Shown: piece after piece, positions 1 through 64,000 of the stretch
How the letters are laid out: each line of letters starts with the position of its first letter
Position numbering within the stretch: position 1 is the stretch's first letter
DNA from: Perkinsus olseni
Lineage: Eukaryota > Perkinsozoa > Perkinsida > Perkinsidae
Length of the DNA stretch: 64,000 nt
Direction: 5' to 3'
Assembly (NCBI GenBank): GCA_013115135.1
Contig: JABANP010000158.1
Span: 1-64,000 of the forward strand
Notes under the pieces: model-generated
Told to the model about the DNA's origin: nothing
What the model saw: only the letters and a program-made list of their open reading frames with translations
The model's database searches: none
Position numbers and translations under genes: made by a program

Positions 1-630
1 TCTTGACCCACTGCGGAACGTAGAGATGAGTGACTCATCAACCTGGGCCTGCGGAGGCTGTTTATTCGTTTGTTGTCACTCGTCATGAGAGTTGGCTTCG
101 ATTAGTGGGGCACTCCCAAACGAGAAATGCATTTTGTTAAAACGCTCGACCTCGAATTGGAGCGCGGAAGGGGAATTGCGTGGAGGAGAAAGCGCAAAAC
201 GTCAGTGGCCAGACACAGTGTATTAGCGGCAGCGAAGAGTTGATGGGGTGGAGGAGGCTGGCTCGCTTGACTTTCGCTTTCTCCGCAGGGCCGACGCTCT
301 CTGACAACACCCTTAGCAAGACGCCCTGATCACTACACCAAAATGTGCGGTTTTAGTCATCGTCGTCATGAGGGTGAATGGGTGAAAGCAACTTCATCAA
401 ATTTAATCATTTTGTCAGGAGCTCTTTCACACGTGCGGCCGGGCACGTGGCACCTCGCTTGAGACGCTGCAATTGAGACGTATCAACGCAACGCCTCAAG
501 TATTAGACAACACACCAACACCTGCAATAACATCTTCGTTAGAATCAGCGTGGGAAGGTACTTATATATAAAACCATCATCATTGAGAGCAAAGAGGCCA
601 TCAACGACCACATCACTCCTTTGCAACGAA
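1..630. other. No supported gene; downstream flank of the first minus-strand gene
   Basis: I see no convincing exon here on either strand. Open frames are short and lack splice-site support. It is the 3' flank of the minus-strand gene that ends at 631. Confidence 0.4.
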
Positions 631-3134
631 CTAATAATGACGGTGGCACCGGCGGAGCTGGAAGACGTATCCTTCACTGAACCTCAGAGTCCATTCGTCG
701 TTGGTTTCAAGTCGGAGTGTCGTTCGTTCGGGAAGCATAGGCTCCATTAAATAAGCGTGCAGCCCAGCCTCGAAGAATTGCATTGATAATCGGCCTCTTT
801 GTTCTCCGGTTAGAGCGTCCAGATCTAGACTCAGCTCCTTGCTCCCATCATAGATAGAACCATTCAGTGGTACTCGGTAGGGACAGACGGTCGGCAGAGA
901 CGAGGGGAACACGAACGCGAATGAAACGATCCACGGGTTGTTATCATACACGCGCAGTGTGATGGCGCCGAAACCATGGGAAGCCGTTGGAGTGCAGTAA
1001 AAAACAGGACGGCTGTCACTTCGATCATGCGGCAGTCCTGGACATGATTGGCCCTCTTCCGACCTCAATCTGAGAACAACACTCTTGTGGCCTTGAGAAG
1101 TTAGGTTGTGATAGTCGAAGTCCAGACGAAGGTTCCTATCAGCGGCGCCATTTCTTCTCGTTTCATCCTCATAGAGCCTCACGTTGAAGAAGCTGTACTT
1201 CTGACCATCCGCTGATGTCGGGGCGATACCTCTCGCCGACGCCATGCTTGCCAAAGTCGACAAGGCATGCAGCCTATCATCTCTTGATAGGGTGAATATT
1301 TCTAGGTAAAAGCAGTTGGACGAAGACATGCAAGAGTCCCGTCGCAAGGGAATGAGTGCCGTCTTCCTATTCGCCCATCTAAACCTCGCCTTTTTGATTT
1401 CATTTTTGCGGTCTGCTTCACTGCTCACCGCAAACTCACTATCCTCGAACTTCAGTTCAACTGCTAGTTGCTGGCCATGATGTGAGACCTCGACAGAGAT
1501 GCTATCATTCACCGCTCCATCAAGCCCCATTCTCTCATTGACGTAAACGCCTGGCTTGATACTAGCCGCTGCAAGGGCTTCGGCACTTGGCTCGCCAGAG
1601 GGTGTTCGGGTTTGGGCTTCACTTCCCTTCGAAGCATTTCCAAAACGGCGCTTCAGCTTCGTGAACATTGACGCTGATGTCACTGGCGACACTTTCCGTT
1701 GCTTGCCGTGCCGAGAAGGACCTTTCACAGAAGCTTTCTTCCTGACGGGAGACTCGGAGTCCCGCGCTGTAGCCGTTTTCTGCACAGGACGCTCACATGA
1801 CTTACGAACCTTGCACGACGACGGATGCTCCCTCGGAGATGATGCTTCACTGGATTGTACCGAAACTGGCGAGGGATTGCTGCTGATGCTTTACCATAGA
1901 GGAAATTGAACGTTACCAAGACGGATCCTCATCGACGGCTTCGTGAAAACCACTACTGGTGTCTGCGGCATTTTTCGACCCTCGTTGAGCTGCTCGACGA
2001 CGTGCCACAAACCGGTTTCTTTCGGGAGGCTGTACCTCACAAGGCTCGTGCCTCTCCTGTGCACCTTCATCTCGTCTGTCTCGCACCAGAAACCATTAGA
2101 CTTTGTCGCCTTAACAATTATTCTTGATTCATCGAACTTAACTTTGGTGTACACTTCCAGACTGGTAAGGTGTCGTAGATATTCCCGAGGAATATATGCT
2201 TGATACAACTGATACCCATCTTTATAGCCCTCCTCTCGTTGCCGCTTCTGCAGCACTATATCAGCGTAATGATCACCGTTATCAGCTTTCAACAGGCCTG
2301 GGGAGTCTGGAGGAAGCAGAGGGAGAACACACGAGCAACGATTCCCATTTCCGCGAGGTAAAAGACGGCGTCAGCTTCGTCCACCTGTATTTCATAACAC
2401 TGTCGCTTGCCACTCGAAGAAGTCTTTTTCGCCATCACTATTGGCCCTATGTCAACCGTGTTGTTCTCCTCGGCGCCGAACCTCATCCTGCATTGCAAGG
2501 CACCACCATCAGCTTTCATCTTCTCAACCATCATTTGAATTTGAACACCCTCGTCCGATACACCCTGGTAATATCCATTTATGTCGATCACCCTTTCATC
2601 ACGATGGAGCTGGACAACAAGACCTTCACCAAACTTTATCGTGCTCGGTTGAAGGGGACGAGGACACATCAGAATGCTTCCGAGCGGCACTGCTCTGTTG
2701 CTTTCATAAGCCATGATAGCAGTCAATACATCAAGAAACCGTTTCGGCTTGGAGACGATAGTGGCGACGTCAAAGACGAAACGCCCGCCACTTCCGGGAA
2801 TGACGAGAAGACTTCCAGTTTGGATTGGCTTAGTATTATTATCGGACATCTCCAAGGCGAGGCCTATGGTCGCAGGCTCGTCATTCACGCTAGATCTCAT
2901 CGTCACACGCGCGACTCCGCGCTCACCAAAGGCGGGCGGCAATGACCCAACACTGCTGATGAAATACCCGTCCGCGGCCAGGAGATCGTCGTAATTATCC
3001 TCAGCGTTCGGGAGTCTTAGCCCACTATTCCCCCCTTCGTTTCTTGTGGACGCCACGGCTCCTAATTTCGTGGCGCGTGACGATGATATGAGCCAAGACG
3101 CGATGAACAAGATACGACCAAGTCGTTGAAGCAT
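631..3134 (-). CDS. Secreted multi-module beta-rich protein, lineage-specific, three exons
   Basis: I recognise no named family. The start at 3134 opens a good signal peptide (MLQRLGRILFIASWLISSSR), so the product is probably secreted or surface-exposed. The upstream in-frame ATG at 3254 would bury that signal. Three open blocks (about 3134-2325, 2290-1917, 1865-631) join in frame: an intron of about 35 nt lies near 2291-2325, and a 51-nt GT-AG intron at 1866-1916 removes an apparent stop and leads straight into the last block. A module beginning G-Y/V-Y and followed by alternating hydrophobic beta-strand-like segments seems to occur three times: DGYFISSVGS, INGYYQGVSDEG and SIKPGVYVNERMG. 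The later two are each followed by a C-Y/F-x-E-I segment (QCYEIQV, NCFYLEIF). The third module follows a basic, Ser-rich linker. The structure is inferred; splice sites need transcript support. Confidence 0.6.
1866..1916 (-). other. 51-nt GT-AG intron joining two open blocks
   Basis: The donor follows CGTCTTG and the acceptor precedes TTTCGG on the minus strand. Splicing here keeps the frame and bypasses the TAA that otherwise ends the upstream block, turning two apparently separate ORFs into one protein. Confidence 0.55.
3064..3083 (+). repeat. Intron-family A core (antisense to the host gene)
   Basis: AATTTCGTGGCGCGTGACG is intact here. In the minus-strand gene it lies just after the signal-peptide coding sequence. 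It is either translated (SSSRATKLG) or forms the 3' end of a 54-nt intron that would start at gtatcttg. Confidence 0.6.
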
Positions 3135-4827
3135 ACGGGTTCTATGCAACTGAACTAACTCGTATAATAGTGACGTGGCCACAGTCAGACACGACCGCTG
3201 TGATTGTAACATGTCCTCAGCTAACGTGGCATCATCACAACCAAGCTTAGCCACCTAGGTCATCATCTCGGCACGTGTGTCGGTTCGAAGTCCAACACCG
3301 TCACCGGCTTGGTTGGACACAAACCCGATGCCGACTGCTGTTACGACGAGCGGAATAAACCAACTACACCATCATTTCGAGACAGGCTATCGAACCCACG
3401 AAAAATCGCTACTCCGGGACCGAAGTATCACCCTCCCTCATAACTTTAGTGGAAGAAAGCAGATTCCACTAGTCACAATCATGGGTCCGAGGCTTGCTGT
3501 AGGTTTGCGAAGCACTGAGGATATCATAAATGTCCTCGAGACAGAGGAAAACCCATCCGCGCTCGAAAACCGGTGAGGAGCGCCCTAAAATGGCTCCGCC
3601 CGCTCTTCGCTGGGCCGCACGTCTCGAGGACCTGGTGCCGAGGCTTTCCTGTCCGCCCGGGCACCTCCTTAATCGTGAACGCCATAACGTGATCTAGCCT
3701 AGTAACTTAAAACCACACGAAGCCCGCTGGTCGACACAGCACAACCGAAATCGATGGTCAGTGGTGCGCTATAACGGTAATCTCGCCACCTCCGATGGCC
3801 GCCCTCCCTTAACCTGCCACTCTTAACAGAGTAAGGCATGAGAGTTGCCCGCAAAAATCGCTGAGGCGTTGCAGTGAGTCTGACTAGCTTGCTCATTCCC
3901 TTCTTCGTAAATCGCTCTTCCGTCGGCCCCCTGCGTGTTGCGTCACTTCCTGTGCCGGGTAACACGTGCTTGAATCCTTCGATCGCTCACTCGATAGCTC
4001 CGTAATACGAGGGAGAGGCAACAAGCCAGAAAGAAACTCCAATGACCGGCCATATTAAGCTCTAGCCCTGTGTTGGCAGCTTTGGCCGCTGCGAGGGGAT
4101 CAGATCCTTCCACGTGCAAACTAGCAAGGCCACTCATTTGAACTCACATTCGGCCCAACGGTCATTGGTCTAAGAGTAAGGACAGGCTTCATTCTTGATG
4201 AATTCGGATATAAACCTGTGAGAAGAAATAGGGAAGGAAATTTCTCCGCTCGAATGTATCCCTGAGGAAAGCTTCTTGGCGAACCGTCTGTTTGAACTGC
4301 ATATCAACGCTACAGAGAGTCACTAACTGCGCACACCGGCTTCGAGTCAAACCGAGCCGGAACAGTAAGCGTTGGACTATAAACTCACACACACAGAGGG
4401 AAGGCCCCCAGTGACAACACCACACCCTATCAGCGTTAGCTCAAACAGTCTCTCGTTCAATCGGGACTCCTCTGCCGCTCGGGAGCACAAAAAGATCAGT
4501 GGCATCGAAATTGTCAATCGCAACTCCTCCGTCCACCTCGGATACAGGCAGGTCCTTGCCACTCGACTGTGATACCAACGACGCTCGAACCTAAGATGAT
4601 TTCTTTTTTTCCTTCGCTTCCAGGAATTCTCGAGAGCCCGAGGTGGAAGGATAATTCTCGACGGAACCCCCAATGCGAGCTCGGTCTCCGTCAAGGACTT
4701 TACCCAGGATGAATCGAAGAAGCGGTACGAAAGGAAGCACATATTCGCAAAGCACGCACTGTGCACTCGCTATTCGACTCAATAAACTTCCACGAATGAA
4801 TCCAACAATATTGTTAGTTTTACATGC
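3135..4827. other. Gene-poor stretch, no supported gene
   Basis: Only short overlapping frames on both strands, without recognisable motifs or a consistent exon chain. Possible promoter of the gene at 631-3134 and 3' flank of the gene ending at 4828. Confidence 0.4.
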
Positions 4828-7800
4828 CTAATAGCAGTAGCCTTTGAATAGATATTGCAGAAGACTGTGATCATTAACACCCGGCCTCACCAAATGCTGC
4901 ATAGCCACAGGGCCGGGCTTCACACCAACCAGCGCCAACCCCGCAAGCTCCTTCTCAACTCCGGGAAGAAGCGTTACCGCCCGCGACCCCGACCAGCCAC
5001 TCAAAAATGCTCCCCATTCGGCTGGTGGCGTGACCACGACTTGAACCCGGATCGCCTCCTTGACAGTCGGCTCTAGCTTCATGCGGATCCGCATTTGGAC
5101 GACCTCGCCGACGACCGCCACGTCTTTCTCGAGAACAGTCTGGACGACTACTGTGTTGAAGTGACTACTTAGGTGTCTCGCCGAGGGGGTTGCCAGATTG
5201 CCAGGGCTCGGAGAAGCTGCCGAAGGTTTAACTGGTATTTCAAGCATCACAACTGGGAAACTATCAACACGCTGAACCTCCACAGGAGGGTGTTTCTCAA
5301 ACGGAGGAAGCGCTGGTGACAGTGAAACCGTCTCCTTGATCAAGAGTCAGCCGCCTCGGTCACTAGAAACACAACAAGGTCAGGTGCTGGACACAGGAAC
5401 AACATGGTCACAAAGCACGCCCACGACTGCATCCTCAATGACCATCATCTGATCAGCCAATGAACGAGTGGCACGCTAACGCAGGGTTACCTACGGACGA
5501 CCCTGCGAACCGCTCGTGCTCTATACCGAACAGTGTTCAGTATAGAGAACGAACGTGTTCAGTGAACACGACATGATGATTGATCGGGACGACTGCAACC
5601 TCGTCAACGGAATCTATGTTTTACTTGCTAGCATCCCCCAGCACACTAAGACCTCACTAGAAGAACACAACAGCTGGCAGTAGTATGATATCGCACAGGG
5701 TTGTACACGGAAGGGCATGGAAAAGGAGGCAATAGCCTCCACAGGACAACAACTCTTGGCTAGCTGAAATACGCTCGGCAAACGGCTGATGCATAGGACG
5801 ACTTCTTCTGGTTCGTCGAGGCTAATGTAGCGAGAACCTTCCCACAGAGGTCGCCTCGTGCCATCGCTGCAGCTGTGGCCGATGGAGCCGCTGAACTACT
5901 CTTGGAGGAGCCTCTGAAAGAGACAACATCTGAACACTCCGGTTTAGAGCCTCCCCGCGGTGATTAACCATCGGGGCTTCCTCGGAAGCGCAAACGACAC
6001 AGCCGAGCCGAAATAACAGGCGTCCTGATGACCGTGAGAGCGGGCAGATCATTCGACCTGCTTACGGGCAGCCCTCCTGCGTGATCGTCACCGATCCTCC
6101 TCGCCGAGAAACCGCCAGTTTCACATCACCAGACTCGAAGTGGCACGAATGCGTGCCTTCCCCTCTGCGCAGCTTCGCATCGATCACTTTCTAAGAAAAA
6201 AACTTCGTGTATCAAAACTAACTTCGCTCCGCCGTACCTGCGTTTTGCTATGCTTGTTCACAGAAGGGCCTCGGACAACAGGAGCTACTGTTGGTTGGGC
6301 CTGAAAATCATACCACAAATCCCGCAAATCAAAGGAATCACAAGCAAGAAAACCCGTGCAGAGACAACAAAATTTCCTCTCCTAAACTTGCCTTCCTCTT
6401 CGCCATCTCAGCCTCATGCCGCCGCCGTAGCTCGTTGACATAGTCGTCCTGGATCGCCCGCAACTCCTGCTGTTTTCGGTTGTGCATCTCCAACTCATCC
6501 GCTGTCATATTTCTGAACTCTGGACTCTGGCACATGTCCGTGATGAAGCCATCCGGCGTGACGTCGGCAGTAAAGCGGCCTTCCATTAAGAATGGCGCTA
6601 GCACGGAGCCGCAATACCAGCGGACGTTATGCTGGAGCTTAGTCATTTGTGCTGAGGGAACGGCTACCCGACGGGCTCTGAGGAAGGGAACAAACCGAAT
6701 CTACACCGTACCACTTTCTGCTAGTCCCCACAGACGGATAATACGATAATAAACTAGAGCTTTCCAAAATACCCAAAACCGACCCTGCGAGCTCTACGCG
6801 CCACCCCCTCCTCTCCTTCACTCACCCAGCTTCAGATGGGCACTGTAGCAAAAGAGAGAAGAAGTAATGATGCTTCCTTGGCGATGCAAAAACCTCTCGA
6901 CTGATCTTCACACTTGCCTTCCTACCGCCAGAGGTATCGAGGCCTTCGAGGCTGCAGATCCCACCCGTATTGCGAACCTACCCAGCAGTCGTTTATGGTT
7001 AGTCCAGCGAGGCGCTAGGGAGGTCAATGATTCGGATACACCAGCGCGAAGGACGGCAAGCTAATTGTGTTTAATGGGTCAACCAATCAGAGCGTCAGAA
7101 AATCGGAACTACTCACGAAACTCTCATATTGCTAAGGTTGGGGGTTTGAAGAACAGTGTGTAGCTACGCTCTGACATGTTCGGCCCTCCATCAGTGTCAG
7201 AGCCAGCAGCGGGGCAGTAGCCTGTGTCTGCGGTCAACACTGAGCGAGTGGCCATCACTGTTCAGTAGGACACGAGAGAACTGCCCGACTCCATACCCGG
7301 TCCGGGTCGAGTCAGCGGTCTCTAGTGTTCTACCTCCACATCCAGGGAGCGGAGAGCTGACTTGAGCTCGCGTCCATCATCATCACATTGCAATGATCAT
7401 GACCATCACATCTGATGGTTGCACCCGTTGCCAGAGCCCTACTAGCTCTAGCAGCGAACGCCATTGAAGTACTGCGGCCTTGGCCGTACAGCCTACTGCG
7501 CACAAACTTTTGTACGCCGACGTACAAACGAACGAACTTTCCGCGCACGCCGATCCTCCTACGAGGGATTCACACCACATATCACACCCAGACATTGACG
7601 ACACTGGTGCAATGTGAACCCCAACATGGATGAGCTAGAGGAACCCACCTGCGTCTGCCACTGCACTTGACCATTGGCGGGAAGGTTGACATGGCAGATG
7701 TAGCTCAGGGCATGCGGCACCGTGATCACGCCGCTGGGGGCGAGCTCGCTGAGCGCCTCTATACACGTCCCAGCTCCTGCGAAGTTCTTCTCAACATTCG

Positions 7801-9299
7801 AAGAAATCCGAAGGTTCAATAGACTGAGAAGAGACTTCTATTAAAAATACCCCTCCCCGGAATCGAACCTGTGCCTTACGGTTTATTTCTCTGGTCCACG
7901 CCGGTATGCCGATAACACTTAGCCTTTGCACCCCAACCACCCGTTGGTAGTCGCTCAACTACCAACTCTTGTTGTCTATTGGAGTCCCACACTCGACACT
8001 CCTTCGCGTCAAATAATTTCTGAGAAGAACAAAAGTATCTTCCTGACGACCACGCCTGCTGCGAGAGAGTCACTCCAGGGAGAACCCAGTATGATTCAGT
8101 CGCTAGCCTATGCACGTTGGTATGGCTGCGAGTAGCGCTCGCCCAGTTAATCGATTGCACTAACGGCCAATATCAGAGCAACCTCGTCCTTCACTTTCCC
8201 ACAGTGTTCGAATGAGACGTCCAACTGAATTAGCATAAAAATGATCCCCACCTCCTCCTTGGCGATCTCGAGCCACTTGGGCAGCATGATCTCCCGGCTG
8301 CAGACCTCCTTCACAGCCTCGGACACAGTAGTGACGTTATTGGATACCCACGACCCGACCAGCTGACTACACTCCAGTCGGTGATTCAACTGCAACATCT
8401 CCTTCCCTAGCTGCATCGTCTCGGGTGGGGTTGGGAATCGGAAATTCCTGAGGACAATGACATCTCGTAACTTCGCCACTCGCTTCCACACCCTCTATAG
8501 TAATGACCATCATACTGTTAGGAATCACGACTCAGTAATGTTGACGTAGCAATGACATCACTCTTCAACAGCTAGTGTCCTGACCCTCATTACCGCGGGT
8601 GTTGACGACCCGGCCTCTGACGCTCCGGGCAAGTCCCCCACGTCACCACTTCCTTCCCCAATCTAGCCAGCTGGACCACAGTAACAGCCTTTCCATGCTC
8701 CACTAGCACACAGTTGGAGGTGGACGCGAAGGCCTGTCAACAGCCACCGCCGATCTACACGGCCACAGCGGCAAGGAAAACATGGTTGAAACCAGTAAAC
8801 TACTATTTTCGAATGCACCGTTCTATCAAAAATACTTTTTTTCGCCAATGATAGCAATACACCTCTACAATCAGAATGATCGAAGCAACCCCGAAGCAAC
8901 AAATTATAAGATTCATCATCAAGACCAGCCCTCGAGAGCACCACATTACTCACGACAGGATTACCCCTATAACGGATATCGGCAACCCACTCCTCGCATG
9001 CATCCCCATTATCCCACCTTCCTCTCCTTAATACCATCTTTCCACCACTTCGGCGTCTTCACATTGTCACAGACCCACGCAGCGATGCCCTCCGGCCGAG
9101 TGGCGGTAGCAGTCGAATAGCTCATGAACACGGACTCGCACTTCATAGTCGATCCAGTCTCAGCGGCCTTCGCTGTGCGGACCACCTCCGTCGGAGCGTC
9201 TTCCTTCACCTCCACCATCTTCCTACAAGCAGCCCAGAGTGAATAGCGCGCGCCCCAGTGATCGATAAGCATCCTCCTGCTCACCCCAGCTTCCAACAC
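4828..9299 (-). CDS. Unassigned multi-exon gene with coiled coil and beta-sandwich-like C-terminus
   Basis: I do not recognise the product, and whether all exons belong to one gene is inferred. Exon-like blocks on the minus strand are at about 9299-9009 (ESVFMSYSTATATRPEG), 8960-8860, 8720-8640, 8491-8147 (WKRVAKLRDVIVLRNFRF), 7819-7630, 6646-6399 and 6185-6060. The last open block is 5343-4828. The 6646 block ends in a charged coiled coil (QQELRAIQDDYVNELRRRHE) and appears to use a GC-AG intron: AAG then gcaagt, with an acceptor before GCCCAACC. The next intron (about 47 nt) carries a family-C core. The terminal block has alternating hydrophobic strands around VVGEVVQMRIRMKLEP and TPPAEWGAFLSGWSG, reminiscent of Ig-like or trafficking-subunit C-terminal domains. 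Function unknown. Confidence 0.4.
6219..6233 (+). repeat. Intron-family C core, antisense in a minus-strand intron
   Basis: ACTTCGCTCCGCC lies inside a GT-AG intron of about 47 nt. On the minus strand the intron starts gtacggcggagcgaag and ends ttcttag, between exons reading NKHSKTQ and KVIDAKLRRGEGTH. Confidence 0.65.
7850..7945 (-). repeat. tRNA-like element (family D), sense to the host gene
   Basis: On the minus strand the B-box GGTTCGATTCC is followed by a GTATTTTT run. About 60 nt upstream is a D-arm-like CAAAGGCTAAGTG. There is no paired acceptor stem, so it is not a functional tRNA. It lies between two exon-like blocks of the unassigned gene. Confidence 0.55.
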
Positions 9300-10425
9300 T
9301 TCCCTTCGATCTTAACTCCATCCTTAGTCTTAACCACGCTGATCACACTCTTCGTCTTCGGGTCGCTGTATTCGCACCACTCCTTCCCCGGAACGCGCTT
9401 TGCCCGTATCTTGCAGGCTTCAACATTAGATATTCCGTCCAACCGATTTTGCACTTCACCTTATCGGCCCAACTGTAAGACGTTGAGGGAGTTGTCTGAA
9501 ACGACGAGATACTCAGCCGACCCCGAAGAACAAATCTTGGCAGTGCGCAAAGATATCATTGCGCAAAACGGCAGCTATCCTCCACGATTTCATCATTAGC
9601 CGCGAGCCCTTGCTATCCGAAGACGCTGCTACCGCCTAGCGTGCCGTTTGATGAACCCTCAAAACACTACGGAGTCTTCTATTGACAATCATCCACTTTG
9701 GAGCGCGAAAATCACGAGTTGGTAGTTCTATGCTCAGCCTAGCCTGGTTGTCTCCGGGCTGCGGTTTCTTACGAATCGCCTTAGATCGCATCAAGTACCG
9801 ACAAAAACATTTTTATTTTTAAAAATGTTTTTGAGAACACCCCGACCTACCGTCGTTATCGCTGGCCGCGTCGTGAGGATTCTCGACGACTGAAGGGAGG
9901 AAACGAATAACAAATCTCTTGCAGGGCCCCAGCCTTGTGATTTGGAGACAATCGTTGTGACGTTAACAGTCCTGCTTTCTGTGTAGGTTAGCGTCACGAA
10001 GGGGCAATTTCCTATCCATACTGTAGAACTTCCAAGTTAGAGGATTGTAGAGCTCTACCACTATGCCGGATTCGGGAGAGGTTAAAAGACCGCAACCCCG
10101 ATACACAGGGGAATCGGAACCGCGAGACGTTTTCGCTCATGTGAAGACACAAGTCTTACCGATCCGGGAGGGACGGGCCTTGTGGCTGCATTCAGATTGG
10201 TCGAAGAATCCTGCAGGAGAAAAAGTATTACCCGAGCGACATCCGATTAAAGTAGATAATTTCCATTCCGAGGATTCCCAGGAGGAGCGAATGAACGACT
10301 GGACTTGTCTGTCTCTGTCCAAGCTCGGAATAATGCTCGTAACGACGCGCCACAGGTGCGCCTCATCCTCATTGAGCATTGCTGCTCATTGAGGTTTCAC
10401 ACGTATAGAAAGCGAAGGAACTCAC
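9300..10425. other. No confidently supported gene
   Basis: Apart from the hairpin at 9803-9832 I see only weak frames. A minus-strand frame at 10137-10379 may contain downstream exons of the Thr-rich gene, but I could not fix its splice sites. Confidence 0.35.
9803..9832. repeat. Perfect 13-bp hairpin with 4-nt loop
   Basis: AAAAACATTTTTA at 9803-9815 pairs perfectly with 9820-9832 across a TTTT loop. It is AT-only apart from one C/G pair. Possible small palindromic repeat or transcript-end structure. Confidence 0.6.
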
Positions 10426-11232
10426 CCGAACCGCCCTGCCATTCACTATACCATTGGTTGTGGTAGTACTGGTCGTCGTTGTAGTGGTCGTGGTAGTTGT
10501 AGTAGTTGTGGTAGTAGTGGTTGTGGTCGTGGGAGTAGTGGTAGAAGTGGTAGAAGTGGTAGTGGTCGTGGTAGTAGTTGTAGAAGGGGTAGTCGTGGTA
10601 GTTGTAGTAGTTGTAGAAGGGGTAGTCGTGGTAGTTGTAGTAGTTGTAGAAGGGGTAGTCGTGGTAGTTGTAGTAGTTGTAGAAGGGGTAGTCGTGGTAG
10701 TTGTAGTGCTGGTCGTGGTAGTCGTCGTGGTAGTGATAGTGGTAGTTGTAGTGGTAGTTGTAGTGGTCGTTGTGGTAGTAGTGGTTGTGGTAGTTGTGGT
10801 AGGAGCAGCTGTTGTGGTCCTAGAACTGATGGCGGTCGTAGCAGCAGCGGTGGTGGGTGTACTGGAAGTGACGGTAGGGGTTGTCGTAGTCACAAAGGGT
10901 GTGGTTGTGATGGTATGAGTAGAAGTCGTAGGAGGTATCCTAGTAGTGGTTCTAGGCATCACGCTACTCGTCGACCTACTGCTCGATCTAGGCGTGGTCA
11001 CGGATGCAGTCGTCGTGGCACTCTGAGTGCGGAAGCAACCATAACAACAGTCCAGCCCGGCTACACTCGGAAGTGGGACGAAGACGAGCCGTTGACAAAG
11101 ACATCCGACAGACGAGCCGTCCAAGACTTGTCGGTCGAGGCCGCAATTTCTTACCTCATCATCATCGTCATCAGTAGCAGGGACAGTGGTAATCCCTTTT
11201 GGTGGCCGCCGCATGCCCATGAGAAATGGCAA
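10426..11232 (-). CDS. Threonine-rich mucin-like protein (partial gene)
   Basis: The minus-strand frame encodes a region of more than 150 residues made almost only of Thr, with PST spacers, preceded by a mixed Ser/Thr/Pro segment (SATTTASVTTPRSSSRST). Such tracts are typically heavily O-glycosylated in extracellular or wall mucin-like proteins. A GT-AG intron at 11023-11154 removes a Cys-containing stretch and joins an Asp-rich segment (PATDDDDDE) to SATTTASV. The exon ends at a clean donor (CGG then gtgagt) at 10425, so coding continues downstream on the minus strand. No signal peptide is visible with the ATG at 11232, so the true start may lie further upstream. The complementary Val-only frame is a shadow of the repeat. 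Confidence 0.55.
10580..10711. repeat. 33-bp coding minisatellite, four tandem units
   Basis: Four near-identical 33-bp units start at 10580, 10613, 10646 and 10679. On the minus strand each encodes the 11-residue unit PSTTTTTTTTT. They sit inside a longer degenerate ACN-codon tract. Confidence 0.85.
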
Positions 11233-11463
11233 CCTGCACAGGATAGACGGATATTATCGATCCAACTTTAACAGATGTACGGGGTTCGGAAGCTAACCTA
11301 GTTAGACTTCCAGTACCCGCCATCAGGACAGGTAAACTTCCACCGGGGCCCACGCAATCAATTCTTTTGTAGTTCGCCAAAAGCTACAGATTGTTTGCGC
11401 AGTTTTCAAATCAACTTACGCATGTTGATACTACCGACTGTGATGAGCGACCTGGGAGGGTGA

Positions 11464-11497
11464 CCGTGACGGCCCGTCACGGTATTACCCAATACCG
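11464..11497. repeat. Two overlapping palindromes
   Basis: CCGTGACGG at 11464-11472 and its exact complement at 11474-11482 flank a single base. Overlapping it, CGGTATT (11480-11486) pairs with AATACCG (11491-11497). Partial copies of the same words (ATTACCCAATGACG) continue to about 11555. Confidence 0.6.
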
Positions 11498-12016
11498 GCT
11501 CGGTAATTACCAATGACGTATTACCCAATGACGGCTAATACCCGTCACCGACGGGTTCGTAGAACGAAGGGCGAGCGAGATTTCCGGTGGTTATAGTATT
11601 CGGTATCATCAATGCTATAGATATTTTTTGCGTACTTATAACAGCAGTGGGCCAATATTAGTATGGCCAAACTTGAGCCACGACTTAGCAACTAGATTAC
11701 TCCTTCTTTCACAAATGAAACCCCCTACTTGAGGATGTGTCCGCAGAATCTTGAGGGAAACTGATCGGTGTCTATGTTTTTCCGACGACTAATGAGCTAA
11801 CAGAAGTCCACTGCAATACCATGATAGACGAAGTGACGCGTTCCATAGGAAAATGCTGTCGGACTATCCGTGAACTACGATTCTGATGTCGGCCATCAGA
11901 TACTAGAATAATACGAAAGCTTCAGTGGCCCTTCTTCACGAATGATTTCAGTACGAATAGAGAAGGGCACCCACGTTGTGGTCCGCTTTGTGGACCGGAT
12001 GGACGATTAACGTCCG

Positions 12017-12032
12017 ACACGCGCCACGAAAT
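12017..12032 (-). repeat. Intron-family A remnant
   Basis: ACGCGCCACGAAAT, the reverse complement of the family-A core, in an unassigned region. Confidence 0.5.
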
Positions 12033-12078
12033 CCCTAACCCTATAGCGAGATTCGACAACATTGATCCATGGGAAAAG

Positions 12079-12092
12079 GTATCTTAGGTTGG
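12079..12092 (+). repeat. Intron-family B remnant
   Basis: GTATCTTAGGTTGG matches the first 14 nt of the family-B core and lies 47 bp after a family-A remnant. Confidence 0.5.
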
Positions 12093-12804
12093 TTTAATGT
12101 GCACGCATGCACAAGATACATTTCTTTCCGTTGCTCCGAGTCGCATTTACCGAGTCCTAGCCCTCCGAGGTTGCTCACCAGCTCGTTGATAAGATTGATC
12201 CTTTGCAACATTCTGTTAGGCCGTTCTCCATCGGCATAGACATCGCGCTCGCCCTGATGATCGATCTCGTTTTTCCCAGCCTCTCCACAAGAGCAATATC
12301 CGCAGCAGCAAGAATTGCCACATCCGCAACCCGAGAATCTGACCAAAATCTTCGCTGTGCGCGAAGATATCCCCCTCGTTTATCCTGGCAACTTACAGCA
12401 TAGCTACTCCGAGGAGAATACAAGTCACAAAGATACGCTTCAATGAAGACATTATAAAGGGGCCTGACCGACGAGCAAGTGGCACATTGTCCGCGGCTCG
12501 CAAGCAGCGGTTTTTCGAGCCCTATTGTAAGCCGAGAATTCCGTTGATAGACCCCAACAGCTGAGAATAAATTTTCCCGATATACTTCATCCATTCTAAT
12601 GATTTCCTGTATCATTGTCCCGCTGGTTCCAGTACGTCCATCTCAAGCTGGTGATGGTAGCTTTCACCGTAACGTTATTGTGCAACCCTCGGCCATCCCC
12701 TGTCCCCTCCATGTCGCGCCGATTCGCTCCAACACTCGCCCGACCAGACCATACGATTGTACAACACAAATCGTGGGTGAACAACACAAGGGTATCTTGT
12801 CGTT

Positions 12805-13674
12805 TCACATGTCACCAACAAGAAGGCGCACTCGGAAGATTTTCGCACCCTACACGTGCAGTGCTTTCCTGTTCTCTTTCCCAACCATCATCACGTTATC
12901 GTCTTCATCCTGAAAGATGTTGAAAACCGCGCTGTCCGAGGCTTCAAGAGCCGACCTATTATACCACTACCGTAGCGGCACTACGGGTCTAACAGTCGCT
13001 GCATCATGCAAATCTTGTATTAGATTTGCGGGTTGAATAAACTCACCCGACTTTCCCACAATGTGCGGGTACTAATACAAAACCCCACGAAATCCAATGA
13101 ATAAGTGGCTGGGAATAGACGTGTAGTAAAGGGGAATCTCTACTATGAAAACGGCTAACGTCAGCGGAAAAGAAAAGACACACCAAAATTTGGGGAAAAA
13201 TTCATTCCGCACTGAATTTTCTCGAAATTCTGAATCAATATTCCCTCAGTTATACAGGTATCTTGTTCAAGCGCGGATCTCATAAGTCCAAAAGATACTC
13301 ACCTCCGGTACCTCCGATACCGTGTAGCTGTCGTTTGAGGAGCTGCTGGGCTCCGTCGGCTCATCCATGGCCAAAATCATATTACCCAGACGTTCCTTCC
13401 CAGAGGCATCAATGGCTTCCTGCTGCCTCTGCAACTCAGCCAGCCTCGATCCATCCACTAGGGGCTCGGGTTGGGGTGGCATGTGGTGGTGACAGCAGCA
13501 ACCACAACCGCCATATCTGACAGTAATATACCCATGCCGAGGATCGAACCTCCGACCTTGATAGCCGAAAATAACGCTTTCCCCTTCCACGACTCCGCAA
13601 AAGTTTGAAGTTGTCCCTTCCATGGAAACCGCAAGCGCCTCACTGTACCGATATGAGTAACAGTTCATCATCAT
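12805..13674 (-). CDS. Unassigned small gene with Cys/His tract and acidic tail
   Basis: No family recognised. The best exon (about 13505-13303) reads YGGCGCCCHHHMPP, then a helical stretch (LAELQRQQEAIDASGKERLG), then an acidic/Ser tail, and ends at a donor after SEVPE (gtgagtatc). Its acceptor lies just after a family-D tRNA-like element. Candidate later exons read EASDSAVFNIFQDEDDN and GAKIFRVRLLVGDM, with a stop at 12805-12807. The linking intron is long and its position is my inference. The frame upstream of 13505 may be intronic. Confidence 0.4.
13530..13575 (-). repeat. tRNA-like 3' half (family D) next to an acceptor
   Basis: On the minus strand GGAGGTTCGATCCTC (T-arm with B-box) is followed about 25 nt later by a polypyrimidine-poor acceptor, tgtcag, that opens the Cys/His exon. 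Sense orientation. Confidence 0.6.
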
Positions 13675-14042
13675 TGCAAGTGTCAGAGCATAGAGGCATT
13701 CACAAGCGGCAATGAAGGAGTGCCCGCCATATCCAATGAACCCTCGTTGATTTGGGCAAAATGCGGTACGTCTGCCACGTTCAATTGTTTTACTCGTTGT
13801 TTCTCCATTCTCACAGATGTCGCAACCATGTGCAGAAATACATGGACGACACCATTACACCAGAACGCCCGCTTGAGAGATCCTCGACAGAAGCCGATCG
13901 AGCCCCTTTAACCTCTCTAGCTCGCTATAGGACTCCCGCAATAGTATTTCCCAACGGCACAGCATTTCACACGATGACGATTGCTCCCTATTCAAATCGA
14001 CACACACTGGGATCGCGGGATATACCCATTGTAAAACGGAGA

Positions 14043-14092
14043 ATCGATTCTGGAACCACAATTTACGCGTAAAAATCGATTCCAGAATCGAT
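14043..14092. repeat. 13-bp perfect inverted repeat, 24-nt loop
   Basis: ATCGATTCTGGAA at 14043-14055 is matched exactly by its complement at 14080-14092. The arms contain the self-complementary ATCGAT. Could be a very small MITE remnant. Confidence 0.6.
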
Positions 14093-14729
14093 CCCGAGTT
14101 TCCGAAGCACTCTATTGAACAGGAGGGACTGCATCGGTACGATCGGATGAAGACAGAAGAAGTCAGTACTGATGGTATCTTGCATACTACAGCAACCACT
14201 GCTAGTACTGTTAACGACACGCCCAATATAATAGGGGCAGAGATTGAAAGAAAATACGTCTACTAGCCTAGCGACCCTGAAACCCTCTCTAGAACTCACA
14301 GGAAGGCCATCGTGATCATCGCAAGGGTGGTAATGATGTTGAACGATGGGAAGGGCATTTGTGATGATAATAAGAGGCCTGCCAAGGACTGAGTACAATG
14401 AGGTGCCGCGTACTGTGGGCTAACCAGACACCGGGTTTCTCTCTTCAAGAGCTCACTAGCAACCACAGGCTTCATAAGCTTTCCTAAACCACTGCTTTCG
14501 GGATCCGCGCATCGTAGCAGGGGAAGCAGCTGGAGTCAAGACGAGAGCGGAAGCAGAGGTGAATGAGGAGTTCAGCGTCGCTAACCGGAACTAAAGGACG
14601 TATGGTAGAGGACAATGGTCAGGTTGGGGCAGCAGTGATTCCGAGGGGGTTCAACTAACGGAAGCTGGAACTAGTTTATTTAATCAAAGAATCAGTCTTG
14701 AACCGGCTCGGACAAAGGGCACTATCAAA

Positions 14730-14812
14730 AATGCAAGCTGAGGGAATCGAACGCGGAGTCTCCGCGTAACAAGCTTTAAGTCACGGCGCTCCACCACGGA
14801 GATATCACAACC
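14730..14812 (-). repeat. tRNA-like element (family D)
   Basis: On the minus strand a D-arm-like GGTGGAGCGCC is followed by a variable-arm-like GCGGAGACTCCGC and the B-box CGTTCGATTCCC, then TGCATTTTT. It resembles a class II (Ser/Leu-type) tRNA without a closing acceptor stem. Confidence 0.6.
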
Positions 14813-14892
14813 CGATGTGCAGTAAGTTTAGACGAACGGTTACGCGCTCAACGATCAGAGGTCTTCGGCGATAAAATCGACATTCGTGATGC

Positions 14893-14932
14893 GCTTCGCT
14901 CCGCCTAAAAATTACCGCGCGCCACGAAACTA
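14893..14932 (+). repeat. Adjacent family-C and family-A cores
   Basis: GCTTCGCTCCGCC at 14893-14905 is followed 8-10 nt later by the reverse complement of the family-A core (CGCGCGCCACGAAA). It lies 45 bp before the U1-C start codon, perhaps within a 5' UTR intron. Confidence 0.6.
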
Positions 14933-14976
14933 ACGCATCACATTATCACCTGCTGCTCGCTGGCAGTTTTGCTGAA

Positions 14977-15814
14977 ATGCCGAAGTATTTCTGCGAGTAT
15001 TGTGATATCTTCCTGGCTCACAGCAGCTTCTTCGGGAGGAAGCAGCACTCAACGGGCCGGAAGCATATTCAAAATAAAATTGAGTAAGTCGCTGGAGGTC
15101 TTCCTTCGACCTTTTTTGTATCTTCCTAGCTCGACCTGAAGATATTCTTCAGTTACTACACCGAGCAGATGAAGGAAAAGGGTGTCGGTGTCCCCAATTA
15201 TGATGATCAACCCGAAGCTAAAGGTAATACCACTTTCACGTTCTAGGATCGTTCCTAATAATCTGGAGAGGAATCTTTCGCTCCCGACCTTTTTTGTATA
15301 GGTCGCGCATGTAGCCAGTTAAGATACGCAGTCTCATACTTCCCACAATCATCATCCTCCTTCTCCTTTCAGCCCTCGGGCCAGTAACCTACCCCTCGGC
15401 CGTCGCTCCCCGTGGGCGGCTCTCACCCCTACGCCCCTCCCTTCGCTGGCAAGGGCTTCGGAAAGGGCAAGGGCATGCTCTTCGGGAAAGGATTCGGTAA
15501 TATTTCCACTTCCAATACCACACCTTCCGTATCAAACCACACGGGCAACACATTTTTTACGTGGAAATGTTATAGACTGTAGTAAGGCATTGTGTCCACT
15601 GACACTAAGTCATTCTGAGTGGACCAGTGCTTCATTGATATTCCCTGTGAGAACCCGAGTATGGCAATCCTTACCTCATTGCTTGCAGTCGCGCTCGAAT
15701 TTTTATACTACTTTCACACTGCCAACCTCTATGCCTTCAGGATTCCCCATGATGGGTAAGGGCTTCCCGATGCCTCCTCCCCCCGGACCCTTCGGCAATC
15801 GCCCCCTAGGCTGA
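14977..15814 (+). CDS. SNRPC: U1 small nuclear ribonucleoprotein C, four exons
   Basis: U1-C is the zinc-finger subunit of U1 snRNP that stabilises pairing of U1 snRNA with the 5' splice site. Exon 1 (14977-15083) encodes the diagnostic N-terminal C2H2 finger, [20 protein letters not shown] followed by [10 protein letters not shown], matching the family in spacing (CxxC, then H-x5-H). A 69-nt intron (15084-15152) leads to exon 2, [11 protein letters not shown], the equivalent of the conserved K-D-Y-Y helix start. The C-terminal exons are Gly/Lys/Met/Pro-rich ([17 protein letters not shown], then [18 protein letters not shown]) and end at TGA 15812-15814. The join GGATTCG/GATTCCCC across the last intron (ends 15740) is in frame. 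The acceptor of exon 3 is unresolved: the obvious one (before CCCTCGGG) gives the wrong frame, so a further splice event or base error is likely. Confidence 0.9.
15130..15146 (+). repeat. Intron-family B variant at the acceptor of U1-C intron 1
   Basis: CTCGACCTGAAGATATT ends 6 nt before the AG of intron 1 (15084-15152) and is a diverged family-B core. Confidence 0.5.
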
Positions 15815-15941
15815 GCACTCAACGTATAGGATCGAGGCCAAGTTAAGACGTTGCATCGATACTGCCCTTCTGTTGTGTTGAAGTTATGGTATTAATTTCG
15901 GCAGTTTTCACGGCCGTCAATGGTCGCGTCGGGAGGAGCGT

Positions 15942-17404
15942 ATGGCAGCTCCGGCAGCTCTCAATCGGCTAGTCCGGAAAGTGGATGAGTTGGAAGTAAC
16001 GGCGGAGCGGTGGCGAAGACAGCGGGAGGCGGAAAAGGACATCGCAAAGGAACTGGCTACTCTCAATACTGTACTGAAGGGAGCTCGGAAAGGACGCGAA
16101 TTTCGGTAGACGGCGGAGCGATGGTTTTCCATCAGCAGCGGGAAATCATGGACTGATGAGGGTGGTGTCTGAGCTGCTTCGGAGAAGGGCAGAATTTATT
16201 GCGGCAATTAGCGTCTCATGAACTTGTCGAAGTTGGGGAAGTTAGTTGAAAGTCGCCCTCGGCAGTCTGAAGGAGTGAGGCGTGGATGTAGTCTGGAAAG
16301 TTCGGGTGGTCCCGTAAGAGGTCGGTCGTGGTCTGGGTGGACTGCTGCGACCACTTCGAGAAGGGAATATCTTTCTCGTTCAGAATCTTCGCTGTGCGCG
16401 ATATTCAGATGCCATCGAGTAGTTTTCATATGGGAAGGGCCTGGGGGGTGGGTCGACGGCCTGGCGGCTGTTTCGGAGACTTGGACGAGCAGTCCGACGG
16501 TGAGGAGTCGGACGATGATCTCGCCACCACCGATACTGAGGATTACGAAGCATCTGAGTAGGTTATGCGATCGTGCCTTCTTGCCTGGGAGAGAAAGGGC
16601 AACGGACTTTTATGAGGGATGAAGATATCATCCAAAATTCTATCCCATTACACAAACGTCGCCGTGCCCGGTTGTTCATCAATAGTAGGTGGAGGGGAAG
16701 CGACGCGGGGTAGTGACGCTTTGCCCCCTTCAAAAACCCAACGTCCACTTTCTATGGCGATGAGTCATTCCCGTCCGAAATGAGGTACCGTTAATAAATA
16801 CGGTTTTTACTACTGGGAGCCCCGGAGGACCTGAATCATCTTGTTGTTAATGAATGTGACGAGCATCTTGCATCCCGTTATTGACGGCTCTAGACTGCTT
16901 CCCAGGTCCTCGGAGTTCGACACCAGCGGAAGTTCTTGCGTGGCGGAAGACGATCGACCATCGGGGATTCCTTGGTACGTATCAACTCCTCGGTCCAACC
17001 GTCGGAGCTCGAAGACCTACTTCGACTTATTTGGTCTGGACGAAGATGATGACACCATGGCTACGGCAGAGCGGATAAGGAAAGGTAGTGGCACCGGGCG
17101 TTCGGGCGGCGATCTCGTTAACGTAGCACACCTGAATTTCGTGGCGCGCGACGTCTGTAGACCGGGCATGGAGGAATCCCCTGGCCACCATATACCGTGG
17201 CTTGCAGGCGTCTTTGGGTACCGTCAATGGAGCTCCAGCCATTGCAGCACCCACGGTGTCCGGCCCATCACATTCGGCCTTGCTTGATGATGAGGTGAAT
17301 AGATGGTACTCACCTGGAGTATTCGCTGGAGGCTGAAGGTAGTACTGAGGGGTGTTGCTTCTACTTCTATCGCTTCCGGGGCTCTGGATTGATGGAATCA
17401 TTTA
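15942..17404 (+). CDS. Candidate exons, possibly the 5' part of the GLE1 gene
   Basis: Exon-like blocks whose linkage I could not prove. 15942-16109 encodes a short coiled coil (MAAPAALNRLVRKVDELEV, then ERWRRQREAEKD) running into a possible donor (CGG gtagac). 16460-16561 encodes an acidic tail (DEQSDGEESDDDLATTDTED). 16950-17084 reads TYFDLFGLDEDDDTMATAER and ends at a donor followed by a 76-nt intron (17085-17160) with a family-A core. The next exon reads NPLATIYRGLQASLG and LLDDEVNRWYSPGVFAGG. Gle1 proteins have a long, poorly conserved N-terminal coiled-coil part, so these may belong to the gene downstream. Alternatively there is a separate small gene between U1-C and GLE1. Confidence 0.35.
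17135..17153 (+). repeat. Intron-family A core in a 76-nt intron, sense
   Basis: AATTTCGTGGCGCGCGACG lies 7 nt before the AG of the intron 17085-17160 (donor AAAG gtagtgg, acceptor tctgtag). Confidence 0.75.
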
Positions 17405-17763
17405 GTATCTTGCATTCTTCGCGGTGAGCTGGTCTTTGGGGTAGCCGGAAGCACTCTAGGATTGCGCGTCTCAACGCAGTCTAGTCACTTCGTGTCACCA
17501 TTGGCATAGCTACCGTCACCCCCGATACCCGCTCCTCAGGTGGGGCCTGGTACCGGGACCCCAGCGTTCTCAGCAGGCTAAGGCACAATATTGAAGGCTG
17601 GAGGGAGTGGGACTTGAAGGTACGAGTGTCTTGGGGTTTACTATTCTTCATAGGAATCACAACGTATCAATGCAAAATAGTAATTCCCAATTTTGGTATT
17701 TGGTAAGATCGGCTCAGACTTCGGAGCACGACGGTTACGAGATTTTTTGTTGGTTTAGGTGCA

Positions 17764-19883
17764 GCTGCAGCGGCTGCAGGCAATAGCCCAGGCTGGTACT
17801 GAGAAGCGCACTATCATGGCGAAGCGGAGAGGGAGGAGGAAGAGGAGCAGAGTCTGCTGGCCGAGGAGAAGCGACTGAGGATGATCGAGGAGAAGAAGAA
17901 AGTCGAGGCAGAGAAGAGGAAGGTGCTGGATGATAAGTAGTACTTCGTGGACGCCAGCTTTTTGGGGAGGGTTGTGGGATGCTACTGGGTAAGGGTACTA
18001 GCGGTAGTATCGCCGTCTTGTTTTGTCCATAAATTTTCAATGAGAATTTTTGAGGGGGCGTTGCTCACTAAGTCAGTGAGTCAGTCGGGAGTTGCTATGA
18101 GGATTGTAGTGACGACCCACCACAATCGAAAACAGGAGGGTTCTCTACAAGGGTTACCGATTCTCTTGTCTCCTCCTCGCAGTTGCTCAGAAATCTGGCA
18201 GTGCGTACTCGAAAGATTCCGGAAACGATCGTTCCTTCAGGACAGCGGCCGCAGCAACTCCACAGTCCCCTAAGAAGCTAGCAGCACCGGCTCCCCAGCC
18301 GCCGAGTACTCCAGATTTCGCGCGCCCCGAAATTAAGGAGAAGCCGATCGCAGTCCCAGTGCAGCCCGCAGCAGCGGAAGAGTCCACTGGGGAGACCCTG
18401 CAGACTGCGGGGTTGAAGGCCTTGACTAGCTTCACTGACGCATGGGGACGGAAGGCCGAGCTGTCGAAAAAATACCGACCTGCCTGGAAGGAGATCTGTA
18501 CGTGGGCAACATCGCCTCTTCACCGCGAAGTGGCGTCTTTCAGGTATTGCAGCGCAGCAAGTGTCGTCCACTCGGAAGAGCATCACCCATACCGCAGCAA
18601 AGGCGACGCGAGTGCTCAGCCGTAACAAGGATAATGAGGAGGCTGTCAGGTTCCTGGCATGTGTAAGTGATGGGATGGGATTTTCGGGCGTGCGCTTATT
18701 ACGTCATCTGTGGACGAAATTCTTTCATTCTGCCACCGTACGTAGTTGAAGGTCTCAGGAGCTCTTTACAATTACAATTCTAAAGACATCTGAATCAATT
18801 TTCATCTGACTTTGAGACCTTTTCTTTCGAGTCTTCACGTGTTCATGCGTGTCGTTAACATCGAAAATACTGAGTTCTGGCAACTGGCGCATTTCAGGCC
18901 TCCGCGGAGAAGTTGATTTCGTGTTCGATCAACAACAGTCTGGACTTCGTCTGGACCACCGCCTACCACATTCGCCTGGTCGCGGAGAATCTTAGGTCGG
19001 AGCCTGCACATGTCAGAGACCTGTATCTTCACGCCCTGGTTGGGTGCCTCAATTTCAAGTAGGCAGGCCTGTGGCGAAGTCGCAACTCATGGTGGAGTGA
19101 TGTCAGGTGTCCGTGGATCTCCTGGATAGATGTGGGTAAGGCTACTAAGGCGGCCGTGAAACACGTCGATAGCACAGACTGGTTCAAAGAACAGGAGGTG
19201 GGCGAAGGGCCTTTCTATTAGACTCTGTCTATACGCCACTGCCTGGCTGCGTCACTTGCAGCTGAGCATCTCGTTGGTGTGTGGCTGAAGCGGAAGGCCT
19301 TGTCCCTCGCCTGTGAGTGATTCTCTCGACATTCTATGAGCCTTCACGTAGATCAACCTCCTCTATCCTCTGAGCCAGCGGCTCCCATCCGATCATCCTC
19401 GCTTTCCTTCAGACTTTCGTTTGCCTGTGGCTTGCCCTCCTGCTGGTGTTCCAAGACATAACCTGCCTGTGGCAGTGGCTGGCTGCCTTAGTCGCGGATG
19501 CTCAGCGACAAGGTGAGACACGACTCACTTCGAGGCCGCATCGTCCTCCGCCTGCAGACCCGGCCCTGCCGATGCTGGTCCACTGCTACCTCCGAGTATG
19601 TCGTTACGATCTGGTGAAAAGATGGTTGGGCCCGAATCAGGGCGGCAAACTGGAGCGGCTCTTCGCTGGCCCAATCCGAGCTCGGATACGAGAAGTATGC
19701 CGTGAGGCCTCGACTGCCATGGCCATTGAATTTTTACAGATCCGCTCCCTCAACCGATCGTCGGCGGTGGTGGAGCACTACGGTCTCCTCTGCGAGACTG
19801 AATTGGACGACCCCAATATTGGGCCGCCCGAGGGCGTGGAGGTCCAGGCTGATGAGGAGTCGGAGTTAAACTCAAACGTGTGA
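17764..19883 (+). CDS. GLE1: GLE1-like mRNA export factor (C-terminal part recognised)
   Basis: Gle1 acts at the cytoplasmic face of the nuclear pore and activates the DEAD-box helicase Dbp5 during mRNA export. Visible here is a charged coiled coil near 17820-17935 (EEKRLRMIEEKKKVEAEK), as in Gle1. After a Pro/Ala linker comes GLKALTSFTDAW and KKYRPAWKEICIAAQQVSST, joined over a 46-nt intron. The next exon reads LDFVWTTAYHIRLVAENLRS and DLYLHALVGCLNFK, aligning with the Gle1 HEAT-like segment that ends in the conserved H-x-x-C-P region. TLSIRHCLAASLAAEHLVG follows, then the terminal W-x-W-L-A-x-L segment (LWQWLAALVADAQR), LVHCYLRVCRYDLVKRWLG and the final amphipathic helices. A 46-nt intron (gtgagacacg...cctgcag) interrupts DAQRQ/DPALPM. 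Stop at 19881-19883. Similarity is by pattern, not by strong identity. Confidence 0.65.
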
Positions 19884-20120
19884 CAATATTCTCTGCATAT
19901 AATCGGCAGAGTTGCGTTGACTCCTCGAAAGCTGGGGACTGGCAAGCTGCGGTCTTTGTTCCACTGTGAAGGCTAGTTCTTTCTCATTCGTCGTTTTGGG
20001 AGGCTTGTACTGGTCTTTGACTTGCCTCCGTTTTAGTGAGACGATTTCGGTAAAGTTGGGTAGTAGATGCGAGATTGGTAATAATTGTACTGCTAGCCTT
20101 CTAAAGTACTCACGCATCTT

Positions 20121-20152
20121 ACGCGTGCGTACTTACGAGTAAGTACACGCGT
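20121..20152. repeat. Inverted repeat upstream of LSM5
   Basis: ACGCGTGCGTACTTAC faces GTAAGTACACGCGT across GA, giving a 14-bp stem with one bulge about 95 bp before the LSM5 start. Candidate promoter palindrome between GLE1 and LSM5. Confidence 0.5.
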
Positions 20153-20247
20153 TGGAAGTGGTCCTCAGACAGCCTTGGGGCTCAACGACTCGCACACCAC
20201 GTCCTGCCCACTTCGAGTCCACCCTCGCTAGTGTGCTCCATTCCACG

Positions 20248-20853
20248 ATGGCTTCTACTGTGTCCGCCCCTCCAACAGCCGCCACCACTGCCGCATCGTC
20301 GTCTGGGCCGTCCTTCCTCCCCCTGGCTCTCGTCGACAAGTGCGTTGGGAGTCGTATTTGGGTTATCATGAGGGGAGATCGGGAACTGGTAAGAAGCCCT
20401 GCCGTTGCATTGGTGGCTGCAATGCTCCGAACAGGTTGGGACTCTGCGCGGTTTTGACGACTACGTTAACATGGTTTTGGACGATGTTACTGAATAGTAA
20501 GTGCCAATGGCTGGCAACTGTCTGCGCAACAACAACGGTCCTTTTCTATTTTCTTGAAAATATCGGTATCAGTGTACTGACGAGTCCGTGCGTGCCAGTG
20601 TGAAATCCTTATCCAATCCCAAAAAGCTAGGAAAAGTTTGCCCCCAGGGTACAGCGGATTTTTTAGCAACTATTTGGATGGTTATTGTTATGATCAGTAC
20701 CATGCTCCCCGACGGAGGCAAGCGTGTCGACAAGATCGAGTCCATCCTTCTGAACGGCAGTTCAGTTGCCTTGGTAACAGCATCATTCTGTTGGCCGCTC
20801 CCCGCCAGACTTGTCCCTTTCAGCTCGTTCCCGGTGGCAGCCCCGAGGCCTAG
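20248..20853 (+). CDS. LSM5: U6 snRNA-associated Sm-like protein LSm5, four exons
   Basis: LSm5 is one subunit of the LSm2-8 ring on U6 snRNA and the LSm1-7 ring in mRNA decay. Exons 20248-20388, 20435-20496, 20698-20773 and 20824-20853 join in frame over GT-AG introns of 46, 201 and 50 nt. The product starts MASTVSAPPTAATT and reads LPLALVDKCVGSRIWVIMRG (Sm1 strands), VGTLRGFDDYVNMVLDDVTE (Sm1 with the conserved F-D-D-x-V-N-M-V-L), LPDGGKRVDKIESILLNGSS (Sm2, L-L-N-G) and VALLVPGGSPEA. Length, about 102 residues, is close to the usual 91-100. The start is fixed by a single ATG before the Ala/Ser/Thr N-terminus. It shares the RNA-processing neighbourhood with U1-C and GLE1 on the same strand. 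Confidence 0.95.
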
Positions 20854-20972
20854 GTGGTGCTGTTTGGCTTCCTGAACCGTTTCGATTGCGACTTGGGCAA
20901 AGTATCGAGTTTATAATCATCAATGCAGGGAATTCACGCAGCCTTTGTATAAAAGATGCGGGAAAATGATAT

Positions 20973-21303
20973 AATTATACGTATAATTAAACCCCCTTAC
21001 AAAATAATAGAACATTGCGATTTTTTGAGAGTACCCCGCTTCTATCACGATCTAGGCCATGAAACTTCGTGTTTATGGTTACTGCTTACCGAGAAACAAA
21101 ATATATAAAAATCAAGCTCAGTTTCGCTCGCCACAGTTATTTTCTTGAAACGGTCAATTTTTCCGCGCTTACAAAAAAATAGAACATTTCACAAATCTTA
21201 TGATTTTCGGTTGGACGTGAGCAACGTCAGCCAAAAACGTTCTATTATTTAGTTCTAGCAATGTTCTATTATTTTGTAAGGGGGTTTAATTATACGTATA
21301 ATT
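20973..21303. mobile_element. 331-bp MITE with 46-bp terminal inverted repeats
   Basis: The left end 20973-21018 and the right end 21258-21303 are exact reverse complements over 46 nt, beginning with the palindrome AATTATACGTATAATT and continuing TTAAACCCCC. The internal sequence is AT-rich, with no ORF, and repeats the subterminal word CTTACAAAAAAATAGAACATT at about 21171-21191 and GTTCTATTATTTAG at about 21239. This is the classic layout of a non-autonomous DNA transposon. I see no unambiguous target duplication because the outer 16 nt are themselves palindromic. It sits between LSM5 and the convergent SMPD4-like gene. Confidence 0.85.
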
Positions 21304-21751
21304 GAAAATTTCCCGAAAACATGCAGGAAAACATCTCTCCATGGCAGCTCCCAGGATTGAATTTAACGTGTACACGCTTCTTGTTTCTGGAGGCCAGCAT
21401 GTTCGTCGGCATTGAATTCAACTACCCCAGCACGCATGCTCTTTTACTGTGCGACACAATAAGCGTTGATGGCATTCGAAACGGTTTTAGGGTGCAGTCC
21501 AATACCGATGGGCCACTATCAATAATAATATCATCCATAAACAACGGAGGTATACTGTACCGGGGCCAACCCACACTATGAAGGATTCTGATGCTGCATT
21601 GGAGATGACCATCCACAGGGCTATCATCAACCAGAATAATACTCATGCACTGCAGAGGGACCTGAAGGGAGAACAACAGTCCGCTAGTATCATTAATAGG
21701 GAGATTTATGGTATTACAGTATATAGTCTATTAATATGCGGAATAACAATA
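21304..21751. other. Intergenic, no supported gene
   Basis: Short frames on both strands only. 3' flanks of LSM5 (plus) and the SMPD4-like gene (minus), with the MITE between. Confidence 0.4.
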
Positions 21752-24700
21752 TTATATTAAATAACAATACAGATCTATGTCGGATTCACGGTATGAAAGT
21801 CCTTGGGAAGAAATAGCCAACAACTTTCGGGTCGTCATTGCTGCGGCACAATGCACATTCATTACGTACTCACCAAAGGGGGGGCCACCACCACCCAATA
21901 CAGCACGTCTAACGTGCTCAGACCAGCAACACGCTGACACGCTTTGATATCATCAACACACGTCCATCAACATAAATTTACGTATTATTAATGATCCTCT
22001 ATTGCTACAACCATGGACGATACCCACCTGGTCCACTCGATGTAGGGCTCCGTCTGTCCGCTACTAGTAACAACAGGATCTAGTCGCAGCACGCGGCCAA
22101 CACTCCGAGCCAGGTTCTTGCAGGGCTCCATGAGGAATCCAAACTCGATGCTGGCAACCGGCCGACTCCACCGAGAGCCTCGGTACCTGTCGAGTGAATG
22201 CCCAGCGGCGACGCCTAAAAATCCCTCCTGACCTCAACGGACGATCGTACGCGGGATCGCCGCGCTTCGACGGAGGCATGGCAGGTGGCTCGGGTGCTGC
22301 TGCCCTTCCTCTCGACCAGGGGCGGCGAATCTTCGAAGGCTGATGAGATGACTCGGCAAACAGCGACGTTCATTCCCCTACAAATTCGCTTTGGTGGTGG
22401 TGTTGCTGCTGTGGGTGGTGTAGCCTGCAAGGTCGGTAGTGGTTGAGGGTCCGCTGGGCTCCTCACGAAAGAATGCGTGTTCCACCGCACCTCGCAGGCG
22501 CCCCAATTTCGATCCCTGATTGAATGGGCCGGCCTATGGTTAGCTATGGACGCCCTCCTACCTGAGGTGGCCCTCGAGCTCTCTGGCTGACCCGGCCTGC
22601 CGTATCCGGAGGTCGACTCTGGCCGGTGACGAGAATGGTCCGTCCCCAGAAGGAAGATACCTGCGAGAACAAAAAAAATGTGAGATCAAGAAGCTCTGCC
22701 GTCTGCCAGGGCCAACCTTCATAGCATCGGCGATTCTCCTGATATCATGCTTGAAGTCAGACAAGAAGGAGGCACTCCGTAGTAGAGCACGATACACCGG
22801 GTTAACCTAGAGGCGATCGTCACAGGCTGCCGATGGCTCCCGAGCTGCTACATCCTCGACGAAAGTCTTGGCCAGGGTGGAGGGCGTGGCGAATACCGCA
22901 TTTCCGCCGCCTTGTTGGGGTAGGGGAGTTGATCGCGATCTCCGACATGAGCCGGTCGTTCACAACGCACTCGAACAGGACGACCAGCATGTGCACCTGC
23001 AGCGAGCAACTTCAGGGAGCACTCGAGGCAGTTCCAGGCAGCTCACGAAACTGTAAATTTCCGATGAGTTGAAGAATTTCCGGTCGTCTTCGCCCTCCAC
23101 CAGCATATCCTCGCAAGTGCCACTGACGGCTGGATGCGTGAACACCACTTCCATGAGGGGATAGTACCTGGGAGGGGGAGGCCGGACCTGAGCCAGGGGA
23201 ACAGAACCAGCAGTCGCCTTTACAGTGGTAACGCTTCCATGGTCACAGGGTTGCGCAGTAGCCGCTGCATCGCTGTGACGTAGTACGGCCATACATCGGC
23301 CTCTGCGGTGGAGGTGGTGCCCAGCCAGGAGCCTTGACAAAGACGATGATGAGCTGAGGGGGTCCATGAACGCTTACCGGCTCCCCAGGGCTGCAGCAGC
23401 ATGATCCAGATCTTGATGAGGTACACGGCGGTCTCGCTGCTCACTGACGAGGAGGCCGCCGATTTATCCTTGCAAAGTTTCCTGTTCAAAAAAAGGAAAA
23501 TGTTGAGCGGAGCGAAGCAGGGAGATGCTCACAAGTGAAGTAACTCCACGATGGAGGGTAGGAGGACTTGACACTCCGGCGGGAAGGAGGGGGGCAGAGG
23601 CGATCGGCTGCCGTCTCGGTCACCGGAAAGCAGCGTCCACTGAGATGGCAAGAGTGATGACACAGTGCAGTAGGGGACATTGAAGCCGACTGGGTGCCAG
23701 GAGACAGAACAGAGGGCGAAGCAGCCAAAGGTCGCTGTGGACATATAACCCGAGGCGAAGACCATGGGAGATGGGAAACCGCAGACACGATACGGCGTGG
23801 CGCTTCAACGATCAATTTGAAACACTCACGAGCGGATGCCGGCGACAAGCCGATAGCCTATGGTATTATCTCTCTCACAGATTGCTTCGCTACTATTCCT
23901 ATGGCCACACGATCGCCCAGAATAGATTTGACCTAGCCTTGAGGCTAGGGGGGAGTATCTTACCTCCTGATCAGACATTCCACCGAAGGCTGTTGAGCCT
24001 CGAACTTCCTCGGCATCCATCGCGGTGATGGAGGCTGAGACACAAGACAGCATCAGCATGCTCGACGGCGAGGCAGCCACTACACCGATTTCACGATGCG
24101 CAGTCGGAGATTCCGGCAACTTAGACGAAAGTAGAACTCCTACTGTCAAACCTGGCTTCGGGCAGCCGCGAGTGGATGGCAGGCCGATAAGGAAGAGGCT
24201 GTCACATGAGATCGAAGAGCCGAGAGAACGTTTTTTACGCGAGCGACTCCCGAACCCATCTCATTGTAAACTCTCTGTCCCTATTCTGGCATAGGGAAGA
24301 CACTATCACAGGCTCACCTTTCAATGAGTCCAAGGCCAAGACACGGATACACACCGTCCGCAATGAGCGTAGCAAGGGCACGTCTAGCTTCATTTGGGCC
24401 ACACCAACAGGGCCACTCAACTGCGGGGATATCCAGAACGCTGTTACCAAATGCACCAGCAGGAGGCCCTGAACTCGACTGGACTAGTCGGCACTCCCCT
24501 ACTCCCTTACCATGCGACGCCTGTGCTGCTTTTCTTCGGGACTTGTGCTGTCAGACTCCCCTGAGGTCATAGGGGTTTGGTCGAAATACCTATACAGACC
24601 ACGTCTGGTCATCTCCGACTTCCGGCATCTCCCTCAGCGACGTGCACGGACACTCACCTGGCAAGATACAAGTCCAAGAGCTTGTCGTAGGCGTCCGAGA

Positions 24701-25867
24701 AGGCCTCTCCTGTATCCGAAGGACAGCGTCTCTGAGAGGACAAGGCCAGGGTGTGGAGCTGGCGTAGTGTCACCAACCTTAGACGAGCCGATGCCCAACT
24801 CGTGTGAGGACCAGAAGTCCTTACGACCGCTGTGGGAGTGTTGACTGCGCCTGACGAAGAGATAGTGGTGGTGCGAGCAGGGACGGACCCCTACCCGGCA
24901 GCGATGTCCATTGCCGATATTGGACCGGAGATCATCAGATAGACGAAGCAGAAGAGGAAGTACTCCTGAGAAAGTCTGAGTAAACTGTGAGTACAACTGT
25001 TGGAGCCACTTGAAGGAAAAGAACAATCGTGAGGCCTCCGAGAGGTGGCCATGCCTGGCTGGCTGTGGGTTGTGTCGACTTACCTCAGCTGTGAGCTGGA
25101 TGGAGCGAGAGTCGGACTGATAGCGGTCGGGTAGTGAAAGGAACTCACAGAGTGCCTGAATGAATGATGTGGGGCGTTGTGGTAGTAAAGGTAGCATAAA
25201 ATGATAATGACATGACGAGCGTCCGAGGATATCATGTTGGTATACAGTAGTGAGCGTCAAGAAGAATCTGGGCAATCAGACCAGCACCTCCACCATGGTT
25301 GCATCATCAACACCTTGCCCTGAGCTTGGATGCTGGACGAATTCATTTCACAGCAGCAGCAGGAGGGATAGGGAGTGAAGGGTCCAGCAAAGCCACACGT
25401 ATTGCTTGTGCGCAACAAAGCCAGTCGAGAGAGCCACGCGAAGCCTTAGGGAACCGCGAACTCACATCACGAGGCTTGGCCCTCCGGCCGGCTGACCCCC
25501 CTCCGAGGGCGTAAAACGATCGCTGACTGGTGGCATGGGCTGCGTCAAACTGCTCCCCTGTCTGTATCAGCAGCTCCCTTTGTGTGGCCGTTGGCAGCAC
25601 TGAGATCGGCAACAAGTACCTGCCGGAAACGGTGGGGCGTGCGAAGATGAGATGGGAGCTCACCTCAGATTTCCGCCGTACACGATCCGACCGGAAGGGC
25701 CCGGGACGCCACTCTGAGCTGCTACTAATTCCAGCAGTGGACCCTTGGGGTCGAACACGCCCAGAATAATAGAGTCCACCGTGCCTGGGATGAGGCAGGG
25801 CGTGAAGAGGGGCACCGAGAGAGGACCTACTTGACTCAGCCCGCAGCCATCTCGAAAGGCACAGCAT
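21752..25867 (-). CDS. SMPD4: SMPD4-like protein (neutral sphingomyelinase 3 family)
   Basis: SMPD4 is a membrane protein of the ER/nuclear envelope annotated as a neutral sphingomyelinase. Exon 1 (from 25867) and exon 2 join over a 46-nt intron to read VDSIILGVFDPKGPLLELVA, matching the family segment S-I-V-M-E-F-L-D-P-G-G-P-M-M-K-L-V. RYLLPISVLPTATQRELLI follows, matching F-P-V-S-Y-L-P-G-P-V. Around 23460-23220 comes TAVYLIKIWIMLLQPWGAG, SWLGTTSTAEADVWPYYVTA and MQRLLRNP, matching the family's W-x-x-Y-L-Q-P-W and W-x-x-F-V-x-x-N core. C-terminal exons read RALLRSASFLSDFKHDIRRI and SIEFGFLMEPCKNLARSVGR. The gene is cut by many short introns, one (near 23530-23480) with a family-C core. The 3' end (stop near 21752 or 21775) depends on an unproven acceptor. 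Start lies only about 33 bp from the HMG-box stop. Confidence 0.65.
23505..23520 (-). repeat. Intron-family C core in an SMPD4-like intron, sense
   Basis: On the minus strand the intron runs from gtgagcatctccc through CTGCTTCGCTCCGCTC to a T-rich tract and gaacag. Confidence 0.7.
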
Positions 25868-25899
25868 TATCTGCGGGAGATAGGCCAGCAGCTCCGAGT

Positions 25900-26820
25900 T
25901 CAGTTTGCTAGTGCCTGAGCGAGAGCCACTCGTCGTGCCTTGTTGTCGTTGTTAAGGCCCTTGCCTGCCCGGCCTAGTGCCGTCTCCTGTCTGCAGTAGG
26001 CTTCGAACTTCCTGGCGCTCTCGGCCGGGCTATCGAAACCATTGACGATCTGAAGCACGGCAGCCTAGAAGCTTCTAGTAGCAGCAGGGGTACCTCCTCA
26101 AGGGACTTAGCGTCTGTTGTGTACTGTTGTTGACGAGAGCCGGGCAGGAAGCCCCGGTGGAGGAGGCTCGAGGCCTCCGCCCCCAGCCCGGTGGCGCCGA
26201 ACGATCGATGGTGGGAGTCAGTTGAAGAGCCGGGGAACATCACTACCACTCTCGAACGTGAGAAGGGGTGAACTCAAAACATTCAGAAAAAATCACAAAG
26301 GTTTGCTGCCGCTGCTGCTGCTGCACGCGGTGGTGTCGGCCATGCCCGTCATCATCATCGAAGCAGCCTTCAGCATGCGATACTCCTCCATCTTGGCGTC
26401 GAAGGCCTCGATGTACCTGCAAGGTCGCCTAGGGTCTCTATCGGACGTCCGACCCTACGGCGCCCGCTGGTCGTCGGTCATAGCCAGCCATTGCCGGGCC
26501 GCGATGAGCCCGAAGGCAGAGGCTTCTATTGGTCGGCTGGGATCTGGCGAACAGGCCATGAGAGCCTCTCGTCCGCGACAGGGCTCACTCAGTTTCCTAG
26601 CGTTGTGCAGCTGCTCTCTGGCGAAGGCTAGGTAGGCACTGCACGGCCGCTGAGGAGTTGTTAGGGTGTTGATCTCGGAGAGGAGGTCTTTGTGAGGGGA
26701 GGGAGGGGCCGTCGTCGCCTGGGAGCTCACCAACGGGGGTGTGGACTCCGGGTGGCTGGGCTGGGAGCCTGAGATCATAGCCAAATCAATGACGACGGTT
26801 GCTGTAGACGGAAGAAACAC
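25900..26820 (-). CDS. HMG-box protein
   Basis: A single HMG box, a DNA-bending domain of chromatin proteins. TTPQRPCSAYLAFAREQLHN (helix 1, with the R-P-x-S-A-Y-x-x-F signature) leads over a 45-nt intron (26544-26588) to NPSRPIEASAFGLIAARQWL (helix 2, A-F-G-x-I...W). After the D-D-Q-R-A turn, a 42-nt intron (26417-26458) restores PYIEAFDAKMEEYRMLKAAS (helix 3). Removing the first intron brings the helix 1-helix 2 spacing to the normal length, which supports the splice. A last exon reads AVLQIVNGFDSPAESARKFE and ends at the stop 25900-25902. ATG at 26820 or 26778 are both possible starts. The exon between 26300 and 26070 is unresolved. It reads the same way as the SMPD4-like gene, about 33 bp upstream of it. 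Confidence 0.75.
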
Positions 26821-27155
26821 AAGAGCGGTTCCGCAGGAGGTAACAGGGAGGCGTGGGCTACCGCCGGGCTAGTTGTTCCCGTGAGAAGTGGTACTATCGA
26901 TACAAAGACTCGCACAGTGGTTATCGGGCGTTTGCTACCGTCAGGAATGGTATCTCTCAAAGGCCAATCATGTAAATCTTTGCATCGCACCGCCTAGATT
27001 TTTCGGGAGATGAAAAAATCCATGTTCGCAACCTGGACTCCTCGAAAACTACTCCGCGGCAAATGGGCTCATAAAGCTGGATGAGGTCTGGGGCTCTTGG
27101 CGTCAAGTCACGCACGAAAAAGGCTAGGGAAGCCTGGAAAGCCTACTAGCCCCGT
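26821..27155. other. Intergenic between HMG-box gene and the next minus-strand gene
   Basis: No supported exon. Likely the HMG-box promoter. Confidence 0.4.
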
Positions 27156-27925
27156 CTATCCCTTCAGTCTCTTCGCCGGGCGCCCATGAAGGGCGTTGAT
27201 GCTCATCCTCTTGCCACCAACGACGGCATCACCCGGCCCTAGTGCCGGTGGGGGAGCCCGAGGGAGGCCAGCGAGCTGTGCGATGAACTGAGGGGGAGGT
27301 ATGGACTGATGCGACACTCCGACAGGGCGACGAGCGATGGGAGAATTGAGAGCAGCGCATTACGATGACCGTATGACGGATTTTGACCTACGTCGAGTCT
27401 GAGCTGGGGGCGTGCATGCAGAATTGCAACCACCATCTCGAACAGGTGATGGTCTGGTACGGAGGCGAACATCTGGCTGATGCCAGCTTTAGTCGAATCT
27501 TGTTGACTCATTTCTTGCAAGAGTCGACCTATCGCCAAGACCAACCCTTTCCTCCCCTGGCGCCAGCAGCCGCTCTCGGGACTCCAACGCAAGAATATAG
27601 GCTGAGTAGCTAGAACCGATGGTAGGTTGTGAATGCTTAACGCTAGAAAAGTCTTCAATAGTCAAAGTAGTAGCAGCAGGCCTCTAATTGGAAAACTCTA
27701 TCCTTCCAGCTGCCGGGGCAAGACCGGCGTCAACTCATCCTCGTCATCATCCTCGTCTAGCTCCCAAGGTTGCACTGTATTCTTTCGTATTTTGCTTGCA
27801 GTATTTACACTCACATTCAAGTTGGTCAGGCGTTCGTCCAGTAGGGATTGCTCCAGGGTTACGGTGTCGCACGGTATGAGCCTGAAAGACAGTATGTTGC
27901 CACAGTAGTAGTGCCGCAGGCACAC
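27156..27925 (-). CDS. Unassigned gene with acidic segment and basic C-terminus
   Basis: Not recognised. Exon-like blocks read LIPCDTVTLEQSLLDERLTN (about 27880), then an acidic stretch WELDEDDDEDELTPVLP, then IGRLLQEMSQQDSTKAGISQ and MFASVPDHHLFEMVVAILHA (27560-27400). An intron with donor gtaatgcg and acceptor cccctcag appears to lead to FIAQLAGLPRAPPPALGPG and a basic, NLS-like end (GRPAKRLKG), stop 27156-27158. Reading straight through instead gives a stop at 27239. The helical block followed by a Pro/Gly linker and basic tail suggests a nuclear protein, but that is only inference. Confidence 0.4.
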
Positions 27926-28152
27926 GGCACGCCGCTCATGGTTACACCGCTTAACGCTGGGGTCAAACGAGTCACCATGATTCAGTCAATCGGCGTGGGC
28001 GGAACCCGAGATGGTCATCGCAGTACTCAGCCCGGGAAACCCGAACTCACGAATGTTGTTCATGAAAATGTCATTCTACATTGAAATGTTTCTCTGAAAT
28101 TTTCCATGTTCTCTCCCAAGGCTACAGGAGTACGCGTATTCATGATACTTAC

Positions 28153-30591
28153 TCTCGGCCAGGGGTCATCGTAGCAAGGGTTGATTCCCGCTTCAACAGA
28201 GCGCCTAGGGCCCCGAGGTAGTGGGCATGACGGAAATAGAGGGCCTTCATGCGGCCTCCCGTCCAGAAGTTGAAAGACGACTGTATCGAGCTGAATACCT
28301 GAGCGAGGGAATCTTAGCTTGATGCGTGCAAAAAACAAAAGATACTCCCAAGCAAGTTTGTCGACCTACCTGCAGCAGGTGAGTATCCAAAAGATACCCC
28401 ACAAAGACCACATTGTCGATGCCGTACAGGCTCGCATGAAGATACGCTAACTGAGCTGTGTTCATGGACATGAGGTTCATCAAGGACCTCGCTATCTCCG
28501 AGCTTTTCACCTGCCGACCATCAGCATATTGCCCTGCCATCTCTCGGTCGGCATTCCGCTTACATGCTCTCGTTGTTCCTTGTTATTAGCCTTACCGAAG
28601 CTCGAGGCCACAGTGTTGCCCTTGAGGCCTATGGATGGATAGTCACCGCCGTAGATGTCCGACACCAGCAAGTCCAATGGTGAAAAATCACAAGTCTTGC
28701 CGCACCGTAGAATATCTAAGAATAGTAAAACCGGGAATCGAACCCACAACCTACGCGAGCGCAGCCCGCTGGTCTAACCAACTGAGGTACCTGCAGGTGT
28801 TCTCGAACACTTCGCTGGAAGCATATGCCTGGCCATCCCCATCACCGTCGCCCCGCCTATCGGAGACCCTCCCACACGATACATCGATCTGCCGGAAAGC
28901 ACAGTCTCTCCGAACGCAGTCTGGCGTCCTCATCATTACGTTGGTGAATCCACTCTGTAAAAACTCGTACCACTCTTCATGCTAACCATAAGAAACGGAA
29001 AGATACTCTGGAACCTCTCCGAGTTCACAAACTCCATTCCCTCGACCAACTCGGAATTAGACGGCAAAGACCCCGCCAGATTGACCCCCTAAAAGCAACA
29101 CTAGAAGATCAACCATCAGCCCCGTCTCCTCCACTACTGAGTCCTTCCCGATGTTAGGGAAGTAGAAGCACTCTGAGGGACATGCCGCAAAACGTAGTTG
29201 ATCCCAGCCAGCACACAGGCCGACTCACGATGCCGCTCGCACCTTGCCCCCAGTGAGCGCTCGATAGCTGACACAGACGAGATGGTTGGACTTGGGCGTC
29301 GGATGAAGTCCCAAGTACAATCCTGCAGCCTCCATACACCGCTCCCTACTCCAGCAAAGGAGTTGCTCTTACTCTTCCTTTTGTAGTGACAGGAGGTACT
29401 GGCCAACCTGAATGAGAATTCTGCTGCCAATCGGCTTGGGAATGATACAAAAACGGCGCGATAACCCACTGACTAGAAAGGCCACCCCGGCCGATTAACG
29501 CTCGAACTCCTCCCAGAGGTGGCAACAACCTCCAACGTCACCAAGGGACCATTAAACGCGTTCTCTCAGCACCGACGGATATCGAGCACTTCCATTCATA
29601 CCGCCAGCGATCATCCCAATGGTGAGGCTGCATCAGCGACTCCTAGTGAATCCTACCTCTGTTGACAGGAACTGTTGTGTATCATTGAGGTCGAAGTCCA
29701 CGAATCTTATCTCGCTCGCATCGTCCGTACTCCTTATTGTCCAATCCTCCATCCCTTCGTTCCACTCACTAGACGCTAGGGAAGATGCTTGCGACTCCGT
29801 ACTGTCAGCCGGACTCTCGGCGGGGCTCTCATCGCCTACAGTGCCAGGAAGTATCAAGAAACTGTTGCGCACCTCTCCCAAGAAAAGCGTGTAAGTTTGG
29901 AATTCCCAAGATAAATTTCAAGTCGAGATTCGCTATAATGTAGAATTCACCCCTGCACAACCAATTGCCCTCTCTAGATGTCTCGTACCGCACCATCCAC
30001 AATAATTGCTACGACAAGGACTTTGCTCGAAGGCCATACAGTTCAATAGGCCCGAACACAACAATTCATCTTCCGACTAGTACAGGAGACTGGAGATGGA
30101 CTGCGAGGAGGAGTTCTATCGCCAAATCGGTTAAGATGGCCCGGTGGTCCAACACCGTCTGATAAGCGGAAGGTGTGGTACGCGGACTACTGCTTCAGTA
30201 CCGGCTGAAGCAACATATACTATTGTCATTTGTCAGTCCGACTCCTTCCTCTCGTCGATAATACCTCAATCCCTCGAGCGCTGCCTCGCCCTCCTAGCTA
30301 ACGAATCATGCGTACAACGCAGGTCGATGCTCGTGACTTGTACGGATCACTTCCTCATAACAATTTCCAATCTCTACTACATTATCGACGACGCAGTAAC
30401 AACCAAACGCCCCGCCGCCGCCGCCGCCCACTACTACTGCTTCCTGCGGAGGCGTGTCTATGCGACCGTCTCCGTCCGGCCAGAAAACTGAGGTCAGTTG
30501 GTATGGGGCAGTCGTCGGTGCCGGAGGCCCGGACGCGGACTGCAATTTTACCGATGTTGCCGCCTAGATCCACTCCGACGAGATTACCCAT
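28153..30591 (-). CDS. PANK: Pantothenate kinase (eukaryotic type II PanK)
   Basis: PanK phosphorylates pantothenate, the first and usually rate-limiting step of CoA synthesis. MGNLVGVDLGGNIGKIAVRV at 30591 is the N-terminal ATP-binding G-loop. Later exons read EIRFVDFDLNDTQQFL, SACVLAGINYVLRHVPQ, IGGATVMGM (the G-G-G-T-x-x-G equivalent), SPLDLLVSDIYGGDYPSIGL then VASSFGK (signature D-I-Y-G-G-D-Y and A-S-S-F-G), NVVFVGYLLDTHLLQ, and finally SFNFWTGGRMKALYFRHAHY and LGALGALLK, matching the C-terminal W-S-x-G-x-x-K-A-L-F-L-x-H-E-G-Y-F-G-A-x-G-A-L-L. An in-frame upstream ATG at 30657 exists, but the family start fits 30591. One intron (28716-28790) is a tRNA-like element. The recognised part ends at a donor at 28152; the terminal exon was not identified. 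Confidence 0.88.
28716..28790 (-). repeat. 75-nt intron of PanK made of a tRNA-like sequence (family D)
   Basis: The intron starts at gtacctcagttggttaga, a canonical tRNA D-arm/A-box, continues through an anticodon-arm-like GCGGGCTGCGCTCGC and the T-arm GTGGGTTCGATTCCC, and ends ttttactattcttag. Splicing it out restores ARHMLPAKCSRTPAD/ILRCGKTCDFSPLDL in the PanK frame. The acceptor stem is missing, so it is not a working tRNA gene. Confidence 0.8.
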
Positions 30592-30632
30592 AATAATGGA
30601 AAAAAGCAACCTGCTGGAGTCCCCTCCGGAAT

Positions 30633-30648
30633 GAGCTTCGCTCCGCTC
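30633..30648 (+). repeat. Intron-family C core upstream of the PanK start
   Basis: GAGCTTCGCTCCGCTC lies 42 bp before the PanK ATG (minus strand), flanked by the complementary hexamers ATGAGC and GCTCAT. Confidence 0.55.
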
Positions 30649-30900
30649 ATCATACACTCTTCATCTCACTTTACTTGACCGCAGAGAATACATACCGCTG
30701 GCTGATCTGATGCCATCAGGCGCGCGCTATTGCACGCCATATTTTTTCAAATATCGATTTGTTCTAACCAGCCTTCAATTACTCGTTCAACACAGCGACA
30801 AGACCGCTTAGGATTCATAGAAACTCATGATTGTGATAAAAATGAAGAACCCCAAAAAATCAGATACGACTTTCCGTCTTCAGATTGATGCCCGGGCCCA

Positions 30901-33900
30901 CTACACTCGGCACCTAGTGAGAGCGCCCATCAGAAGCAGATACCCCAGTAACCAGTCTCCGTGGACTACCTCGACATGCACGCTCGCCCACTCGGGCTCT
31001 CGGCGCTGCTTCAACGCTCTGATGCCCTCGGCTGCCTCCTTTCCCAGCACGGAGGTGAGCTATCACAGTCGCCACTGAACGGGTTAGTTCCGCTGTACCC
31101 TGGAAAAAGGCGGAGCGTAGTTTTTTCGGCCGCCTTCAGTGCTGCCCACCATCTCCTTCTTTTCCATATTAAAAGCCAGCTTCTTCAACTCACTCACAGC
31201 ATGAGGTTCGCTCAGTCTAATGCGATCAGCCACAGCTTGCAGGGCCGAGTCCAAATCAGCCTTCCTCTGAACTACTATGTCAACAATCCCTGAGCTGACC
31301 AGTCCGACGCCGAGGGAGGCAGAGACTCCTACCGGCTGCCTTTGCCTCATCGGCGTCTATGGGAGTGGCTAGTGCCGCTAAGCGGACCGCTGTCAAGGGG
31401 CCAACACGGCGGATAACAAAGGGAAGGATAGTCGCTGGACAAACGCCTGATGGGAGGGGAGATCCCCTCGGCCAGAACAAAGCGTTTTCCCGGGGAAGGC
31501 TAGATGGATTCATCCGAGCAGACACGGGCTAGGCTCATCAATGGGAGGTGACTCACGCGTCGTAGCAAAAACATCTCGGACTGAATGGAGTGGAAGATGG
31601 GCCAAAGTATGGACGAACTCCGGAGTTGTGAGTATTTCACGCACGATTATACTGATCTGGCTAGACGATGGAGTGCTCAGTAGTTCGACACCGAGGTATC
31701 CCGGGATGAACTTCAGCGCGTCGGAACGAAATCGAATATCTATGATAACCGGCAGACTACCAAGTTTAACCTCGGACAGTGTGAGCTCGGTGCTCTCTCT
31801 AGAAGCGATGACCATATCGCAGGCAGCAAGGAGTCCCCATCCACCGCCAAACACGCGCCCTGATACCGCGCACACCAGGAACTGACAACAGACCACTCAC
31901 AACCTCGACGATTTAAGCAGGCTGCTGACCTGGGGAATTCTGGCCAGTTGAGTGAGAACTCGGACGAAATTACTCGCGCCTTCAACGTTTTCAGCCAAGG
32001 ACCTGCCGCCACCACCTCAGCAAAGCAGCCGAGAACCCCCAGCCCACTCACACCGCTCGACTCCTGCTGAACTCTCTGGGGTCCAGACCAGCGCAGAAGG
32101 TACGGCTGTCCGGAGTGGCCCTTAGCACCACCAGACGAACCTGCACTCAAATCAACAACGAAGCCGTTCGAATGGCGGTCTACATTGCGGCGGACGTCGG
32201 CGTTGTTGGTGAGGAGATCTGTGCACCTAGTCAGGGAGCCCATCATCTCGTCGGTAAGGGAGTTGTGCTCCTTAGGTCTGTTCAGTATCTACGATTGGTG
32301 TGGTATGGTTATGAAAAGCGATGAAACAAATGATGATCTGTGGTTGACATTGTTCGCCGTTCCCCATGCCCTTATACGACTGTCCTTTTTTACTCATTCT
32401 TTTGCGTCAATCCGCCCGTGCGGTATGTTACAGCCCTTCCCTCCCGACCGGCACTCCTACCACACCTCCCCCATATTACGATCTCAGCGACGTGCTTGGA
32501 GATGTGTACGACAAAGTCGAAGCCTTTGCCCGAGAACCCCATGCACTCTGCGGAGAAGTGCTGCAGCTCCGGCATCTTGCTAGGCCGAACGTCGTCCAAC
32601 TGACACAGAGCAGCAATAGAGGTCCCCAGAGGACGGCCAACCTTACCGCTATCGACGGCATCAGGAGAGGCATCTGCAGGAGCATCTGGCCGTAGGACTT
32701 GCCGAGGTTGTCCGCGTGCAGAGAGGCCATACCTGCAAGGCCCGTCCCTGTCCGACTAGCGATCGAACAGGTGCTCACCCCCGCCGCCGAGTATGTCGGT
32801 CAGGAGGAAGTTGAAGGCCCCGAGGCCAGGGACGTCATAGCGTACCTGAGGCACCCTGGGGGAGGAGGGTGCGAAGAGCTTACACAGGACGTGCTGGGGA
32901 GGTTCCATCGACTCTTGAAGAACTGTCGGACGGCATCAGCAGTGATTTGATGCTTGATGAATGGCAGATATCTGAGTAAGTACGAACAGGCGTATCTACA
33001 GTCGACCGTGGTAAGATACGGAATAGGTGCCCGTGGTAGCGTCACACAGTTCAGACTGGGATCCACCATGACCGATGGACGCCCTCGTGTCACCTCTCAT
33101 TCCGAGCGAAGAGTCCAACATTAACATTGTTCCCTTTATCACCAGATCTCGCGTAGCATACACGAAGCAAATCGACCTGATAAAAGATACTCTTCGGCTA
33201 TCATGTAACACGCAAGGTCGACCTCAAGATACGCTGCCAGGACACTACCATCCGTTAAACAGCAAGCCTTGTAAAATCAAGTTGATGGTACAGGAAACTA
33301 TTCTATAGCCCTCCATGATTCCAGGTGATCAATCCACCAGGCAAGTCAGCGATCAGCAAGTGGGGCACCACTGAGCTAATGACATTAGCTGCCGAAGCGC
33401 GCGGGGTTTTTTGGCATTATTCTTGGGCGGCATGAAAAATACGGAAATTACGGTATGATAATGCACGAGTTCCAACTGTAGGTTTCAATACCACACTTCT
33501 GAAGCATCTGCACTATGGCTGCGGAATTATGTCGACCGTTCATGACTCTGGGAAGGTCACGGACTACAGGGGAAAATCCAGAAGAAATTTTGAAAGCTTC
33601 GGAGTGGGCCACCCGCCTCCTGCAATTTCAAGCCCTCGATGCCCAAGGTTGACCGTGGAGAATCGGACAATACACTCAGCGGGCCTTCTTACTGTCTCGC
33701 AAGGAGAGAACTCATGAGGGTCCGCGGCCTGAACGACGGGGACGCGTTCTGTGGTATGGGGCCAGTGGATGTTGACCGGCCCTCCTGATGGCTGCAGTTG
33801 CCGCTCAGCTCCATTCCCTGATGAAACGGTCCACTGGAAAAGGGGATAAAACGGATGAGGTACCAATTTGTATCTTAGGTCGAAGCTTGCTCTTGGCGGC

Positions 33901-35780
33901 TAGCATCGGAACCATGCGGATGATCGCTTGTGGCCGGGCCCGGCCTCCAGTGAAGCCAATGGTGCCTGGAATATGCCAACTTCAGCATAATCTCTCAGGA
34001 CGACACCCACGCACACTATCTTCTATCGCTCGCAACTCGTGGTCTCGAGGTCCCGGGTTCGATCCCCGGACTGGTATTTTTTACCTGGAGCCATCGATGT
34101 CCCTGCACTGATAAGCTCGTTCGCTAACAACTGCAACACCTTCCTGTCTTGATGCTTCGCCGCCATCCGTACCACCGCCTGTGAGTCCAAATCAAACCAG
34201 CCTCACGTCACCCTCTCTCGGACTAACCTCAAAATCGCTGCCGATGGTCTCGATCCGTGTCTCGTCCAGACTGATGCCCAGGTGTCTCTCGACCCCTGCG
34301 ACTAAACCTCAGACGCTCCCGAGCGACCATCCCCTCACGTTTGATAATCGCCTCCACCGTCTTGCGCGCCTTGACCTCGGCATTCTGACCTCTGACGATG
34401 ATACTAGTGGAGACCTTGAAGCCGTCTAGGTAGGTACCTCACACTAAGGCAGTAAAGCAGCGATATTCACCAAAGCCAAAATATCATCTACCACAAACTT
34501 TGTAGGTTTCCGTCGGACACTTCCCTCGGGCGTTGGACACTCGTACCACATTATTCCCAACTTGATCCACCTTGACTTGGGTGAAGTCACATACGACGTC
34601 TGGGACCTGATCGCACGGCAGAGCAAGGATGGATTTTCCGTTAACAGACTGTTGTATTCCTGCTTACAATGTAGTTGCCAGGATCTCCAATCTCGTACAG
34701 GATTTGTTCCTTCACACCTTCAACCTAAGATATTCCTATACTCCCATACCACACCATCCACTATTCACCATAACTCTGCCCCCTGTTCCTGGAGGCTTCG
34801 AAAGCAAGAACTCCCCACTGGCCAGGACCTCCGCAATGGGGTAGCCTATGTTCGACCTGACCACAGCAACTCCGCCTCTCCTAAGCATCCTCCAGTACCA
34901 TCCTTCCGCCACTCCCGACTCGAGACAGTCCGTCATGAGCCCACCAGTGGCCTGGGCGCCGCACTCGAGGACGTGACCGGCCAGAGTCCCCGAAGCCATT
35001 AAGTCAAGGTCCTCCATAGACCATCCAAACCTACTCAACTTACGCATGGCGAGCCCTCGCTGGCACCGTCCAGGCCTACTCGTGAATGAGAGGGGCCAGC
35101 ACCAGAGCCGAATCGACCACGCGGCCAGTGACGACGATATCCGCACCCCCAGCGAGGCACTCCACGATCGGAGCTGCTCCGAGGTACCTATTTTGGCGAT
35201 TCTGAGGAGGTGGTGTGTCCGGAGGCCATGACCTACACGTTGGCGGTGGTGAGACTCTTCCTATGGGGGACATTGTCGATGAGATCCCCGATTTCCTTCA
35301 ATACATCATCACCGTATACCACACCAACTGCAACTCAATCGACTGATGTTAATTTTATGCTACTTTACTACCTTTAACCTCTCCCCAGCCCCTCTCCTCA
35401 TAAACTCTCTCAATAGCCGCCTTGCATGCTTTCGGGTTCAGCCCGCCGGCGTTAGTAATGAATTTGATCCCCTTCGCTTTGGCCTCTCCGCCGACCATCT
35501 TAATAACCTCTATAAAATCAGTAGCATATCCCAACTTTCCCCCAGATCGTTGCTTGGCCGCATACAACAACGACATAGTAAGCTCAGCCAGATAGTCACC
35601 GATGAGGTACTCCACTCGCCCTCTGTTGACAAGCTGCGGCGCCGCCGTAAGACTGTCTCCCCAGAACCCACAGAAGCCCCCTATCCTGACGCTATCTCTG
35701 CTGGCCACTGGGGCTGGCATGAATGGCAAACTAAACGGCGGCTCCCTTGCAACAACAGTAGTATGGTGTATCGCAAACAA
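30901..35780 (-). CDS. AtuA (DUF1446) - enoyl-CoA hydratase fusion protein
   Basis: N-terminal part: AtuA family, named for acyclic terpene utilisation in Pseudomonas. [33 protein letters not shown] and [10 protein letters not shown] (35700-35410); [71 protein letters not shown]. The AtuA C-terminal domain follows: [18 protein letters not shown] (33150-33095), [17 protein letters not shown] and [12 protein letters not shown]. The last AtuA exon is spliced in phase 0 over an intron gtaaggttgg...tgtgtcag to MPELQHF and [15 protein letters not shown], then to [19 protein letters not shown]. Crotonase motifs follow: [43 protein letters not shown] (a catalytic Glu candidate) and [20 protein letters not shown]. 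No stop separates the two parts. Stop at 30901-30903. Start 35780 or 35721 ([10 protein letters not shown]). Likely role in terpenoid or leucine-type acyl-CoA breakdown. Confidence 0.82.
31110..31119 (-). repeat. Intron-family C variant near an ECH acceptor
   Basis: On the minus strand CTACGCTCCGCC is followed by tttttccag, the acceptor of a small intron (donor ATG gtgggcag) near the 3' end of the fusion gene. Sense orientation. Confidence 0.55.
33217..33234 (+). repeat. Intron-family B variant
   Basis: GTCGACCTCAAGATACGC in an AtuA-part intron; antisense to the minus-strand host gene. Confidence 0.5.
33871..33890 (+). repeat. Intron-family B core overlapping a predicted AtuA exon
   Basis: TATCTTAGGTCGAAGCTTGC. 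On the minus strand it would be translated as SKLRPKIQ at the end of the exon [17 protein letters not shown]. Either the exon really ends earlier or an intron core has been exonised. Confidence 0.55.
34035..34085 (+). repeat. tRNA-like 3' half (family D), antisense in an AtuA intron
   Basis: GGTCCCGGGTTCGATCCCCGG, a near-perfect T-arm with B-box, followed by ACTGGTATTTTTT, a pol III-type T run. It lies in the intron before the exon [11 protein letters not shown] of the minus-strand fusion gene. Confidence 0.7.
34719..34734 (+). repeat. Intron-family B core
   Basis: CTTCAACCTAAGATAT in the AtuA part, antisense to the host gene, just upstream of the exon [13 protein letters not shown]. Confidence 0.6.
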
Positions 35781-36316
35781 GCCAAAACCGAGTACCGCAT
35801 TTTCCGCTACTCCTGATTCAACTACTACACCCCCGAGACCATAGCGACGACGCTCCTCCCCGTCCGTCCCAGCGGCGGGGAAGAGCTAGGCTCGGTGCTC
35901 CACGTCTACGAGTTCCACTAAGTCGCGATCTTGCCCGTTACAAAGCTACGGCCAAGATTCAGCATCGCCTCCCGTCTAGAATGCACGATTTGTGCAGCTT
36001 TGCCAGCCCCATCGGTGCAATTAGACAATCAGCCGATCACGGCCGCCCATTGAAAGAGACTTGTAAACACAACAGTAGTGGTGTGAGGGACATGGTCAAG
36101 ATATGCAACAGAGCTACTTGGAACTTATGGCCTTGACGCTGCCTTCCATGCGAAGGTGCCCCCAAGAGGTTGTAGCTGTGGCGGTAGCATAAAACAAGGA
36201 CACTTGTTCTGATACGATACAGGAGGCCACAGCAGGCAAACTCAACTACCAATGCAGCTGCAGTACAAAGTACAAGATCAAGACATGCTGGCGCACAGTA
36301 AAGGCATGCAGGAAGC

Positions 36317-36335
36317 CGTCACGCGCCACGAAATT
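36317..36335 (-). repeat. Intron-family A core
   Basis: Exact AATTTCGTGGCGCGTGACG on the minus strand, between the AtuA-ECH gene and the secreted helical-protein gene. Confidence 0.65.
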
Positions 36336-36459
36336 GCCTTCCTACCGTCCACCACGCAAGAGCAGCTCAAAATTGGAGTCCCCTGGCCAGAAATTCTAAG
36401 GAGGCAACGAAGTCCAGGCCGCAGGGACGGGTGAGACGCTCACTCCGCCACGATCCATG

Positions 36460-37962
36460 ATGTCACCAGTGAACCTTACGACCCCTCCAGCTGCTGCCGA
36501 CTGGCGAGCCTGATGCGGGCCGTTGTGTGGTACGGATGGCAGAGGGACTTACTTGGGAAGAAAAGACGAGAGAGATGAGTAAAAATGGAACGGTGAAGCG
36601 AACCATTGAAGGGGCCGGAAGAAAAGTCTGTGCAGGGAAAAGACAGCCCAGCAGTGATTGACTGCTCGATGGCTGGATGAGGGCACAACGGTAAGACAAG
36701 GTTAATCACATGCTCACACAGCCCGAGGGCTTCCATCAATCTTGCCAAAGATCATCATCAACCTAAGATACCCCATCAAGTATGCCGAGAATCCCAGTAA
36801 CTCACTCCGTAGAAGTCATGGACTTTCGAGCGTTTGGAGGGGAAGAAAAATAGTCCTACCAACAGGTTCATCAACGGCACCGAAGATCGCCATCACCGAT
36901 ACTACATCGTAGCCGCTCCTAAAATCATCACGCATAGCCTGGCTCTTCCATGTATCCTATCAATAGTCGAGGGAACAGTGTTCAGTCTGTCAGCCTGTTC
37001 TTCGAGGCGGTTCAACGTAGTGGCTGTGAGGAAGCACGAAGTGATAATGGAGATGCCATCAGAGACTGTCCCACCGGCCCTGTCACTGGCAGAGGTGAGC
37101 CCACTCATCGCCCCACTGGCTGCCTTGTCGAACACACCTGAAGAGGGGCGCCCGAGCACATCGGTCGGGGTGGACTGATACTACCTTGACTTCGCTCGGC
37201 AGCATCATCCAGGTAGTCTGAAGAACGAACGAAGCCCATTGAATGCTCCCATCAATCCGACCAAATTTCTAATATCGTAGGAATCTCCGGTCTCGATTAC
37301 GCGCACTATTAGCACAGTGCTAGACTTGCCTGACGAGAGTAGTGGCTGTTACTAACAGCCACCACGCTATTCTCGGCCAACGCCGTTTTTTGTAGAGAAC
37401 CCTTCAGTTTGGGACAGAAAGTTGAGAGGTACACTAGCACATCTTCTACGGTGGAAGGTGCCGTTCCATCTATCACAGACGGCGTAGGCCCCAGCTTACC
37501 ATCACCCTTGGACAGTATCGATGACCATCCATCCTTCAAAGCCTGCTCGAGGTAAGAATAACTACTAGTCGGACATGCAAGACTTACCCTCCCGAACGAC
37601 CTAGCCGCACCAGTCGCTGTGCTTCGACCGTGTCCTAAGGATGGTCCCTCGTCAGACTGCCGCAGCGCTTAGCTTACTCAAGAGAGATGCTCCCGTGTTC
37701 TTCAGGGCGGCACCGGTATCTTTTATTCCGTCTTTTACGTCCTCAACATCACTCGCCACAGCGTCCCTGGTGGCCCGTTTACTACTACGCCAGAACCCAC
37801 CGAAGAGGTCGCTGAAGAATCCCTGAGGGGTCGTCAGATGGTCCCGAGGGAGGGAGGCGAGGGCAGGCTACTTTATGTGTGACTTTGGACGGTAGTGACC
37901 ACAGATGGTAGGAGAAGGCTTATGAGTGATACAATGAGTACTCTAGTAGAGGAGAATCTCAT
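36460..37962 (-). CDS. Secreted amphipathic-helix protein, lineage-specific
   Basis: ATG at 37962 opens a clear signal peptide (MRFSSTRVLIVSLISLLLPS). A 68-nt intron (37823-37890, unusual donor gtccaa) leads in frame to GFFSDLFGGFWRSSKRATRD and VASDVEDVKDGIKDTGAALK, an Ala/Asp/Lys-rich amphipathic helix. Further exon-like blocks read ALKDGWSSILSKGD, TAPSTVEDVLVYLSTFCPKL, and FDKAASGAMSGLTSASDRAG (about 37130). The downstream frame at 36748-36476 may belong here, but I could not join it. No known family: the repeated helical texture loosely resembles Tim44 N-termini or LEA-like proteins, but the signal peptide argues for export. The 3' end is approximate. Confidence 0.5.
36758..36773 (+). repeat. 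Intron-family B core
   Basis: TCAACCTAAGATACCC, antisense, within the probable 3' part of the secreted helical-protein gene. Confidence 0.6.
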
Positions 37963-38601
37963 ATTAAGGGGCCTGATGGTAAAGACGACCTGATGATGGG
38001 CCGGATTCTGACACCTCTAGCTGCATTTCCAACGCATCCTGCTACAGCCGATCAGTCATGGGGGCAGCGAGACCCTCGGATGTCCCAGAGATAAGGTCCA
38101 GTCCACAGTACCATGGGGGGTTTTTTCTGAGTGGAAACGGAATTATACACGTCTGACATGGTAGATTATACGGATCACAAGTGAAACGTTTATCAACCTT
38201 AACCAGCCAAACAGACAGACAAACGCCCGCAAGCACAGGCCAATCAATAGTATACCATTAGTACCATGGGGGTATTAATACAGCAATAGGTTAGCAATGA
38301 CGACCTAGATGCCTAGGGCTACTTGTCACGGCGCCAGAGATGAAGGCGGAGAAAGTAGTTTACCCCTCATTTTACGTTCGCGAAAGACTCATGGGTCTTT
38401 GGATCGTGAAACAAATCCCACATGAGAGTGAATGCCGAGAATGTGCACAGTGTGCCCGATACACTAAATATTGTGCATATCAAGATAGACTATTGGACCG
38501 ATGTATAAGCTGCCGGTTGGCTGTATAGTGTCACAGATTTTTCCGAAGAGGCGCCGCGATTGTGGACCCCTTTCCTCCCTTTTCAAGTACTACGTAATGA
38601 A

Positions 38602-38646
38602 GCTGTGCCCGGCGCCCCACGATCGCTCGGGAGCGCCGGGCACAGC
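38602..38646. repeat. Perfect 14-bp GC-rich hairpin
   Basis: GCTGTGCCCGGCGC at 38602-38615 and its exact complement at 38633-38646 enclose a 17-nt loop. It is the most stable simple hairpin I found in the window and lies outside any recognised gene. Confidence 0.7.
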
Positions 38647-39310
38647 AGGTGACAAGAATCCTTTCCCAACTCTACGGTATGAGCAACATCAACTATCTCG
38701 ACCAAAGCTAGAGACGAAGGGGAGATGAATAGTCTCCATGTGGCAAGGCGGACCCGGTTGGGCTTTCGAATACGGGGAGCTGATCAGCGAGCTGATATAT
38801 TGTACAGGGTCGGCAATACAGGGATAACTGTAACTAAATACCATGCGACCGGCATGAAAGTCCCTGTTGTCAGCGAGTCAGAGGTCCGCCGCGAAAGGGC
38901 TCACGGATGTATCAACATAGTGAGCCTGGTTAGTGGAGCACTTCATTGTATGGGAAGCTCGTCCGATCAATTGGACTCTGATGACTCATCAGTGATGACC
39001 CACAGCAGTCCACCGTTGAGCCATGAAATAACCATGGGGAGAACACTCCACTGCACAGGCATGTGATGCACAATAGGATGTCCGCTCAATGTTTTGTTGT
39101 TGACGGACATGAGTTGATAACGATGGAGATGAACGGTGGTTGAAGGAAGACGGAGACCGAAGGGTAGACAACTGAGGACTAGCCGCTTATCATTAGCGAA
39201 TTGACCGCAGGAGCTCAGCCCCTTGGGGCCCGAGCCATTGGCTTTTTCCCTTGAAAGTGAGAGATAGCTGGGGAGAGGAAGAAGGTAAGTGCAGTTAATA
39301 AGTGGTGATA

Positions 39311-39649
39311 TTAAGAATAGTAAACATCTATGATTTGGTTCAAACAGTGACCGTGTTGGCCAAAGGGTATAGCATAGTGCGCAGCTGTAGTATGTAGCAT
39401 GGGCCCCTGCAGAACTGTCGTCCTCATCGACTCTACTAACTTGTGACGTTGTTCAACAACGGTTGTTGTCATGAACTTGATGACATAAGCTTCATATTGA
39501 ATGGGGTGGTTGCTTGAGGCGCGCTGCAGGAAAATCATGAAAACGTCACTACGGTGGTGCCGAAATATGGCAGCCGGAGTAGAGCCCTGCGTCACCGGGC
39601 CAGCGAAAAGAGCGCTCGCCCCTGTACTCGTATCGTATGGTTGAAGCAC
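39311..39649 (-). CDS. Possible ankyrin-like protein fragment
   Basis: A 112-codon minus-strand frame. GSTPAAIFRHHRSDVFMIFL and GPMLHTTAAHYAIPFGQHGH have spacing reminiscent of degenerate ankyrin repeats. A second frame (39836-39549) overlaps upstream. No splice chain could be built, so this may be a pseudogene or chance frame. Confidence 0.25.
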   Translation of the reverse strand: MLQPYDTSTGASALFAGPVTQGSTPAAIFRHHRSDVFMIFLQRASSNHPIQYEAYVIKFMTTTVVEQRHKLVESMRTTVLQGPMLHTTAAHYAIPFGQHGHCLNQIIDVYYS

Positions 39650-40700
39650 TTGCAGAGTTTTCCCAGACTACAGCAAACCAACTGGGACCTTCATACCTCA
39701 TTCCACGTGTCGTCAGAAATTTACAGGAAAATCGGTAGGGTAGCAGCAAAAATCGACATCGGAGTTGCGTGTTCCGAATAGTGGCTCGCGGCGCGTCACA
39801 GGCAGAGGCTACGTGGGACCCTCCCCACTCCGCCACGACATTGGGCTGGGAACCTCCCCTTCACCGAGTTTAAAAGACGCTGATCCGATTGTTAAGGAAA
39901 TGCAAGAGAGCAAGACTGACAAGAGAGGCTGATATAAAATTACTGGTGTCTTGGGTCTTCCGGTCTTCCGTCAATTCTCCCGGGATGCTCTTCTCGATAC
40001 TAGGACCAGTCTCAACTTGTATTTGATGGGATATTGTTGAATTCAAGATAGTCCTCAAGAAGGGTTTGGGTCGGGGGAATCTTGAGGTTACTCATGCTCA
40101 ACACGGCCAAGACGAGTATTCTACAATTCTAACCAAAAAATAATTGGATTTTTCGGATGATGATTTTTTCGCTGCTTATTAATTACTCAAAATGCGTCCA
40201 ACGCCAGCCGTGTAGCAATCGCGGAGCCGGTGTCCTCGCGGCAGATACCATTCTGTGGAGTTTGTCGAGTTGTTGCGATTGGTGTGGTAGAGGGTTGTGG
40301 ATCCTGGAGCTGTGTTCTCCCGTCACACTGCAGCTCACGACGGGTCCTCTGACTTGATAGTCTAACGTAGCTACACCAACCACAATTGATCGCCCTGTAC
40401 TGACGTTGTCTAGTTGGTTGGGGCTGTCAATAAACCTTTCACCTGCGGCAAAGTTTAATCTGCCATGTCAGACGGTCTGAAATGGCAGATGATACTCTCA
40501 TGACGCGACTTAGTTTACTCATACTAGTATTCTACTCATGTTTCCTCAGACTCAGACGTGTAGAGTTTAGTTCTCACTCAAAAAATGTTGTTCTCTGGAC
40601 TCTCTTGACCAGCAGCTCAGAGTGATTCCTAGCTGGACCCACGGATCATTTTCTCAGTAATATTTGTGAATTTTCTCGTTTGCCGCCTGCAGTAGTAGTC

Positions 40701-57528
<16,828 letters not shown>

Positions 57529-57651
57529 GATCTGGAGGGAGTTGGAGAGCGGCGAACTTACGTCTTGGGAGTTCTGTTGTTTGTTTCCACTTGGTCTTGA
57601 GGGGACTCATCGGTTGCGTTACAGTGCGTCACATTCTGTCATGGACTAGGG

Positions 57652-57666
57652 TCAACCTAAGATTCT
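57652..57666 (+). repeat. Intron-family B core in the 5' leader of the Cys-rich gene
   Basis: GTCAACCTAAGATTC followed by tctcag, a plausible acceptor 18 bp before the ATG at 57689. Suggests a leader intron. Confidence 0.55.
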
Positions 57667-57688
57667 CTCAGATCTCATTGCTGTCGTT

Positions 57689-58781
57689 ATGTCCACGTTT
57701 TATGCACTGCTATTTTTCGATATCGTATTTTCGTTTTTGATGGTTGGGGTTGTGGCGAGGAATGTGGAATCGTCTATCGACGGTTGCATTTGGATCGAAG
57801 GCCTGGGCTGCGAGTTGGGCTACGGCGGTGAATGCTCTTCCTACTTGGCGCAGGTTGACGCCACTCTGCTCAACACAGTGGACCTGACCTACTACGAGAC
57901 TCTCTGCCGCACCTGTTGGTGGTTCGAGTCTGAGGAAGCGTGCGCGTCCATGGAAGAGTGCGCTTGGGATGGCGCTGGGTGTATGTACCCTAAGAAGGAT
58001 CTTCAGGGGGTGTCTTTGACCAGCGAGGAGTACCATCCGAGCCTTATCTATAATGAGATACAGTCCCATGCCGTGTGTAGCAGGATTAAGGAGGAAGATA
58101 TCTGCTTGCAGACGCAGTCGTGCCTTTGGTCGTCCGATAAGATGGTAGGTTGATTTTGGGGTATGATAGAGCGAGAACTTATAATGGCGTTGTGCAAATT
58201 GGGACTTCACCTAACTTACTCTGAGAAGCTCGGAGAACTATTCTCAGCGCCCCTTTCGGTGTTCGTTTCGGAGAGACTTTGTACGATTTCAGATGGGCCT
58301 AGGCTGGAGCCTTGAATAGGTGTCGGGACGGTGATCATTATCGCGAGACTTCGGTGCTTTTGTGGCCGCTCACGTCGGGCTGGTCCGTAGGCACTTGTAG
58401 GCCTATGAGCGTCGCTTCAAGCTCGTGGATCGCGATAAGGAAGGGGCGTTTCTTCTCCTCTCCGATTTGTTGTTGTCCCTTCAGTGCATACGGGACATCT
58501 GGAAGGTCATGCAGGACTGCTGCGAACCTCTGCAGCCCATCACTGACAGAGCGGAGCAATGCAGGAATCGCTCCAGCTCCGAAGTCTACTGCCTTACGTT
58601 GAGTGAAACCTCAACGACGACCATCTTAGAGGGATTAACTACCTCCTTGCCTGATGGTGTCGACACTAATACCACATTTTCCACAACTAAGGGCGTTCAG
58701 CTGATCACTGTGCCTGCTGTGAGCAGCAATACGTCACAGTTGAGTGGACCCTCTACCGCTACGACAGTGGCGCCTACTTGA
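57689..58781 (+). CDS. Secreted cysteine-rich protein, copy 1
   Basis: Not a known family. The first block (57689-58144) starts with a hydrophobic signal segment (MSTFYALLFFDIVFSFLMVG) and continues SIDGCIWIEGLGCELGYGGE, YYETLCRTCWWF, CASMEECAWDGAGCMY and ICLQTQSCLW: at least a dozen cysteines, many as C-x-W pairs. A phase-0 donor after ATG (gtaggt) and an acceptor at 58400 lead to AYERRFKLVDRDKEGAFLLL, SLQCIRDIWKVMQDCCEPLQ and QCRNRSSSEVYCL, followed by a Ser/Thr-rich mucin-like tail to TGA 58779-58781. The 256-nt intron may hide a further small exon. The start is the first ATG before the signal peptide, 160 bp after the HECT-ligase stop. A damaged relative lies at 62587-63261, on the other side of TRAPPC13. 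Confidence 0.7.
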
Positions 58782-59240
58782 GTTCAAGTGAGGTCCTTCT
58801 TCCCTTTCTTGTCTATTTTCTGGTGTAATGTAAAATTTGATATGTAAACCCATTTTGTCGGATGGCAACTCTATTATCATGGCAGTCGTCTTTGAGTGTT
58901 TTTGAGTTGACATCGAGCTTCCTTGAGTTGGGTCATCATGGTCTTCGACAAGAAATATGATCCTCTTTTCGGCAAACTCTGCGGACTCCGTAGCTTCGAG
59001 CAGTACAAAATTTGTACAACAAATCTGAGAAGTCTGTCTAGCGGGCCTCAGCAGGTTCTATATGTGGCCACATTTGTTACTGCCTCGGAAATTCGTCCTA
59101 TTGGACGCTGGGCTGAGGCCTTCCAGGAAGCGGGTCGCCGTGGCGGAGACTTTTCGAACCAGTGGAACCTTCATTTTTTCGGACTGTTATTGAAGGACGT
59201 AAAGCAGTCGGGTTGCAGCTTTGTTTTTTACCCAAGGGTG

Positions 59241-62174
59241 ATGCCGAGTCGGGACCCGATCGACGTGAAGGTTATGCGGGTCAGTCAGATGCACCAGGCT
59301 CTGCCTGTTCACCCCATCATACAGGCATGATTCGTATCTTACATGCTTCAACCTAAGATATCTGGTGTGCTTTAGGACTGCCATAACCCGCTTCTGGGTG
59401 TGGAATCTTCGAGGAGATTGGAAGGTGCATCGCTCAAGTTACCCCGAGAAGTGAGGTAGTAGTCTTAACGCCTGCGTTGTGAGTTCCTCGTCGAGAGTGC
59501 CCCAAACTAGTGTAAGTTTAGAAAGAACTGAGGGATCTTCAATAGAAATTGCTTGGGATAGTGCCACTGTCTTTGTGTATTCTGAGATTATTCTATCCGC
59601 ACCGGGGATCGAACCTGAGTGGTATCGTGCTTGGAATTCTTCCCCAGAAAAGAGCGGGGGCTTATCTTACGTTGAACGTTTCGTCGCGTTGTATGAGTTA
59701 GTATTTTCCCCGTGTCGTGCTTCCTCCGCTTCCAGCCAGGCTCACGCTCTCATTTCTTGTCCGTGCGAGATGGGTGGGGTATCTTCCACCTTCGATGGGA
59801 GTATCTTTTCTCAGTGACATGCTTCGTGGGTGAAGCCTTTCAAGGATACATAACAGTCGCCGTTGACAGTCCGAACATAAGCACACTCTATAATGTCACT
59901 CTTAGGGCAAGCCGCAGGAAACCGCAAGTATCTTAGGTTGAAGCATGCACTTCACAGGTCAATCTATCGTGCCCGGCGGTGGGTGAGGAATCTGTCAGTC
60001 TAGTCGACACCACCGACCATCCCCTCCGCGTCCTCGCGAAAGAGTGCCCTGTCGAGCAAGTGGTCACGACCAGAGGAAAGTTCGTAAGCGCTGGATGTCT
60101 AGATTGGCCTTCCCTCGACTTCTCTCCCTCAGTCCCTCTCTGTCCCTTCGATACACATACTACAAGTGCAGATAACGTGAGCCGTGTTGAGCCTCTGCCG
60201 TGCTTCGCTCCGCCTCGATTATTTACCATTTTAGATACACTCTGTCCCCTGACGGAGAGACGCTGTACTTTAAAAGGAGCTACAAGTTCCCTGTTGTCGC
60301 CCCTCTGGCTGTTCACCATGAAGTGGTTCAACTGGACGTAAGCTCACGGACGACCGAAGCGTATCTTAGGTTGAAGCTTGTCTCAGACGCGACTTTTGTG
60401 TAACGTCACTGTGACTAACACTCATCCTACTGCGAATATAGCGATCTTTGATGCGGAGGTCGAACCCATCCCAGGCTTCCTCAGTCAGCCTGTTGGTGAA
60501 ACGAGTAAGTTGGCAGCTCCATTGGGCAGCTCTGGGAGGGCAAGGGGGCGATGCGGTTGAGGCCGCAGCTCGAAATCATTTCCGATTCTCTTCTGATCGA
60601 TTACTTATTGCAACTGAAAAATTAGTGATGTCTCATACCCGCTCTTCTGGGTTGAATTGATGACTAGCTGTGCGGAATTTCCCGAAATTAGGATTTTTCA
60701 AATAGGGAATGTCACCGGGTATCCACACTGTGAGTTCGCCCTTGTCGCGATTCTGAGCCAAAAATCGCAACCTCTTGAGGGAATGGGAACCCGCAAGACG
60801 CTCCCCGAGGAATGTCGAATCGAAGCTCTCCATGCTGGTGATTCTGATGGATTGGTCCGCATAGCGAAACTCTCCTCCTTTTGGGGTCAGACCTGTTCAT
60901 ATTCCGCTGCCTTGTTGTTGTGGACAAAGGGAAATGGGATCCCTACTGTGCTAGCGAGCTAGTGATCAGAGGGAATCCGCTTTTTGATGGAACGGGACTG
61001 CCGCCTCTGGCCTTTCTCAGGGAGTACTCACGTGTTGGCACCGAAGGAGGCCAATGCGGCCGAGTACGTATTCCAGCTTAGTCCTCGCGGAAGTAGTGTT
61101 GATATTAACTATGTAGGTCGCGTTTCGAAGTCCAGTCATACCACAACTTGGACAAATCTAGGTACGACAGTTGGCATCCTATGGCGTGTTCAAGTATCAA
61201 TGGCGATGTCCACAGCTGGGCAGTGCGTCTGACTCGTTACTCGGCGTGCAGCAGCAGCTGGATGTGCGGCCTCTGCAACAGCAGGACCTCGATCTACGAC
61301 TGGTGAGTGTATAAACACGGCAGGGTAGAGTGGGATGGATCTTCACGCATGAACGTTAATGAGTCGCTTGAAAGAACCTTTGAGGGGCAATTTCCTTCTC
61401 GAAATTGCTGTCGCTGATTTTCTTGTTCAAATTGCTGTCACTGATTTTTTTCTTCAAGTCGTTGTCACTGGTTTTCTTTTCGAAAATGTTCATTTACTCG
61501 TCACTATCATTCGCCTTGAGCTCGGCTGATCACCGAGATGCTCATTACTAATGAATCATCAGCTCGTTTTGTTCAGCAAGCATCGAGCTATGATGCCGCA
61601 GTCTCGTCGAACGTCAGTGGCCTGCCCGAAGGAGTCCTCGCGGCTACTGTAGAGAAGCCCTTTTCGATCCAAGTGGAAGTTGTTAACAATTCTGAGAGGG
61701 ATGTCGCTGTGGCTATTCACTACGATGTTGATGCTCTGGGAGAAGTACAGATAGCCGGAGCTACGGAGCAGACCTTAGGGGTAGAGTCTCGTGGTCGAGT
61801 TGAATGGGGACCGACGTCCGGAAAACGTATCTGGCTCTGAATTTACCCATGAGTATTCGGCAGAATGATCGTCACAGTTGCGTTTTTCGATTGTCGCTTT
61901 TTCCCTTGACGACGAATCGCCATTGACATAATACTGTCGTCTTCCGTTGGGCCAGCATCAGGAGAGAATGCTATCATCACCACCCGACGCTAGGCTGAGC
62001 ACTGCGTCTCTTCAGACGATACAAGCATTTAGCTCCCTGCCGTTCACCCTCTCCCTCTTCCCCTTCGCCCCTGGCATCTTCACTCTGGGCTCCGGCATGT
62101 CTCTGCGGGATAAGGAGACTGATGCTAAGTACCAAGCGTCACCGTTTGCTCAGCTTGTGTGTTTACCAGCGTGA
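59241..62174 (+). CDS. TRAPPC13: TRAPP complex subunit 13
   Basis: TRAPPC13 is a beta-sandwich subunit of the TRAPP tethering complexes in ER-Golgi and Golgi traffic. Exon 1 at 59241 reads MPSRDPIDVKVMRVSQMHQ, matching the family start A-L-K-V-M-R-L. Later exons: YITVAVDSPNISTLYNVTL; VNLSCPAVGEESVSLVDTTD; IHILQVQITYTLSPDGETLY then FKRSYKFPVVAPLAVHH, the best-conserved strand pair (Y-T...G-E-K-M-Y-F-R-K-F-F-K-F); TRLLCNVTVTNTHPTANIAI; VEKPFSIQVEVVNNSERDVA (family E-P-F-x-I-x-x-x-I-x-N-x-S-E-R); and the end GMSLRDKETDAKYQASPFAQ LVCLPA, stop 62172-62174. Introns at 60177-60234 (58 nt, family C) and 60338-60386 (49 nt, family B) are placed exactly by the frame. The first intron starts at GC or an unseen site: exon 1 runs into TGA at 59328. 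Confidence 0.8.
59345..59375 (+). repeat. Intron-family B core at the acceptor of TRAPPC13 intron 1
   Basis: GCTTCAACCTAAGATA at 59345-59360, then tctggtgtgctttag. Confidence 0.65.
59600..59630 (-). repeat. Antisense tRNA-like T-arm (family D)
   Basis: CACCGGGGATCGAACCTGAG within a TRAPPC13 intron. Confidence 0.55.
59928..59957 (+). repeat. Intron-family B core ending at an acceptor
   Basis: GTATCTTAGGTTGAAGCATG then cacttcacag. The likely donor is a GC site, AGG gcaagc at 59906, giving a GC-AG intron of about 51 nt before VNLSCPAVGEE. Confidence 0.65.
60177..60234 (+). repeat. 58-nt TRAPPC13 intron with family-C core, sense
   Basis: Donor ATAAC gtgagc, acceptor accattttag. GCTTCGCTCCGCC at 60202-60214. 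Splicing gives HILQVQITYTLSPDGE in the family frame. Confidence 0.85.
60338..60386 (+). repeat. 49-nt TRAPPC13 intron with family-B core
   Basis: Donor CTGGAC gtaagc, acceptor tgtctcag. GTATCTTAGGTTGAAGCTTG at 60361-60380 ends 6 nt before the splice site. Splicing joins HEVVQLD to TRLLCNVTVTN. Confidence 0.85.
61395..61487 (+). repeat. Tandem 27-30-nt repeat in a TRAPPC13 intron
   Basis: Three degenerate copies of CTTCTCGAAATTGCTGTCGC-TGATTTT plus a partial fourth, between the exon near 61300 and the exon starting near 61560. Confidence 0.7.
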
Positions 62175-62586
62175 CTGCGATATTTGTTTCACTACTCTCG
62201 TCGCAGTGTTGGGTTCGGGCCCCCCTTTGCTGCACCAGCCATTGACTCCTTATCGGAAAACTACTGCTTCCTAGATATTATTCGTTCGAAAAAAACTCTA
62301 TTTTCCGGCGAAAAGTACTCGAAAGTTCTGAAAAAAAAGCTCCGGGCTGTAAGTTCCCGGTAAGTTCGAAACTCGAAAGATCCCAACTTGTCAAATCTGT
62401 GCCTCATCCACTCGAGACTGAGGTCCTCAGTTAGCCAAAGGGACGTCTTCTTAGTATTAATTTACACGGGAGAGTACCATCATTCTGTCAACGGGAAAAT
62501 TGGTGTGATTTTTCTCGGCGCTTAACGTCTTGCGGGATATTATCATGACCCTGCTCGGTCCTCAAGTTTGGTTATAGTCATTCAAA

Positions 62587-63261
62587 ATGCTGCAAACAAC
62601 GTCCATCCTTTTTGTATTTCTCCCGACACTATCGGTCGAGGCGCAGCCGGCGGAGATCCGCTCTAGTGACGGCTGCATATGGGTTGAAGGGTTGGGCTGT
62701 GAGCTGAGCTACGAGGCTGAGTGCCATGCCTACCAGTCAATCGACAGGCCGTCGCTGTGGCCGATGCTGAATGAGCTAGATTGGCAGTACTATGAGAATA
62801 GGTGCTCCTATTGCCTTGGTTTGACGGATCGGGACACCTGCGTATCAAGCGAGATCTGCGAATGGTCGGCCGGAATGTGTTCTTATTCAAAGCATACGTT
62901 GGCCTCTAGAGCCATCCAGGAGCCCCATTCCGGCGGTGAGGATCGGGTTAGTTTCCTTCGCAGTGAAGTAGCAGCGCACATGATGTGCCAGAGAGTGAGG
63001 GAAGCGGAGGACTGCCGTAACGTTTGGGGGATGCCTTTGGGACACTGGAAGAGGAAAAGTGAGCGTGATAGCGTCTGCCGTTCGTGCCCGTCATCGCTCG
63101 TTCTCAGTGCCTGCGCGACATCTGGGCGGTGATGAGCTCCTGCTGTCCGTGGCTTCCAAGCGATCTACACCAAGGCTGACGTTTGCCGCAACAGAAGCTC
63201 CTCATATATAGCGTGCATCGGAGGCGCCGGAGAGGGAATGCCTTATTATTATGAACCATAA
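62587..63261 (+). pseudogene. Secreted cysteine-rich protein, copy 2, apparently frameshifted
   Basis: Related to the gene at 57689-58781: signal peptide (MLQTTSILFVFLPTLSVEA), SSDGCIWVEGLGCELSYEAE, YYENRCSYCLGL and CVSSEICEWSAGMCSY align with copy 1, cysteine for cysteine. After EAEDCRN the homologous GGCLWDTGRGK lies in another frame. QCLRDIWAVMSSCC matches copy 1 (QCIRDIWKVMQDCC), but the following FQAIYTKADVCRNRSSS is again shifted by one base. The segment corresponding to AYERRFKLVDRDKEG is missing. Either it is decaying, or unrecognised introns or base errors explain the shifts. The uninterrupted frame from 62587 ends at 63132. Confidence 0.55.
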
Positions 63262-64000
63262 TCATCCGTTTCTTGTGGACTACTTTTTATGGCCTGTTCA
63301 AGGCTTGCTGGTTACGGATTATACTGCCCAACCAGTTCTGTCTTCTGGCAATCTTCTTTACGCAGTAGGACCATCGGCTGGGTGTTGGGTTGTCCTAGTT
63401 CCGACGGGTGGGACTCAGTGGCGCCATTCTTCCCTGAGAGGGAGACAGTTGATTGCCTTACCAAAGGAACCGAGGTAGATCCGAGCACAAGTCAAAAGCA
63501 TCGATTGACGAGACTTGAACGGTGTTGGCAATAATGGCGCGCCTGCCCTATTCCGAGTAGGCTGCTGTCAAAGCCTAGCAAGTGGACTCCTCTGTGTGTA
63601 AGGTACCTCTACTTGCCTACTACTTCTAGTGATTGGTCAGTCTTTGAGGAGATACTAAAGCCTGTGTGCTCACAACAAGGCACCACCCCTGACCAGTTGC
63701 GGGTACTGCCCCGAGCACACCCGTCTGGTCTCTAGCCTATCGCTAAGCTGGAAGAACCGCTTGGGTTCGATGCTCGCAGTGCTACAGTGAATTTCGGTCG
63801 TTCGTTTTGCCTTCGGGTTGAGCTCTAATATGCGTCTCGCTTCGCTCCGCCGTCCATTAGTTTTTGTTCCGACTGTAGGGAGTGTTCAATCAGTTGATTT
63901 TTAACCTCAGAATTGATTTTAGAGACGCATTTTAGCGGTGAGAGTCAATTTAAGAAACTAAGAATGTTTCTATTGGGCACAGGGTGTCACCACTGGTCAG
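63262..64000. other. Unassigned right end
   Basis: No gene I can support. Frames at 63251-63534 have no recognisable domain. A family-C core at 63838-63851, followed by a T-rich tract and gactgtag, suggests an intron of a gene continuing past the window. Confidence 0.35.
63838..63851 (+). repeat. Intron-family C core near the right end
   Basis: CGCTTCGCTCCGCC, then a T-rich stretch and a possible acceptor (gactgtag). Confidence 0.55.

Follow-up and report, generated by a model that had tools for sequence, protein, structure and literature searches.

How new introns originate is an old question, and a 64,000-nucleotide stretch of Perkinsus olseni DNA (contig JABANP010000158.1, positions 1 to 64,000, hereafter the window) raises it directly: could very short words that recur within very short introns of unrelated genes be the seeds around which those introns formed? 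An initial annotation of the window had described about 45 copies of four such words on both strands, mostly in or beside introns and absent from conserved exons, and had read them as introners.

Core words and their families

The four core words are c1 (AATTTCGTGGCGCG(YGAC)), c2 (GCTTCGCTCCGCY), c3 (GTATCTTAGGTTGAAGC), and c4 (GGTTCGATCCCC). When one mismatch was tolerated for c2 and c4 and two for c1 and c3, 44 copies were counted in the window (12 c1, 12 c2, 10 c3, and 10 c4), distributed over both strands and a few of them perhaps due to chance, in close agreement with the earlier figure. The range given in the initial annotation opens with a c1 copy (AATTTCGTGGCGCGTGACG, 3064..3082, + strand), located by copy search outside any confident intron, and closes with a c2 copy, also located by copy search (63839..63851, + strand); its limits, 3064 and 63851, coincide with the outer ends of these two copies. 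Copy search further identified a c3 copy with both palindrome ends (TATCTTAGGTTGAAGCATGTAAGATAC, 59334..59360, - strand) and, together with the gene models, a c3 copy upstream of the ATG of a Cys-rich gene (57650..57666, - strand), in what is either a weakly predicted intron or a leader.

The four words are real and occur far above chance. Exact genome-wide counts were 1217 for c1, 1712 for c2, and 255 for c3, compared with 1, 3, and 0 for the respective reversed words, while c4, counted by its long form rather than by exact word, had 6 matches. The window itself is rich in cores, with 44 copies in 64 kb compared with 31 in 204 kb comprising 20 regions and the PRP8 locus, and the families number more than the four initially proposed, c6 being among the additional ones. 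Likeness between copies is limited to 18-28 bp; in an alignment of 41 copies on an exact 12-mer, the cores were near-identical and the flanks unrelated. Hairpin ends (GTATCTT...AAGATAC) are present in many c3 copies and now and then in c1, with an inverted repeat detected in 11 of 35 c3 copies, as opposed to 2.3% at random places, and in 3 of 42 c1 copies. Runs of T follow two of the other words, with T5 after 7 of 22 c2 copies (1.2% at random) and T4 after 17 of 63 c4 copies (2.7% at random). Tandem copies of c3 are spaced at multiples of 34 or 43 bp, indicating repeat behaviour. The families also cluster together: 24 of 45 c1 copies lie within 3 kb of a c2 copy, with 8.6 expected and a maximum of 16 among 300 random draws, in a test on contigs C1-C12 that used guessed sizes for three of them. 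Rfam found nothing that reached the gathering score, and its four weak matches at E ≤ 10 were unrelated; a Pfam search of 20 long ORFs found nothing.

Core copies in introns and in other non-coding DNA

Some core copies fill very short introns of essential genes. PRP8 and a HUWE1/TOM1-like HECT gene contain GT-AG introns of 48-57 nt with c1, c2, or c3. Of the eight short introns of PRP8, four match c1 or c3 at p ≤ 0.002 (taking the best of 7 profiles, uncorrected): c3 is found in those of 51, 48, and 50 nt and c1 in one of 57 nt. Among 28 exon segments, one matched at p < 0.01. The remaining four short introns, of 45, 45, 47, and 50 nt, fell short of significance at 0.01 in the shuffling test, and one of them passes the c6 profile cut-off. 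In the HECT gene, a 55-nt intron (55732..55786, + strand) bears c2 at 55745 within the HECT domain, just after ...YKHMLGKP, and the spliced peptide aligns without gaps to the HECT domain of TOM1. Comparison of the spliced proteins with solved structures was gapless across four core-intron junctions in these two genes, at which the core-bearing introns leave the protein unchanged; the fifth junction falls in a poorly conserved stretch.

The gene models were restricted, like our searches, to GT/GC-AG introns. Self-trained models collapsed into too many introns and were dropped. An intermediate self-trained model allowed empty exons, and its genes were kept out of the counts; its coding and splice-site tables were used in the conservative models. 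Checked at penalty 10 on the PRP8 locus (L052), these returned nine introns, namely the eight short ones and the first 58 nt of an apparent longer one; one long PRP8 intron was missed.

Predicted introns of the window contain all four words. Sense c1 occupies introns of 42 nt (45811..45852, + strand, core at 45823-45841, gene model only), 45 nt (53907..53951, + strand, a GCA variant supported by gene model and copy search), and 46 nt (47904..47949, + strand, lenient model only). Gene models place sense c2 in introns of 56 nt (48877..48932, + strand), 53 nt (49129..49181, + strand, where T runs follow), and 51 nt (23482..23532, - strand), and c2 is reversed in a 47-nt intron (6191..6237, - strand, copy at 6222) for which one flanking exon scores poorly. 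Also from gene models, c4 is present in sense in introns of 49 nt (45603..45651, + strand, resembling a tRNA T-arm) and 50 nt (53395..53444, + strand), and in reverse in one of 43 nt (53181..53223, + strand), where it is preceded by AAAAATGCC. Reversed c3 lies in longer predicted introns of 88 nt (45973..46060, + strand) and 71 nt (28299..28369, - strand), each with one poorly scoring flanking exon. Core introns of 42-58 nt, as initially described, do exist, but 5 of the 20 predicted c1-c4 introns are longer (71-103 nt); in 14 of the 20, no more than 20 nt separate the end of the core from the acceptor, consistent with the proximity originally noted. All eight predicted c1/c2 introns measure 42-57 nt, a set biased by the length prior.

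The statement that copies are mostly intronic proved too strong. Among 66 c1-c4 profile matches in the window, in which the palindromic c4 may be counted on both strands, between 12 (strict models) and 27 (lenient) lie wholly inside predicted introns, 26-46 outside predicted genes, 6-9 in predicted exons, and 2-4 across borders; about one third of c1 copies are estimated to be intronic. The scarcity of cores in exons was borne out, with 42-46 matches of six families per 100 kb in predicted exons of the window compared with 304-339 in predicted introns. Within the window, cores were denser in introns than in other non-coding DNA (p 0.01 and 1e-5), and in random regions 108-118 matches per 100 kb of intron were found compared with 75-77 outside predicted genes, a roughly 1.5-fold but non-significant difference (p 0.07-0.09) that comes close to, without reaching, equal frequency inside and outside introns, the outcome that would count against introners. 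Overall, 26 of 268 predicted introns bear a core of the six families (12 of 72 in the window, 10 of 188 in random regions, and 4 of 8 in L052), where the profile cut-off alone would yield about 2 by hand calculation.

Splice sites and the origin of core-bearing introns

Donor sequences crowd upstream of c1 in both orientations. Genome-wide, GTGAG occurs 4-13 nt upstream of c1 at 59 sense and 39 antisense copies, compared with 13 for the scrambled control GAGTG, and the corresponding counts over 4-30 nt are 100, 71, and 40. Before sense c2, donors number 81 over 4-30 nt and 42 within 4-13 nt; base composition alone would give approximately 47 and 17 by hand calculation. Splice-pair scores show a moderate excess, with 24-30% of copies above the 90th percentile of the null. 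The distances of donor and acceptor from the core are nevertheless variable (c1 upstream offsets of 5-32 nt, donor gaps of 5-30 nt), and neither fixed splice-site positions nor whole-intron similarity was found. In a whole-intron repeat comparison, scores of at least 16 were reached by 23 of 156 introns, 63 of 780 shuffles, 95 of 468 exon segments, and 79 of 468 outside segments, so that introns were not favoured over exon and outside segments, which scored as high or higher.

Signs of insertion at the junctions were likewise sought. An in-register repeat of at least 5 at the splice junctions was present in 1 of 21 core introns and 9 of 138 others, with one of two L014 introns taken one base short, and for duplications around the cores no fixed length exceeded the best of 20 shuffles, c2 equalling it. 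In one gene region, two diverged duplicates (93% and 97%) match query bases 1-800 and 1-657, each unbroken and with both cores kept, and hence no empty site or insertion polymorphism was seen at this locus; paralogues were also compared for evidence of intron gain, with no clear instance. Similar introns in unrelated genes, one mark of introners, were found in PRP8, the HECT gene, and predicted genes, with the likeness confined to the core. In favour of the introner reading, core families recur in both orientations across unrelated genes whose GT-AG introns are short, two of these genes being certain by homology, and donors crowd before c1; end-to-end likeness, a fixed offset, and target-site duplication were not found.

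We tentatively favour, at slightly less than an even chance, the view that the cores belong to several interspersed-repeat families of very short length, which seed ultra-short introns much as introners would and which also lie in other non-coding DNA. The conserved cores would belong to repeats of ~18-45 bp spread through perkinsid non-coding DNA, and the families would be mobile. A piece landing in a coding exon could be spliced out via a GT and an AG close on either side, and the result would be a new intron of ~45-57 nt, near the smallest workable size, formed around the inserted piece. The arrival of the piece would then have created the intron rather than entered an existing one. The broader proposition that words of 18-28 bp, lacking splice sites of their own, created between a twentieth and a tenth of perkinsid introns (the predicted shares in random regions and in the whole sample) by recruiting flanking GT and AG is one we consider rather unlikely. 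Introners of 18-28 bp would be smaller than any known to us.

It is plausible, though not probable, that the cores are instead ordinary very short repeats that land anywhere, are purged from exons by selection, and entered introns that already existed. The similar densities in introns and outside predicted genes in random DNA, the variable splice offsets, the estimate that most copies are non-intronic, and the co-clustering of families are all consistent with this. Predicted introns with and without a core have the same median length (50.5 and 50 nt, p 0.45), but those with a core exceed 65 nt more often (6 of 26 compared with 22 of 242, p 0.04), a tail in keeping with later arrival of the core in certain c3, c4, and c6 cases. 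Against this reading, the certain core introns (48, 50, 51, 57, and 55 nt) show no 20-nt excess over the other short PRP8 introns, and donors crowd 4-13 nt before c1 rather than being spread. That the cores are functional motifs, such as a splicing aid, hairpin, or DNA-binding site, held by selection in introns and spacers, seems improbable. Near-identical cores within unrelated flanks, the ability of c3 and c4 to form hairpins, and the presence, in several introns, of a reversed c3 followed by a pyrimidine-rich acceptor would suit such a role, but introns contain cores of either orientation, 242 of 268 predicted introns lack one, the folding energy of core introns is not clearly special (mean z -0.02 compared with 0.45 for others, p 0.054), and c3 forms tandem arrays as repeats do.

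The c4 word may have a separate history, and there is close to an even chance that it alone derives from tRNA gene remains or tRNA-derived SINEs unrelated to c1-c3, which is compatible with any of the above readings for the latter. We take c4 to be a tRNA T-arm/B-box-like piece based on its match to the T-arm; a T run follows it, and apparent complete tRNA genes were recognized by eye among c4 matches in L051. Against this, neither ARAGORN nor Rfam called a tRNA in the window, and an upstream A box was not seen by eye in most of the c4 copies listed.

If seeding by the cores is correct, 20-odd bp would be enough to start introns of 45-55 nt. Intron gain would then not depend on a transposon competent for splicing, and it could be followed in Perkinsus, whose relatives include the dinoflagellates and apicomplexans; the core introns may also indicate the minimum size of DNA able to become an intron. 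If the pieces instead settle in introns that predate them, the genome remains unusual for its collection of such short dispersed repeats.

Comparison with known systems

Like MITEs, the core families are non-coding, and part of the c3 copies bear inverted-repeat ends, but MITEs are usually far longer than these pieces, for which no target-site duplication was found. tRNA-derived SINEs have A and B boxes and a Pol III terminator; c4 resembles them in its B-box and T run and differs in the absence by eye of an A box from most copies and in having no defined body or tail. Searches of titles and abstract openings on introners, introns, splice sites, intron length, assembly, and transposable elements, with most subscription journals outside their coverage, listed nothing that describes elements of this kind from Perkinsus, and searches on DinoSINEs and very short palindromic repeats yielded nothing relevant.

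Parallels also come from introners. The introner elements of Amoebophrya, an alveolate relative, are reported to be mostly non-canonical introns averaging 120 or 240 nt with border direct repeats of 3-5 nt (Farhat 2021, PMC7789003). They resemble the core introns in carrying short inverted-repeat motifs and, according to the Fig. 3 legend, in the variable position of splice sites relative to the hairpin motif, whereas those found here, in searches limited to GT/GC-AG introns, are GT-AG, ~50 nt long, and have no direct repeats that we could find. Among transposon-derived introners, a survey whose main text does not mention Perkinsus reports family medians from 30 nt, many families without target-site duplications, and introners, as in Florenciella, that draw both splice sites from the sequence into which they inserted (Gozashti 2022, PMC9860276). 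The core families are similarly dispersed through introns of unrelated genes, but the introners of that survey were called on intron similarity, while here the shared part is a core of 18-28 bp.

Word families in the genome

Besides tandem repeats, a k-mer count of the window revealed four recurring families of short words, with the profiles gAATTTCGTGGCGCGcGAc (c1, built on 50 copies), GCTTCGCTCCGCt.t.gat (c2, 23 copies), GTATCTTAGGTTGAaGCt.G (c3, 35 copies) and gtC.cgGGTTCGATCCc.gg (c4, 63 copies). The genome comprises 61.48 Mb in 968 contigs, the window covering positions 1-64000 of contig C66, and contains 1217 exact copies of c1, 1712 of c2 and 255 of c3, against 1, 3 and 0 for the reversed words used as controls. 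When 41 c1 copies were aligned on an exact 12-mer, the likeness extended for ~18 bp and then ended, with unrelated flanks; the base preceding AATTTCG was G, T or C, never A, in 39/39 copies. An inverted repeat was present in 11 of the 35 c3 copies, and T runs were often found 3' of c2 and c4, where they could assist an acceptor. The c1 and c2 words occupy common neighbourhoods, with the window among the rich places, while the c3 word also occurs in tandem, in 34- or 43-bp multiples (C169:5464-5683, C95:31324-31441 and C147:59300-59874).

Our sample combined the window and the PRP8 locus with 20 regions, each of 10 kb, and 30 pieces of 3 kb that were selected for c1 content, totaling 335 kb once overlaps were masked. 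It held further families, e.g., c5 (TTGAGGAAATGCAAGAT) and c6 (AAGGAGTGGTATGA); c5-type words, often accompanied by a second GCAAGAT, lie at 4022-4651 of sampled piece L038, 3397 of L044 and 44962 of the window. A separate tandem repeat (window 10455-10802) encodes a threonine-rich stretch in one frame. We also observed 85 exact genome copies of a 21-letter word that we take to be the Perkinsus variant of the dinoflagellate/perkinsid spliced leader, with C at the variable place among the matches listed, and on this basis we regard the organism as a perkinsid; regular arrays were present at C268:207896-235713 and C41:105064-118486 (spacing ~1.75 kb and 3.35 kb).

Cores in introns of PRP8 and other genes

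PRP8 was picked prior to any view of its introns. In sampled piece L052, eight of them are short (45-57 nt), one is ~300 nt long, and another extends beyond the piece. Using seven profiles constructed without L052, we detected a core at p<=0.002 in four of the eight short introns (c3 in three, c1 in one; dinucleotide shuffling, best of seven profiles, uncorrected for the seven), and 1/28 exon segments reached p<0.01. The spliced protein aligned without gaps to solved PRP8 chains at three of these junctions (IIIRNQVR|TEYRIAF, LNQTQR|EELSLIEQ and LWLE|ADQRML); the fourth falls in a poorly conserved stretch. In the window, a 55-nt intron with c2 interrupts the HECT-domain coding sequence of a HUWE1/TOM1-like gene, and the alignment to TOM1 is gapless across it. 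In L014, a piece sampled for its c1, a gene whose peptide we read as antiporter-like has two c1 segments readable as introns of 43 and 47 nt; no empty site was found, as two duplicates of this region (93% and 97%) retain both cores.

In the HECT gene, two conserved places (window 55216-55345 and 56404-56475) each show a one-base change of frame where no intron was apparent by eye in three-frame translations; the cause may be assembly error, an allele or something else. A T-rich tandem repeat (31/63 bp, window 47126-47255) lies upstream of its exons. Two Cys-rich proteins (window 57650-58153 and 62578-63132) appeared alike by eye (DGCIWxEGLGCEL...), with no DNA match between these segments.

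Enrichment, splice signals and intron length

In conservative gene models, 26 of 268 predicted introns carried a core of six families (12/72 in the window, 10/188 in random regions, 4/8 in L052), where the profile cut-off predicts ~2 by hand calculation. Matches per 100 kb under strict and lenient settings were 304 and 339 in introns, 42 and 46 in exons, and 141 and 113 in the remaining DNA of the window, and 118 and 108, 37 and 31, and 75 and 77, respectively, in the random regions plus PRP8. Introns were clearly richer than exons, p being at most 8e-4 in each of the four comparisons. The initial annotation had described the cores as recurring mostly in or beside introns, which is confirmed in part. 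Recurrence held for four families, with cores in the PRP8 and HECT introns among others, but the cores are plainly not confined to introns; enrichment over the remaining DNA was evident in the window (p 0.01 and 1e-5), but not significant in random DNA (p 0.07 and 0.09). Since the remaining DNA must include missed introns, this contrast is likely understated. Plain spill-over of repeats into introns, the main rival explanation, would accommodate the cores outside introns.

Splice-pair scores were shifted upward around 164 core copies (p 0.010, 0.025, 0.001 and 3e-7 for c1-c4), although only 24-30% of copies surpassed the 90th percentile of random places. Genome-wide, GTGAG occurred 4-30 nt upstream of c1 at 100 sense and 71 antisense copies, versus 40 for a GAGTG control (sense only), and within 4-13 nt at 59 and 39, versus 13; the sense count includes near-duplicates (100 falls to 70), and part of the control places overlap GTGAGTG donors. 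For sense c2, the counts over these two ranges were 81 and 42, where a hand calculation gives expectations of about 47 and 17. The core is frequently close 3' of a donor in either orientation, at no fixed offset. Given the GTGAG excess at c1, and that GTGAG starts 40/165 confident introns, the intronic share of c1 copies may be put, very roughly, at one third.

Median length was 50.5 nt for core-bearing predicted introns and 50 nt for others, and the certain core-bearing introns measured 48-57 nt. All eight predicted introns with c1 or c2 were 42-57 nt, whereas six with c3, c4 or c6 were 71-105 nt, and introns >65 nt were commoner among core-bearing ones (6/26 vs 22/242, p 0.04). These lengths favor intron creation for c1 and c2, with later entry possible for some c3 and c4 cases. 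No duplication was found at splice junctions (1/21 core introns vs 9/138 others) or around the cores themselves.

Relationship to known introners

The initial reading of these introns as introners, transposon-like intron-generating elements, is supported in part, by the cores in short introns that are certain and by the GTGAG excess, but the elements lack end-to-end likeness and their gain is unproved, and we therefore do not file them as introners. Of the explanations weighed, the most probable, at slightly less than an even chance, is that the elements are an introner-like variant whose basis is unusually short repeats. According to PMC9860276, some introners elsewhere rely on the insertion site for donor and acceptor alike, and duplications are missing from many, so that such absences here are compatible with introners. 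The nearest known case is that of Amoebophrya, whose introners, according to PMC7789003, contain short inverted repeats and have splice sites whose position varies relative to the hairpin. Here, too, splice-site offsets vary and part of the c3 copies have an inverted repeat, but the Amoebophrya introners are mostly non-canonical, longer, and equipped with direct repeats.
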